A DNA stretch of 64,000 bases from Stropharia rugosoannulata (taxonomy: Eukaryota > Basidiomycota > Agaricomycetes > Agaricales > Strophariaceae), in assembly GCA_028532985.1 (NCBI GenBank), contig JANCIK010000005.1, positions 2,858,501 to 2,922,500 on the forward strand, read 5' to 3'. Shown piece after piece: positions 1 to 64,000 of the stretch (its first letter is position 1; each line of letters begins with the position of its first letter). Below the pieces are notes generated by a model. It did not search any database and had not been told where the DNA came from. It was given only the letters and a program-made list of their open reading frames with translations. The position numbers were made by a program, and so were the translations under genes.

Positions 1-2027
1 GATTTACTGGATCGCGCTCACGCCCACTCTGCGAAGTCAAACACGAAACGCCGCCAAGTTTCTGACGAAGAAGATTATGATTCTCATGTCACCGATTCGG
101 CTGACGAAGCCGCTGCCGAAGAATTGATTGGGTGGCGACTCGAAGCGTTTCCCTTCCTACGAGAAGACTTGCGCAATAACCTTCCAGAAGAAATATTCAA
201 GAGGATCGACTTGAAGCCGCCTTCACCCACTGATTGGCCGTGGGCAAAGGTACGGGGCAACCAGAAGAAATGGGAGAAGTATGTGAACGACACTGGTGTT
301 ATAACATCCATTAAAGGTCACGAAGAACTGTACTTGGCCTTGATTCCGCGAATTAGACGGCGTTCGAATTCTGTCGAGGTCTCTTCAAAGCCACCACAAG
401 AACTGGTCACACGTAGCAGTCTCCGCAAGGTTGCAAAATCTGGGAGCAGTGACATATTCAACTGGAAAGGGAACATCTTTTCTTCGGAAGGTTTGCTACT
501 TGTCGACTTACGAAAGATAAAAACTATTCCCCATATGCAGTCTCTCCCGTCCTTGGCAGAATTAAGAATCTTTCGGGGCACGTCACTTCTTGATGCCGCA
601 GTAGCAGATAGAGTAGAGCGACAAATTGAGTTTTCGCGCCTGAAAACTGGCGCTAAGGTCAAAGTTGTTGCTGGGCCATACGTGGGCCTGATTGGAGAGG
701 TCACAGAGTTGGGGGATAATCGAGTCATTACATACATGCCTTCACAAGATGTTATTGAAGACATGCCTATGGACTACGTGCGGGCGGCGTTTTGTATTGG
801 TGATGAAGTTAGAGTGGTTGAAGGAGAGCATAAGGGCTTTGTTGGCTGGGTGGTTGGATTCTCGAATGGCAATTTGTGCATTGTGAATGTAGGGGCTTCC
901 ACTGAGGTAATTTCTTTCAGTACATTTCAAGGTATGTATCACTCACACATTATAATACTAGACTTCTGTTGTCAAGTCAAGCGTCGAATTTTATTCTCAC
1001 CGCCGCATTATCGGTCTACAGCCTCGGCCTCAACCTTCAGGTTGCACTAAAAACTTGGGAGGAGCAAACCCCAACGACATATATGTCTCGAAGCGCGTTA
1101 TGATAATTGGCAACCATACATTGAAACGCTACAAAGGCCTTATCAAGTCCACAACCCTGGATGGATACGCATATGTGCAATTGGACACTCGGTTGCAACA
1201 GTATGTTAAAGTCAAGTTGCACGATTTAGCATGTTTGTAAGCTCTGTCGTACTATGTCCAGCGTACACGCATGCATGCTGATATATATTAGAACATATCT
1301 AGATACTTGCAGTCATGAACTGTTATCCGCCGAACCTTTGGAGGATAATTCAACCATGTGCTTTGTAGAGAACCCAAGCTGTTCGACGCCTACACCTGCC
1401 TGGGATCCATTGGACTCTTCATCTTATCAGTCGACTGCGTGGGATCCTTCCTCTTGGACCCCTCATCCTTCCCAGTCCCCTTCTTCCCCACTTCTTACAC
1501 CTGAGACCGTAACCTCTGTATCTTCAGATGTGTCTACATCTCCATCTTCAACCCCTCACGTCCAACCTGCAGCACCTCAACGTCGGATCACACCACCGCC
1601 TCCACGTCAACGTACACCCCCGCCCCCGTTTGAATCCCTTGGATGGCCTGTTACATGGCTTACGGAACGACACTTGCAAGGGTTTAGGCTTAAATTGAAG
1701 GTTGATGATCCCAGTGTTCAAAGCCCATACGTTGAATTCATTTGTGTGGAACTTAACCTCGTCAAAGTTAGGGATAAGATGAATGTTGGATATTTTTCAT
1801 TTCAATCAGTCAGCCCTCTATTTCCAACAGATACAGGCGATTTGGTCATATCAAAAGAGGGTCCGATGCGTGGTGAATATCTGAGAGTGTTACGCATCAA
1901 AAATAATACTTGTACAGTGCGTAAGCTGGGGTTGCGCACACCCACCAAAAGCAACCCAGATCTTGACTTTCCTATCTACCACCTGTTGCAAGTCTATCCT
2001 GCAGCTCGTCTTCAGGGTCGTTCCTAA
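1..2027 (+). CDS. SPT5-like KOW-domain protein, 5' truncated by window edge
   Basis: The frame is already open at base 1, so the start lies outside the window. Exons 1-931, 1041-1236 and 1313-2027 join in frame with GT-AG introns of 109 and 76 bp. The first exon has acidic and basic low-complexity sequence, then two KOW-type segments: GAKVKVVAGPYVGLIGEV (from about 649) and GDEVRVVEGEHKGFVGWV (from about 802). Exon 2 holds a third KOW-like stretch (KRVMIIGNHTLKRYKG). The C-terminal part is rich in Pro, Ser and Thr with repeated WDP/WTP words, resembling the C-terminal repeat region of transcription elongation factor SPT5. KOW domains bind RNA or proteins, and SPT5 acts with RNA polymerase II. 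This copy is short and divergent and is not the essential SPT5. It is probably one of the SPT5-like paralogues expanded in Agaricomycetes, and it sits just upstream of a Plavaka transposon. Function beyond the KOW fold is not known. Confidence 0.65.
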
Positions 2028-2418
2028 TTTGCATGCGCGTTACAATACATTGTGCATTACCACTTTCTTATCTTGTAAATAAAAGTGAGATTAACTTAAT
2101 AGCTACTGAAAGTTTTGTGCCAACTTGGTATTTAGTAGACATTGACTCATGTAGCAATTTGTAAAGTCTGACCATCGTTGGATAGCATGAATCAATGAAG
2201 ATGCTGAGTCAGGGAAGTGTCGCAGCCGCCTAACGTGATGGGGCCCGAATCCCACAGTGGGTTAATGACTCCTCCGATATCGTCATATGGCACTTGTCTG
2301 AGTCTCCTACCACTAGGACTCTTAAGTGATTACACCATAACGGTCCTACGTCTCAGTGGTAAGCTCATTTATCCTGACTTTGTAGTAGGTTATTGACAAC
2401 CAGTAATTAAGTTGGCGT
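2028..2418. other. Intergenic stretch holding the left end of the Plavaka transposon
   Basis: No coding frame is evident. The only structure seen is the candidate left terminal inverted repeat at 2156-2172. The rest should be 3' flank of the KOW gene and 5' leader of the transposase gene. Confidence 0.5.
2156..2172 (+). repeat. Candidate left terminal inverted repeat of Plavaka element
   Basis: The 17 bases here (core GTAAAGTCTGAC) match the reverse complement of 6765-6781 at 15 of 17 positions. Both mismatches are T/C. The pair brackets the transposase gene tightly, 246 bp before its ATG and 106 bp after its stop. Confidence 0.55.
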
Positions 2419-5400
2419 ATGGGTACATCAATCTGTGTGGCAGGGTGCAGCCGCAGCTTTGCTGAGAACAAAAATTTACTTCGACACAAAAAGCAATGTG
2501 TGCATGCTCAGCGCCTCCGGCAAGCTGCGAAAGACGCTCGCAATGCAAATGGCCATATGCATAAGCTGCTGAACAATTTACCGAAACATACGGATAGAAG
2601 GCACCGTCTACAGGCAAGTCACATCACATCACTATTATACCATTAACTTAGATTCTTCTCTTGGAATATCAGGCTGCTGTTGCATCTGCACAGACTACCT
2701 CACAGAGCCGCACGGAGCAGCCTGCTTCAAATCTTGATAACTCTGAACTTCCCCCAGTTGAAATGGTTATGGAGCAGATGGAGATCGAGGTCGAGGAGAC
2801 AGCACCACCTGTACCGGATCTGACTAGAGCGGGACGTCCTCGACGCAACTACAGACTTCCTCGACGCTTCGATGATTTTCTTCCTCAACCAACTTCACCT
2901 GACGAACAGGAGTCTGACTCTGGACCCATCCGACGAGTCATCCTTATTGTGCGGGATCGTCTAGTGACAGCTGCAAACTCATTCGGAATATGGAGAGACT
3001 ATCCTCGACGGCCTACAAGGGATCCTGACGCTTCACTTTCCCTCAGGGATCTAGCAGACACATCACATCCATCTGACACCACTAAGTTGTCTGGGGCCCT
3101 ACCCCCCATCAATGATTCATGCTGGCCTTTTGCCAATCTCACAATCCATCGTGTCATGCAATGGTTAAACAATGGAAACACAGCTAAATCAGAAGGCCAG
3201 ACAAATGAGTTCATTAGGAATGTTATTCTTGCGCCGGATTTCTCAGCAAATCATCTCATTAATTTCGACGCTCATAAAGAAAATATTCGCCTCGATAAAG
3301 CAGTAGCAAACTCCTCATTTCGTGACCAATTTAAAGAAAGCAAGGTTGATATATTGCTTCCATCAGGAGCAGTTGGCGTCCAACCTCAATATTTTTCTGT
3401 ACCGGGGCTGTTGCACCGCAAACTAACAGTTGTGATTAAAGAAGCTTTCAGTAGTCCCTTAGCACACCTATTTCACTTTTCACCCTTCAAGCTATATCAT
3501 ACTTCCCCTGTCACGGGAAAAGAAGAACGTATCTTTGGTGAAATTTACACATCAGATGTGTTCTTACATGAGCACGAGGAAGTTCAACGTCATGCGAGGC
3601 TTCCTGCTGATGACCTTGGATGTAAACGAGAGAAGGTTGTCGCTGCTTTGATGTTTTCGTCTGATGCTACACATCTAACCAACTTTGGAACCGCCAAAGC
3701 TTGGCCAATTTACCTTATGTTGGGAAATCTCTCGAAATATGTTCGGGCGCAACCAAATTCTCGGGCTTTATACCATCTGGCATATATTCCATCAGTAAGT
3801 CTCCTAATCAATTCTGTGAATTTTCTACGAATCCTTTTTCATTAACATATATTGACCAAAGTTACCGGATTCATTCCAAGATTTTGCCTCAACATTCCAC
3901 TGCAAATGGAGAACTCAAAAACAATCTATTCTCACACATTGCCGCCGTGAACTCATGCATGGCTCATGGAGTATTATACTTGATGATGACTTCATCCATG
4001 CCTGCACTTATGGATTAGTAATCGCATGTATCGATGGTATTGAGCGACGTGTTTATCCTAGGATATTTACATATTCAGCCGATTACCCAGAAAAGTTTGT
4101 GTCAATGCTCACCCATCTTACCACTACATCTAACTGCTATTCCCAGAGTTTTATTAGCCACCATTCGAGATAACGGGCTTTTTCCTTGCCCCCGCTGTCT
4201 TGTAACTAAGTCCGCTCTCCACAGACTAGGATGTCACAGTGACGCTTTAGTTCGTATCGAGAGTATCCGTACATTTATGGCTAAGGAGGTAAAGAAAGCG
4301 CGGACACTCATCCATAGGTATGCGAAGCCAATCAATGGTAAAGGCGTTGATTCGTTACTGAAGCAGTTTTCTGGCATCCCCACAATGGTACGCTCACAGT
4401 TATTCTCTATGAGAATGTTGTTAACATGCTCTCAGAATGTATTTGCTGTCCGACTTGGGACCAGTTTCAATCCGTCAAAAATGCTAGTTGTGGATCTTTT
4501 GCATGAATTTGAGCTTGGTGTATGGAAAGCACTGTTCACACATTTAATTCGTCTACTCTACGCCGCAGGTCGAGGATCAGATATACTCGTAAATGATCTC
4601 AACTCAAGGTAGTACCAAAACATAGGCTTATATGCAGTATTTTGCTTACCCTATTCTTATAGATATCGGCAAATTTCAACGTTTGGTTCAGGAACTATTC
4701 GAAAATTTTCGCAAAATTCATCGGAAATGAAGAAGCTTGCAGCACGTGACTTTGAAGACTTGCTTCAGGTAAGGGGGTCATTCCAAATTTCTTCTAGTTA
4801 TGTGCATATAAAAGTCATGCTTACAAATAAAAACAAGCAGTGTGCAATTCCTGTATTTGATGGCCTTCTTCCTGAGCCACACAACCGTCGCGTTTTGAAG
4901 CTGCTTTATCGCACGGCAGAATGGCACGCTCTTGCGAAACTTCGTATGCATACTGAAACATCAGTTGCATTACTAGAATCATTAACAACTGAGCTTAGTC
5001 TGCTCCTGCAAAATTTTCAGGATTTGACGTGCTCTCAATTTGTGACTTTTGAACTTCCTCGAGAGACTATGGCTCGAAAACGACGTGAGCTGGCCCAGAG
5101 ACAGTTTGCCACCTCCGATCAACCTGCAGCAACTCCTGAAGCACGGGATACAACACCACCTCCACCTCCACCACCACAATCGCCATCACACACGCCGCAG
5201 CTGACTATAAATTCAGACGGTAAATGTTATTGAAAAATGTTTTGCATATATGAAACTAAATCCATGGCTTAGCATCACTTCCAAATAACAAAGGAAAACA
5301 AACAAAAACTTTTAATTTATCAACGGTCAAGTATCACTTTCTTGGTGATTATGCACAGCACATCCGCTTATGGGGTACAACTGACTCTTATTCAACCCAA

Positions 5401-6658
5401 CTGGTACGTTTTTTCAAAGAACCATTGCACCAAATGAGCGTGCTAACTTTTTCAGGGAGAATTAGCTCATCGCCTCGTCAAAAAGCTGTATGGGCTTACA
5501 AACAAGCGCAGTGCCATGGAACAGATTGGGAAAAAGTACATTAGGATGCAGGCCCTGCTACCGGAAGAACAACATGAAATCAACGATGCTCATCAAGGTT
5601 CCCTCGAGGATCACCATCATATATCAAAGTCACAGAATAATCCAATAAATATATACACGTTCGTGCATACAGGAACCAAACATCCTGGAAAGAAGGTGAT
5701 TATTGTTGCATCCATTTTCTGTTTTACATAAAATGTGAAGATTAATAATGGTTTTGGCCCAGAATTTTATTGGTTCTTTGAAGGACCACCTTCTCGGACG
5801 TCTACTTGATGACTCGAATGGCAATTCCTTCACACCTGCGGACCATCTCACGGTTCGTATTCAAAATGAATGCATTTTTCAAGTCTGTACTGCTCGCATT
5901 AACTACACCACTTATGATATAAGACGGGGGCATGATACAATTAATCCGCGCACTCATCCTTTTATCATGGCAGCGGCACCCAATAATACACCTGGCTCTC
6001 ATCCTTTCTACTATGCAGCTGTCCTTGGAATTTATCATGCAAATGTACAACATATTGGTGCAAATTCTCGCGACTATCGCATCCAGCGAATGGAATTTCT
6101 CTGGGTACAGTGGCTAGACCACGATCCTGAATACTCTTTCGGAAGATTACAAGCACGTTTGCCTAAGGTTCGATTTTCCCTTGACAGCGACACGTCCGCA
6201 TTTGGCTTCTTAGACCCCTCACGTGTGCTACGAGGCTGTCATCTCATTCCAGCCTTTCAAGATGGCAAACAGGCCAATGTCAGTGAACCCAGCCCAACTG
6301 AATGGAATACCTATTATGTGGGAATGTGAGTGGAACCACACTTTTCAATAATTTGCCATTTAAATAAATGCAATTTATCAGATTCGTTGATCGAGATATG
6401 TATATGAGGTATTTGGGATATGGCATTGGCCACAAGGGACAACATAGAACTCCGGAATCTACAGTAGCCATTGACGGAAATGGTCATGACAGTCAGTTGG
6501 ACGTGCAAAATATAGCACGTATTGCAGAAAACTGGCAATGTTTGCACCCCCGGCATCAGGACAGTGAAGAAACAGATATTAATATGCCTTGTGGGGATGA
6601 TGATTCCAACTGCAGTGACGAGTCTGATGAAGACGACAATATGGAGGGAGATTTTTGA
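2419..6658 (+). CDS. Plavaka family transposase (ten exons)
   Basis: Cuts and reinserts the transposon. Splicing in frame: 2419-2613, 2673-3794, 3862-4094, 4147-4608, 4663-4768, 4841-5219, about 5297-5402, about 5457-5694, about 5768-6327, about 6382-6658. The N-terminus has a C2H2 finger (CSRSFAENKNLLRHKKQC). Next come the family words RPRRNYRLPRRF, DRLVTAANSFGIWRDY, FQDF, THCRRELMHGSW, RRVYPRIFTYSADYPEK and a CPRC knuckle. The C-terminal domain has DSYSTQLGELAHR, RLLDDSNGN, INPRTHPF, QRMEFLWVQW, AFGFLDPSRVLRGCHLIPAF and FVDRDMYMRYLGYGIGH. These follow the Plavaka domain order end to end. A Pro-run and an acidic tail (DESDEDDN) complete it. Intron 1 has a GC donor (CAG then GCAAGT). No stop or frameshift is visible, so the gene may be active. 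Exon edges marked 'about' are estimates. Confidence 0.88.
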
Positions 6659-7062
6659 CTTGTGGGAATAAATAGACGGCTGCGAACCGGTATGAGGTGA
6701 TAGAAATCTTATTTGTTTGGTCAATACTGCCCCTCAAGAGCTTGCCCTAAGCCCAAATACAACAGTCGGACTTTACGAATTCCCAACCTTCATCCATACC
6801 GTGAGCGCTCATCCACGTTATGAGGACATAGGTTAACACGTCTGCGTGTCCTTTTTTTGCTATTCTTATAACAACTTCAGTGTATATATATCCACCGTAT
6901 GAACTTTATCCATACCCTTTATATTCTTTACTCTTTAGATATTACTTCGAAAGGAAGGAGCAGTTTGACAGAGTGAGAACTGTTCAAAATTAGTATTGCC
7001 ATAGAAATATAGACATTAGTTACTAGTATATAGGTACAACTTGAGTCGCCATAGTCTTCGCA
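6659..7062. other. Intergenic: right Plavaka end and probable promoter of the next gene
   Basis: Contains the right inverted repeat at 6765-6781 and, from about 6882, an AT-rich GTATATATAT stretch that could act as a TATA element for the gene starting at 7063. No other coding or repeat signal is seen. Confidence 0.4.
6765..6781 (-). repeat. Candidate right terminal inverted repeat of Plavaka element
   Basis: Reverse complement of the left repeat at 2156-2172 with two T/C differences. It lies 106 bp after the transposase stop codon. Confidence 0.55.
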
Positions 7063-7409
7063 ATGTCGTACCCCGGCCCCATAACGGTTGATACTGGCGA
7101 TGTCCCGAGCGGTGCTCACAGCAATCCTTCCCCTGCCAATACTGACAGCTCCAATGAGCTGTCAGAGCAGCTTTCAAGTTCTGGCTACTCTACTGGCCAT
7201 GATTCACTCACTATGGTGGGCAGCCAGTCATCCCTTAAAGACCCTCATTTGCAGCCGACGGGGCCAGTCCTTGTCCCTAGTCCTACCACACCCATGCCGG
7301 GTGCTTACAACAAAACCCAGGGCACAATATTAGCGTTAACCCAGCCAGCCACTCCAGTTCCCCCACACAACGCCACACCTACCCCTGACCATTACTACAG
7401 CATTTCCGG
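7063..7409 (+). pseudogene. 5' part of a gene split by the 16.4-kb retroelement
   Basis: Starts at ATG 7063 and encodes about 115 residues of Ser/Pro/Thr-rich, low-complexity sequence (MSYPGPITVDTGDVPSG at the start). The frame runs to the CCGG target site at 7406-7409. Beyond it the reading continues into LTR sequence and stops at 7482. If the element and one CCGG copy are removed, the codon continues in frame into 23859, so this and 23855-25183 were one gene. The present allele can make only a truncated protein. The family is not recognised; it is a low-complexity-plus-coiled-coil protein of the kind common in Agaricomycetes. Confidence 0.75.
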
Positions 7410-7748
7410 TGAAGGACCTTGTTTGGGTCTGGTCAAGTGCTCAGTGATGGCCCGTTTGTATGTCCTGCTAGAAATGATCTAACACAACACAACCAACAAC
7501 CACAACAAAAACACACAACCAATCTCAAACAAATGCTTCTTTAATGCGAAGTCGGGGGTCTATGTACAAAAGAAAGACACAGTTGTCTTTTATAATATAA
7601 GCCGGGTAAACGTTTTCTTAACACAAAGACTCAGCCCGAGGGGCGTGGTGGTGTGGTGTGATAAGTGTAGTTTGTGTGCGTATGACGCGAGGTGCTCGAA
7701 TGAGACTTAGTCTGACACGACGATCAGAAAGAGAACTGAAAACTGTTT

Positions 7749-7907
7749 AACCGCTCCAGGTATGTGCGCGACGACACTGCCTGCAAAATAACCGCTCAGG
7801 TATACACGTAGTGTTGCCTGCAAAATGACCGCTCCAGGTATGTGCGCGACGACACTGCCTGCAAAATTAAACCGCTCCAGGTATACGTTAAACGTTGCCT
7901 GCAAAAC
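7749..7907. repeat. Four short tandem repeats in ABAB order inside the LTR
   Basis: Four units of about 36-40 bp each start ACCGCTC(C)AGGTA and end TGCCTGCAAAA. Units 1 and 3 share the core TGTGCGCGACGACAC. Units 2 and 4 have a different core (TACACGTAGTGT and TACGTTAAACGT). Each unit begins CAGG and ends CCTG, so each can fold as a small hairpin. The same array is at 22306-22463 in the other LTR. Confidence 0.8.
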
Positions 7908-8419
7908 TGCTTCCAGACTCAAGACTTAGTCAAGTAATCCGTCAAAAGCTTTGAACTCTCTCTAAACTCGCAGTGAGGACTTTAAACCGTATATATTCAC
8001 TCTAGGTAAATCTACTCGGGGGAACCTGCTATTCTACGTTACATGCTGGGGTATTTATACGTTTCTGGGAGACGGGTTTCGTAGGCGCCCGGAGGTGTTC
8101 TCTACTAAAACCTCGCACCCGATTGGTTTGTAGGTCCATACGGTTCTGCCCGTTTAATTACATTTTAGTCGTTCTAGATGGGTGGAGTAGAAATTTGAAA
8201 TAACTGAAAAAGGATAGATTCTGAAGGCTTGTCAGGAACGAGCCTATTTTTAGAACGGTTAAACCGTCTTTTGGTGCCTGGGCGTCTGTCTGCCTCCTGA
8301 GTACAGTCAGTTTTACTACGCCTTGGCTTTTTGGAATGTAAGCCGGGACAGAGTTACCCCACTGGTGAGTCATCTCGCCTCCGACTGTACCCGCTTTTCA
8401 GGGTCTATCAGGCTCCTGC

Positions 8420-8785
8420 CAAATAGCCCGCTATATTCCCTCTGTATGGCCAGTACGAGGCCTCGCTAATTAGCCCGGTTTATTGACCTTTGCTAATTAA
8501 CCCGGTATAACGTTCAGTCAAACGGCCCGGTATAACGACTAAGTCATTTAGCCCGGTATAATGCCTAAGTCAAATAGCCCGGTATAATTACTCAAGTTAA
8601 ATAACCCGGCATAATGATTTGCTTTTCCTAATCTCTCGTTTTCGATGACTGGTTTTTAGAAGACTGACCCGCTATAAGTCTCTAGTCGAGTTTCGTCGTT
8701 ATGGTTGGTGTCATTTAACCCGGTATAATTTAACCCGGTATAATGCCTCTGCCTTTGCGCTCCGTTTAACCCGCTTATCTGACTT
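8420..8785. repeat. Dense cluster of the CCCGGTATAA word in the LTR
   Basis: At least ten copies of [A/G]CCCG[G/C]TATAA or close variants stand about 15-50 bp apart (for example near 8469, 8492, 8527, 8549, 8575, 8604, 8666, 8719 and 8734). Spacing is irregular, so this is a motif cluster and not a simple satellite. Further copies follow at 8838, 8988 and 9098. The same cluster is in the right LTR at about 22979-23365. Confidence 0.8.
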
Positions 8786-9264
8786 CCTCGAAACTGAAGA
8801 CATTACTAAGTGTATTTCTTGGGCAGTAACTTTGCATTTAGCCGGTATAATTATACCGGTTAAATGCGCGTACCGTGCTCTCCTTTATGCCGGACTTATT
8901 ATTATTCTAACTTTAAGCCGGTCAGATGCGCTTATAAGCCATACTGGTCCTGCGACTAAGTCCAACCGTGAAGGCTTATTAACCCGCTTGTTTAAAGTCT
9001 CTTGGTTTACTCTCCAGTTAAGTTCTTTAACGTGGACAGTTACCGTCGTCACTTTTACTTAAGCTTTTAGTGTGGTTTCGCTTATAGTTAAAATAGCCCG
9101 CTTAATTGACTAAGTGGAGGTCTACACTTGTCTTCGTTATTCTCTGTCTCTCATTGGGTCATACTGAAGTCTTTAATATGACTTTAATAGTCTAGACTAC
9201 TGAAATGATAGGATTTGTAGTAAAATCGCAAAATTTCATGGCCAGGCACTTAGGTGCCCTATCA

Positions 9265-9300
9265 TCTCCCCCAAACCATAACTCGACTGTCCTCAGTCGA
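9265..9300 (-). promoter_or_regulatory. Polypurine tract with adjacent hairpin, next to the element's 3' LTR
   Basis: Read on the minus strand, bases 9275-9265 form TTTGGGGGAGA directly before the LTR, the expected position of the plus-strand primer for reverse transcription. Next to it 9283-9300 forms a hairpin (TCGACT, loop GTCCTC, AGTCGA). A second copy of the same arrangement is at 13362-13396. Confidence 0.75.
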
Positions 9301-9916
9301 TGCTGACTGATCTTTCTGCTTTCGGGCTTTGCCGCCGTCTATTTTTAACTCGCCACGTTGCTCGCTGTTCCCTCTGTTGAGCGATTACGCTTCCTCACTG
9401 TTCATCACAATGAGGGACGTGTTTATCCATTGTGCTCATTGTTTGTCTATTTTTGGTATTTACTGCCGCTGCTATCTCCTTTTTAGGATAAAGTGCTGCG
9501 CCACCGCCACGTCCCGCCTATGTCTCGATTCCCCATTGTGCCCGCCTTTTTGTAAGATGACCGAGTCGCTCTTCTGTTTATGACGGGGACATAGGATGAC
9601 TATTTCTGGAACGGTGATCTTGCTATGTCAAAATGACTCTCGTTTCCAACGGTCTTTCAAGAGCCCGGTTAAGTGACCGGTGCCTAATTAGGCAACGGCT
9701 CTTCCATTCTTGGTCGAATGACTTCCGTTGACCCGCCTTCTACTACTACCCGCTCTCTGGATCCTCGTATGTTTTCTTCTCCCTCCGTTCTACTCTCTTT
9801 CTGGCAATGCCTCTCCCTTTCTTTTGCTTTTGCTCGCGCGGTCTTTTCGCCTATTATTCTGTATTTAAACAGCCCGGCTTAGTACCGCTTTCCTTCATTC
9901 CCCTCTACTTGTTATC
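9301..9916. other. Non-coding leader before the first cargo gene
   Basis: No convincing coding frame. It holds a few copies of the element-wide word (near 9664, 9733 and 9873) and a pyrimidine-rich run just before the ATG at 9917. It is probably promoter and 5' UTR of the gene at 9917. Confidence 0.4.
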
Positions 9917-11741
9917 ATGGCCGCGCCTTCCCCCTCACCCGCTTTCTCCTCTCGTACTGTCTACAGCGAGTTCTTCGAGGAGCTCGCGGAAGCGCTCGAG
10001 CGTTCCCACATCCCAGCGGACACGGTCGACTTTGCACAGCCCTTTCGCCGCCTCCGCGATGCGCTGCTCGATAACCCCTTCTTGAATGATGTCTTTGTCG
10101 CCCGGCAACTCCTGAAGTCTATCATTCCGCCCCTTTTCCGTGACGCCCGGAACGTTTTACTGGCGCTAAATGGGGGTTCTTTCCAGAGAATCGAAGATGC
10201 CGGCACTATGCTGCCTGAATTTCGACATCTCTTTCGATGGGTTATCCTTCTGGTTCACTCAATTCCCTCAGAGATTCGGCAGGAGCTGGACTTGGATTGG
10301 CTCGTTCTCCCCCGGGTAAGTACTTTACTCCCGTTCAGTTTTGTTTCTACGGTTTCTTATGGATATTTTTAGATTGACTACGGACCCGTCTGTCCGGTAT
10401 CTGTACTCCGGCAACTCGAATTCCCCTCTCCTGTGGTGGACCCTGCCCTTGTTCAGGGGTTTGATGGGGACTTTCCCCACCTTTTTGAAGGTCTCCTGGA
10501 TGGTTTTGGCCCCGGCTTAATAAATTTGGACGGGTATCGCCCTGCCGATGATGCCCCCTTGTCCCCACCTACACCACAAGTGGCTGGGGTAGACGTAGTG
10601 CCTTCGGGCCCTTCCACCCCTACAACAGGTTCGTTATTTTATTTTATTTTTATTTTTATCTTTCCTTTATCTCATTTGCTTTTAGCACCGTCTCGTCTCT
10701 CGGCCCCTTCCCCCGGGCCTGTGCATCCTTTCACTGGGAGGCCGCGGCCATCTGTCTCTCGCGCGGTCCCCGTCCCAACCGGTCAGGCAGACGGGTCCGT
10801 TTTCACTCCACCGCCCATTCGTCCCATACGCAGGAATACGGCACGCGAGGGCCCCGCTTACGCGCACTATGCGCAACAACACCGTTGGGAGGCAACGCCT
10901 CTGGAATTCAAGGATCCCCGCCCGCCTCAGCTGATAAACCGGGCGCAAGCTGAGGGGCTTCGGGCCCAACATAATATTCGGGTGAGTTTCTTTAGCCCGG
11001 TTATTTTCTTCTGGCTCTCAAGTCCTCTTTTTCTTTAGTTACCAACCCCCTGTGCTGCCTGCCTGCTTCTTGGTCTGGAGGACCGTTGTGAGGTTCAGGA
11101 AGGTGAAGACCGGTGCACCCCATGTATAGTGCGCAAGTCTACTACCTTCCCTTGCACTTTCATGGCTTCCCCGGACGAGCGGGCCCTTTTGTCTGAGCGA
11201 TGCTACTTTCTGGGTGGCACTTCCCTTGCTGGTAAGCTACGTTTCTTCTGACTCTCTTCTTACTTTTCTAATTTATTACTCTCTTTTTCCAGCTATCCAA
11301 GACGACTTCTCTAGCCTGCAACATCAGGCGGAGCAATACATCGTTCAGAGTCGACTAGCCGAGGCCAGCTTCGCCCGGGCCGAATTCTATCGCGACCGGA
11401 TCTACGCCCGTTTGGGCCTGCTCCTCGAGTCGGACTCGCCCGACGCCATCTATTCTACACACGCTTCGATGGACCGCGCGTCTTTTGACGCCTTGGTGGA
11501 GGCTACGCGGGCTTCTGACGGGTTGGGGCGGGTACGCGCTCGTTTCTCGGTTGACTCTGTGGTGGAGAACCTGGCAGAGTCCTACATGCCCGAGGTGCCT
11601 CAAGTTGCACCTTACAACGACACCCAGCGCGCCGACCCCGCTTCTTTAGCTGAGTCCGAGGCTGAAGGTTCCGAAGAGGTGGACCCGGCTCCTCCAGCTG
11701 AGTCTGAAATGGAGGTCGACGACTCAGGGTGGACTGTCTGA
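9917..11741 (+). CDS. Retroelement cargo gene 1: protein with a six-cysteine zinc-cluster-like module
   Basis: Exons 9917-10315, 10373-10628, 10686-10981, 11039-11231 and 11293-11741 join in frame (530 aa) with GT-AG introns of 57, 57, 57 and 61 bp. It runs antisense to the element's gag-pol. The N-terminal third is a helical region (start MAAPSPSPAFSSRTVYSEF). The middle is Pro/Arg-rich (FTPPPIRPIRRNT). About 11051-11158 encodes CX2CX8CX8CX2CX9C, close to a fungal Zn2Cys6 cluster but with longer loops. After it come a helical coiled-coil-like stretch and a very acidic Glu/Asp/Ser tail ending DDSGWTV. The layout (basic and cysteine module plus acidic tail) would suit a DNA-binding regulator; that is inference. 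It is not a known retroviral-type protein. Nearest comparison: antisense extra ORFs of plant Tat/Retand Ty3 elements. Confidence 0.72.
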
Positions 11742-12000
11742 GGGGTCTTTTTGTACTGTTTTGTCTACTTCTTTTTGTGTAATGTTCTCTCTTGTGTACT
11801 TCTTTAGTAGGAGTACAAATTTTATATTCTTTTCTTTCTTGATAACTTCTTAAGTGTGAATCTGAGTCAATGATTTATTCTTTCAAGTTCTTTCCTTTAA
11901 GAATTTTGTTACAAGTTTTCTGCCCGGTTATTTGTCCACATTTGGGACTCCGTCTTTTGATCCCTCTTTTAAACTGAGTCTTTTTGACCCTTGTTCACTC

Positions 12001-12561
12001 ATGGACAACTTGGAACTCTCTAATACCTTGCAGGCGATTAACCGTGCTAAACAGTCCAACCCGGTTAGCTTAGATGACATCTATTGGCTTGCCGTTGGTT
12101 GTATGTCTGAGACAGTGAGCGGTCTGTTTTTATACCCGGTTATTTGGTCTGACTCTCCCTTTTCGTCTAGTTGGACCTCCTGGATCATTTGCCCGGCATA
12201 TCCACTGGTCTACAATTTCGCAACCAGGTCGTACAACTACTCAAGGAGTATCATTTGTGTCTTTATTACGCGGTCAATCCCCCTTCGTACCCATCAGTCT
12301 ATTATACCCGGTTGACTTCTGTCGTTCGCAATTGGTATGACTGGGACGCAGAGGAGTTTGCCCGTCGTCTCGCAAGGGTATGTCTGTTCTTGGCTTCTAG
12401 ATTGTTTGCCAACAGCCCGGTTAATTTGTCTTTCTCAGCACATTCGCTCTGAGGCTTGCTTCCGCTCGTATCATGTGAACGTGCTGCCTTACGATTTTAC
12501 CCGTTACCATCCGTCAGGTAGTAGTGATCCCGGGGATATGGACTTAGATCTGTACATATAA
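12001..12561 (+). CDS. Retroelement cargo gene 2: small protein of unknown function
   Basis: Exons 12001-12114, 12171-12377 and 12439-12561 join in phase 0 to 147 aa. All boundaries are GT-AG, introns 56 and 61 bp. The ATG at 12001 is the first in a clean frame (MDNLELSNTLQAINRAKQ). The protein is mostly predicted helix with aromatic-rich segments (YHLCLYYAVNPPSYPSVYY) and ends with acidic residues. No family is recognised. Both introns contain one copy of the element-wide ACCCGGTTA/GCCCGGTTAA word. It follows cargo gene 1 by 260 bp on the same strand and is antisense to gag-pol. Confidence 0.65.
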
Positions 12562-12611
12562 AATCCTGTATTTTTCTACCGGTTTTTACTTGTCTCTTTG
12601 GCCGTCTATCC

Positions 12612-13229
12612 ATGTCTCCTCCTCGCAGGCCACGTTCCCCTCGGGTTCGCTTTTCCTCAGACATTATTGCCTCTCGTCTGGCCGATGCTATGGCTGATAT
12701 TAACCAGCATTGCAATCGTAACGTCATAGACTTAGCAGGTCTTGCTCGTCTTTTAGCCCGGGCCTCTTGTTTAATGGTCAGTCACCTTTCTTATTTCTAA
12801 GCTTTAAGTGGCCTGATTTTGTCGTAGTCCCGTCTATTTGACGCTGTCGAGTCCTCTACTCCTACGGACGCCAATTATCCCCTTGCTTTCAACTCGATAA
12901 CCCGCTATCTTCGAGCATTGTTGCGGCATTATCACCTTCTACGCTATTTCTTGCGTGATAGGGCGTATTTTTATCCCGCCAACTATCATCGTTTTGCGCG
13001 TGTCGGGGTTATGCTTGGCTTTCTCTTTGATCGCGATACCCGCTTAATTGAGGCTGAGGTTCGGGCTTATTATTCTCTCTCAGTCTCTCTGCTTACTCTC
13101 TCGTGTTTTTAGGACTGGTATTCTGAACGGTGCAAGTATCCGCTAGACCGGCGCGTCACTTCTCGTGCGTTGACTTTGGAGGAGCAGAACCCATTTTGCC
13201 CGTGTGGCTTCTTAGTACACACATTGTAG
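12612..13229 (+). CDS. Retroelement cargo gene 3: basic N-terminus, unknown function
   Basis: Exons 12612-12776, 12828-13058 and 13113-13229 join in phase 0 to 170 aa. It starts only 51 bp after the stop of cargo gene 2. The N-terminus is strongly basic (MSPPRRPRSPRVRF). The middle has histidine and aromatic clusters (LRHYHLLRYFLRDRAYFY). The C-terminus has a CPCG pair. The second intron begins GTTCGG, a weaker donor, but the frame closes cleanly with it. No known domain is recognised. The tight head-to-tail spacing with cargo genes 2 and 4 suggests they are kept as a set. Confidence 0.6.
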
Positions 13230-13361
13230 ATCATTAATTTGTTGATGTCAATCGTGATCTGCCCGCTTAATTAAAGATTTAGCGTTTTTGGCTTGGCGTT
13301 GGATTTGTTTATGTGTATAGGCGAATTAAACCGGTCTAAGTTTTAGCCCGCTTATTTCTCC

Positions 13362-13396
13362 TCTCCCCCAAACCAAAAATCGAGTGTCCCACTCGA
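13362..13396 (-). promoter_or_regulatory. Second, internal polypurine tract copy with hairpin
   Basis: Minus strand of 13372-13362 reads GGTTTGGGGGAGA-like, matching the LTR-adjacent tract at 9265-9277. It is followed by a hairpin at 13380-13396 (TCGAGTG, loop TCC, CACTCGA). The stem differs in sequence from that at 9283-9300 but keeps base pairing. It lies between cargo genes 3 and 4. Confidence 0.55.
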
Positions 13397-13532
13397 CCCG
13401 AGTGTGCCCGTGTCATGGCCTAGAATTCTTGTGCGTCCGCCCTGAATTAACCCGGATAAATGTGTACCCATCTGGCCCTCCCTGCCTTCTTTAATGCGAG
13501 GAACTTAGCGGACTCTGGCGTGGTGAGAAATG

Positions 13533-13540
13533 TATAAAAG
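13533..13540 (+). promoter_or_regulatory. TATA box of cargo gene 4
   Basis: TATAAAAG lies 62 bp before the ATG at 13602, on the same strand. It supports an independent promoter inside the retroelement, opposite in direction to the LTR-driven transcript. Confidence 0.5.
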
Positions 13541-13601
13541 GTCGCGCTTTGCAACGTCGAAGAACAGACCAACATTACTTGTCCGCGTCCTCCGTCGCAA
13601 C

Positions 13602-15058
13602 ATGGCTACTTTTGACATCTCTTCTACCCTTGAACGCGTTCAAGCGGGTCTCGCCCAATACAAGTCTACCCGGCCGTTATTGGGTACTGTCGATGCTATT
13701 ACGCCCAAGCTCTTAGCCGACCAGTTAGTAGCCCAGGTTATGCTGATGGTAAGCAAAATCCCAGCGACCCAAAATAACCCATCACATCAACTCTTATTGT
13801 AGCTCCCGTGGGGCGAGGATATGTTGTCCCTACTCGCACATACCGCTGCGTGCGATGCGTTGTTATTCTGCCGGGCAGAGTTACTTCACATTCACGCGGC
13901 TGGTGCAGCGTCTGGTTACGAACATCCTTCGGAGTTCCACAAGCTTAGCTCGCTTACTATCCATATCCACAATCATCGCAAAGGTCAATCCCTCAAAGCT
14001 CAGCAGCAAAAGGTACGTGCAGAAGCTGAAGCCGCTCTGCGCGACCAAGCGAAGCAGTCCCAGCGCGAGGTGAGCCAGTCGTATCTCAACTTTCATTATA
14101 CCGGGCTAATTTTACCCGGTACAGACCCGTCATCGCAAGGTCAAATCCAAGGCGACCGTGGAGGACAGCGACGAAGAAATGGAGCCGGTTATCATCCTGG
14201 ATGGTAATCCCCGTTCTCTCCAAGGATCTATGCATGCCCCAGCCACCCCGGTATGTTGTTGGAATTTTTAGCCCGGTAAAACACTTGTCTCACGGGTCTG
14301 GTTACTTAGGACGCGATGGTCGTTGACGACGCCACTGCTACTCCTACTCAAGCGTCTGTACGTGCTGAGGCGAAAGCTGCTAAGAACGCTCCTCCGACGC
14401 CTGGAACTCCTTCCTCTGTAGGTAGTGGCACCCTTCGATCTTAGGTGACTTACTAACTGCGCTTCTCTACCCGGTTCAGCGTGAACGCAAGGCTGAGGTG
14501 CGCTATTTCCCTCTGGCACAGATTAGCGGCCTCAACACTGATACCCCGGCTTACCGTAAGGTCACCCGTGTTACCAGCAAGTCTGATCGTCCGTCCTCCA
14601 AGCGCCCTCGTTCTTCCATGACGCCGCGCACTGTAGCAGGCGCTCCCGCTGGTGAAGGTACTGCGTATTTCCACTGTTCCCAATGGACACCTCGTTGACC
14701 CATTTTTGCAAAACAGGCGGCCTCGATGGACCTGTCGAGCTAGACGAATGCCTTATGCGGGTACGCGTCCTTCAATCCCAGGAGAAGCTCGCTATCTCAT
14801 CCGTCCGTGGCGCACAAAAGGAAAAGGAGCTCTTACTTGCCCAACTCGAAGAACACCACTATCACTTGCGCTACAACCTTCGTATGCGCGACTTGGTAGT
14901 CGAAAGCCTCCAGAAGTGGCAGGCCAAGCATGAACCCGGTATGTCATTCCTCACAATACCTATCTTTTACAATTAACCCGTCATGACTAGATGCGCTCTT
15001 CTCTTCGCTTGACCAGCAGGTCCACAGCGAGATCGTCCGGTGCCCAGTATCTACGTAG
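13602..15058 (+). CDS. Retroelement cargo gene 4: coiled-coil protein with basic nuclear-type signal
   Basis: Seven exons join in frame to 371 aa: 13602-13748, 13803-14069, 14125-14250, 14310-14417, 14480-14657, 14717-14938 and 14991-15058. All introns are GT-AG, 52-62 bp. Visible parts: a helical N-terminal region (MATFDISSTLERVQAGL), a charged helix (KAQQQKVRAEAEAALRDQAKQ), an acidic patch (VEDSDEEMEPV), a basic KRPRS patch that could be a nuclear signal, and a C-terminal coiled coil (EKELLLAQLEEHHYHLRY). Four of the six introns carry the element-wide word (two copies in 14070-14124). Its stop lies 264 bp from the end of the convergent integrase frame. No enzyme motif is seen; a structural or DNA-associated role is guesswork. 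Confidence 0.68.
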
Positions 15059-15321
15059 TCAAAAGCTCTTATAGTACCCTCAAGTAGTGTTGTTAGACTT
15101 CATAGGATAGAAATACGAATAGAATCTCCGTGTGTTAAAATCTGGACGCCTTTGAACAGAGCTTCAACCTTTACACCGGGCAATTCAGTCGTCTTCGCCA
15201 TTCTCAGAGTCGCTCAGATTCCCAGACAAGTCATCATCAGCCGATGGTTCTGAAGCGTCCAAGATCCTTTGTAACCCGTCTTTTGAAATGTTCAACCACT
15301 CTAATAAATTGTCCGGTAAGT

Positions 15322-15662
15322 CTATTTTTGACCGGGCAAAATAAGGTAAAACCTAAATTGCGCGACTTTGTGACTCCACAGGGCACCGTTTAATTCTGCC
15401 ACGATGTAGGATCCGCCTGTAGTCCGTCGGATGACAACCATCGGTCCAAGATATCGCGGCTTCATTTTCTTGTCTAGGCTAGACTCGATGCCTGTGTTGC
15501 GGACTAAAACCAAATTGCCCGGGTTAAAATCAAAGTCTTTTATGACAGCCTTGTGATCGGCTTCATACTTCAACAACCGGTCTACTTTGGCCTTAGTTAT
15601 TTTAGCCCGCATTTCATCAATCAGAGTGGCTTGTTTAGCTAGCGCTTGAGCCCGAAAACCAA
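15322..15662 (-). CDS. Integrase C-terminal domain frame of the giant element
   Basis: Encodes the SH3-like C-terminal part of a Ty3 integrase (DFNPGNLVLVRNTGIES, then KPRYLGPMVVIRRTTGGSYIVAEL), which normally binds DNA beside the catalytic core. It is out of frame with the core by one base: near 15660-15672 the core frame ends at DEN-stop, while the next frame reads RRELIGFRAQALAKQ, the usual continuation. One base missing in a CCGA-type run would explain this. It belongs to the polyprotein ending at 15663. Confidence 0.75.
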
Positions 15663-17381
15663 TTAATTCTCGTCGGTTAGAATCCTACCCGGCAGTTTAA
15701 CTAACCAGGTAGCTTCAACTATATCCAGAGGTATGGTAGGGTGCGCCGCTGTTACCATAAAGAAGGGTGAACAACCAAGCCGCTTCCTTATTGAAATACG
15801 GTCGGCCCACAACACATGGTATAAGAACCAGAACCACTTCGAGATCTGACCGCCTGTTGCTTTGTACAACATTTGACGGATATCCCAATGAGGCCTTTCC
15901 ACCGTCCCATTTGCCCGTGAGTTATATGGGGAAATTCTGATACCCCGGATGCCATATTTATCAGCTAGCCATTTGACCGCTTTAATAAATGGAGGCCCGT
16001 TGTCTGTCACTATCTCCACCATGCAACCCCATCTTGTTATAATCTCTTCGAAAAGCCATTTGCCAATAGTTTCACTATTTTCATTTCTAACTGCCCGGGC
16101 TTCTGGCCACGATGTAAGGTTACATCGCCCGTGTACTATGTATTTACACCCGTTTGAAGGCGGTGACATATTCATGGTATCACAATGCACGACTTGGAAA
16201 ACTGACGGCGTATGAGTAACGACAGGGGGTATCTGGACCAGTATTTTCTGTCGCTCTTGACAGAAATGACAAGTCTTGATATACCACACCACATCTCGCT
16301 CTAATTCTGGCCACCAAAATCTACCCGCTAAAAGGTTCTTAGTGGAATAAACTCCCCGGTGTCCTAAACTGTCATGCGCTGCCTTCAACATATACATGCG
16401 GTCTTTCTTGGCGACCACTAGTCTGTGTTGAGAGTTTTCGCTCCGTCTGTACAGCCGTCCCTCTGCGTCTAAGAAGAAATGAGCTGCCCATCTTTTAAAG
16501 TTTTTAACTTTCTTAGATGTGTTGCAATAAGCGGGCAGGGTAGTCAAGTCTTTTAACCAGGTTGTTATATCCGGTAACTTAGCATCATGATCTATGCCTA
16601 TTTTAGTTCTTAGGTCCTCGGGATATGCATCCACAACCGGATCCTCGGTCCGTTCTGGCAGTAAGTCTCTACTTATTTGGTTTGTAAAGGCTGTCATCAT
16701 GGCTACCACTTGTTTATTTTGCCGGGTTGTTTCCTTTTTCAAGAACTCCCTTAGCTCTTTACAAGTTTCTTGTGCTAGGACTTTGGCAGTTTTAATTTCT
16801 GTCTCGAAGTCTTTTACACAAGTAGCTCGCGTATGTAGAAATCCCTTCCTAGAGTCTATTTGATCTGCAAACTTCTCTATTTCAAACGGAATAGGCCCGT
16901 TTGGATCATCTAAGACACATTTAGGAGGTAATTCTTCTGCCTCTTCCTCGAGATCTGGGTTAGAATATTCTTCGTCCCCTGGGTAATATGGTCTGCGAGA
17001 TAGCCCGTCTGGTCCAAAAGTTGCTCCTACTTTGTGTACCAGTGTGAACTGGAACAATTTAATATTGTCAATCCACCGGTTTATAGTAGCATTTGGCATC
17101 AGATCTGGATTCTCTAACATCCCCTTTATGTAAGATGCGTCGGTTTCCACTACTAATTTTCGTACCCCCAGTAGCCAGTGTCGACAAGCGTACAAGGCTC
17201 TCATGAGGCCAAACAATTCTCTCTTAGGTTGAGAGAAGCGGGCTTCTCGTTCGTTCATAGGTATTGATCCGAATCGTACGTAGTACTTCTTTTTAGGGTC
17301 ATCTATATCGCGTTGATAAATATAATAGCCTATAGCCATATACGAAGTATCAACCGCCAACACTACTTCCCTTGCCCTCAT
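15663..17381 (-). CDS. RNase H and integrase of the giant element
   Basis: 572 residues from Met 17381. RNase H begins VVLAVDTSYMAIGYYI and contains VETDASYIKG and GATFGPDGLSRRP. The integrase has an HHCC finger (HDSLGHRGVYSTKNLL ... CHFCQERQ). The core has DTMNMS, IVTDNGPPF and RANGTVERPHWDIRQ, giving the D, D, E triad. RNase H removes the RNA template and integrase inserts the cDNA. An in-frame TAG at 17385-17387 separates this frame from reverse transcriptase, at a place where related polyproteins are continuous (usual motif KPIDYxSGR). Either readthrough, internal start or a mutated site must be assumed. All catalytic acidic residues are present. Confidence 0.88.
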   Translation of the reverse strand: MRAREVVLAVDTSYMAIGYYIYQRDIDDPKKKYYVRFGSIPMNEREARFSQPKRELFGLMRALYACRHWLLGVRKLVVETDASYIKGMLENPDLMPNATINRWIDNIKLFQFTLVHKVGATFGPDGLSRRPYYPGDEEYSNPDLEEEAEELPPKCVLDDPNGPIPFEIEKFADQIDSRKGFLHTRATCVKDFETEIKTAKVLAQETCKELREFLKKETTRQNKQVVAMMTAFTNQISRDLLPERTEDPVVDAYPEDLRTKIGIDHDAKLPDITTWLKDLTTLPAYCNTSKKVKNFKRWAAHFFLDAEGRLYRRSENSQHRLVVAKKDRMYMLKAAHDSLGHRGVYSTKNLLAGRFWWPELERDVVWYIKTCHFCQERQKILVQIPPVVTHTPSVFQVVHCDTMNMSPPSNGCKYIVHGRCNLTSWPEARAVRNENSETIGKWLFEEIITRWGCMVEIVTDNGPPFIKAVKWLADKYGIRGIRISPYNSRANGTVERPHWDIRQMLYKATGGQISKWFWFLYHVLWADRISIRKRLGCSPFFMVTAAHPTIPLDIVEATWLVKLPGRILTDEN

Positions 17382-17384
17382 AGT

Positions 17385-18989
17385 CTATGGTTTTAGGCAT
17401 TCGACCACGTCTAGGCCATCCTTTATAAGTCGCATGCTTTCTTCTTGTTCAGCACCCCACTCAAACGGGTTATTGCTCTTGAGTAATTTCGCAATGTGTT
17501 GTGCCCGTTTCGCGTAGTTAGGTATAAATATTCGCAATAGTCCCAGCGTTCCTAAGAATGCTCGTACATCGCTCACATTTTTACAAGTGCCCCAGTTTTT
17601 GATGACAGCTAGCTTATCTGGGGACGGTTTTCTTCCATCGTAGGAACACAAGTGTCCCACGACGGTGATTTCACTCTCACATACGACGGATTTATGCCCG
17701 CTAAACGTTCCCCCGCAATACCTCATTCTCTGAAGTACCCGGTTCACGTTATTCATATGCTCCCAGACAAACCGCCTAATCCCTGGATTTTCTTTGATAG
17801 TTTCATACGACCCGTCAGGTTTTTGGTAGCGTGAGGCGGGGCCTCTTACCGGTACGTCGTCTATATATGGCATAGTAATTTCTGGTACTTCCTCTTGCAA
17901 AATGAAATTAACATCATCATGAAAGATTGGTACTGAATTTGTCCATCCCATAGGCAGTGTTACCAGCCTCATAGCTCCAAAAGGTGTTTGGAATGTGGTC
18001 AGGTCTCTAGATTCTTCCGCGAGAAGCCTTTCGTCGTATCCTACATATAAATCAAACATCCCTCCACAAGCCCGACCTGAGAAATGTATTGCCAATTCCT
18101 CGGTAGCCGGGGGAACCCCAGAGTGTGCGATGGTTACCGCGTTTAGCGGTTCCAGACTATGTACCACTCTTAGCTTCCCATTTTTCTTTAGCACGGTAAA
18201 CCAACGCGTTCTATACGGTGAATTTGATGGTTCTATTATTTTGCTTTCCAATTTCTCCTTGAGTATCCGACACACCTCGCCTTGTAACCCCGGCGGAATA
18301 GGTATGTTCTTGAGCACCCACGGCTTATGTTCGATAACCGGTATTTCTACCGGTGGAAAGTACTCTTCTTTGAAGCGTCCTTTCTCACTATCTTCCCAAG
18401 CAAAAGCTCCATTCTGGTTCATCATAAGGTTATGCATCAGATCTCTTTCTGCCGGCCATAAGAAATCACTCTTGTGTACCTCGTCAAACTGTTCTTTTCT
18501 CTCTTGGGTATACCGGCCTGTCGGTACGAACGGTACTGGATTTGTAGGTAAAGCGGGCATATCAGCTAGGGGATCTCCCTTGATATCCCGTTTAATCCTG
18601 TATCTCTCCGGTAGGTCCTGAAAAACTGGTCTCACTTTCTGTGCGACCGGCTTATATTTCTTTCCTACGTACTGTCCTCGAGGCTTACTAGTATTCCTTC
18701 TTTTACCCGCTAGTTTACCTATGCCCGGTTCTCGTGTAATATCCGTTTTCACCGTTTGTTGAACGTATGATTTTCGGCTACTATACTTCTGACCCATGAA
18801 CAAGGCAAGCTTCTCTCTCTCGTTATCTTCAATCGGGCTTTCTTTTCCCGCTACCTCTAAGTAGGCGTTCATTATCCCTCTTTCCGAAAATTTACCCGTC
18901 TCAGCTACAGTGTAACCGAGTACTTGTAAACTCCCCGTCCTGGAATCATATTCCAGCATAACCGCAGTATCTCCTTGATCATCAATCAA
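17385..18989 (-). CDS. Reverse transcriptase of the giant element
   Basis: About 530 residues. It begins with a linker (IDDQGDTAVMLEYDSRTG) and continues with the Ty3-type fingers and palm: RTRWFTVLKKNGKLRVVHSL, GGMFDLYVGYDERLL, TTFQTPFGAMRLVTLPMGWTNS and the catalytic box MPYIDDVPVRG, with both aspartates intact. It then has the thumb and connection words GTLGLLRIFIPNYAKRAQHIAKLL. It copies element RNA into DNA. The protease frame and this frame meet around 18986-19010, where a one-base shift at a run of five T (minus strand) is needed to read EQVFSSIEELIDDQ. A lost T or -1 slippage would do this. Confidence 0.88.
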   Translation of the reverse strand: MIDDQGDTAVMLEYDSRTGSLQVLGYTVAETGKFSERGIMNAYLEVAGKESPIEDNEREKLALFMGQKYSSRKSYVQQTVKTDITREPGIGKLAGKRRNTSKPRGQYVGKKYKPVAQKVRPVFQDLPERYRIKRDIKGDPLADMPALPTNPVPFVPTGRYTQERKEQFDEVHKSDFLWPAERDLMHNLMMNQNGAFAWEDSEKGRFKEEYFPPVEIPVIEHKPWVLKNIPIPPGLQGEVCRILKEKLESKIIEPSNSPYRTRWFTVLKKNGKLRVVHSLEPLNAVTIAHSGVPPATEELAIHFSGRACGGMFDLYVGYDERLLAEESRDLTTFQTPFGAMRLVTLPMGWTNSVPIFHDDVNFILQEEVPEITMPYIDDVPVRGPASRYQKPDGSYETIKENPGIRRFVWEHMNNVNRVLQRMRYCGGTFSGHKSVVCESEITVVGHLCSYDGRKPSPDKLAVIKNWGTCKNVSDVRAFLGTLGLLRIFIPNYAKRAQHIAKLLKSNNPFEWGAEQEESMRLIKDGLDVVECLKP

Positions 18990-19936
18990 CTCCTCGATGC
19001 TGGAAAAACTTGTTCTGCTGCTTGCGCTGCAGTTGGCTTCCTTAGTTCTGCCGGTGATTTTCCTCTATCAAATGTTGGTACTACTAGCTTATTCCCATTT
19101 CTTGGATCCGTCAGAGTGATGGTTTGATCACCAGACGTTTCGTTTTTAATGTTACAGGCGGATACTACCTCAAAAGGGCGACCCAGAAGAACTTTGTAAG
19201 GCGGGTCGTTTATGATGTGGACTTGTAGCAAGTATTTTAACCCGCCAAAATCAAACATCACATTTCTAGCCAAACCTAGAGTCCTTTCTACATGTCCTTG
19301 GGCGCTCTGCATATTGATGGTTATTTTTGGATTCCAGGATATACCCAATGAGACTGCGACGTCTTTGGCCATGGATACTATTTCTGATCCTCCATCTAGT
19401 AATGCTTCCTCCTGATCCACATTATTAATCTTTGGGTATACTGACCTAACTGGTCTGGCTTCTGTAGCTACCCATCTGATGTCAACGGGCTCATCTGTCT
19501 CTGCTAGACTATCCAAGTATTGGACTACCGGATCAGTTACTACTATTGTACCCGCTTGACCTATTTCTGAGTCTTGAGGCAAGATACAATAATTGGTACA
19601 CTGCGGCAAGTCTTCAATATATATTTCTACCCGCTTTTGGGTGTCTGATATTATATCCAGGCTCGGTTCGGTATCTAGCTCTATTGCTGGCTCAGAAGTG
19701 CTAGGTAGTACTTCCTGACTAACAAATGATAGACTCTCCTCCGGATCAACCGGTTTATTTATTTCCCCGTCACTTTCTATATACTCATCATACCAATCTT
19801 TCCTGTTCTCGTCCTCTGTGATGTTTACATTGGACGCGACTGTAGGGTGGACTGGTACTCTGACTTTAGAAATATGCCGGGTTAATTCTTTAATAAAGCG
19901 GGCGAATTGCCCAGCAATTGCCCCACTGTAGTGCCT
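18986..19936 (-). CDS. Linker and aspartic protease of the giant element
   Basis: The frame is open from about 19936. It carries RGRHYSGAIAGQFARFI, typical of the linker before the protease in this fungal Ty3 group, then a charged stretch. The protease active site is EALLDGGSEIVSMAKDVA (D-G-G in place of D-S/T-G), followed by a hydrophobic flap region and VLLGRPFEV. It cleaves the polyprotein. Upstream it connects to the preceding frame through a +1 shift or a lost base at CGG-TAG (19940-19935). No separate start codon is convincing, so it is a domain of a polyprotein. Confidence 0.75.
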   Translation of the reverse strand, partial: RHYSGAIAGQFARFIKELTRHISKVRVPVHPTVASNVNITEDENRKDWYDEYIESDGEINKPVDPEESLSFVSQEVLPSTSEPAIELDTEPSLDIISDTQKRVEIYIEDLPQCTNYCILPQDSEIGQAGTIVVTDPVVQYLDSLAETDEPVDIRWVATEARPVRSVYPKINNVDQEEALLDGGSEIVSMAKDVAVSLGISWNPKITINMQSAQGHVERTLGLARNVMFDFGGLKYLLQVHIINDPPYKVLLGRPFEVVSACNIKNETSGDQTITLTDPRNGNKLVVPTFDRGKSPAELRKPTAAQAAEQVFPASRS

Positions 19937-20279
19937 ACCGCGTATTTAATATTAAGTCTACTACGTCTTTTGTTACTGCGCTAGCTTCCACTGGTGCTCT
20001 GGTCTGATAAGCGGGTATATGTTTCTCTCTCGGGACATCCCGCCTATGAACTTCATTCAAAGGCCTTACGTCCACGAAAGGTACCTCTGCCACTTGGCTA
20101 GGCGGAGGGTTCACATTTTCCTCTACACTTCTCGTTTGTGCAACCGGCTTCTTTCTAGCGTTCATAACGACTTCAACTATTTTATTTTTATTTTTCATCT
20201 TTGGCTGTTTTTCTAATTTGTCCTCCGGGGCTGATAAACCTACTAAGCTAGCCAACTTATTAGGGTCAGCTGATCCCAT
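19935..20279 (-). CDS. Linker frame between gag and protease
   Basis: 114 residues from ATG 20279 (MGSADPNKLASLVGL), rich in Lys, Pro and Val (KQPKMKNKNKIVEVV), ending KDVVDLILNTR-stop. The frame is -1 relative to gag, and a -1 slip at the AAATTTC heptamer on the gag stop (20300-20294) would fuse it to gag. The usual domain order then continues into RGRHYSGA in the next frame, so it is part of the Gag-Pol polyprotein and not an independent gene. Confidence 0.65.
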   Translation of the reverse strand: MGSADPNKLASLVGLSAPEDKLEKQPKMKNKNKIVEVVMNARKKPVAQTRSVEENVNPPPSQVAEVPFVDVRPLNEVHRRDVPREKHIPAYQTRAPVEASAVTKDVVDLILNTR

Positions 20280-20290
20280 CCTCGAACGCT

Positions 20291-21550
20291 TTAGAAATTT
20301 TCTTGGTCTGCGTCTTCTTGCATTTTACCGTATAGGTATTGCCTGACGTCGTTCAGATCCATTTTGTCCAGAAGAATCTCCAAGTCAGCCTGGGTTGAAT
20401 CACCCGGGTTGAATTGTTCTCCTTCGGCTCTGTGAGCGACTGTGTGGTTGAACTGTATTATACCGGGCTGGTTCCTTGGTTTCACATTAAGATTAACCGT
20501 GACCTTGCCGTCGACAAACAGCGCCTCAACTCGCTCTTTTACTGAGTCCCCTGCTTTTCCCCACGGAACAGGTCTTCCGTCAGCCAATTTAACTTTGCCA
20601 TAGACATCTACCAATATCCATCCTTTAGCTATATGATCCCCTTTTACCGGGCATTCATTTTTCATATGGCCAGACTCATTGCAATAGAAACAAATGCCTG
20701 ACGGGCTGCTGCTAGCACCATACCTAGGTCCATTACTACCTGAGGATTGGGCTAGCACCCTAGACTGCGACATTAACCGGGTTAATTCCTCAATCTTATT
20801 ATTGATAAGTTTCATATTGCTCTCAGCCTGTTTGGCTTGGATATTGAAGGTGTCTTTCATCCTGCATATCTCAGCTTCTACCTTAGTGGACATTTCTGGA
20901 TTAGCCCGGCTGTTTTGGCTTGTACTCGCGCGTGACGTTAACGATTTGTAGGTCGTTCGGGAACCTTGACCAATCGATATAGCCGTCTCGATCACATCGT
21001 CCAATTTATACCTGTCTTCGGGTCGTACTTTTCCTTCTACAGCTTTACTTGTTACCTCCAAACGGCTCTGTACGTTACTTCTAAACTCTGGCTCTAGACA
21101 CTCCAAGAACATTTCCACGGCTTCTCTGTTAGACAGTAAGGCGGGTTCTTTTTGTAGTTTAGAGACCTCGGCTACAAAGCTTCGTATCAAAGATTTCAGG
21201 TCCACGAGGTCGGTCTGATCGATTCCTCTATGATCCTTGCATAGTCGCTGTAATTTCTTAAGCGAACCCCGTTCTTGGTCGGCTGCCTGGGGATATGAGT
21301 CTATCAGTTCACTTTTGAACTTCTCCCAATTTTCCCCAGTATAGGATTTCAGATATTGCCACTCCATTTCTGAAGTCGCATCTGCGTATTTCCCTAGATT
21401 GGTAATCTTTTCCTCGTCCTCTGTGATTGAGTACTTTTTGTATAAGTCCTCCATTCGACTGATGAATCTCAGGAGTTCTTCTGGCTTTTCCGAATCAAAG
21501 GACGGGGCGTCCCTTGATTGGGGGTTGGGCATTCTGCTTTTATCCGCCAT
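20291..21550 (-). CDS. Gag (capsid-nucleocapsid) of the giant element
   Basis: 419 residues from Met 21550. It has a Retrotrans_gag-type helical capsid region (EELLRFISRMEDLYKKYS, YLKSYTGENWEKFKSELI, FLECLEPEFRSNVQSRL), a coiled segment (NIQAKQAESNMKLINNKIEE), and a CCHC zinc knuckle CFYCNESGHMKNEC at about 20652-20693. It forms the particle and binds the RNA. The frame stays open without an ATG for about 100 codons upstream (to about 21850), with a very basic composition. The true start may therefore lie further up, through splicing or a non-AUG codon; 21550 is the first AUG. Confidence 0.85.
   Translation of the reverse strand: MADKSRMPNPQSRDAPSFDSEKPEELLRFISRMEDLYKKYSITEDEEKITNLGKYADATSEMEWQYLKSYTGENWEKFKSELIDSYPQAADQERGSLKKLQRLCKDHRGIDQTDLVDLKSLIRSFVAEVSKLQKEPALLSNREAVEMFLECLEPEFRSNVQSRLEVTSKAVEGKVRPEDRYKLDDVIETAISIGQGSRTTYKSLTSRASTSQNSRANPEMSTKVEAEICRMKDTFNIQAKQAESNMKLINNKIEELTRLMSQSRVLAQSSGSNGPRYGASSSPSGICFYCNESGHMKNECPVKGDHIAKGWILVDVYGKVKLADGRPVPWGKAGDSVKERVEALFVDGKVTVNLNVKPRNQPGIIQFNHTVAHRAEGEQFNPGDSTQADLEILLDKMDLNDVRQYLYGKMQEDADQENF
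20294..20300 (-). promoter_or_regulatory. Candidate -1 ribosomal frameshift heptamer at the gag stop
   Basis: Minus strand reads GAA AAT TTC TAA in the gag frame. AAATTTC has the X-XXY-YYZ form, immediately before the stop. A -1 slip reads AAA TTT CTA AAG and enters the linker frame at 20279 without a stop. Confidence 0.6.
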
Positions 21551-21965
21551 ATTTTCTAGAGGAGGTATACTCTCTGTACTAGTAGTGGTTTGGAAGTTTA
21601 AGCGGGGTACTGGTTTTAAAACTCGTTTACGGACGGTGGGTACTAGACCACTGGATAACCCGGCAGTAACTGAATTTAAAGTCGCGCGTTTCTTAGGAGC
21701 ACCAGGCGGTTGTAATGCGCTGATGGCTAATGAGGAAGTAGCGGCTTGTTTTGCTCGGTCTAACTTAGTCGCTCGTTTGACTGGCGACGACGTTTTACTA
21801 GAGCTTTTGTTTTTAGAACTTTTTGTAACCGGCGAAATCTTTACTAAGATCCAGTAATGATTTCAACCGGGCAGAACTGAATTCTTTATATAAAGAACCC
21901 GTTTATTTAGGTTTATATTATAATAACTGTAATCAGTCTAAAACCCCCTCGCGGTGGGCTCCAGA
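21551..21965 (-). other. 5' leader of the giant element with primer-binding-site candidate
   Basis: Lies between the LTR and the first gag AUG. Read on the minus strand the bases just inside the LTR are TC-TGGAGCCCACCGCGAGG. TGG two bases from the LTR edge is the usual start of a primer-binding site pairing with a tRNA 3' CCA end (plus-strand CCA at 21961-21963). The donor tRNA is not identified. The rest is the open, basic upstream extension of gag described under that entry. Confidence 0.45.
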
Positions 21966-23854
21966 TGAAGGACCTTGTTTGGGTCTGGTCAAGTGCTCAG
22001 TGATGGCCCGTTTGTATGTCCTGCTAGAAATGATCTAACACAACACAACCAACAACCACAACAAAAACACACAACCAATCTCAAACAAATGCTTCTTTAA
22101 TGCGAAGTCGGGGGTCTATGTACAAAAGAAAGACACAGTTGTCTTTTATAATATAAGCCGGGTAAACGTTTTCTTAACACAAAGACTCAGCCCGAGGGGC
22201 GTGGTGGTGTGGTGTGATAAGTGTAGTTTGTGTGCGTATGACGCGAGGTGCTCGAATGAGACTTAGTCTGACACGACGATCAGAAAGAGAACTGAAAACT
22301 GTTTAACCGCTCCAGGTATGTGCGCGACGACACTGCCTGCAAAATAACCGCTCAGGTATACACGTAGTGTTGCCTGCAAAATGACCGCTCCAGGTATGTG
22401 CGCGACGACACTGCCTGCAAAATTAAACCGCTCCAGGTATACGTTAAACGTTGCCTGCAAAACTGCTTCCAGACTCAAGACTTAGTCAAGTAATCCGTCA
22501 AAAGCTTTGAACTCTCTCTAAACTCGCAGTGAGGACTTTAAACCGTATATATTCACTCTAGGTAAATCTACTCGGGGGAACCTGCTATTCTACGTTACAT
22601 GCTGGGGTATTTATACGTTTCTGGGAGACGGGTTTTCGTAGGCGCCCGGAGGTGTTCTCTACTAAAACCTCGCACCCGATTGGTTTGTAGGTCCATACGG
22701 TTCTGCCCGTTTAATTACATTTTAGTCGTTCTAGATGGGTGGAGTAGAAATTTGAAATAACTGAAAAAGGATAGATTCTGAAGGCTTGTCAGGAACGAGC
22801 CTATTTTTAGAACGGTTAAACCGTCTTTTGGTGCCTGGGCGTCTGTCTGCCTCCTGAGTACAGTCAGTTTTACTACGCCTTGGCTTTTTGGAATGTAAGC
22901 CGGGACAGAGTTACCCCACTGGTGAGTCATCTCGCCTCCGACTGTACCCGCTTTTCAGGGTCTATCAGGCTCCTGCCAAATAGCCCGCTATATTCCCTCT
23001 GTATGGCCAGTACGAGGCCTCGCTAATTAGCCCGGTTTATTGACCTTTGCTAATTAGCCCGGTTTATTGACCTTTGCTAATTAACCCGGTATAACGTTCA
23101 GTCAAACGGCCCGGTATAACGACTAAGTCATTTAGCCCGGTATAATGCCTAAGTCAAATAGCCCGGTATAATTACTCAAGTTAAATAACCCGGCATAATG
23201 ATTTGCTTTTCCTAATCTCTCGTTTTCGATGACTGGTTTTTAGAAGACTGACCCGCTATAAGTCTCTAGTCGAGTTTCGTCGTTATGGTTGGTGTCATTT
23301 AACCCGGTATAATTTAACCCGGTATAATGCCTCTGCCTTTGCGCTCCGTTTAACCCGCTTATCTGACTTCCTCGAAACTGAAGACATTACTAAGTGTATT
23401 TCTTGGGCAGTAACTTTGCATTTAGCCCGGTATAATTATACCGGGTTAAATGCGAAGCGTACCCGTGCTCTCCTTTATGCCGGACTTATTATTATTCTAA
23501 CTTTAAGCCGGTCAGATGCGCTTATAAGCCATACTGGTCCTGCGACTAAGTCCAACCGTGAAGGCTTATTAACCCGCTTGTTTAAAGTCTCTTGGTTTAC
23601 TCTCCAGTTAAGTTCTTTAACGTGGACAGTTACCGTCGTCACTTTTACTTAAGCTTTTAGTGTGGTTTCGCTTATAGTTAAAATAGCCCGCTTAATTGAC
23701 TAAGTGGAGGTCTACACTTGTCTTCGTTATTCTCTGTCTCTCATTGGGTCATACTGAAGTCTTTAATATGACTTTAATAGTCTAGACTACTGAAATGATA
23801 GGATTTGTAGTAAAATCGCAAAATTTCATGGCCAGGCACTTAGGTGCCCTATCA
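21966..23854 (-). repeat. LTR of the giant element (5' LTR in element orientation)
   Basis: 1889 bp with the same termini as 7410-9264. It keeps full CCCGG words where the other copy has CCGG, including a perfect palindrome at about 23419-23450 (TTTAGCCCGGTATAATTATA and its partner). It has one extra 27-bp repeat unit near 23035-23090. It would drive the gag-pol transcript to the left. Confidence 0.93.
22306..22463. repeat. ABAB short tandem repeats in the second LTR
   Basis: Same four-unit array as at 7749-7907, unchanged in order and sequence as far as can be read. Confidence 0.8.
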
Positions 23855-25183
23855 CCGGAACAAACTTTGCAGGTCCGTATTTACAGGATCCCCCTCACTT
23901 TACATCTGTGTCGTCTGTCCCAATTCCCTCTCCGAGCGGATCATATCAATGGGGCCATTCAGGTTATCATTCCGTCAACGCTCACTTGGTTGGTGCTCAA
24001 GGTGCGGTGCCGCAGCAGCAGCCTCCCACCCAAGATGTGATGGTGAGCTTCAACTTCTATCAAACGAGTCTTCCTTCCTTGTATAACTGATTATCTGCTA
24101 AATTATATAGATCCAACATCTTTATGGCCGCGACTTGCACCTTGAACACAACATGTCGCGGTTCATCAATTTTTTCGTGGCCCAAAACGCTCAGCTTGGT
24201 AATGAGCTGCAATCCGTGAAAGCTGAGTTCGGGAGCTTAGTCACCATGTACAATGGCCTTGTCACTCGCTACAATGAGACAACAGCAGTGCAAGCGGATA
24301 CAACGGCAGCAACAACTGAGCATACGAATACAACAGCAGCAACAACCGAGCATGTGGATAAGGGGCCGGCTCAGGATTCTGTGTATCTTAAAGAGCTCAG
24401 ACAGGCCTTGAAGGCGGAGGTGGAAGAAGCCGTCGCAACGAGAACTAATGGGCTAAAGGAGAGACTTGACGATCTGGAGCGGGAGAAAACCACACTACGA
24501 ATCAATGTGGACGACCTCAAAGCCAAGATTCTTGTCAAGGATGAAGAGATTCTTGAGCTCTCGCTGCGCTTAGACACGACGAGTGTCTCCATACAGGACA
24601 TAAACAAGTACTTGTCCTTCAAGGTAATACCATGTAACATTATTTGTATCATTGTGTAATAACCGAAATTCAGGATCATATGTCATTAACTCGCATTCGC
24701 CTTCGAACTCTTCTAGACATCCTATACTTTTATTTTTATTTTCATCTGGCCGACAACCCAGTGGAAAGCGCCTCAAAGTTTGATGTCCTCACCTGGTTAA
24801 GACAGCAACTGGGTCATGTTTCGAGAAGTCGGATGTCCTCTTTCAACACAGAGAAGGTTGAAAAGATAAATATGGAAAGGGCGCGCAAGCTGCAAAATCT
24901 GATCGAGAGAAAGGGGTACAGTATGCATCCAGCATACAAGGTCTTGATCTCGAGCGGTTGCCTCCTTTTTGTGTCACAGGAATACATTGATGTACAGGAG
25001 CAAGCCAACTTTGATGCACATACTACCGGTTCCTTTGCAGAGCTCAAAACTGTACTTGATAAGGTCCAAGCCGAAGGTAGAATCACAGAGCTCTGTTCAA
25101 CAGCTGATTTCCAAGGGGTCCTTGGTGTACTTATGTTTGTGCAGGAAGTAATTTCTACCACCGAGTTCACCCCTCATGTCTAG
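23855..25183 (+). pseudogene. 3' part of the split gene (coiled-coil protein)
   Basis: Continues the frame of 7063-7409 after the second CCGG copy. Exons 23859-24042, 24111-24623 and 24674-25183 join in phase 0 with GT-AG introns of 68 and 50 bp. The complete pre-insertion protein would be about 518 aa. Visible: a Pro/Ser/Gln-rich segment, a helix (HNMSRFINFFVAQNAQLGNE), a Thr/Ala repeat (TTAATTEH twice), then a long heptad-rich coiled coil (LKAEVEEAVATRTNGLKERL onward) and a charged C-terminal helical region. Not recognised by family. The stretch from 24715 to 24750 is T-rich and could hide one more intron. Confidence 0.7.
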
Positions 25184-25668
25184 AGCTCATCTCTACTGAC
25201 TGTCGTGACTGCTAAATCACTGCCATGTGTGTTTCATTACTTGTACTAGATGTATCATTATGTTTTCGTCCTTTTGTTTATGCACAATTATTTATATCCC
25301 CTAATTTATTTTGCACATATCCCAATTATATTGCTATCAAACTATGATTGTTTTGTTTAAGAGCAGTATTTCATTGAATTTGTTTTGTCTCTTTGCTGGA
25401 ATCCCTATCATCATAGTCTTTGAATTTTTCTGATGTCTGCTCAACTTTGAAATTTGAGCAAATTGACTCCTGTCATAGTGCTTGCATAGCTCATTATGTC
25501 TCGCTTATTTCAGGGGCAGTAGGAGTCAGGATCTGGAGCATCCGGGACCTAAACCTTTGAGTCAAACCCAATTGATAAAAAACTGAGCCGAGAGACCGAG
25601 TCAACGGCTAAGTAGCATAAATAGTTGATAAAGGACTTAGCTAATTTATTCAATCAAGTGTCACTCCA
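25184..25668. other. Intergenic, nothing recognised
   Basis: AT-rich sequence between the split gene and the first DUF6698-like gene. No coding frame, repeat or RNA gene is seen. Confidence 0.4.
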
Positions 25669-27246
25669 ATGTCTTCCGACGAATCTGCAGCTCAAAATGA
25701 AGTTGAATGTAAAGGGAGTGCTGAAATTGCACGGCTCAAACGTTGTCTTGCTGCATCACAAGAAGAAGTCAAGGAACTTTCTCAGAGGAAAAATAAAAGG
25801 CCACCGTATGCTTCCAAAGTTTGAGTCTCTAGTTATCTTCATAACTTACAAGTTACCGTAAACACTTTCAGGACAACTATTACAATGGGGCGGGGAATTC
25901 GGCGTCTTGTGACCCTCTATGACTCGCTGGAAGACCTCATACAAGCTGCAGATGAACGTAGTGCTGACGAAGTGGAAAATGATGAAGAGGATCTGGTGAC
26001 TCCAGACATATTACAGAGATGCGAGGAGTATGTGCTTTTTTATTCTTATGCTGTTCAACCACTTGACAAGTCCTTAAAGAACAGAAAGGAGATTCTCAGC
26101 ATTTAAAGTTCTCATTCAGGTATTGCCTTCGGTTGCCAAGGCAATCGAAGACCCAAATATCGACATTGATTCTTATTTGATGCAGGTATGGTACTCCTAA
26201 TTTCTTTTGTTCGTCTATTGAGCATACTACATAGTTACAAAAAGGCGCAAATGATGCTCGTAGTGATGATGTTCGACGAATCAAGGAAGAGCTTGCATTA
26301 TGGCTTAATGCAGAATATAAGCCAAATCCCTTGCTAAATGTAAAGTGCAGAAATGATCGTGGGTGGCATAATGATATAACCGGCCGCTTGCTATGCCCCA
26401 TTGACTACAATTGGGAGGCTGAAATGTAAGCCCGCTTTATTAAATTATTCAACATTCTACAAGATCTAAACTACATTTTGCGTACAGAATACGTGATCAA
26501 ATTCGAACAGGTCTTCTCAATATCTCTGAGGATTACTTTCTTCGTTGCTTTTATCCTTATGGGAATGGTGATCCTGACAATGTTGAAAAGGGATTTCTTC
26601 GTAGTGGATTACTTGTTAAGGTATGTTTAAAATTGTCAATTTATTACCTCTCAACTTATATTTTACTTCATGCCTATTTTGCCTGGTAGACCTATTCTAG
26701 CATTTTCACATCACCTTCGTCATCAGATTGTTTTGATGATGTAGATGAGAATGGTTCTGCCAGGAAGAAGCAGCGGTTATCTTCTGAAAGTGCTCATAAA
26801 AAAGCAACAAAGTGCAATGTGGCCAACATTCTTGGCATGGATGGTCATGTCACACCTCGTTCAATTGCCTATGCCGCTGTCTTAGTGAGCTATATATTTT
26901 ATACCTCCTTCTGATTTTCTTATCACAAGTATTCTAGCTAGCATTCAATCTTACCGATGCAGGGTACTGGATGGACATCTATAACCAATTTGATTTCCAT
27001 GCTTTATATACATTTATAGTGGATTTCTTTGAGGCTTCCACCGGTCAGGCAGCAAAGAAGCGCTCTCAGAGCTTGCTCAAATGGTGGACAACGTACGTGT
27101 TTTGGGTTTATCTGGTCTTTACCTTATTCAGACTTCTTAATAGGCAAATCTTTCCTCATCATTCAAAACCATTGGGCAACACCCAAAAGTCTGCAGACAA
27201 GCTCTCAAGGCAGAGGGCAATGCGGGAAACAACCCCAGATATCTGA
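25669..27246 (+). CDS. DUF6698-like protein, copy A
   Basis: Eight exons reconstruct an unbroken protein: 25669-25805, 25872 to about 26037, then pieces starting near 26080, 26236, 26488, 26690, 26939 and 27144, ending TGA 27246. Order: a short coiled coil (EIARLKRCLAASQEEVKEL), GRGIRRLVTLYDSLEDL, an acidic patch, helix VLPSVAKAIEDPNIDIDSYL, ANDARSDDVRRIKEELALWL, the hallmark NDITGRLLCPIDYNW, FYPYGNGDP, EKGFLRSGLLVKTY, a linker with KKQR, TPRSIAYAAVL, FNLTDAGYWMDIYNQFDF and LLKWWTT. This matches the DUF6698 family as I know it from Agaricomycetes, which is often present in dozens of copies. Biochemical function is unknown. Several exon edges are estimates. The intron at 26426 begins GTAAGCCCGCTTTATT, resembling the word found in the retroelement next door. 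Confidence 0.72.
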
Positions 27247-27369
27247 TTCCATTTTGAAGCTATTTAGAATTTAGAATTTTCAGAATTAAATAAATAATTG
27301 AATAGATATATTGATTCTGCATCTGGTTAATGATTTATCTGAGTTTATGTGTGACCTTGGTGTGACCTC

Positions 27370-27843
27370 AATCATAAAGCTTGTTATCCCACTTGTGCAT
27401 AACAAACAGATTTGTTGCATAAGTGTCCTGTGGTAACATATATTGTCTGATGTGTAAGCTATTAACATATTTCCTGCATACAGATCATTGATAAAGCTTG
27501 TTATCCCACTTGTGCGTAACAAACAGATTTGTTGCATAAGTGTCCTGTGGTAACATATATTGTCTGATATGTAAGCTATTAACATATTTCCTGCATACAG
27601 ATCATTGATAAAGCTTGTTATCCCACTTGTGCGTAACAAACAGATTTGTTGCATAAGTGTCCTGTGATAACATATATTGTCTGATGTGTAAGCTATTAAC
27701 ATATTTCCTGCATACAGATCATTGATAAAGCTTGTTATCCCACTTGTGCGTAACAAACAGATTTGTTGCATAAGTGTCCTGTGGTAACATATATTGTCTG
27801 ATGTGTAAGCTATTAGTGTGTTTTCTGCAAACAGATCATTCAT
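27370..27843. repeat. 117-bp tandem repeat, four copies
   Basis: The word AAAGCTTGTTATCCCACTTG recurs at 27376, 27493, 27610 and 27727, an exact 117-bp period. Copies differ at only a few bases, with the outermost edges more diverged. It lies directly downstream of DUF6698 copy A. Confidence 0.92.
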
Positions 27844-28247
27844 ACAATCCCTTATCTCACATATCAGTGGCCAATATATCTTCTACAAAGTAATACTTTG
27901 GCATAATAATATTTTATATTATAATACCTGAACAATAGTTGTGAAAATTTAGCTCTTGAAAACATCTTTATGCAATTGTATCATTTTCTATAATAATTCC
28001 TTGGAATGACAACAAATATAACTATTTATACAGTATACAAACCAATAAAAGTATTTGTACAGCACATAAGCCCATGCAAGTCTGGCATCAAAATTATGTC
28101 AATTATTAAAATGGGGTGGCAGTATAATGTACTTATATAGTGTGTTGCAAGCTTGGTTAGGTATTACATGGATTTTATCTTGTTATATGTATTACAAAGG
28201 CCTTAAAAGCCATTATGCCACCTTACCAATTTTCCCATATTTCACTG
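27844..28247. other. AT-rich spacer before DUF6698 copy B
   Basis: Strongly AT-rich with no coding frame. Probably the promoter region of the next gene. Confidence 0.4.
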
Positions 28248-29734
28248 ATGTTGGACAATTCTGCCAACACAATAACACAGGTCAAGATTCTAAAGCGTAA
28301 ACTAGCTGCCATGACAGATCAGTTAAGCTCCAACAACAAATGCTCTAGAAAAGTCCGGTTTGTATAATATTGCATATTTATAATGTAAATTTCTCTAATG
28401 AGTCAAGCATTTATTAGGACCACAATGACTTTAGGGCGTGGAATACGCCGCATTGCAACATTATATGATAGTATATCAACTGTGCTTGATGAATTTGATT
28501 CACAGAATTCAGAGAGCCCAGAAACCCTTGAAGTTGATCGGAGGTTTGGATTTTAACTTTCTTGACTTTCTTTGAGTTTTTATCATCTTGATGTTTAGGC
28601 AACAAAGAATGGCTGCTGCTTGGCCTATTATTTTGGATCTTGTCCCACCTCTTAAACAGCTTCTCAAAAATGAAGAGGATGTTGATGTTGTTATGGCTTA
28701 TCTTAATGAGGTAAACAACTATTCCACAAGGTTTCTCAAGAGATTTCTCACTGTAGCCTTTATATATAGCTACAACATGGAGCTAATAGTGCACGTAGTG
28801 ATGATGTTAATCGCATTAAAGGGGAGATTTGCTCCCGTCTCAACAGCCAGTTCAAGCCTGAGGTTCTTTTACACAAAAATGATCGCCTAAACCGGGGTAT
28901 ACAGCATGACTTGTGTGGAATGCTGCTATGTCCTATCACATTTGATTGGGATGACCTTGAGTGCATTTTTAATATCTAATATTATATTAATATGACTACT
29001 AATAGCACACTATATAGAGTTCGTGCAAGTATTCGTGGAAGCAAGGAGGGCTTTGCAATCAATACAAACTACTATCTAAGATGTTTGTATTCAAAACCTC
29101 CTACAAATCTCAAGCGTATTGAAGAAGGCTTTTTGCGAAGCAATATTTTAGTGCAGGTTAGTCATTATCCATAATTGTACTAGTATTTATTTTCTTGCAG
29201 TACTCAATAGAAGTTTAGGTCTATGCTGCTATTTTTACATCTCCATCCTCAGCTGATGCTGTGATTGATGAGTCAATGCAATCACAAGTACCAGCTAAGT
29301 CCAACAAATGTACAAAGTCATCTGTGTCTGCACTGTTAGGCATAGCAGGCCAGGTTACAGGCAGATCCATTGCATATGCAGCAGTTATGGTTAGTTACTT
29401 ACTATATATATTGTTATATATGCTGTCTCACGCATTGCATTAGCTTGTATTCAATTTGACAGATGCCACACAGTGGACACACAGTCATAATAACTTTAGT
29501 TTTGTTGAACTATACAATTTCCTGGTTGATTACTTTGAGGTGGAACGAAGTGCAGCTTCGACTAAACGTGTACAGGATCTTATAAAATGGTGGAAAAGGT
29601 ACTGTCATTTATGTAATATACTTTCTGAATAAAACTAATACCTAAACAGAAAGATATTTCCTCAATTTGTTTCTGTCTCTAATGATAATAATGAGTCTCA
29701 CAAGCTATTGTTAGAACAGGATGATGACTATTGA
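28248..29734 (+). CDS. DUF6698-like protein, copy B
   Basis: Paralogue of copy A with the same exon plan and diverged sequence. Start ATG 28248 (MLDNSANTITQVKILKRKLA) aligns with the coiled-coil start of copy A. Conserved landmarks in order: TTMTLGRGIRRIATLYDS, an acidic patch, helix IILDLVPPLKQLLKNEED, HGANSARSDDVNRIKGEI, GIQHDLCGMLLCPITFDW (in place of NDITGRLLCP), EEGFLRSNILVQ, a linker with KSNKCTKSS, GRSIAYAAVM, FNLTDATQWTHSH and IKWWKRK; stop TGA 29732-29734. About eight exons with 45-70 bp introns. The changes at the central hallmark and the low overall identity point to an old duplication. Function unknown. Confidence 0.68.
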
Positions 29735-30055
29735 CCATTATTATGGACCATAGGGGCATGATATGCAGTCCATGGGTCCAAGACAACATACACACATAGC
29801 TACTTATTAGGTATACAATTGTGTTATACAAGTTTTGTTGGATTTCTAGGGTTGATCTAAATCAACACACTAACCCAGCTGTCATGGTGGGCTAGATGCT
29901 TTCTCTTCGAAGGAAAACCATAGTATCTGAGTCTTTCCAAGTGGCGAAACAATGCCACAGGGAAGAGTCTATATACTGTACATGTGTGCTATTAATACTA
30001 TGTTATGTGGCTATGTGATCTGCGGAACGTATGACTAATCGTATGATGCAATCAG
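29735..30055. other. Intergenic up to the second retrotransposon
   Basis: No frame or repeat recognised. It ends at ATCAG (30051-30055), one copy of the retrotransposon target duplication. Confidence 0.4.
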
Positions 30056-30355
30056 TGTCACGGTCAGCCTCATGTGCACTCTTGATTGCTCACGTTGTTC
30101 TGTTGTTTGCTTCACTTGACTGTCTCGAAGTCCATACCATTCATCCACCTCCTTCCTTTGTACTTACATAGTGTTTACTTGTCCCCTTCATTCTCTTCTA
30201 TAATTCCTTATATGTTCATGCACTTCTCTCTTGTCTTCCTCGTAGTATATATTCTGCATGTAACTTAGAACTTAGCTTCGTCGAATCAATGCGTATCATC
30301 TCTCATCACCTGTGTGATTCTCGTGACTTCAACATCTGTGACCTTGCCCGTAACA
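30056..30355 (+). repeat. 5' LTR of the second Ty3 element
   Basis: 300 bp, TGTCACGG...GTAACA. It differs from the 3' LTR at three positions (30075, 30188, 30292), all C/T. Two of them are CpG sites. Confidence 0.95.
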
Positions 30356-30388
30356 GTTTGATTCGACCACAACCTCGTCCTGCCCACC

Positions 30389-31468
30389 GTGTCATCACCA
30401 TCTTCCTCACTGCCTTCACTATCGACTATATCATCGTTACCCAGTACACCCATCACGATGTCGACCCACGCTGAAGAAGTTCCCATGTCCGACCCCAACG
30501 ACACCACGACACAAACAACTGACGTGCCTTTCCCAACGGACAACTCCGCTCTCTACCGGGCTGTTGCTGCCCTCAGACACGCTTTCGAGAACATTTCTGT
30601 CAACGCGCAAGGACAACAACAGGCTCTCGCTCAGCTTTTCGATCGTATGGCTAGCAGCAACCATACTACTGTCAACCTGGGTGGCAATGTCAAGCACCGC
30701 GACCCTCGTGTGTTCAACGGCAAGGCTGATCAAGTTGAACCCTTCCTTAGGGAAGTAAACAATGCTATCTATTTGCAAAGGCGCTCACTTGTCTCCAAAC
30801 GCGATAAAATCGTGTACTTTAGCTTCTACCTCTCGGATGGCGCCCCAGCCTCATGGTTCCGCACTGTAGAGCTCAACAACGTGAAGAACCCGTTGCTGGA
30901 CAACTTTGACGGATTTGTCGAGGCTTTCAAGACGCGCTTCCGTGACCCCGATCAGTATGCGTCCACCTTGCGCAAGATGCGCAAACTCAAGCGGACAGGT
31001 TCATGCACTGCATTTACCAATCAGTACATTGAAATCCTGGTCGAGCTGGATTGGACTGAGCAGACGAAGATCCAGGAGTACTACGATCGACTCAAGGACA
31101 CCGTGAAGACGATGCTCTGCAACCGCAAGGGCCGTTACTTCAGCCAGGACTTCACTGAATATGCTCAGCAGTGCATCGACATTGACAACGAGCTCCATGC
31201 TCTCACTCTCGATTCCTCCTCTTGCACCAACAACCCCTTCCTGGGCCGCCATGCTCCTTCTACCAACCCCTCCAACGCTGCCTCATCCTCTTCCAACAAT
31301 GATGTTGTACCTATGGAGATCGATTCCATCCGCCGCGGACCTCTGACCACACAGGAGAAGGAACGTCGTAGGAAAGAAGGTCTTTGCATGTATTGTGGTC
31401 AGGGTAAGCACTTTGCATCTGCATGCCCTAATAAGAAGTCGAAAGCCGCTCCTTTGGGAAAAGCTTAG
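30389..31468 (+). CDS. Gag of the second Ty3 element
   Basis: Up to 359 residues. The start could be ATG 30389 or the in-frame ATG 30458. A Retrotrans_gag capsid region is visible (DPRVFNGKADQVEPFLREV, FYLSDGAPASWFRTVEL, FVEAFKTRFRDPDQYASTL, YFSQDFTEYAQQCIDIDNEL), then a Ser/Asn linker and one CCHC knuckle CMYCGQGKHFASAC at about 31387-31428. It forms the particle and binds RNA. It ends at TAG 31466-31468, just after a slippery heptamer that allows passage into pol. Confidence 0.9.
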   Translation: MSSPSSSLPSLSTISSLPSTPITMSTHAEEVPMSDPNDTTTQTTDVPFPTDNSALYRAVAALRHAFENISVNAQGQQQALAQLFDRMASSNHTTVNLGGNVKHRDPRVFNGKADQVEPFLREVNNAIYLQRRSLVSKRDKIVYFSFYLSDGAPASWFRTVELNNVKNPLLDNFDGFVEAFKTRFRDPDQYASTLRKMRKLKRTGSCTAFTNQYIEILVELDWTEQTKIQEYYDRLKDTVKTMLCNRKGRYFSQDFTEYAQQCIDIDNELHALTLDSSSCTNNPFLGRHAPSTNPSNAASSSSNNDVVPMEIDSIRRGPLTTQEKERRRKEGLCMYCGQGKHFASACPNKKSKAAPLGKA

Positions 31469-31502
31469 ATGGTAGCTCCTTGAACCAGGTCCTTGGGCTA
31501 CC
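31456..31502 (+). promoter_or_regulatory. -1 frameshift signal: GGGAAAA heptamer plus hairpin
   Basis: In the gag frame the bases read TTG GGA AAA GCT TAG. GGGAAAA (31456-31462) is a standard X-XXY-YYZ slippery site. Eight bases later GGTAGC (31471-31476) pairs with GCTACC (31497-31502), extendable by two pairs. A -1 slip reads GGG AAA AGC TTA GAT and enters the open pol frame. Confidence 0.75.
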
Positions 31503-34500
31503 GACATCCGATGCTAGGACCCATCTGCCCGCGCCGGTATCGCCTACCCACGTCCATTATTCTAACAGAAAGTGGCACCCTCGTCTCGACTTCCCCACTC
31601 CTCGCTACATCCTCGCAGTTTCTTCCCGCTCCCCAAATCACTTCCTTATATCTATCACCCTTCGTTTCCCCAACCACAAACCCATCTGCGTCAATGCTCT
31701 CATTGATTGTGGTGCTTCTCAATCCTGTATCTCCAAATGTTTCGCATTTCGCCATTCCTTGCCTCGCCACCTTCTCGACACCCCCATTCCCATCCTGGCC
31801 GTGGACAACTGCCCTATTGCTTCCGGACTAGTAACTCAGGATGTGTTTGCTAACATATCTATACAGGAACATTCCGAGACGCTCTCGTTATCCGTAGTCT
31901 CTGTGGCTTTCCCAGTCATCTTGGGATTGGACTGGCTACGCATCCACAACCCCTTAATTGACTGGACTGACCCCTCCCTCATGCTCTCTTGTTGCAACCT
32001 GACTCCTGCTAGTTCAGTATGCATTCGCCCCGAAGGCTTCGGTCTTGTTGGGGTACCATCTCCGCCCAGCAATGCATTACATGCTTGCTCTGTCACTGCT
32101 GTAGGAATAGGCTCCGGTCTCATCCCTCATCTTGTTTCCCCGTCCTCATCCTTGACATTGTTGGCATCACCTCCGCCAACGTCACCTACTTCCCCATCCA
32201 AACCAGCACCCTCTATTCTGAACTTCCTCACCCGATGGGCCGGCTCTGGTCGCTCTACCCTTGATAACCCCCTTGCTGCTCCTACCCCTAAGGTCTCAGT
32301 ATGCAACCCCCGCTGTTTTGCCAAATATGCGAAGAACCAGCAGGTGTGCGCCCTCAACTTCTACCCTGTGGGCTCACCCGCCTATATCGCAGCTACGTCC
32401 GCTGAGCCCCTGACGTCCATTGACATCACCTCGGATCCGGTCACTGATCTGTTACCTCCGCCGGACTCCATGTTTCTGCCTGACAAATACATGCCTTGGG
32501 AAAACACTGTCTTTTCCCCTACTGCTGTCAATAACCTACCCCCGCACCGCCCTTACGACTGCGCCATCGACATTGAAGACGGCAAGACGCCACCCTTTGG
32601 GCCCCTATACTGCCTATCTCATGATGAGAACCAAGCCTTGGCTACTTATCTTGATGAGAATCTTGCTAAAAGCTTCATCCGACAGTCGACTTCTTCCGCA
32701 GCATCCCCTGTACTTTTTGTTAAACGCAAGACTGGCGATCTCCGTCTTTGCATTGACTACCGTGGCCTCAACTCCATCACAAAGAAGAACCGCTACCCCA
32801 TTCCGCACATCGACAATCTACTTGATCAGACGCAAGGCTGCAATGTCTTCTCCGTGATTGACCTCAAGAATGCATTCAACCTCGTTCGCATCCGTGAAGG
32901 CGACGAATGGAAGACAGCTTTCCACACTCCCCGCGGCCTCTATGAGTACCTTGTCATGCCTTTTGGTCTCACTAATGCGCCTGCCACTTTTCAGTCATTT
33001 ATCCAAGATGTACTGCGAGAACACCTGGGTATATTCTGTGTTGTCTATCTCGACAACATCCTGGTATTCTCAAAGAGTCAAGACGAGCACAACGCTCATG
33101 TTAAGCTCATCCTCGCAAAGCTACAGGATGCTCAGCTATTCACCAACCCCAAGAAGTGCGAATTCGACAAGCAACAAGTTGAGTACCTTGGTTTTCTTGT
33201 GGGCTCTGACGGTATCAAGATGAACCCCAAGAAACTTGCAACCATCTCGGAATGGCCAACCCCTCGCTCTGCACACGACATTCAGGTCTTCCTCGGTTTC
33301 TGCAATTTCTATCGCCGTTTTGTCGATCATTATGCTTCGATTGCCCTTCCGCTCAACCGTCTCACTCACAAGAACACCCCGTTCTCTTGGTCCATGGAAG
33401 CCAACGACGCCTTCAAATCCCTCAAACGCACCTTTCTTTCCTACCCCGTACTCCGACACTTTGACCCTGCCAAACCTGCGACTCTCTCCACAGATGCTTC
33501 GGACTTTGCACTGTCTGGCATCCTGCAGCAACCGGACGATTCTGGCAACCTCCACCCCGTTGCCTACTTCTCCTGCAAATTCTCACCTGCCGAAATCAAC
33601 TACGACATCCACGACAAGGAACTACTTGCCGTCATTGAATCTTTCCGCGACATGTGCGCTTGGCTTATGGGTACCGCACAACCCATCTCAGTCATTTGCA
33701 ACCACAAAAATCTTGAGTATTTTATGTCCTCTCGTGTTCTCAATCAATGTCAGGCTCGTTGGGCCATGTTTCTTTCAGACTTCGACTTCACACTTCACTG
33801 GGCTCCTGGCTCTCAGAATCCTGCTGATGGACCCTCCTGTCGCCCTGACTTCGCACCAAAAAAGGGGGATGACATCCTTCTCACCCAACACCAGGCTGTT
33901 CTCAAACCATATCACACCCAACACATCCATCCCCTTGACCCCAATGCTCCTGCCCCTGTCCGCATCTCTGCAGTCACCTCACTCACTATCGACAACTCTG
34001 AATTGCTTGAGTGCTTCGAACACGCCTCTCAAGAGGATACAACCTGGCGCGAAGCCCTACTTCGAGGCAACACCGACTTCTCAGTCCAGGGCAACCTTGT
34101 ATTCCACAACGGCCGTATCTACGTACCGCCATCACTCTGCACTGAAATCGTCTACCAGTATCACGATGCCGTGCTTGGAGGACACCCCGGCCACACCTCA
34201 ACTGTCAAGAAAATCCTCCGTAACCATTCTTGGCCTGGTATCTACACCTACATCTGCCGCTACGTTGCCGCCTGCGATACTTGCAACCGCTCGAAGATCC
34301 CTTGCCACAAGCCATTTGGCTTGCTCCAGCCCCTCGACATCCCAGACCATCCTTGGAAGTCCATCTCAATGGATTTCATTGTCAAACTCCCCTCCTCCCA
34401 TGGCTACAACTCCATCCTCGTTATCTGCAACAGACTCACTTGCACCGCTCACTTCATCCCGTGCAATGAGTCCATGACCGCCTCAGAACTTGCCTGGATC

Positions 34501-35654
34501 TTTATCGACCGTATCTTCCGTCATCACGGACTACCCGACTCCATCGTCTCCGATCGCGGATTGCTATTCATCTCAAACTTTTGGAAGGCTCTTACGACAC
34601 ACTTGGGCATCACGCTGCGTCATTCTACTGCTTACCATCCACGTACCTCACAGAGCACACCAATCAGACCCTCGAAACTTACCTCTGTGCTTACTGTTTG
34701 TACCAGCAGGATGACTGGGTTGATTACCTACCGCTCGCCAAGTTTGTGTTCAACAACTCTGAGAACGCCTCGACAAAGCAGACCCCCTTCTTCGCCAACC
34801 TCGGATTCCACCCCACCTTCACACCACAACTTGCTGACATCTCCACTGTGCCCGCCGCCGACGATCTCGCCCAACGACTTGATCAGATCCATGCCAAACT
34901 CAAAGCCGAACTCGAACATGCCCAAGAACGTCAGCGCACTACCTTCAACAAGCATGTTCTCCCGTCCCCCAAGTACCAGCCCGACGAACTCGTCTGGCTT
35001 CTCCATCGCAACATCCGCACAACACGCCCCTCGCTTAAGCTCGATCATCACCGCCTTGGTCCGTTCCCGGTCACCCGCGAGGTTGGAAACGATGCTTACC
35101 TCCTCCGCCTCCCTGCCTACCTCTCTTGCCTGCACCCCGTGTTCCATACCTCCCTCCTCGAGCCTTACTCCGACCCCTTGGAGTTCCACACACACGCCGA
35201 GCCCCAACCCTTCCAGCTAGCAGACGAAACCACAGACACAATCGCCGATATCCTCGACTGTCGCAAAATCGGCCATCGTTACGACTACCTCATCTGCTGG
35301 AAAGACTTACCCACTGACGACAACTCGTGGGTTTCCCTCCATGACCTCCCCACATCTGCCAATGAGCGCCTCGAGCGTTTCCATCGTCATCATCCCCGCG
35401 CTCCGCGTCCGCACACTCTCGTGCTCAATCACCTTGCCGCACCTCTGCTCGATCTCGATTCCTCCCCACCACCAGACCTTAACCCGACTAACACACCCTC
35501 AGTGTCAATCCCCGATGCCAACACCCATAGACGTCCCGCCTCGCCTCCGCCGACCCATTCCAATCTCCGTTCTGTTTATGTTCCGCCTTCCGTTACCACT
35601 TTGTCTTCCGGCCGTATTTCTCACCCTCCTTGCTCCGTTGACGCCTCCTCGTAA
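31463..35654 (+). pseudogene. Pol of the second Ty3 element, frameshifted in integrase
   Basis: The frame from the slip site to 35220 encodes protease (NALIDCGASQSCIS), RT (LCIDYRGLNSITKKNRYPIP, VIDLKNAFNLVRI, VMPFGLTNAPATFQ), RNase H (LSTDASDFALSGILQQ) and an integrase finger (HPGHTSTVKKILRNHSW ... CDTCNRSK). The RT box reads YLDN where YLDD is usual. Near 34650 the integrase frame is lost: HPRT is followed by unrelated residues, while the next frame picks up at TNQTLETYL and runs to 35654. That second frame holds the integrase C-terminus (YQPDELVWLLHRNIRTTRP) and a chromodomain-like segment (VADILDCRKIGHRYDYLICWKDLP-type, near 35240-35330). A short deletion at the DGQxE block explains the break. 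The copy should be inactive without help. Confidence 0.88.
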
Positions 35655-35663
35655 AAAGGGGGA
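35653..35663 (+). promoter_or_regulatory. Polypurine tract of the second Ty3 element
   Basis: AAAAAGGGGGA just before the 3' LTR at 35667, overlapping the end of the pol frame. Confidence 0.8.
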
Positions 35664-35666
35664 TAA

Positions 35667-35966
35667 TGTCACGGTCAGCCTCATGCGCACTCTTGATTGC
35701 TCACGTTGTTCTGTTGTTTGCTTCACTTGACTGTCTCGAAGTCCATACCATTCATCCACCTCCTTCCTTTGTACTTACATAGTGTTTACTTGTCCCCTCC
35801 ATTCTCTTCTATAATTCCTTATATGTTCATGCACTTCTCTCTTGTCTTCCTCGTAGTATATATTCTGCATGTAACTTAGAACTTAGCTTCGTCGAATCAA
35901 TGTGTATCATCTCTCATCACCTGTGTGATTCTCGTGACTTCAACATCTGTGACCTTGCCCGTAACA
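35667..35966 (+). repeat. 3' LTR of the second Ty3 element
   Basis: 300 bp, same ends as the 5' LTR, followed by ATCGG (35967-35971). Confidence 0.95.
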
Positions 35967-37287
35967 ATCGGTAGTGGGTAACAATAGGATAGGTACTAGT
36001 ATAATCTATGCTCTGCTCTGGTTCCCGTTCTGGGCGTGCAATGCACGCACCTCGTGTCCTCTAGTCTTTGTAATAGCAAGTAGTGCCTGCAAGTTTGTTT
36101 GTAAGGAGGGGTTTAATTCTAGTAAATCTTGGCTAGAGTCCGGTTGCTAGTGGCATGCACTAGGCAAAATGATATATGAAATAAGTTGTTTTAGCGAATG
36201 GCTTTGCTATGCGCACTTCAGGGTCTGGTGACCTCGTTCAATGTGCGGACTCTCCAAAGTCTTTCACCCGGTGGTGCAGTCTCACAGTCTAAACACTACA
36301 GTGCAAGTTTCTGTACACGGTTGTACTGACTCCTCACTGAGCTCTCCAAATGACCCGGTGGCCAGAAGCTATCCAAAACTCCTATGATTCACAAATACTT
36401 CACAGTCAAAACCCTAACAAAAGCTAAACACAGCCTGCTGACAGCCTGGGACAGAACCCAGCACACAGATCTAGTGGGTAGACAATTGCTTAAATTACTA
36501 TAGACAAGGATACAGGTTTATATGCGATGTGCGCATGTGTACTAATAATAAGGTAAAGTAAATACTAGCAACGTGCAGCCAAAGGTCCGCTCATTGCATC
36601 CGGGCTTCCCTCTAGTATCCTGGCCCCTTGGCATTCACTGCGCGCATGTTATTTGTTCCCTCGGGCTTTTGCACGTCTTTTTGATGTGCGCTGCCACGGT
36701 CACCTGATGTGTGGACTTAGGCAAATTTTGCCTTTGCAATGCGCGCACAGCCCTTCACACCACCTTTGGTACCCGCTCAGCTGTACTCACACCGCACTTT
36801 GCTGGTGCTTAACCGTTCTATGCACACCTGATCGCTTGCACGGATGGCCAAACTATGCACTTTTAAAACTGTACAGTTCACTGTCCAATCCTTTTCACAA
36901 TAGGTGCGCGCATGCACTTGTAGTCATGATGCACGCTGATAGCTATAGACTATGAGTCAGGCTCAACTCTAGTCTCTCTGTGTGTCCCGCGCGCAGCTAT
37001 CCCACTAACGGACCTTCTGACTGTTTACACCCGTAGCCAAAAAGCAGCCCTGTCACCGCCACATGACCGTTGCAGAGCTCCAGGAGCAGCTCAAGCACAT
37101 GCATGCTGCGGAGAGTCCAGAAGACGCTGCTCTGGTGGATGAGAGGAAAGAGGATGGAGACCTGGAGGAGGATTTTGTGCATTGCAACAAGTGACCAGCA
37201 TGCCCTCATTCATGCATGGCAGTTGATACAATGTGTTGTCAGTAGAACCCTGTGAATCTATCTCAGTTCCAGACCTGCCCTCACAAA
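35967..37287. other. Non-coding stretch, possibly old transposon sequence
   Basis: No gene recognised. The words TGCGCGC and GTGCGCAT recur (near 36208, 36526, 36640, 36736, 36902 and 36990), which suggests decayed repeat sequence, perhaps belonging to the gag relic that follows. This is inference. Confidence 0.3.
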
Positions 37288-37833
37288 TCATGATGACAGT
37301 GCAGGGGTGGTGGAGAAACACAAAGTCATAGGGGGACCAGAGGGTGCTGGGTGAGCCGCACAGAAGAGCTGGTTGGTCTCACTGTTACAGGCAACCTCCA
37401 TAGCCTGTTTGTACCATCCCTGGAGCGAGGCAGGTTGACTTTCCGAAGGCAGGTTGGCGACCTGGCCATCCAGCGAGGGGGACAGACCACGACAGAACTT
37501 CATGATCAATGCCTTCTCGTCTATGTACCCAGACTTGAGGACAAGATCCTTGAAGGCGTCAACGTACTCCTCAGCAGAGCGGCAGCCCTGGTAGTAGGCA
37601 GTGCTCTCCAAGGTGAGCTGAGCGTGTTCGGCTTCGTGCTGCTCGTAAAAGTCACACACAAAGACAGCTTGAAAGGTGTCCCAGCTGCGAAGGTCGAAGT
37701 CGGAGAAGCCCAGCATCATAGCATGCTTGGAAAACTGAGTGGCACAGCCCTTGTTCATGAATGAGAGGGCCCAGAGGATGCAAGAGTACCTGTCAGGGAA
37801 CTGGGAGCCAGCCAGGGCAAAGTAGATGGTAAG
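37288..37833 (-). pseudogene. Ty3-type gag relic
   Basis: On the minus strand a Retrotrans_gag capsid region is readable: FALAGSQFPDRYSCILWALSF upstream of Met 37758, then WDTFQAVFVCDFYEQHEAEH, TAYYQGCRSAEEYVDAFKDL and KFCRGLSPSLDGQV. No zinc knuckle, protease or polymerase follows, and no LTR is recognised on either side. It is an isolated fragment with a frame still open over about 180 codons, so loss is not ancient or the piece is constrained by chance. Confidence 0.7.
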
Positions 37834-38639
37834 GGTCTAATTGAGCTAAAACAAACTAGTCCATACAATTTCTAGGCAAGTATTCCTTGAGTATTCCAGC
37901 AGTCTGCAGATTATACAGTCAGTAAAGCAAGGTTTTATTCAATATATACATAGGATATACTAGGTATGTATTCCTTGTGTATTCCTCCTTTCCCATTTTC
38001 CCCCTTGAAGTCTTTGATGCTCATATACGCCATGATCAGATCACGGCAACTTCCGTTCGCACGTGATGCGACAAAAGTTCTTTTGATCAGACGCCGACAG
38101 TGCCCGCATTCTGAGTGAATGCTATTTGGGTCAGTGACAAGTCAGGCTCTGTCAACAACGCAATGTCCTCATATATCCTCCATGCGAGCATGCCGCTGCA
38201 CTAGGTAAAGGCGATGGTTCCTGATTCCATGTCTCTTCAGGAACAACCATCAATGTTGGTCGCGACTCGCGAATTTCAGCAGAAACGGACCTCGTACCTG
38301 TTTGGCGCACTCTGACGCGGGCGACACATGATGGGCCCTCCCCTTGGTCAGGATCTCAGGGAGGACCAGCGTTGTGCGCGGCAACGATCCTACATCATTG
38401 AGTCACTTTTCCGATTTTTAATCCTTGTCACGGTCTGTCTTATTTTACAGCTGTTTCTCTTAAAAGGGTCCGTGGATCTGGGCAACGACTCATACGCCCT
38501 TGGAACTACACTGGACACCCTCGTAATCCTCTTTTTATGCATCCCCTGTCGCTGAGGGCAAGATATGGTGCACGCAAAGCTTCGTAACACCACCAGTCTC
38601 CTATTAATGTTTGCTTCCTAATACATTGCGCCTGGACCC
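37834..38639. other. Non-coding, nothing recognised
   Basis: No convincing frame, RNA gene or repeat. TATGTATTCCTTGTGTATTCC-like words near 37890 and 37970 repeat (AAGTATTCCTTGAGTATTCC), a small direct repeat of unknown meaning. Confidence 0.3.
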
Positions 38640-39000
38640 AGAAGCCGAGAAGGAGCTCGCGGCGATGAAGAAGGAGCGGGAGCGCGAAGCGTAAGCGCAG
38701 GTGGGACATCGAAACGACAGACGAGAACGTCGACCCGAATCAGAAGGACAAAGGGGAATGGTCGAAGGAGGCCCTGGAAGCGCCTGCATCGAGGAAGCCC
38801 CGCTTATGGTGGGACGCCACCCCAGCGGAGGCCGCTGTTGGTGAGACAGCCAAACGCTCTCGTTGGGACCAGACGCCGGCTCCTACCCCGACGCGTCGAT
38901 TATTCCCATTATAATGAACACCCCGGGAATTATGCAGGATGACAAGAACAACCGCTACTTGACGGACGAGGAGCTCGACGCTGTTCTGCCTGCGACTGGT
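38640..39000 (+). pseudogene. Fragment of the splicing factor SF3B1 (Hsh155) gene
   Basis: Three short segments in shifted frames match the N-terminal region of SF3B1, the HEAT-repeat subunit of U2 snRNP. They are EKELAAMKKERERE (about 38645), RWDIETTDENVDPNQ ... AKRSRWDQTPAPTPT (38698-38893), and NTPGIMQDDKNNRYLTDEEL (38918-38980) followed by DAVLP. The RWDxTP repeats and LTDEELDA are hallmarks of that region, which contacts U2AF and p14 partners. At least two frameshifts and in-frame stops break it, and homology ends after LPATG. The full-length functional gene must be elsewhere. The fragment probably arose by duplication or transposon capture. Confidence 0.75.
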
Positions 39001-40546
39001 GGTTCTTCCATTGTTTTCAAAGTGCGAACCTTTTCGGCCGCGTCAATAGCTGACAAGATTGCTTTGCAGGTTGCCAGCTGAATGTTGTGGCAACTCTTGG
39101 CATATTCCATACCAGCGTGTTTCCGACCGTTACTCCCCTAGCCCGAGAGCCTAAGGGCGTATCACTATCTATCAGAAAGTTCTCAGAAGCATGCAGATGC
39201 TCCCGTCCAAGTCCTGGTACTATGTTCTGCTAAGCTCGCCTTCGACCGCCGACGTCGGGACGTCTGCAGACCCAAACTCCTGATTGTAATCATTCATATC
39301 AAGGCACCTTGTCTACCTTAAAATCTGGGGCAGTATGTCCGGAGTTATGTACTCTTGGTCAAACATATATCAGAGTCAAAATCAGGTTCGAGGTCGAGAA
39401 TGACCGCTTTCTTCTTCCGCTTTCGGACATTATCGCTCACAACTTCGTACTTGACAATAGCGGTTGATATGCCTTGGCGTCGGCGAGCGGAATGGCCCGG
39501 TGTCGCAGCAGAACTTGGCTTACTGTTGAGGGGGCAGTACCTCATCCTCTCTGCGAACTATCCTTCCAGGCGGTTCGATATATGCATTCTCTTCGGGCGG
39601 GAAGATGAGCATCCCGAGAGCCCATCCCAAGCATTGGGTGTATTGTCGACAAATTCACGCGTCGCATTGACTCTGGAATCATTCGGAGACGTATTAAGCT
39701 TGATGCGTGAAACTTTCCATAGCGAGCTCTAGAATACAGGTTTACCTACTATCCTACATAGGTATTTACCAAATCAGTAACCATGCTTAAATCTTTTGTA
39801 TTATTACCATGTTCTGTTGTATCACTGTAGTCTATATGTAATGCTACAAGGTGCTATATCTTCATTTGTATCTTTGAAAACATTTTAAAAGGTGACCTGA
39901 TTAGTATATAAATATAAGTAAATATCATGTTGCTGTTTCAACATGGGTTATCCATGACTTACTTCATGGATACATCAGTTTATAGAAATGTAACATTCTA
40001 GCATCGTGTATCAGCATTCTATAAAAATGGTATCTTATAATCCTTCGATGAAATTACGGTAGTACAATATATTGTAGAAAATTCTATGCTAATATTATAT
40101 TCAACTCATATCAAAGATATAACTTATACACCAATGTGTAGTTCATTAACAAGAATACATTAGCATATTACCACCTACATGTAATATACAAAAGTACAGT
40201 AACCGGCATAAATTCTGCCATGTTATACCTATCATAGAGATTCTATTCCTGATAGCAGTATGTAGTCAGAATTTTGGAAAACTAAAACTAAAAGTAAGTG
40301 TGGCAGTAGCATATACTTTTATGTATAACAGATATATTAATGATATTGTATAGTCTACATCATGTCACATGAAAGCCTACTCAGATTCGACAAGCTTGTA
40401 TAACGCAACATAATAATTACTGCATTATTATTGCAGTTATAAAGGTTACAGGAAATATCGTAAGGTTATATATTGCATGCTAAAATGTTTCAGCAAAACG
40501 ACACCTAAGAGACCACCTTATAGCCATTTTGTATTATAGTAAGGTC
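39001..40546. other. AT-rich non-coding region downstream of the hAT gene
   Basis: 39001-39740 has short frames on both strands (for example 39355-39732 +) with no recognisable family; I do not call them. 39740-40546 is very AT-rich without frames. No left terminal inverted repeat of the hAT element was found here. Confidence 0.35.
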
Positions 40547-43500
40547 TTATAGGATTTGTGGGGACTCTCCGATGATAGTGGCAAGTAGAGACTGAATATA
40601 CGCATTTATATCTTCGGGGACAGCCTGCTCGGCATCAGAGAGCGACTCTAGATAGGCTATAACATCCTCCTTTGAAGTCCCCACTGCAAAATTCAACGAA
40701 TGACCACCCTTGAGGTGGAATTTGAGCACCTGCAGCATTTCCATCAAGTCTTCATTGATACGGTTGCGACGATCAGTCACTGTCTCTTTTGCCGAGGAAA
40801 ACACACGCTCGCAGGGAACGGATGATCCCTGAATGGCCAGATAATCTAATGCAGCCATGAAAAGTGTTGGGTATCGGAGTCGGTATTCCTATTCAACACA
40901 ATAGCAAGTCAGAAATGTCACAAAATTAATCAGCACGGAAACAAGTACGGCACCTGCCAATAGCTTAGACTACATGTACCAGTTGACGAGTCAGCAAGAT
41001 ATTGTTGGATCTCAGCATCAAGACTGTTGTCCGCCGCCCTCAAATGTGCACGGGATGTCAAACCCAATATATCATCAGCCGAGCAATGTGTGGTTGATGT
41101 ACGGAGTAATGATCGACCCCGAATTGTACGCGATCGGCAAGGCGTGTAATTTACCCCACTGAGTGCAGGAACAGAGCCTGCAACAGCTTGTGCAGTAGAG
41201 GAAGCAACATTTGTGGCCGTAGCACTACGAGAAGATGCATTCTTCTCGTAGTATGGCAGAAGCTAGAGCATTATAAAGAAAGTGTTGTATTATATATTAC
41301 TAATAATTATTAAATGGCATGAGAAAACATACTGTGCGACGCAAAAGTTTGATAGCATCATTATGCCGGCTTGGAGAGATGTACTGCAGTTTCATTGATG
41401 GGTTTAAAACTGTGTATATATTATCCGAGAAAATAGATTAGCATCCGACTCAATAGCAGATAATACAAGCAACTGCTAACTCACGCATTGCAATAGTGTA
41501 AGCAGGGACGAGCTCAACACGGTCATGATATCCAGTGAGCTTATCAATTCTGTTTTGAATGATATCTGAGATTGGCAGTCCCCATACTTCTTGTAATTCT
41601 TCCCAAATTGTAATCATGGCATCAAACGAAGGTAGTGCATCACATAATGTTGGGGTCTTCTCAGCTGACAGCTTTTGCTGAAAAGCATCTGGAACCTAAA
41701 CATAGTGCTTGTTAGGAGCAGCATTTAATTGTAGATAAAGATAGCACACCAGAAGAATCTCACGCACAATGGCAAGCGCATTCCATTGTGCATCGGAGAG
41801 CTGATACTGCTTCAAGTCAGAAAACTCAGGTGACGAAGCCATACTATCAAGGGGCTAAGCAGTGCACATAGTAACATGAGTATAATGGGAACAAGGTAGA
41901 GCATGTAATTACACACCTTTTCCAAAATAAGTGCACGCTCAATCATGTACAAAGTTGAAGACCATCGGATGTCTACATCTCGGAGGAGTTGAAGATCAAG
42001 ATTAAACTGGGTCTTGGAGATATTCAAAAAATGTTGACGACACAATGATGACACATGTATCTATTATGGCAGTATTTATATGAGTATTAAATAAATGTAA
42101 ATTCAACTTACCATGCGTATCAAGGCACGAAGGGTAGAAATAGGGTCCTTGTTCTGAGAAATTGTTTCAATGGACTGCTCTGAGCTAGTTAAGTGACAAG
42201 TCATATAGTCGACTTTGGCTAGTGCAGAAAGAACAGCCTTGCATGCAAGATTCACTATGTGAGGAAAGCATCTAAATAAAAATCATTACATATTAGCATG
42301 GTGTCGGATATGAAGGGTAAACACAAACCTGATACGGTTATCAACACAATCAAACTCAATCCCACATGAATGAAGCTCCCGCTCAAGCGTCTCCATGAAA
42401 GTGTCATTGTTTGATGCATTGTCCAATGTTACCCACCCAATCTAAAATCATGTATAAACTTTGCTTTAAATATATATGCAAGTCATGGCACAGACCTTTG
42501 AGGTGATTTCTAGACGATCTAGAATATAGAGAAATGCCTGGGCAAGGTGCTCACCAGTGTGCCGACCAGGGACACGGTGAAATCCAATTAGCTCGGCACG
42601 TAATTTAAGCTCGTAGTGTGGACCATCCACGGTCTGCAAGGCCTTCAGCTCAATCCAGTGGGCTGTTACTGCCATAAACGGGCTGAGATTAGGATCAGAC
42701 CATAAATCAGTTGTCATGGAAATCTTTCCCGGGGCGTTCTGAGATAAGATATATCAATAAGAAATAAATTTAGACTCAAATTTTTATCACACCTTGAGAT
42801 CCTGTTGAATTGCGTCAAGGTGCCTATTCCACAATGTCTCGATGTGGTTGCGAATTGCAGTCCGGTGGGGAATATCAGAGTCCTTGAGATCCTCACGTAG
42901 TATCATAAAGATTTTACGGAGGTGGGGGCTTTCAATGACATTTAGCGACTAGTATAAGAAGTTGTGCAAATCGGAAAGTCAGCTGTGAATTGAATAAACT
43001 GGAACAAATGTAAACACACTGACTTGATCATCAGCAATAATAAACTGGGTGACCGCATCTACAAAAGTCTCATATGAATATCTAGGAAGGTTTGATGGTC
43101 GAGTATATGAGTCGGATGTGGAACCTGCAGCACCGTGATTGTCCTTTGATGCACGGTACTCAGCAACAGGACCTTTTGCCATCTCTGCAGTAATCGAGAT
43201 CTTAAAGTTATCACAGCTATCAACCCACAAGTCGATGTGATTCGAGAAAAGATGTGCTCGAAGTGTACTAGTACTGGAGTCCACGCCAAAGGGATATATT
43301 TCATGGCTAGCATCAATGGAATGTAAGTGCCTGCAATAGGCAGTGAGAATGCAAGCAATTTTAAATATTCTAATGGATTCCTTACTCGCAAAATACACAA
43401 AGTCGGCCTTCATTTGTATCTTTGAAGAAGGTCCACACATCGAGGGCACCCTTTTTCCTCTTTGGTATATCTGCTCGAGCATTGGCGGTGGATGCTGGCC

Positions 43501-44023
43501 TCGAGTGATGGCGGCCATGGATTTTCGGTGTAGCATAGTGGTTAGATACGGAGCTACTTGGGCTCGGCTCGGGAAATAATTCTTCACCCGGAGAATCAGC
43601 ACAGTGCTGTGTCGAAGATGATGGTGAAAATGGGTTTGATGGACTATCAGGCGTCATTGATATATCTACTGGATAAAGTCAGCATATAAATGTGAACACA
43701 ATCCAGAGAAAATTATTACCAATTCCTGCTTCTGCCGTTGCAGGCTCCTCAGACTCAGCAACTGTAAACAATTGGCCACCTGTTTCTTGAGCATCAAGCT
43801 GTGCGACTGGGGTGACTATCACTAATGTCAAGAAATATGAAATATCTTGGTCAAAAATCAAGTACTTACTACTGGCTTGGAAGCTGATTTCAGCGGAACC
43901 ATTGGCATGCATTCTGGTGGTGGGTACAGCCGCTGGTGTTGCACGGCCACGGCGGCCACGGCGGCCACCACGACCTCGACTGGGTTGAACATTGGATGTA
44001 CTGTTACACGTCTTAGGAGGCAT
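40547..44023 (-). CDS. hAT family transposase, many exons
   Basis: Cut-and-paste transposase on the minus strand, starting MPPKTCNSTSNVQPSRGRGG at 44023 with a GRGGRRGRRGR basic stretch. Then come a BED-like zinc finger (VWTFFKDTNEGRLCVFCE ... LRAHLFSNH), SMTTDLWSDPNLSPFMAVTA with the first catalytic Asp, the IGWVTLDNASNNDTFMETLE block with the second, CFPHIVNLACKAVLSALA, the DIRWSSTLYMIERAL segment, and the hAT C-terminal dimerisation region YLAIQGSSVPCERVFSSAKE with TVTDRRNRI, ending QIL-stop at 40547. The readable pieces lie in at least ten exons separated by 45-70 bp introns. I did not fix every splice site. Block order and motifs are complete, so it may be recent. Only one possible terminal repeat is seen (44774-44799). 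Confidence 0.82.
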
Positions 44024-45070
44024 TTCTGAAGATACTTTGTTGAAAAGGGCAGCCTTTTTGAAGCAAATCGTGAGTCTCTTCACTGTGCCACTTTGTGCAC
44101 ATGTTCAGTTTGCTCATGTTCACGTTGTGTTGCACCACAAAATTGACATCGACTGTCGATGCATTAAATCGAGGGGTTCACTACATGCAGCCTCACTTGC
44201 AATAGCAATTTAATGTACCAAAGAATCATCACACTAATGAAACTTGTTTTGAAAAGATGCTACATGTTTCGGTTCACAGATGAACACACTCAAGATGTTG
44301 GATACATGAATTTAGCGCGGTAGGATGAGACTAATAATGAATAGCATACTGAAGTAATGCTTACTTGGCCTCATGAGTCACTAACCACCCTTGCACCGCC
44401 CAATGTACCATATTTCCAAACCCTAGTCCACGAAGTATGGTCTCCTGCATTTAATTTGTTATCATTGTGCGTGCAAATGTTTGAAACCCGTTTAGAATCT
44501 ACTGATACCTGTGTTACATGAGGCAGGAGCACGGGGGTAGGTAGTCGGAGCAAGACGAGAGGAAACAAGCTGTTATCTGCTGTTATCGTTTGCAATCAGT
44601 GCCAAATCAGTGCAGGCAGTCGGGCACTTCCAAATATGGAACTCAGCCGTCGGCTTGACCGGTTGGAACCGTGCGCAAACCGCTTAGTTTTCAGATCAGA
44701 CTGCCATAAACTGCAACCAATCACTCGGTCAAAGGGGTTTTATTTTCGGTCTGGTTGGCGGTTGTAGCCGGACCAGGTCGGACCGCGGCAACACTAGCTG
44801 GCGCCCACTTAATTACGTAAGCTTGGCAGAACAATTGCCTACCCTTTTCGCAGCCTTCTGCTTCATATCAATCGCTGTGACAACGGCTCGTGCCCCCTGT
44901 CAAACCACTTCCATAGCCTGAGCATGCAAATCTAATTAATAGCTAGGATAATATAGATGGACCAACGTTCACTTCAGTGTCGAAATACGCATCCGAACCA
45001 ACGACCATTAAGTAGATGAAAGAGAAGAAAAAACACGGTTGGGGGAAGGAAAAGACAACCGTGATAAGGT
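44024..45070. other. Upstream region of the hAT gene and spacer to the protease gene
   Basis: No gene recognised. From about 44620 to 44799 the sequence is rich in CCGG, GGTTGG and CGGACC words, as in subterminal regions of hAT elements, and ends in CGCGGCAACACTAG. Confidence 0.4.
44774..44799 (-). repeat. Possible right terminal inverted repeat of the hAT element
   Basis: Read inward (minus strand) it starts CTAGTGTTGCCGCGGTCCG, resembling hAT ends of the CAGTGTTGCCG type. No matching left end was found in the window, so the element may be truncated on that side. Confidence 0.35.
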
Positions 45071-46973
45071 TTAGGCAGGGAAGAAAGTCGTACGGTTGAA
45101 ATCGGCATGCTTGTAGTGGAGCTTGAGCTGCCGGACAACCCACCAGGCAGGAGTCCCGTAAGTTACATGGCTACTGAGCCCCTGCATGCCAGAGTGGAGG
45201 ATGGCGAGCATGAGGCCACCACCGGTGAAAATTAGGGACCCAGAATCACCTTTGCCGGAGAAGTTGCCGGAGGTCTGGCTGTAGTTGTACACCGCAACTT
45301 CGATAGACTCTTTGCCAAATTCGTCGCAGAGGTAAGCTTCCAGTCCGGAGTAGCGACCAAGCGTAAAATCGGTCCTGCAGCCGTCCTTGCCGACGATGTA
45401 AACTGGGTCACCATTCTCGTCGAAAGAGTCGGGATTAGCAAGCTGGTCGCGCGTAACAACGCCCTCAATCCTGAGCATACGGTCGGAGGGGAACTTAATG
45501 CCAGACGGATTGGTATTGTTGGGCCAGAACATCGTGTTCAGTTCGTGACAAGAGTATTTGTTCCCTGATTTTTTTTAAATAAAGTAGTAAGATAGATATC
45601 CATGGGAGAGACAAGACAAAACGCACCAAGGTCCACGAAATTCCCCCGGAAGTTGTTCTTGAACTTCTGAGGGTCGAGTTCGAACGTACCGACATCCCGA
45701 GTATAGTGGGTTTCGTCGATGTCCATGGCGATCTTCGGTGCCCAATCGACGTAGCCGATGTTTCGGCGAGCAATGTCGTGCCATTGAGTGTTGATCTCCT
45801 TGAAGAACGCCTGGAGCCTGACGTTGTCCTTTTTGACCTTCTTCAACTGAGCTTGCTTCGTATCCAAGGCTTCCCAGTCCTCCTCCGCCAGCTCTGGGTC
45901 GTTGCTCGCTGGCTTCGCTTTCAATCGGGCAATTTCCTCAGTCAAGCGGACGGCCTCAGCGACGTTATTGGTAACCAAAGCTCTGGTGTCTCCAAGCAAG
46001 CGCTGGAATCGTCGCATTCCGCAGACCCTGACGTATTGGCGAGGCGCGCGTGTGCCCATGAACTGGTAGTCGACTGTCGTATCAGCGCAAAGGACGTGCT
46101 TGTTGCTGACACCGAGGACCCTGGCACTAGGATTGCCGTTCCTGTCCTTGTTCTCATGGAAGAAGAAGGCAACACTGCCCTGGGCATCCACGTCCTCCCT
46201 CTCCCTCGTAGCAATAGACATTCCCAGCACGGTTGTCAATGGGCGACGAACGCAGCAGGTTGGGTTAGCTTCGTCAACGACGCGCATCAGAGCCGGACCC
46301 GACAGCTTCTCCACAGAACCCTCATACCATTCGACGACAGCACCCTTGACTTTATGTTCCTCGAGAATGCGGAGAATGTCCGGTGAAGCGTCACGGGCAT
46401 TCTCTGCGCTGGTGATGGGATGCGTGGCGATCCAGATCACGATGGGACCTAGAGTCTTCTTGCCATCCTCGTCGCGCGTAGAGAAACGAGCACTCTTGAG
46501 GGCAGAGTACTTAATACGACGTTGCTTGAGCAAGGCAATGATTAGAGGAGCAACGGTGTGCCAGACTGGGTTGAGGGGCGTTTCGAACACTCCTTCCGCG
46601 GTTTTGAGAGGGATTTCGAACCATCTGGCCCCGAGGGGAGGAAGTAGGAAGGGATTAGACTCGAAATCGGAGCGGTACAGAAGTTCAGGAGGGTCGGGAG
46701 AGATCCCGTGATAGTAGTGTTTCCTCTCAAACTCTGAGACAAGGTGTGGAGCGGCGGCGGTATTGGCATGTGAAGCGCGGCTAACCTGAGAAATGAGGGT
46801 GTCACCATAACTAAAGCTCGGGGAGGTCGGGGGTTGGTCCCCTTGCTGAGCCGAGAGGGTCTGGCACTCGAGCATGAACCATGTTAGGTCTAACAGCAAA
46901 GTGGTAAGTGGGATAAAGGCAGAAAGAGACTAAGACACTCGCCTTCCCAAAGTTCAGGGTGTGCCCTCGCCAT
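45071..46973 (-). CDS. PA-clan (trypsin-like) serine protease family protein
   Basis: Exons 46973-46943, 46889-45627 and 45564-45071 join to 595 aa. The first shown exon starts at Met 46973 (MARAHPELWE), but more 5' exons may exist up to about 47200. The N-terminal half has a conserved region (ARWFEIPLKTAEGVFETPL, NPVWHTVAPLI). The protease fold shows the His in LGVSNKHVLC, a probable Asp in RDVGTFELD, and the Ser in SGKGDSGSLIFTGGG. A Lys/Glu-rich coiled coil (LTEEIARLKAKPASNDPE) is inserted between His and Asp. No signal peptide is seen, so it is probably intracellular. The family is common and lineage-expanded in Agaricomycetes; its substrate is unknown. Intron 1 (46890-46942) has a GC donor (GAAG then GCGAGT). 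Assignment to the PA clan rests on the GDSGS and NKH motifs. Confidence 0.72.
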
Positions 46974-47268
46974 TTCGACTGTGAGTCTCACTGACTCGGG
47001 AGCGCCTACATGGGTCACGCTAAGTGAGTATCGACATGCACAAACGACGAAGCGACTCGCCGTCGCCCATGAACCCGTCATCAATCAGATCTTGGTCGCT
47101 GAGTTGGACAATCTCTACAGAAAACGACCAACGCTCGTAAATGTAACAGACAAGGGGAAAGACTGGCAGCACTCACTCTTGTCGTCCTTATTTTCCATGG
47201 TGGATGTTCATGCGAGTGGCAATGTTCTGGAACTGGTCGACTTGCCATACCATTTGGAGTTCTACTAA

Positions 47269-47950
47269 GACCTCAAGTACATAGCTGGTTTTATTTTTGT
47301 CTGAGCAATGTCTGAGTTTGAAGTCACAATCAATTCAGCTATTTATACATGTGCCTTTGCCAAGCCTATAACGCTGTGCAGTGCCGGGCAGAGCCCTGCT
47401 ATGATGAGAAATGATGGGATTGTATTTAAGAACAGGAAATAAAGGTTGAATAAAGGGTTAAAAAAACCTTGTATCACCACAGCAAAGCCGACGTCGAAGT
47501 CATGAAAAAAAATCGAGAAAGACTGCACGCGACGGTCGGTTCACACGATGAAAGCGGATGGGAACGTATTTCAAATGTTCATGTACGCCCCTCTGTTGCG
47601 CCTCATGCCCACGTACAACGCGGCAGACTTGGGTTGGCCCTTGTGGGCAGCCTTTTGTTGGCGTGCACTCGTTCTTGTTCGATTTAACTAGCTGCAGAGA
47701 CGTTGAGTCTAAAATTGAAGGCTGCGCAAGGCCACAGGGGCCATCAGGAGTGACGGGACAGGAAATGAACTAGGATAGAATTCAATCCACGCACCTCCGG
47801 CGTGTTGATAAAAGAAGCATGCGCAGGTTCAGTTTGGTCCGTCATCTCTCTGCCTTTCACTATTACCCATTTGTCGTCAACCGCACCTGGGACGCTTAGC
47901 GTAGGCTCGCCTTGAGTCTGATTACTTATTGATAATCGCTCTGTTTGGTC
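47269..47950. other. Intergenic between divergently transcribed genes
   Basis: Shared upstream region of the protease-like gene (minus) and the coiled-coil gene (plus). No frame or repeat recognised. Confidence 0.4.
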
Positions 47951-49618
47951 ATGTCTTTCTTTTCCAATATCTTCAGCACAGCATACGACTATCTTTCCCC
48001 ACCAGCCTCTCCACTACGCCCTCCAGCATCCATCCCCGTCTCGCGCGAGCCCTCGTCGTTGGCATCGCCCCTCAAGGAACGCTTGGATGCAGCTTGCCAG
48101 TCGCCGACCAGTAGCATTGCCCACCTCTCGCCCACCTCGATGCGTCGCGAACTCGATGCCAGTAAACATGACCTTGCGCGCGCGCACGTAGACACGAGTC
48201 AGTTGAGGGAGCGATGCAAGATGCTTGAGAAGACCCTTAAGGAAACTCGTGAACTCCTGCGGGCGCGGGAGGCCGAGCTCGAGAAAATGCGCCGTGAGAG
48301 GGACAGGGAACGAGCCATGGCCGAGCGCAGGCGCAGCGACGTTGGACCTAATTATCATTCGCAGCACATCCAGGGGGCACACGCCGCACGGCAGGGAGGC
48401 GGCTCGCTAGACACCCGCATGTCCTCTGTAGACCTTGCGAGGCAGATGCATGGCAACCACATGTATGATACCCATGGCCGGGGTACCCCATCTAATTCAT
48501 CATCCTCCACCTCGGCATCCACCTCTACCAGCGCGAGCAGCGCGGAAACGGGGAAGAGCGGCAATGGCAGCCAGGAAGAAGAGCGCGCTCGGCTACGCAG
48601 CACAGAGACATTTATGACTCGCATCGACAGCTGGTCTGGCGCACAAGTCTTGCAGACGGTACATGACATAAACTCAGAAATCTTACAGTTTGCTGCATCT
48701 GCGACGGAGATGTGCAACTTCCTTCCAGCGGCGGCATCGACGTCGAATCCTCGTCTGACACAGGTCTTGCAGGATACGACCGCACGTATTGGACCGAATA
48801 TGACTCGGATCATTGCTAGTCGCGAACATTCCCAAGATCCCCTGCTCGTCCAGCTTGCGTTACAAGGATGTGTCTCCCTATGTATTGCGCGAGCCCTCAA
48901 CTCGTTTTGTATCGGCTTTCCCTCCAAGTCAGACGCTGTTCTGGCGCAAATCTATAACAGCATGCGCATAGCGGAACCTCAACCTACGTCAGCGAGGTGG
49001 CGCGCCTTGACACACCAGCACATACACTTGATATACCCCACGCTGACAGATTACAGCGTTAGCGAATTGACTGAGACTATACTGCGCTGGTGCACGGATA
49101 TATTTCTCCTTGCTAACTGTCAATCTTTTTCCTCTCCGCCAGTCGTGCAGAGCCCGTCTTCCTCTCCTATACTATCGATCTCACCGCCCTCATCGACGCC
49201 ACCTCCTACTCCTGCTCAGCAGCTCAGGAGTATGTTCTCGGACCAGATCCGGAGGTTATCGCGCTCTGTAATGCGTCTTGCCAGTGTTACTCGCGAAGAG
49301 ATCCTATCTACATCATTCGAAGTTACTATTGCCGATCCCTCTGGAAATTACATAGATAGGGAGATGATTGATGCATTCGGCGAGTACGGGGAGAGTAGGG
49401 GCAAAGTTCTCGCTACCATGGAACTCGGACTTAAGTGCACCACCCGTGTAAGCATCCTCCCTGACGGCGCGACGAATGGACATGGCCAGCCAGATGGCAG
49501 GAATGGCGCAAACAGGATTGTGTCAGATGCTCATAGTGGAGAAGCTGCTTTGGAACAGAGGACTTTGCTGTTGCCTAAAGTCGTGCTGGAGTCTGTGTTG
49601 GATGTTATTGACCGCTGA
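47951..49618 (+). CDS. Conserved basidiomycete coiled-coil protein, function unknown
   Basis: A single exon of 555 codons from ATG 47951 (MSFFSNIFSTAYDYLSPPAS). An N-terminal Pro/Ser-rich segment is followed by a long charged coiled coil (LRERCKMLEKTLKETRELL ... AELEKMRRERDRERAMAERR), a Ser-rich linker, and a helical conserved domain beginning TETFMTRIDSWSGAQVLQTV, with HDINSEILQFAASATEMCNF and VQLALQGCVSLCIARALNSF. The C-terminal part includes FEVTIADPSGNYIDREMIDA and ends in a short conserved helix. I recognise the TFMTRIDSWSGAQV domain as a recurrent Agaricomycete protein family without assigned function. Being intronless and 555 codons long makes it unusual among its intron-rich neighbours. 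Confidence 0.75.
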   Translation: MSFFSNIFSTAYDYLSPPASPLRPPASIPVSREPSSLASPLKERLDAACQSPTSSIAHLSPTSMRRELDASKHDLARAHVDTSQLRERCKMLEKTLKETRELLRAREAELEKMRRERDRERAMAERRRSDVGPNYHSQHIQGAHAARQGGGSLDTRMSSVDLARQMHGNHMYDTHGRGTPSNSSSSTSASTSTSASSAETGKSGNGSQEEERARLRSTETFMTRIDSWSGAQVLQTVHDINSEILQFAASATEMCNFLPAAASTSNPRLTQVLQDTTARIGPNMTRIIASREHSQDPLLVQLALQGCVSLCIARALNSFCIGFPSKSDAVLAQIYNSMRIAEPQPTSARWRALTHQHIHLIYPTLTDYSVSELTETILRWCTDIFLLANCQSFSSPPVVQSPSSSPILSISPPSSTPPPTPAQQLRSMFSDQIRRLSRSVMRLASVTREEILSTSFEVTIADPSGNYIDREMIDAFGEYGESRGKVLATMELGLKCTTRVSILPDGATNGHGQPDGRNGANRIVSDAHSGEAALEQRTLLLPKVVLESVLDVIDR

Positions 49619-51074
49619 TACATGGGAATCGTCTTCTTCCGATTCTGCGACATCATCTCGTGTTCTTTTCCTGCCGCCTCACTTCGTCGCGTTTACAGCC
49701 TCGCCGGCTTTCATAACCAGTGGTCAACACACCTCGGCCAGTGGCTACCGAATAAAAGGGCGCATGACTGAGCTGCGACCCGACCATGAATTTAATTCAA
49801 TTCATTTAACCGATCTGCATCGATGAGATGCCCACCTGCGCCGCCGCAGAATATACACAAATTCCTCTATACCAACTAACTGCAGATTGATAACCATTCA
49901 TTTAGTGTTGATCCGGCGCGCCTAGCGGCGTCGAGGACTGCTCCGATTGTACCTTGTTGCTTGTATGTATTGAACGTATTTACGAAGTTGTACGAATTAG
50001 ACTTATTATTGCTTTGAAAATTATGACCTCGTTATGTTCTTACTTATGGGTGTACGTTTATGTCCGCTGTTAATCGCCAGGGTCGAATTGTCCCCATGGC
50101 GAAATGTGCATAACTTTCAATTGGCTTTCATATCTAGTACTTAGCCTGTACACCTTCCACACAATAAGAGCATAATCCTTCATGCGAAGTAAATAATGCA
50201 GTGTTTGGGAGAGTGTATTAAACCCTAGGGTTCTAGTTGAACAATGCTTAAGCTTTTAGTTTGGACGCGCTGTGGTTTTTTTGCGACGCGCCGCCAACGC
50301 GCCGCATCTAACGCGCATCGCGCAACGGCAAGCGATGTACGCTATCACGTGCTGTTGAGGCGGAGATTCAACTTCAGGATATTTATAAGCCGACATTTTT
50401 TCTCTGCCGACTGCTCTTTGATTCCTGCCTGCTTCGTCGAATTCGCGTCGAGTCATTGTACTGTGAGTAATCTTGTACACTTCTGGTGGTCCCTTTCTTT
50501 CCATATCTTCTTTACATGATGATCTTCACCGAAAGCTTTAGGAAGTGCCGTCTGAAGGACTCTTTCGGGAGTAACCCCAGTCGAAACTCGGTTCTCTGAT
50601 TATTTTCTTCCATTTATTCACATCTTTTCTCCTCTCAGATTTGTTCGTCTTACTAATCCCTGTTTCCACTTTTTTAGATATTCACACACCGATGTTTCTC
50701 CTGTCCTGTTCAGTCCAGGAGTTTTTCGTGTCGGGCAGATAGGATTTGGTTGGCGGATAGTCGTGGAACGTGCGTACGTTCCCACTGCCCAGCGATATCT
50801 CTGCCGGTTCGGTTCATATTCTCCGTCTGGCTATCCGGATGATGTTGTACTACCCGTGTTTTATAGTGTACATTTACCGACCAATGAATGCGTAGTTAAC
50901 TTATGAAATGTGCGTTACGTTTTATATGGCGCCCAATGTTTTTCCGCGGGAGTGGATACATCATACCACGCTTGATCCATTCGGTGATAAGAGCATGGGC
51001 CCAGGTGTGACGACACTTTAAAAATGCTGTAGGCCTTGTACCCTGCTCCACAACTCTCTCTCTAATTTTGAACC
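49619..51074. other. Long intergenic region, nothing recognised
   Basis: 1.46 kb between the coiled-coil gene and the transketolase-like gene. A GC-rich patch with repeated GCGCG/CGCGC words lies near 50265-50345. No coding frame is supported. Confidence 0.4.
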
Positions 51075-53551
51075 ATGACCACCATTGGCGAATTCCCTAT
51101 CGACCTCAAGCAATTTAAGAAGTAAGTACTGATCCCGCCGCCGGAGAGTAGCGTCCTGACAGTCTTCGCTATTAGAATCAAGCTTGATGCGACAAAACCT
51201 ACTTTAACCGACGAAGAGAGAGAGGCGCTCCTTGCTAACATCCAGCTACTTCGCGATGCCATCGTTGTGTTCACAGCGACCGGTGCTGCTCGCGGCGTGA
51301 GTGGGCATACTGGTGAGCTCCACTATTGCGGCCGCGTATATGCGCTCTTTCTGACATCATACGCACATATTAGGCGGTGCATACGATACGGTGCCAGAAG
51401 TTTGTATTCTGTTGGCACTCATCGAGGGGTCAGATAAGATACTCGACATTGTCTTCGACGAGGCGGGTGAGTCGCTTGCGAGGATGTCTACAGAGTTATT
51501 CAGCATATTCACGGTCACTTGGTAGGACATCGCGTTGCAACGCAGTACATCCTTGCTGCCCTTGATGGATCGCTTCCAGTTGAACATCTCCTGCACTATC
51601 GCGAGGCCAACTCCAAACTCCCTGGTCACCCAGAACTAGGGCTCACACCGGGAGTCAAGTTTTCATCTGGTCGCCTTGGTCACATGTGGTAGGCCGATGT
51701 GACACCAATCGCGACGATATTGTTTTCTGAGTCAATTTTAGGCCTCTTGTCAACGGCGTTGCTCTGGCTAACCGTGATAAGACTGTCTTCTGCCTTGGCT
51801 CGGATGGATCGCAGCAAGAAGGCAACGACGCGGAGGCTGCCCGTCTCGCCGTTGCTCAGGGACTCAACGTGAAGCTGCTGATTGATGACAACGACGTCAC
51901 CATCGCAGGGCACCCCTCCGAATATCTCAAGGGTTACGACTTGACCAAGACGCTCGAAGGCCATGGCTTGAAAGTCGTCACCGTTCAAGGAGAAGATATA
52001 GATGCCCTCTGGGGCGCTGTCAGCGTGATTGTCAATTACGATGGGCCGGCAGCTGGTTTGTACTTGCGTAACAAAGAGATATGCATTTTTCTGAAAATTT
52101 TATCTTTACCGCAGTTATTGCCAAGCGCCTCATGGCTCCTGGTATCCCGGACATCGAGGGTAGCACCCACGGTCACGATGTTATTCCCGTTAAATCGGCT
52201 GTGAAGTACCTTGAAAAACGCGGACTGTCGAGCTTCGCGCCGTTCTATGACAACATCAAGCCCAACCCCAACCCGTACTTGTACATTGGCTCTAGTAAAG
52301 AGATTGGTGCCAACCGCGTGGTGTTTGGTGAGGCGGTCAATATGGTCCTAGACAAGTACCCCAAAGAAGAGATGGCTAAGAAGGTCATGGTTATTGATAG
52401 TACGTGACATTACAATGCCATTGTGCAGCTCTGACATTGGTTTGAAAAGGTGATCTCGAGGGCTCGACTGGTCTGAAAGTCATTCACCAGAAACATCCTG
52501 AGGTGTTTGTTCCTTCCGGAATCATGGAACGTGGAAACTTCTCCGCCGCCGCGGGCTTTGGCTTTGCACCGGATAAATTTGGCGTTTTCTCGACTTTCTC
52601 AGCGTTCCTCGAGATGGTCATTTCTGAAGTGACAATGGCACGTTTGAATAATTGTAATGTTCTATCACATTTCTCGCATTCCGGAGGTATGTCATCTCTT
52701 CATAGTATGTATGACAATTAACAAATCCTTTGCCAGTCGATGAAATGGCTGACAATACGTGCCACTTCGGTGTTAACAACATGTTCGCTGATAATGGGCT
52801 CTCCGATGTCCATTCGTACCTGTACTTCCCGGCAGATCCCGCTCAAATGGTTGCTATAGTTCAACGCGTCTTCTTTGAACGCGGTCTCCGCTTCATCTTC
52901 TCGACCCGTTCCAAAGTACCTTGGATTCTCAAGGAAGACGGCTCTAGATTCTTCGAAGGCGATTACGAATTTGTACCTGGAAAAGACGATGTTATTTATG
53001 AAGGCAAGGCTGGTTATGTCGTCAGCTTTGGTGAGATGCTTTACAGGAGTGTCGACGCCGTCTTGAGGTGTAGGCAGGAGGGCCTTGATGTCGGCTTGAT
53101 CAACAAGCCCTGCTTGAATGTGGTTGATGAACAGGTAATTGATAAATCTTTCTGCTATTTTCATACACTAATGCATTTATTTCGTAGACCATCAATAAGA
53201 TCGGCCAAAGCCCATTCGTGCTTGTAGTGGAATCTTTCAACCAGAAGACCGGCGTGCGTCTTATGTGCTTTATATATAAAGTTTATTTGGAGATTAAGCC
53301 ACTTTACAGCTTGGATCTAAAATGGGGACTTGGCTCCTGGAACGCCAACTTACTCCAAAATATGCCTATATGGGAACAACGAAAGAAGGTACGTTTCATC
53401 ATTCAGTCTCTTTGGGTGAACTGTTCAGCCGCATTTATATTCATGCTCCTTTGCAGGGTGCGGCGGTCTGTGGGAACAAATCCCATTCCAAAACCTTGAT
53501 CCTCAATGTTTGTGGCATTTCTCCTTTTCGTGCTATCACTCTTACGATTAA
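51075..53551 (+). CDS. Transketolase-like enzyme
   Basis: Thiamine-diphosphate enzyme of the transketolase family, which moves two-carbon units between sugar phosphates (cytosolic pentose phosphate pathway in the classical member). ATG 51075 (MTTIGEFPIDLKQFK), about nine exons, stop TAA 53549-53551. Visible: TGAARGVSGHTGGAYDTVPE (N-terminal substrate region), FSSGRLGHMWPLVNGVAL, the ThDP/Mg site FCLGSDGSQQEGNDAEAARL with LLIDDNDVTIAGHPSEY, the pyrimidine domain FVPSGIMERGNFSAAAGFGF and LSHFSHSGVDEMADNTCHFG, and a C-terminal domain (GKAGYVVSFGEMLYRSVDAV). The end reads YAYMGTTKEGCGGLWEQIPF. Sequence is divergent from the fungal housekeeping TKL1, so it is probably a paralogous transketolase-like protein with unproven substrate. 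Confidence 0.8.
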
Positions 53552-54081
53552 TGGCCTTTTCTTCTCAGCGATCATTTCGAAAATCAAACAGCTTTCTCAG
53601 TAAATGTTCGATATCGCCCGAGGACAGAACAGGTAAATTAGACAAAAGGGGAGATGATAAGGAAGAACTCAAAGACGTGTATGTAACTTGATATCCTGTA
53701 ATATGAGTATCGACTGCGAGAATTGCTCGCAGATTGTGGTTATCGCCAATTGCGCCTGTCCGACTCGCGCAACATTCTCACGAACGACTCTACTCATGCC
53801 GATACTTGCGCAAAAAGGTCTGTTTTAGGTATGTTCAGATGCCTCATGAGATCATATGCCTCGGGGTTTGCCCGTCTTCATCATGTTTGATTCACGAGTT
53901 CCGACTTTCAAATTGTTAGCACCACACATAGCTGACTGTTACTAATCCCGCGGTGGGCCTTGGATTCCAGAACAAAGAATGGTCTGCATTCCCATGTTGC
54001 ATCGGTCTATTATATTGCAGAGCCTACTTGCCGAAGCTTATATAGGTTGTATGTTCTAACTTCCGCACCATTTATCGAATC
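53552..54081. other. Intergenic between transketolase-like and homogentisate dioxygenase genes
   Basis: No gene or repeat recognised; probably 3' flank and promoter. Confidence 0.4.
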
Positions 54082-56354
54082 ATGCCTCTCTCCGCATCTG
54101 GTGCTACCGCTCAGGGCTCCTTCACTGTTAGGCCAGCAGAAAAGGACCCATACCAATATCAAGTTGGCTTTGGCAATCGTTTTGCAAGCGAGGCTATGTG
54201 AGTACGATGGTTTACATGTTTCGCCCGTTACTGATCTTGATATTTAGACCTGGAGTGCTCCCAGTAGGTCAGAACAGTCCTCAGAAATGCAAATACGATC
54301 TGTATAATGAAGGGGTGAGTCAATCAAGTCTCTAATAGTTTGCTATGGTCAATGCTTAACCATGGGGTAGATGACGGGAGCGTCCTTCGTCGCTCCGCGC
54401 GCCGAAAACCTGAACGCGTGAGTACGCTCGCTTGTGCTCACAACCACCGCAGTTATCTAATCTCACGCGATAAACACACAGATGGCTGTATCGCATTCGT
54501 CCATCTGTCGCGCACCAGGGGTTCACGCGTCTTCCGGACAATCCTGACGTACGTTGTTTCCACTGAGCGATGCACATTTGCATGTAATGGACTATGGGTG
54601 TTGTACTTTTTAGCTGGAGTCGTGCTTCCTCCCACTCAACCCGAAGGTACATACGAGCCCTACGCAGCTTGCCTGGCACCCCTTCAGCCTCCCGCCTGAC
54701 AATGAGAAAGTTGACTTTGTCGACGGGTTGAAGACCATCGCAGGAAACGGTGACCCGACCCTCCGCGAAGGCTTGGCCATCCATATGTACCTCGCTAATA
54801 CTTCTATGGAGCGCAAGGCCTTCTGTAATAATGATGGTGATATGCTCATCTTGCCCCAACAAGGTCGTCTGGACATCCAGACAGAGTTTGGGAAGTAAGT
54901 GGACTCTTCAGCCAGCGGCCGGAGCTTCTTGCTTATATGTCTTGAAAGGTTGATGGTTCGCTCTGGAGAAATTTGCGTCATTCAACGAGGAATGAAGTTC
55001 AAGGTGTGTACCGACTGACGACTCAGTTGGTAGACAGTATTAATCGAATGTTACTAGGTCATTCTTCCAGATGGTCCTTCTCGCGGGTGTAAGTTTGCTC
55101 AAACAGTAAAATGGTTCTCTTGATTTTGACGCAATACCGACGCAGATATTCAGGAAATCTATGGATCCCATTTTGTTCTCCCAGAGCTCGGCCCCTTGGG
55201 TGGTAATGGGCTCGCTAATCCCCGTGATTTCGAAGTACCATTGGCTTCCTTTGATATTGATCAAAACCCTTGGACAAGTGCGTAAAGTTTTTAGTATTTG
55301 GAGATACATGTTCTCACAATATTGGGTTTAAATCAAGTTGTCTATAAGTCAGTGCCTTCCATTACGGTAGTTTTGATATAATCCTAACCGAGCGCATAGG
55401 GTGTGCGGTCAGCTGCACGCGTGCGCACAAGAACACACGCCATTTGATGTTGTGGCATGGCACGGCAAGTGAGTAACCCCACTTTACTTCCTGTGTCCAT
55501 CAATTAATTCATATTTTTGCTTAATATCAGTTATGTTCCATACAAGTACGCACTGGAGAAGTTTATCAATGTAGGCAGCATATCGAAGGACCATATCGAC
55601 CCGTCGATCTTCTGTGTCCTCACTGCAAAGTCTAAACAACCTGGTGTCCCACTCGCGGACTTCCTCATCTTTAGTCCGCGATGGGATGTCGCCACTGAGA
55701 CCTTCAGGCCCCCTGTAAGTTGCCAACCGGGTGTTGTAGGGAGTTAGCTAAAGTTGCTCAATGCTCAGTACTATCACCGTAACTCGTCCACTGAGTTCAT
55801 GGGTTTGCTCTATGGTGTTTACGGCGGTAGGAGTGACGGCTTCCAACCAGGTAATTAATCATGCTTTCGCGCACTTCGCACCCTGATCTTGCTTGTAGGT
55901 GGTGCTAGCTATGAAACTGGATTCTGTCCGCATGGAGGTAAGCACCGCGAACGATTCTGTCTGGACCCTTGGCTCACTTGAGTTTAGTTTCCTATGACGA
56001 GTTCAAGAAGGCCTCGGAAGGTGAACAGCTCCCTCAATGGATATCCGAGGGGACGATTGGTGAGCCATGCTGAGAATTTGTTACCTGATTTTGACTAAGA
56101 GGATGTATAGCTTTCATGTTCGAGTCGAGCATGATGTTCACCATCACAGACTATGCTATGAATCGTTCCGGAAAACTTCACAGTAAGTACATGGAGTACT
56201 CTGCTTGCTTCCATATGTGTGATTGTACCATGATATAGTGCACGAGCCCAAGATGTGGGACAACCTGAAGGGTCAGTTCATGAATCACATCCCGCAAATC
56301 AATGCGGATTTGAAGGCGGCCGGTCTTCCTCCACTGGGGTCAGAGTCTCAGTAA
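54082..56354 (+). CDS. hmgA: Homogentisate 1,2-dioxygenase
   Basis: Opens the aromatic ring of homogentisate to maleylacetoacetate in phenylalanine/tyrosine breakdown, using Fe(II) and O2. ATG 54082 ([20 protein letters not shown]), at least ten exons with short GT-AG introns, stop TAA 56352-56354. Landmarks in order: [151 protein letters not shown] and [19 protein letters not shown]. The His and Glu six residues apart in the last segment are the iron ligands, and CPHG supplies the third His. The residue six before that His, a His in characterised enzymes (GASLHS), is Glu here (GASYET). It is clearly a family member but may be a divergent paralogue. Confidence 0.9.
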
Positions 56355-56916
56355 AGATAAGGACAGAGAAGATTTGCATCTCCGAGAATGTATCAACGTG
56401 GTCTTGTATGCGAAGCCTCCTTTCAATTTTTCTTTATGCATGTCGAAGTAGTTCACAGCCGTTTATCCAAGGCTAACTTGTGAATAAGCGATACTATGTA
56501 TTGCGGTTCCTACATACATGACTCGACTTTGATATTGAAAAAGCCATTTCAAGTCCAAGTTTAGTCTAAGTATTATAATATCCAGGGTTGATCCAGGATA
56601 AGAGTCACAACAAATAAGAAGAAGCTGAAGCTGAAGATCTCGCCCTCATCTGATGAGACCGAGTGAGTCATAGAGCCATTCGAGGGAGAGGCAAGACGCT
56701 TTTGAGTCGATCGCGTTCGGTCACTGACAAGTCACTGAGTCAGTCAAAGTTGGCATTGCAGCCAAAGCGGCTGAACGTACTAACGGCGGACCGTTCAACA
56801 GTAAGCGGCTTAGCTAAGCTTACGGAGGAATTATGCGGTGATCTACTAATAGTAATAGTCAGAATAAATGAACCACGACGCCCCCTTTCGTATTTGACAG
56901 TCCCACCACACAAACC
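56355..56916. other. Intergenic before the beta-tubulin gene
   Basis: No gene recognised. Expected to hold the tubulin promoter; no clear TATA box seen. Confidence 0.4.
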
Positions 56917-59651
56917 ATGCCGTCGTCGCGCGAAATTATCAATATTCAGGTATGCTCTCTGCGTCCCATGCCACTCAGCTGTCGCTAATGGGGGTAACAA
57001 CAGGCTGGACAAGCTGGCAACCAGGTACATGCAGACGCTGAATAGAATTACTCACATCCACCTTACCGTATCCGCGATGTGCTTCTAGGTCGGAGAGACA
57101 TTCTGGCAGTCGCTGCTAGCAGAACATGGCTTAGACAAATCCGGAGTGCGTCACTACCACTTGTAACCCGATTTCTGAAAAGTTAACGCGTCGTGTCTCT
57201 CGTCTTACTCAGGCGTATCACGGTACAGATCCTCTTCAGCTTCAAAGGGTAACCCGCACCGATGTCTTTAAGAGGGTAAGACCTAATAATATTTGCGTCG
57301 GTTAGGCAGGGGTATACTTCGATGAGGTGTCATCGGGAAGCGCGACGCGTTATGTTCCAAGAAGCGTCCAGGTCGATTTGGAGGCAGGAGTGTGCAACAG
57401 GGTGAGTATATGCCTTGAATATCAGTTATCTCAGCTCATTCCATAATGCAGATACGAAGCGGTCCTCTTGGAGATCTCTTCCGGCCAGATACCTATCTTC
57501 ACGGTGAATCAGGCGCAGGGAACAACTGGGCTAAAGGATGTGAGCGCGTTCCTACCTAACTCTAATCGGATACTCATCGATGAGCGCAGATTATACAGAA
57601 GGTATATGACTCGGCGAGTGTACTTGCAGCAGGTTCTGACCATAGCAATTAGGTGCTGAGCTCGTCGACTCTATCCTTGTAAGTCGATGCTGTCAAAAAG
57701 GGTCTCACTACGTCATGTTTTGACGTGATCTGTTCTAGGAAGTCGTCCGCAAACAATCGGAAAGCTGTGATGCCCTACAGGGGTTCCAAATTCTTCACTC
57801 CCTTGGGGGTGGAACTGGCGCAGGCCTTGGTAGCTTGCTGCTGAGCAAGGTGCGGGAGGAGTTTCCCGACAGGATGATGGCTACTTTTTCCATCTTGCCA
57901 TCACCCAAGGTCTCCGAAACCATTGTCGAGGTACTGTACCCAAAATTCAATTATAGACTCGCTTGCTAACTGCTCCCTGATCGCCTGCATAGCCCTATAA
58001 CGCAATGCTGTCAACTCATCAGCTAGTCGATAACAGTGATTTGACCATATGTATCGATAACGAAGCGTTGTAAGTGATTTAGTAGCAGTCATCTTATATT
58101 TGACAATATATCAACTCATTCGCAGGTACGAGATATGCATCAGAAACATGAAGGTTCAAAGTCCAAACTTCGAAAATTTGAATACTGTGAGTATTGTGGC
58201 AAAGTAGTCGGTTTTGTTGACTAATATCCTTACCGTATAGTTGGTAGCACAAGTCATGTGTGGTGTCAGTACTAGTCTTCGTTTCCCTGGTCAACTTAAT
58301 GGGTTCGTGAATTGTTGCTTTTTTGTTTTCTATTCTAATTTTTCTCTCTTTTAGTGATCTTCGCAAGTTGGGAATGAACCTCATTCCTTTCCCGCGTGTG
58401 AGTAGTAACTCAGCGATTTTGGCTATTTCTTCTTATTGTTATTATTGACTGCCGCAAATAAAATAGATGCATTTCTTAATGCCAAGTTACGCACCGTTCT
58501 ACGGCCCTAAGGCTAAACAGTATGAAAGCAACTCTGTTTCCGACCTTACTAAAGCGTATGCATTATTCCTTTTTCTATTTGTCCAGGACTTACCTTCCTT
58601 CTGCATGATCTAGTGTGTTTGATCGAAAAAACCTGCTTGTTGCTTGTGACCCTCGCTTTGGGTTTGTAACTATTTTTAAGCATATTTTCTATAAGTTTAA
58701 CCTGCATGAACACAGCCGCTACCTCACGGCAGCGACGATTTTCCGTGGAGATATCTCGTCCAGAGAAGTAAGTGTTTCGGTTGCTCGTTGGGTAAGAACA
58801 TGATGACATTCCTTTTTCCTCCGCAGGCTGAAGTACGTACCCTATTTCTTATGGGTCGTGCTTTGAAAGAGGCGCTCAATGTTATCAAACGTCTCTCTTC
58901 TTGGGTGTTTTCCGATGCTGCTGCGAATAGGTCTCTGTCCATGAAATGCAGATCAAGAATTCGCAGCATTTTGTAGAGTAATTATCTTCCACTTATGCCG
59001 GGAGTTCTACTGATTAGTCATATCGTAGATGGATTCCTGACAATGTGTCTGTATCGCTTGTCCGTGTTCCTCCTGTCGGTCAGACCAGGGTCAGTAGTTA
59101 ATTTCTATTTCATACCTGGATCATGTTCGTTGTTCATCTATAAGTCATTAAGGCTGCAACCGCCCTGTCCAACTCTACGGCCATCCAGGAGGTGTTCAAG
59201 CGCAACCTCGACCAGGTAAGTTTTCTTGGGAATTGATGAGCTTGTTAGTTCTAAGTTTGCGTAGTTCTCTGTTATGTTCAAACGCCGGGCATTCTTACAC
59301 TGGTAATGTTTTTGGAATTATTTTTTTCTGGTTGTTAACCATAAACGCTTAGGTATACCGGCGAGGGCATGGATATTATGGAGTTTTCGGAAGCTGAGAA
59401 CAATATTCGTGATTTAATGTAAGTTTTTCTATTGTAGATTATTTGGATCAGACTAAGCTTTTTGAATCAAACAGAGCGGAGTATCAGCAGGTTCGTGATT
59501 ATTTGTTGTTAACCTTGTCGTATTTACTGATCGTGTCATCGAAATGTAGTATCAAGAGGCCACCGCGGGCGATGAGGAAGGCGAATACGAGCAGGGATAT
59601 GAAGAAGGAGAGCAATCTCAGGAGTACGAACAGGAGGAAGTGGAACAATAA
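56917..59651 (+). CDS. Divergent beta-tubulin
   Basis: Subunit of microtubules. ATG 56917 encodes [11 protein letters not shown], then a 21-bp microexon (AGQAGNQ), and some 15-20 further small exons; stop TAA 59649-59651. Recognisable: [33 protein letters not shown] region, [19 protein letters not shown], the GTP-binding [135 protein letters not shown], and an acidic Glu/Gln/Tyr tail. It lacks the usual MREIVHLQTGQCGNQIG start and differs from canonical fungal beta-tubulin at many conserved sites, so it is a second, diverged beta-tubulin and not the main one. Positions equivalent to E198 and F200 are Leu and Ile. Splice sites after 58760 are partly estimates. Confidence 0.88.
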
Positions 59652-60487
59652 TAAAAAGTGTTCTTGGCTTTACATTCTAGTATTCTTTATTTGTTCATCT
59701 TCTTCATCTATCACCAGAGTCGTTTTGCAAGCGTCAAATCAGGCTTCCTGGTTTTTATATAATAATCCTTCTCATCTCGTATAGAATATAGCTCTGCCCA
59801 AAAACTTCTTTCTTCCTACTCCCGGCCAGAATTTTGGTGACGCCGACTCCACTGTATGTGATACCGAAGCTTGAGCCGATTGTGCCACATAAATTGGGGG
59901 GCTGCGTTGCCGACCGCTACGATTTTGGTGTGCCGCTGACCTTCGCACGGCTGTGAGAAAGGGATCGCACTCTGCGCTCCTTCTCTGGGCCGCGCTGATG
60001 GGTGGGAGATAGAATACCCCACGTTCCTGGGCATGTGCCCCGCTGCGATGTCCTGGATGGAGTACTAGGGATACTAAAAATATTTATGGAAGCCAGTCAT
60101 AATGCACTCGGTCACTTGAGTATCACTATAGGGGATGCATTTCTGGCACTGCACCACAATGTTACAAGTGTAATTTGCGAGCTTTGTATCGTCTTTGTAA
60201 CATTTCGTTTGTAAATGCTTGAAAAAAAAATCACCTGTTTAGACGGAGGCAAAGTGCAAAAATAGGTCGATAAAGTACTCCAACTTTATTAGCCTTCGCT
60301 CGGTCGGCACTTCAACGCGCATAGCTGGTTTGCTGATCAGGCCCAACGAGGCAGAGCGCTCGGGTTGGATATCCGATAGCATTTTAGATAATGCTCTTCT
60401 CATCCTTTGTTTCGTTTATAAACGCTGTGCGGCAGATGAGACGTGACCTGTCCCCCCGCTCCCCGTGTGCTGTACATCCATGAGACA
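59652..60487. other. Intergenic between beta-tubulin and the DUF1479 gene
   Basis: No convincing frame, RNA gene or repeat. Confidence 0.4.
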
Positions 60488-62151
60488 ATGGCCAGCCTTC
60501 CGCCTCGCTTTGTGGATCTGAAGAAGAGCATTGCCGCGTCATACCCCAACTTCGAGGTGAACGCCACCCGCTCATGGGGGGAGATATTGAAGGAGCTGAA
60601 TGAGGTGACTGAGAACATCAAAAAGGAGGGCGTAAATGTGCGTCACTTTTCCGTTCTGTTTGAGCTAAGCCTATAATAATAAGCGGCTGCTTTCAGTACA
60701 TCCCGCAGGTAAACTTTGAGGATCTGCAGAGCCTCAGTGATGAGGAAGTGCAACGGATCAGGAGGCGCGGAAGTGTGATCATTAAAGATGTTGTCCCTGA
60801 CGAGTTGGCCATGAAATGGAAGGAAGAGTTGAAGGAGTTTGTGACTGTTAACCCGACTGTTTACGGTAATTCTGCGAGTTGAACACCCGTGCAATTCTAA
60901 TCAGGAACTACAGGAGAACCTGAGAACGATAAACAGTTCTTCCATCTCTAGTAGGTGTTTCATAACTTGCTATGTTGACATGTTCTGAGTCAGTCGAAAT
61001 CATCAGCTGGACGAAGCCACAGGTGCAAGCACGATCGCACCCAAATGTCCTCGCGGCTACAGTGTGGCTAAACAAGCTGTATAACGTGAAGTCGGAAGGG
61101 AACCAGTCGAAGTTCGACGGCGTTGACCTAGATGTCCCACTGACCTATGCAGATCGGTTCAGGATCAGGAAACCAGGAGTCGGGTGGAACCTCCATCCGC
61201 CCCATATCGACGGTAAGAAGGTCTCCTCCCGTGACGGACTAGTTCTAATGCCGTGTTTCAGGAGGGACAATCGAGCGCTGGGAAGACCCTACATTCCGTC
61301 GCTGCTTCGCGGATATCCTGAGCGGAAACTGGAGGAACCATGACCCTTTCTATCTCGAAGGCCGCCTGGACGCAAGGAGTTCTCTGTATGGCCGTCCAAA
61401 CCAATCGAGCATTTTTAGGTCGTTCCAAGGATGGTTAGCCATGAGGTGTGCTAGTCCTTCGGTTGTGTGTACGATAACACCCGTTAATCACCCTGCAGCG
61501 AGACCGCCCCAACCCAAGGAACCTTGAGAGTTTTCCCTGACGTCCTGTTGTCGAATGCATATCTCATCCTTAGGCCGTTCTTCACCCCGATTGTCCCACC
61601 AGATTCTGAAGAGATCTTCAAGCCTGAAGGTTGGAAATTCGGTCAGCAATTAATGTGCCATCGCTGCCACAGGAGCTAATCACAAGCAGACCTAAGCAAG
61701 CCCGATTTCCCAGGTATCTACCCAAGAGACGGTGGATATTATGGACCGCGACCAACTCCTGGCCTCCATCCCAACATGCGGTTGGAGGAGTCGATGACAT
61801 CGGTACCCAAGGTTAACCCAGGAGATGCCGTCTTCTGGCACTGCGACGTCGTTCACTCAGTCGAAACAGACCATAACGGCACGGGAGACTCTGCAGGTAA
61901 ATTTGCCGACTTGTACACTGAGGTTCGAGCCCTGATCGCAGATTCTAGTCATGTATATCCCAGCAGTTCCAATGACACCGCAGAATCTAGCATATATTGA
62001 GCGCCAGAAGGTAGCATTCTTGAATGGAGAACGGCCACCCGATTTTCCAAAGGGCGAAGCGGAAGCTGGATTTATAGGTATTGCCAATGCCAACGACGTT
62101 ATCAGCCAAGAGGGGAAAAGAGCTATGGGGCTTGTTGACAGCGTTGCTTGA
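60488..62151 (+). CDS. DUF1479 (YbiU-type) protein
   Basis: ATG 60488 (MASLPPRFVDLKKSIAASYP), about seven exons, stop TGA 62149-62151. Conserved words: NFEDLQSLSDEEVQRIRRRG, VIIKDVVPDELAMKWKEEL, FFHLYWTKPQVQARSHPNV, LTYADRFRIRKPGVGWNLHP, HIDGGTIERWEDPTFRRCF, RSFQGWLAMSETAPTQGTL, LILRPFFTPI, YPRDGGYYGPRPTPGLHPNM and VNPGDAVFWHCDVVHSVETD. This is the DUF1479 family of fungi and bacteria (YbiU), which has a double-stranded beta-helix fold like 2-oxoglutarate/Fe(II) oxygenases. HID and the distal HCDVVHSVE could be metal-binding, but no substrate is established. No signal peptide is seen. Confident on family, not on activity. Confidence 0.85.
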
Positions 62152-62494
62152 GTAGATCGTGGAACGAAATTCCAAGGGCAAGCCTAGTAATCACCTCTAC
62201 TCCTAACTGAATCCCGGTCCGTTTGGAAGACATTGGCGACCGGGGACTCTGTAAGATAAGATGCCTCGTAGATCGAATTTTTGTTGCGGATACATTGTTC
62301 AATAAAGAAAAATGCTTCTCATATATCGCCTAGGATGAGACGTCATTTCAACATTCAAAACAAAATAAATTGCCATAATTCAATGAGTTGTGAAATTCTT
62401 GTTAATTAGTCTACCACTTTGCGTAAGGCAAGAATTTGCCACTGAAAATTGTGTAAGTTGTGATGCATAAATCTTGAAAAAAGACAAGTAAGGC
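62152..62494. other. Convergent intergenic region
   Basis: 3' flanks of the DUF1479 gene (plus) and the cyanase gene (minus). AATAAAG and AAAATAAATT words near 62301 and 62363 may be polyadenylation signals for the two sides. Confidence 0.4.
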
Positions 62495-63183
62495 TTACTC
62501 GAAGGTCAGAATAACACGGTCACCCTTGGGGTCGGGCTTCTTGTCAACATTTATTTTACAGTCAATCATAGACATAATGCCATCTCCAAACTACGAGGAG
62601 TGCATATATGCGTCAGACCCCAGACTAACAAGTGTGGATGTAAAGGGATCGACACACCTTCTCGTGGATCACTGCCTTGATTGCATGCCCGTATACCAGA
62701 ACACCCTATTGATATATTATGAGCGTATATATGTTACAAAGGCGCATCGACATACCTCGTATAACCTGTAGATGACTGGATCTTGGGGAGGGGTTGGACC
62801 CAAACCTCTGTACGGCCACCAGTGGTTACCCAGTCCACCGAGGGCGTCTCCAGTCGGAACATCCAGAATATCAGCGACTTTCTTTAACTCGTCCTCAGTA
62901 AATTTAGCCTGATCAATCATCAACAAAGGATCCACAATTATATGTACTTTAGAAACTTGCCTGGCCGTAAAAGGCGGCGGCAAGCCAGACTTCATCCTTG
63001 CCTATCTCTTTGGCGATCTGGTCGAATGTGAAACCTTTCTTTGCCTTGGCCTCAAAGAGTTGCCCGATAATTGGCGGCAATTCGTTGAGAGGAGTGTTGT
63101 TAGTTGGCACGGTCTATAGAGATCATCAATTCCTTCGAACACTCTAAGCAAATCATAATCCGTACTGCGTAGATTGAAGACAT
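62495..63183 (-). CDS. CYN1: Cyanate hydratase (cyanase)
   Basis: Converts cyanate and bicarbonate to ammonia and CO2. Exons on the minus strand 63183-63166, 63113-62961, 62908-62756, 62705-62658 and 62590-62495 join to 155 aa, the usual cyanase length. Start [20 protein letters not shown]. The N-terminal helix-turn-helix-like domain includes [20 protein letters not shown] and [20 protein letters not shown]. The catalytic C-terminal domain has [20 protein letters not shown] (with the Arg and Glu of the active site), [19 protein letters not shown] and ends DRVILTFE. The decamer active-site Ser is expected in the DGIMSMID segment. Intron 2 (62909-62960) uses a GC donor (CAG then GCAAGT). All active-site words are intact, so it should be functional. 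Confidence 0.93.
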
Positions 63184-63694
63184 TGGTGGTCGAGATCAAG
63201 AGGTGGAACTGTGTCAAATGGTTATAAGAGAATGAGACTGATCGCAGTGTCTTGGAAAGATCCTTATAAACCATTCTCTCATGGGAGTACCACGGTCGTA
63301 TGCTCACTCAAGGGAAGCCACACGGTTGTTCATTCCTGTGACGGAAAAGAAATAGAGCCAAGTATTTTTCCCTCTGTCTGCGCACTAGTGTGAGGTTATC
63401 TGTTACATGTGATGAGGTGGGAGGAAACGGAGGACCGTGTGAGAACGAAGCCCCAAGTATAGGACCGGCATAATTGCAAACTGGATGCGGTGAGTGCTTA
63501 AAATCCCGCTATCCTTATACTGCACAGCACCATGGAAGAAATATGTTGAGCTTGGGAAGACTCGGATAGACGCGGGATAGCACGAACAGACTGACATTGG
63601 CAGTTCCGGTCGCACACGCATTTTAGCGCGGGGTATGACTTTTTCTTGGCTTTCGTGTATGGACCCATAGATATCAAACAGGAATAATGGAGCG
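63184..63694. other. Promoter side of cyanase and 3' flank of SDHAF3
   Basis: No gene recognised between two genes on the minus strand. Confidence 0.4.
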
Positions 63695-64000
63695 CTATGA
63701 CTTTCCCTCTTGCTCCTCCTGCGGTTGTACGGGCTTCCATACGTCTTTTGCTGCGTGCATTAGTTCATACAGCTGGCCTAGCTGCTCGTTCGACATCTAG
63801 AGTCGTGTAAGTGATAAATAAGTCAAGCGGAGTGTGTTCAAAGCCTACCTTCTCAAAAGCAGTAGGATCAAGCTTCTTTCCGCTAAACTTGGCATTCGGG
63901 TCTGAAGGCAGTTGGTCTAGATACATTTTCCACTGTGAAAGGAACCCCATAATGTACACCGGATTGGTAACCTCTCTATGCCGACGAAATTCTGCACTCG
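63695..64000 (-). CDS. SDH7: Succinate dehydrogenase assembly factor 3 (Acn9), 5' part outside window
   Basis: Mitochondrial LYR-type assembly factor that helps mature the iron-sulfur subunit of complex II. The window holds the C-terminal part: exon from the edge to 63849 (FRRHREVTNPVYIMGFLSQW, then KMYLDQLPSDPNAKFSGKKL and DPTAFEK), a 52-bp GT-AG intron (63797-63848), and exon 63796-63695 (MSNEQLGQLYELMHAAKDVW, then KPVQPQEEQEGKS-stop). The FLSQWKMYL and KLDPTAFEKMS words are diagnostic. The N-terminal LYR motif lies beyond base 64000. Confidence 0.9.

Follow-up and report, generated by a model that had tools for sequence, protein, structure and literature searches.

A Ty3-type retrotransposon of Stropharia rugosoannulata with four spliced antisense genes, family-specific dispersed motifs and a possible self-recognition system

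The window analysed here is a stretch of 64,000 nucleotides from Stropharia rugosoannulata. A Ty3-type LTR element of family F1 spans positions 7410-23854 of it (16,445 bp), with the following features, in window coordinates.

7406..7409, second copy 23855-23858, unstranded: target-site duplication CCGG, 4 bp, in the flanking sequence
7410..9264, unstranded: 3' LTR (as set by the direction of gag-pol), 1855 bp, with TG...CA ends and many F1-motif sites
8389..8776, plus strand: densest cluster of the F1 motif, in the 3' LTR, 11 sites
9265..9277, minus strand: polypurine tract GGTTTGGGGGAGA (as read on the minus strand), adjoining the 3' LTR
9917..11741, plus strand: g1, exons 9917-10315, 10373-10628, 10686-10981, 11039-11231 and 11293-11741, 530 aa
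11039..11231, plus strand: g1 exon 4, with six cysteines (zinc-cluster-like), a candidate motif reader
12001..12561, plus strand: g2, exons 12001-12114, 12171-12377 and 12439-12561, 147 aa
12612..13229, plus strand: g3, exons 12612-12776, 12828-13058 and 13113-13229, 170 aa
13359..13396, minus strand: internal copy of the polypurine tract and LTR edge (blastn, 39-column match, 85% identical)
13602..15058, plus strand: g4, exons 13602-13748, 13803-14069, 14125-14250, 14310-14417, 14480-14657, 14717-14938 and 14991-15058, 371 aa
15663..17381, minus strand: RNase H and integrase part of pol, with an H2C2 zinc domain
17385..18989, minus strand: reverse transcriptase (RT) part of pol, Pfam E 0.001, below the cut-off, with structure matches
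18986..19609, minus strand: aspartic protease, Pfam E 5e-5, below the cut-off
20291..21550, minus strand: gag, CCHC knuckle above the cut-off, Ty3 capsid model below it
21947..21963, minus strand: primer binding site TGGAGCCCACCGCGAGG, two bases inward from the 5' LTR
21966..23854, unstranded: 5' LTR (as set by the direction of gag-pol), 1889 bp

The two LTRs have the termini TGAAGGAC...CCCTATCA and differ by 4 substitutions over 1855 aligned bases, with 34 gap columns. Duplications of 4 bp also flank three more F1 copies and an F3 element elsewhere (CCGC, GCGT, ACGT and GCGA). At 11 places in the genome there is a tRNA-like sequence whose 3' end, with CCA added, is complementary to the primer binding site; from their TTCGA T-loop signature, these are presumably tRNA genes. 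The internal copy of the polypurine tract is possibly a central polypurine tract. The best structural match for the RT was 4ol8 (RT/RNase H, E 7e-16), and 7q5b, named Ty3-G Gag-Pol, was matched at E 2e-14. In the window copy the RT frame is broken relative to the RNase H part, and copies C10 and C4 have an unbroken RT/RNase H open frame of 1294 aa. The C-terminal part of the integrase seems to run on, in another frame, to about 15191. The domain order PR-RT-RNase H-integrase was confirmed, with protease and RT scoring under their Pfam cut-offs; with paired LTRs, this domain order, a primer binding site and a polypurine tract all present, the element is a Ty3-type LTR retrotransposon.

Between integrase and 3' LTR lie the four spliced plus-strand genes g1 to g4, antisense to gag-pol. 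The initial annotation proposed these genes, and all of them do splice in frame with GT-AG introns. It counted sixteen or more exon joins, where we find 14 introns (4+2+2+6), and a TATA box at one gene, where we see TATA-like boxes upstream of three, g1, g3 and g4. Its model of g4 stands as a spliced gene, but the last exon is atypical and private to the window copy: an indel difference is found there in 8 of 8 other copies, and in C10a, C12, C4, C2 and C10b the same splicing leads to a first stop at codon 357 rather than 372. By eye, g4 resembles a coiled coil in its C-terminal part.

None of the four proteins matches a Pfam family at E <0.02, and the Pfam search found no TET/JBP dioxygenase domain in them. 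The cysteines of g1 exon 4 are spaced C-x2-C-x8-C-x8-C-x2-C-x9-C, which only resembles the Zn2Cys6 (GAL4-type) pattern; the exon matched neither PF00172 nor any Pfam DNA-binder zinc family, the best hit being DUF3716 (E 0.065). Since the cassette genes are opposite to the genomic RNA strand, their introns survive retrotransposition. The genes are very probably expressed from antisense promoters.

In this one genome, the cassette or remnants of it occur in eight further F1 copies, with position and orientation unchanged. The initial annotation named as refuting conditions that the proteins occur only as host genes away from Ty3 elements, or that other copies of the element lack them or show random decay. 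We find instead that g1-g4 matches in this genome fall within element copies, the lone exception being a degenerate g1-like remnant to which no element was assigned (L042, C13:1.231 Mb), and that there is purifying selection between copies, although several single copies are damaged. For g1, dN/dS between divergent alleles is 0.03-0.16 in every case where it can be computed, beside 0.04-0.15 for RT and RNase H-integrase, 0.04-0.24 for protease and 0-0.15 for gag; values are higher in damaged copies or where there are few differences. Substitutions in g1 between copies, summed over codon positions 1/2/3, number 274/138/924, an excess at position 3 that supports the coding reading beyond chance. 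Thus g1 is under purifying selection, like pol. The GT-AG introns are retained across copies with single exceptions: g1 intron 2 is unrecognisable in C4, C2 and C13, the donor is GC in C2 (g1) and C11 (g4), and the acceptor is altered in g2 of C10b.

A four-gene cassette with this order and orientation recurs in two sister families, F2 and F3, whose RTs are about 60% identical to that of F1. The F3 element, complete and nested, has the F1 layout, as does F2 on its cargo side. Clustering of the matches listed gave at least 89 sister-family g4-like loci; among the matches listed, 57 of the 89 have an opposite-strand RT lying to the expected side at no more than 4 kb, 0 of 89 have an RT in any other arrangement within that distance, and 32 have no RT from the list in the expected place (81 of 314 RT candidates were scored). 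For F2-like g1 loci, an RT is in the expected arrangement within 12 kb in 29 of 52, in 27 of them at 5.6-6.0 kb; the other 23 have no listed RT in the expected place within 12 kb, and in six RT/g1 pairings inside that distance the arrangement is different. The g1 of F1 is weakly related to that of F2/F3 (hhalign E 0.0014, probability 18%), and g2-g4 of F1 show no detectable relation to their F2/F3 counterparts, so that F1 and F2 genes are matched up by their order, orientation and exon layout. The proposal that the lineage keeps its own accessory set is borne out by the purifying selection and by the same-order cassette of the sister families, and we regard it as practically certain that the cassette is retained and belongs to the element.

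Each family has its own dispersed motif: RCCCGSTW in F1, CCGCTGA in F2 and the palindrome TGCGCGCA in F3. The F1 motif occurs 48 times in F1, counted over 7410-21965 of the same element on which the pattern was chosen, 0 times in F2, 4 in F3 and once in 28 kb of host DNA. Corresponding counts for the F2 motif are 35 in F2, 0 in F1, 5 in F3 and 3 in the host DNA, and for the F3 motif 29 in F3, 0 in F1, 0 in F2 and 3 in the host DNA. Five other RT loci together contain 6 F1-motif sites in 17.4 kb. Outside the LTR cluster the F1 motif is mostly dispersed, and it exceeds the Markov-2 mean (maximum of 200 in brackets) throughout the element: 13 vs 0.8 (5) in the LTR, 7 vs 0.3 (3) in introns, 8 vs 0.8 (3) in intergenic DNA, 8 vs 1.0 (5) in cargo exons and 12 vs 1.45 (5) in gag-pol. 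Its density per kb is 7.0 in the LTR, 8.8 in introns and 2.1-2.2 in coding DNA. The cargo strand carries 36 F1 sites vs 12 on the other, and 30 vs 5 for F2. Between copies, 112 of 145 noncoding motif 8-mers are intact vs 2098 of 3478 other CpG 8-mers, and in coding DNA 79 of 110 vs 4858 of 8343; the p values (3e-5, 0.005) are optimistic because the 8-mer counts overlap and the copies are related.

Within otherwise similar copies, g1 is a hyperdivergent, recombining module. Its dS ranges from 0.15 to about 3 (mostly >0.5) and its dN from 0.03 to 0.23, whereas gag-pol dS is 0.04-0.13; g4 and pol, unlike g1, are not hyperdivergent. The upstream flank (9250-9999) of diverged copies is 88-96% identical to the window, and the LTRs, like this flank, are far less diversified than g1; downstream, the divergence extends to about 12,000 in C2, C10b and C12. 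F2 behaves likewise: in 10 of 28 pairs, identity is 93% or more in g4 and 70% or less in g1 exon 1. In L044, a relative of F2 that shares its motif, the cysteine exon stands at 86% and the N-terminal part of g1 at 58%; in F3, with a different motif, the cysteine exon stands at 33%, this link between exon and motif resting on three motif classes. The motifs, the exchange of the g1 module and the scale (dozens of copies) go beyond the initial annotation.

We propose that this Ty3 lineage owns a four-gene regulatory cassette, which would be read from its own promoters opposite the genomic RNA strand, and that self-encoded trans factors from it would recognise copies of their own family and keep them transcribable; we give this a probability of roughly 45%. 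The cassette proteins, of which g1 is the best candidate through its six-cysteine exon, would recognise the motif of their own family, whose sites are dense in LTRs and cargo introns and also present in coding DNA. Binding of the motif by some cassette protein is close to an even call. Once bound, the proteins would activate transcription and/or remove silencing marks on family copies, a role in anti-silencing or activation that we put forward tentatively. Recognition limited to the family motif would give each family a private self-recognition system. The fullest version is rather doubtful: g1 would read the motif and lift silencing from kin only, motif and reader would co-evolve, reader alleles would be swapped by recombination, and the whole would be an independent counterpart of VANDAL/VANC.

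The four proteins may instead be structural or replication accessories (for nuclear import, particle assembly or cDNA protection), the motifs having a separate cause. The small size of g2 and g3, the appearance of the g4 C-terminal part and the conservation of g1, as strong as that of pol, would suit such proteins, and in the parts of PMC7264820 cited here the plant aORF product GENE23 is nuclear and such products are likened to retroviral accessory factors. This explanation, which we consider somewhat unlikely, leaves unexplained, however, both the family-specific motifs and the hyperdivergence of g1 beside a stable g4 and pol. It is improbable that g1 diversifies as nucleotide sequence to escape homology-dependent silencing, its protein unchanged and its alleles shuffled by recombination: the high dS of g1 at low dN, against gag-pol dS, agrees with this, as does F2, but old alleles and recombination account for it equally well, and the upstream flank and LTRs are much less diversified, even though the divergence reaches past g1 downstream in three copies. 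Motifs spread over the whole length, coding and noncoding, could also be RNA-level signals, for Gag binding or packaging of the very long genomic RNA, with the cassette independent of them; given that they occur on both strands, that the dominant one is the cargo strand, opposite the genomic RNA, and that the F3 motif is palindromic, we think this very improbable. A one-off capture of host genes, to which typical spliced genes with TATA-like boxes might point, is scarcely credible, because the cassette recurs, complete or partial, in each of the eight other F1 copies, stands at a fixed distance from RT in the sister families, is under purifying selection and, for F1, has no matches outside elements in this genome except L042. 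Recent capture is ruled out by the other element copies; an ancient host origin of the cassette genes is possible.

For self-recognition by trans factors, the comparison with VANC concerns mode of action only: VANDALs are Mutator-like DNA transposons, and here we have a retrotransposon with putative motif binding. In the parts of PMC5735166 and PMC10398659 cited here, each VANDAL family likewise has a dense short motif of its own that is rare elsewhere, and encodes proteins with conserved and highly variable parts. VANC binding is proven, VANDAL motifs are mainly in noncoding tandem repeats and, according to the cited part of PMC5735166, VANC21 sites in Arabidopsis are mainly noncoding, whereas the motifs here are not so arranged and the F1 motif is in coding DNA too.

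In layout, the closest elements are the aORF-3R group, namely Retand, Grande (gene23), RIRE2, PvRetro13 and the fungal Boty (brtn; Botrytis, Sclerotinia), which in the cited part of PMC7264820 are LTR elements with antisense extra coding DNA between pol and 3' LTR in most copies, the extra genes being conserved about like other retrotransposon proteins, and Grande having its own upstream promoter. Our elements share this arrangement: most copies have coding DNA between integrase and 3' LTR that runs antisense and shows conservation like that of pol. Antisense extra ORFs are there reported in several plant families and Boty, with function not known according to this review. Four spliced genes here contrast with the one antisense gene named for Grande and for Boty in the same source, and our elements differ further in having the same layout in families with barely matching cargo, dispersed family motifs and a hyperdivergent first gene. 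For Boty brtn, the comparison is with its description in the cited parts of PMC7264820 and PMC8365987. The giant Ty3-type Ogre and Burro and rotifer LTR elements are also long, with extra coding capacity (PMC6431247, PMC5408684, as cited in part); their extra ORFs lie downstream of pol, around where env would be, those of Burro instead being in frame with gag-pol, and a four-gene spliced antisense set is not described for them in the part of PMC6431247 cited. Fungal transposons with TET/JBP dioxygenases carry an additional gene with a possible action against DNA methylation and may be another kind of counter-silencing, but by the cited part of PMC12730594 they are DNA transposons with a known enzyme family.

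Antisense extra ORFs were thus already known; the four-gene set, the motifs and the g1 module are what sets this lineage apart. If the proposal is true, this would be a second, independent transposon case of a private sequence-specific device against silencing. To our knowledge, it would be the first such device in an LTR retrotransposon. A single genome contains many copies, with several genes in each, together with three motif classes and natural recombinants. This makes it possible to test the function of the cassette, every family yielding its own prediction of a protein, a short DNA word and the copies to be targeted.

Family F1 is a Ty3 LTR element whose copy in the window (7410-23854) carries gag-pol on the minus strand and four spliced genes on the plus strand, g1 to g4, between integrase and the 3' LTR. 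Its features are as follows.

7410-9264 and 21966-23854: LTRs, with CCGG on both flanks
Minus strand: gag, protease, RT, RNase H and integrase
Plus strand: g1, product of 530 aa
Plus strand: g2, product of 147 aa
Plus strand: g3, product of 170 aa
Plus strand: g4, product of 371 aa

A polypurine tract adjoins the 3' LTR. The primer site is complementary to the 3' terminus of a tRNA-like sequence that occurs at 11 genomic places and that we infer to be a tRNA. The pol frame is broken between RT and RNase H in the window copy; in the C10 and C4 copies it is open (1294 aa). The polypurine/LTR-edge stretch recurs inside the element on the minus strand, between g3 and g4 (13359-13396, 85% over 39 columns), and by eye the sister family F2 has a counterpart ahead of g2 (locus L041, approximately 5075-5100, minus strand). 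These stretches may be central polypurine tracts in long elements.

All 14 introns of g1-g4 are GT-AG, with lengths of 51-62 bases, and TATA-like boxes lie 55-69 bases ahead of the start codon of g1, g3 and g4. The initial annotation of four spliced, in-frame antisense genes stands, except for the end of g4: the last exon in the window differs by an indel from all eight other copies, and in five of these the first stop is at codon 357, not 372. Genomic RNA carries the complement of antisense introns, without splice signals, so that the antisense placement allows the cargo introns to survive retrotransposition. Pfam gave no family above cut-off for the cargo proteins of F1 and F2 (best E for F1 g1-g4 0.026), none of the solved structures in the PDB matched g1, and Rfam gave nothing useful over window positions 1-40000.

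The 48-Mb assembly (G000, 20 contigs, the window being contig C5 2858501-2922500) was searched with g1, g2, g3, g4 and RT. This identified eight further F1 copies, named by contig as C10a, C10b, C6, C12, C4, C2, C13 and C11. DNA mapping shows that each copy, as far as it extends, keeps the cassette antisense and in the order LTR-g1-g2-g3-g4-integrase. The expectation that the cassette would recur between integrase and LTR in the same orientation was borne out in this genome. The match in C11 begins inside g4, and g1-g3 are absent; C4 and C13 are split, C4 being interrupted by a complete element of the sister family F3. The gag part was not found in the examined stretches of C12, C2 and C10b. 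A degenerate g1 relative (54% over the first 144 residues) at C13:1.231 Mb could be assigned to no element. Within four F1 copies, 0-6 substitutions separate the two LTRs, implying recent movement. No RT relatives were found in the viral contigs searched.

Integration sites are of the form NCGN. The five two-sided duplications (CCGG, CCGC, GCGT, ACGT and GCGA) all have a central CG, as do seven of eight one-sided flanks (C2, C10b, C13, C11, L041, L044 and L045, the LTR starts of the last three being inferred; not C12). The CpG frequency in 28 kb of the window is 0.05, and the sites suggest that integration may be CpG-directed. Also in the window are a Plavaka-type transposase fragment near the F1 element (2661-3845), a tandem repeat of 117-bp period (27251-27952), and a second, ordinary Ty3 element (30056-35966) with 300-bp LTRs (99% identical) and a single 1246-aa pol frame, in which neither cargo nor motif enrichment was seen. 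The Plavaka-type transposase and the short introns are consistent with a basidiomycete.

The cargo genes are under purifying selection much as gag-pol is. Relative to the window copy, dN/dS is 0.04-0.15 for RT and 0.08-0.15 for RNase H-integrase (six of six copies each), 0.04-0.24 for protease (five copies) and 0-0.15 for gag (three copies). For g1, all finite values from the pairwise comparisons of six alleles fall within 0.03-0.16; four of the 30 comparisons give none, because exon 1 is saturated. Values are 0.08-0.14 for g4 in four informative copies (C12, C4, C2, C10b), 0-0.12 for g3 in three (C12, C4, C10b), and 0.03 (C12) and 0.11 (C10b) for g2. Substitutions in g1-g4 concentrate at codon position 3, with p values that are indicative only, the copies being related. 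The analysis left out window 10550-10720 (nucleotide misalignment in g1), the g4 end from 14930, and four rows that were truncated or carried inserts (g2 C4_0 and C13, g3 C13, g4 C13); the decayed g4 row of C11 (28/34/37 substitutions at codon positions 1/2/3) was retained in the sums. Outlying values are found for g1 (C10a 0.36, 2 differences; C6 0.24, 5 differences), g2 (C4 0.48, C13 0.52, C2 0.26), g3 (C2 0.33, C13 0.54) and g4 (C11 0.61, C13 1.01, C6 1.30 with 5 differences, C10a 0.33 with 2 differences). These are damaged or misaligned rows, or rest on very few differences. Lesions in the cargo comprise indels that shift the frame of g1 in C10a and C6, a stop in g3 of C2, and an insertion in g1 of C12 (L026; approximately 0.76 kb, with inverted-looking ends by eye), which is probably a small transposon remnant. 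Several copies are damaged, and what has acted on the cargo between copies is selection, not random decay. Chance open reading frames are ruled out by the codon-position pattern and dN/dS.

Within the cassette, g1 is an exchangeable, HYPERDIVERGENT module. Over their whole length, C10a and C6 match the window at 98-100%. Outside 10,000-12,000 the other F1 copies are mostly 88-100% identical per bin (one C13 bin is at 83%); inside that interval, identity drops to 64-88% for most bins of C4, C2, C10b and C13 and to 76-80% for two bins of C12. The dS in g1 ranges from 0.15 to approximately 3 and is mostly above 0.5, compared to 0.04-0.13 in gag-pol. The closest relative changes along the gene: between exon 1 and exons 3-5, dS goes from 1.18 to 0.15 for window-C12, from 0.32 to 0.85 for C2-C13, and from 1.04 to 0.33 for C4-C13. 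Recombination during reverse transcription would give such mosaic kinship. F2 has the same pattern at 28 paired loci, drawn from 30 g1 and 30 g4 matches among those listed: identity to L041 has a median of 93.5% in g4 (65-97) and of 67% in g1 exon 1 (50-99).

The RTs of F2 (L041) and F3 are approximately 60% identical to that of F1, and both families repeat the F1 layout: four genes, antisense and in unchanged order. F3 is represented by a complete nested element:

C4 644800-660660: F3 element, LTRs matching at 1210/1213 bp (3 substitutions)

Homology between the F2 and F3 cargo is clear (g4 pieces 78-88%, g2 64-66%, g3 51%, g1 37-48%). F1 g1 is weakly related to theirs (hhalign E 0.0014, probability 18%) and F1 g2-g4 have no detectable relation to F2/F3 cargo, so that the correspondence is one of position, orientation and exon layout. 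A fifth F2 gene, F2_g0, was rejected, its first exon being 98% identical to F3 g2; we read it as part of another element beside the LTR. Among the matches listed, RT lies on the opposite strand and the expected side within 4 kb at 57 of 89 g4-like loci (60 within 8 kb), and is otherwise arranged at none within 4 kb and five within 8 kb. For F2-like g1, RT is in the expected arrangement within 12 kb at at least 29 of 52 loci, and six pairings are otherwise arranged. All these locus counts are lower bounds, 81 of 314 RT candidates having been scored. Recent capture of host genes is rejected by the element-borne F1 copies together with these RT-linked g4-like loci. A relative at 45% integrase identity, L043, lacks motif enrichment and has no cargo match within the 10 kb examined; it appears to pass from pol directly into an LTR-edge-like stretch.

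Each family has its own over-represented DNA word: approximately RCCCGSTW with A/T-rich flanks in F1, TCCGCTGAGC in F2 and TGCGCGCA in F3.

Table. Motif counts (RCCCGSTW; CCGCTGA; TGCGCGCA)
F1: 48; 0; 0
F2: 0; 35; 0
F3: 4; 5; 29
Host, 28 kb: 1; 3; 3
Five other RT loci, 17.4 kb together: 6; 0; 1
Second Ty3 element of the window, 30056-35966: 1; 1; 0

In F1 the motif reaches its highest density in cargo introns (8.8 sites per kb), followed by the LTRs (7.0 per kb), and coding DNA is also enriched. A plain GC-rich composition was rejected for the F3 motif (58 observed, Markov-2 simulations up to 41), and the excess is larger for F2 (40, simulations up to 20). The commonest 7-mer of the F1 internal region is at simulation level (15 vs 14); the case for F1 rests on the degenerate pattern, the 8-mers and the LTR, and the simulation contrast for RCCCGSTW is optimistic because the pattern was chosen after viewing the same element. 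Conservation between copies is a partly independent check: the share left intact is higher for motif 8-mers than for other 8-mers that contain CpG, both in noncoding (77% vs 60%) and in coding DNA (72% vs 58%), in counts where words overlap and copies are related. The F2 relatives L044 and L045 share the motif of L041 (CCGCTGA 14 times in 5.0 kb and 13 times in 4.5 kb); in the N-terminal part of g1 they are 58% and 40% identical to L041. The six-cysteine exon of g1 is 86% identical in L044, and 33% in F3, which has a different motif. That this exon may track motif class is a lead, from three classes.

Extra ORFs placed antisense between pol and the 3' LTR have been described in plants and in fungal Boty (PMC7264820, PMC8365987). 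Among the matches listed in the openly licensed PMC literature, neither a multi-gene spliced antisense cassette nor motif-bearing LTR elements in fungi are described. The coincidence of varied cassette proteins encoded by the element itself, among them one that has a cysteine cluster, with family-private DNA words would be best explained by a self-recognition device. Such a device has been demonstrated for VANC21 and VANC6 of VANDAL transposons (PMC5735166). It is nearly an even chance that some cassette protein binds the family motif; more tentatively, a cassette protein may have an anti-silencing or activating role.
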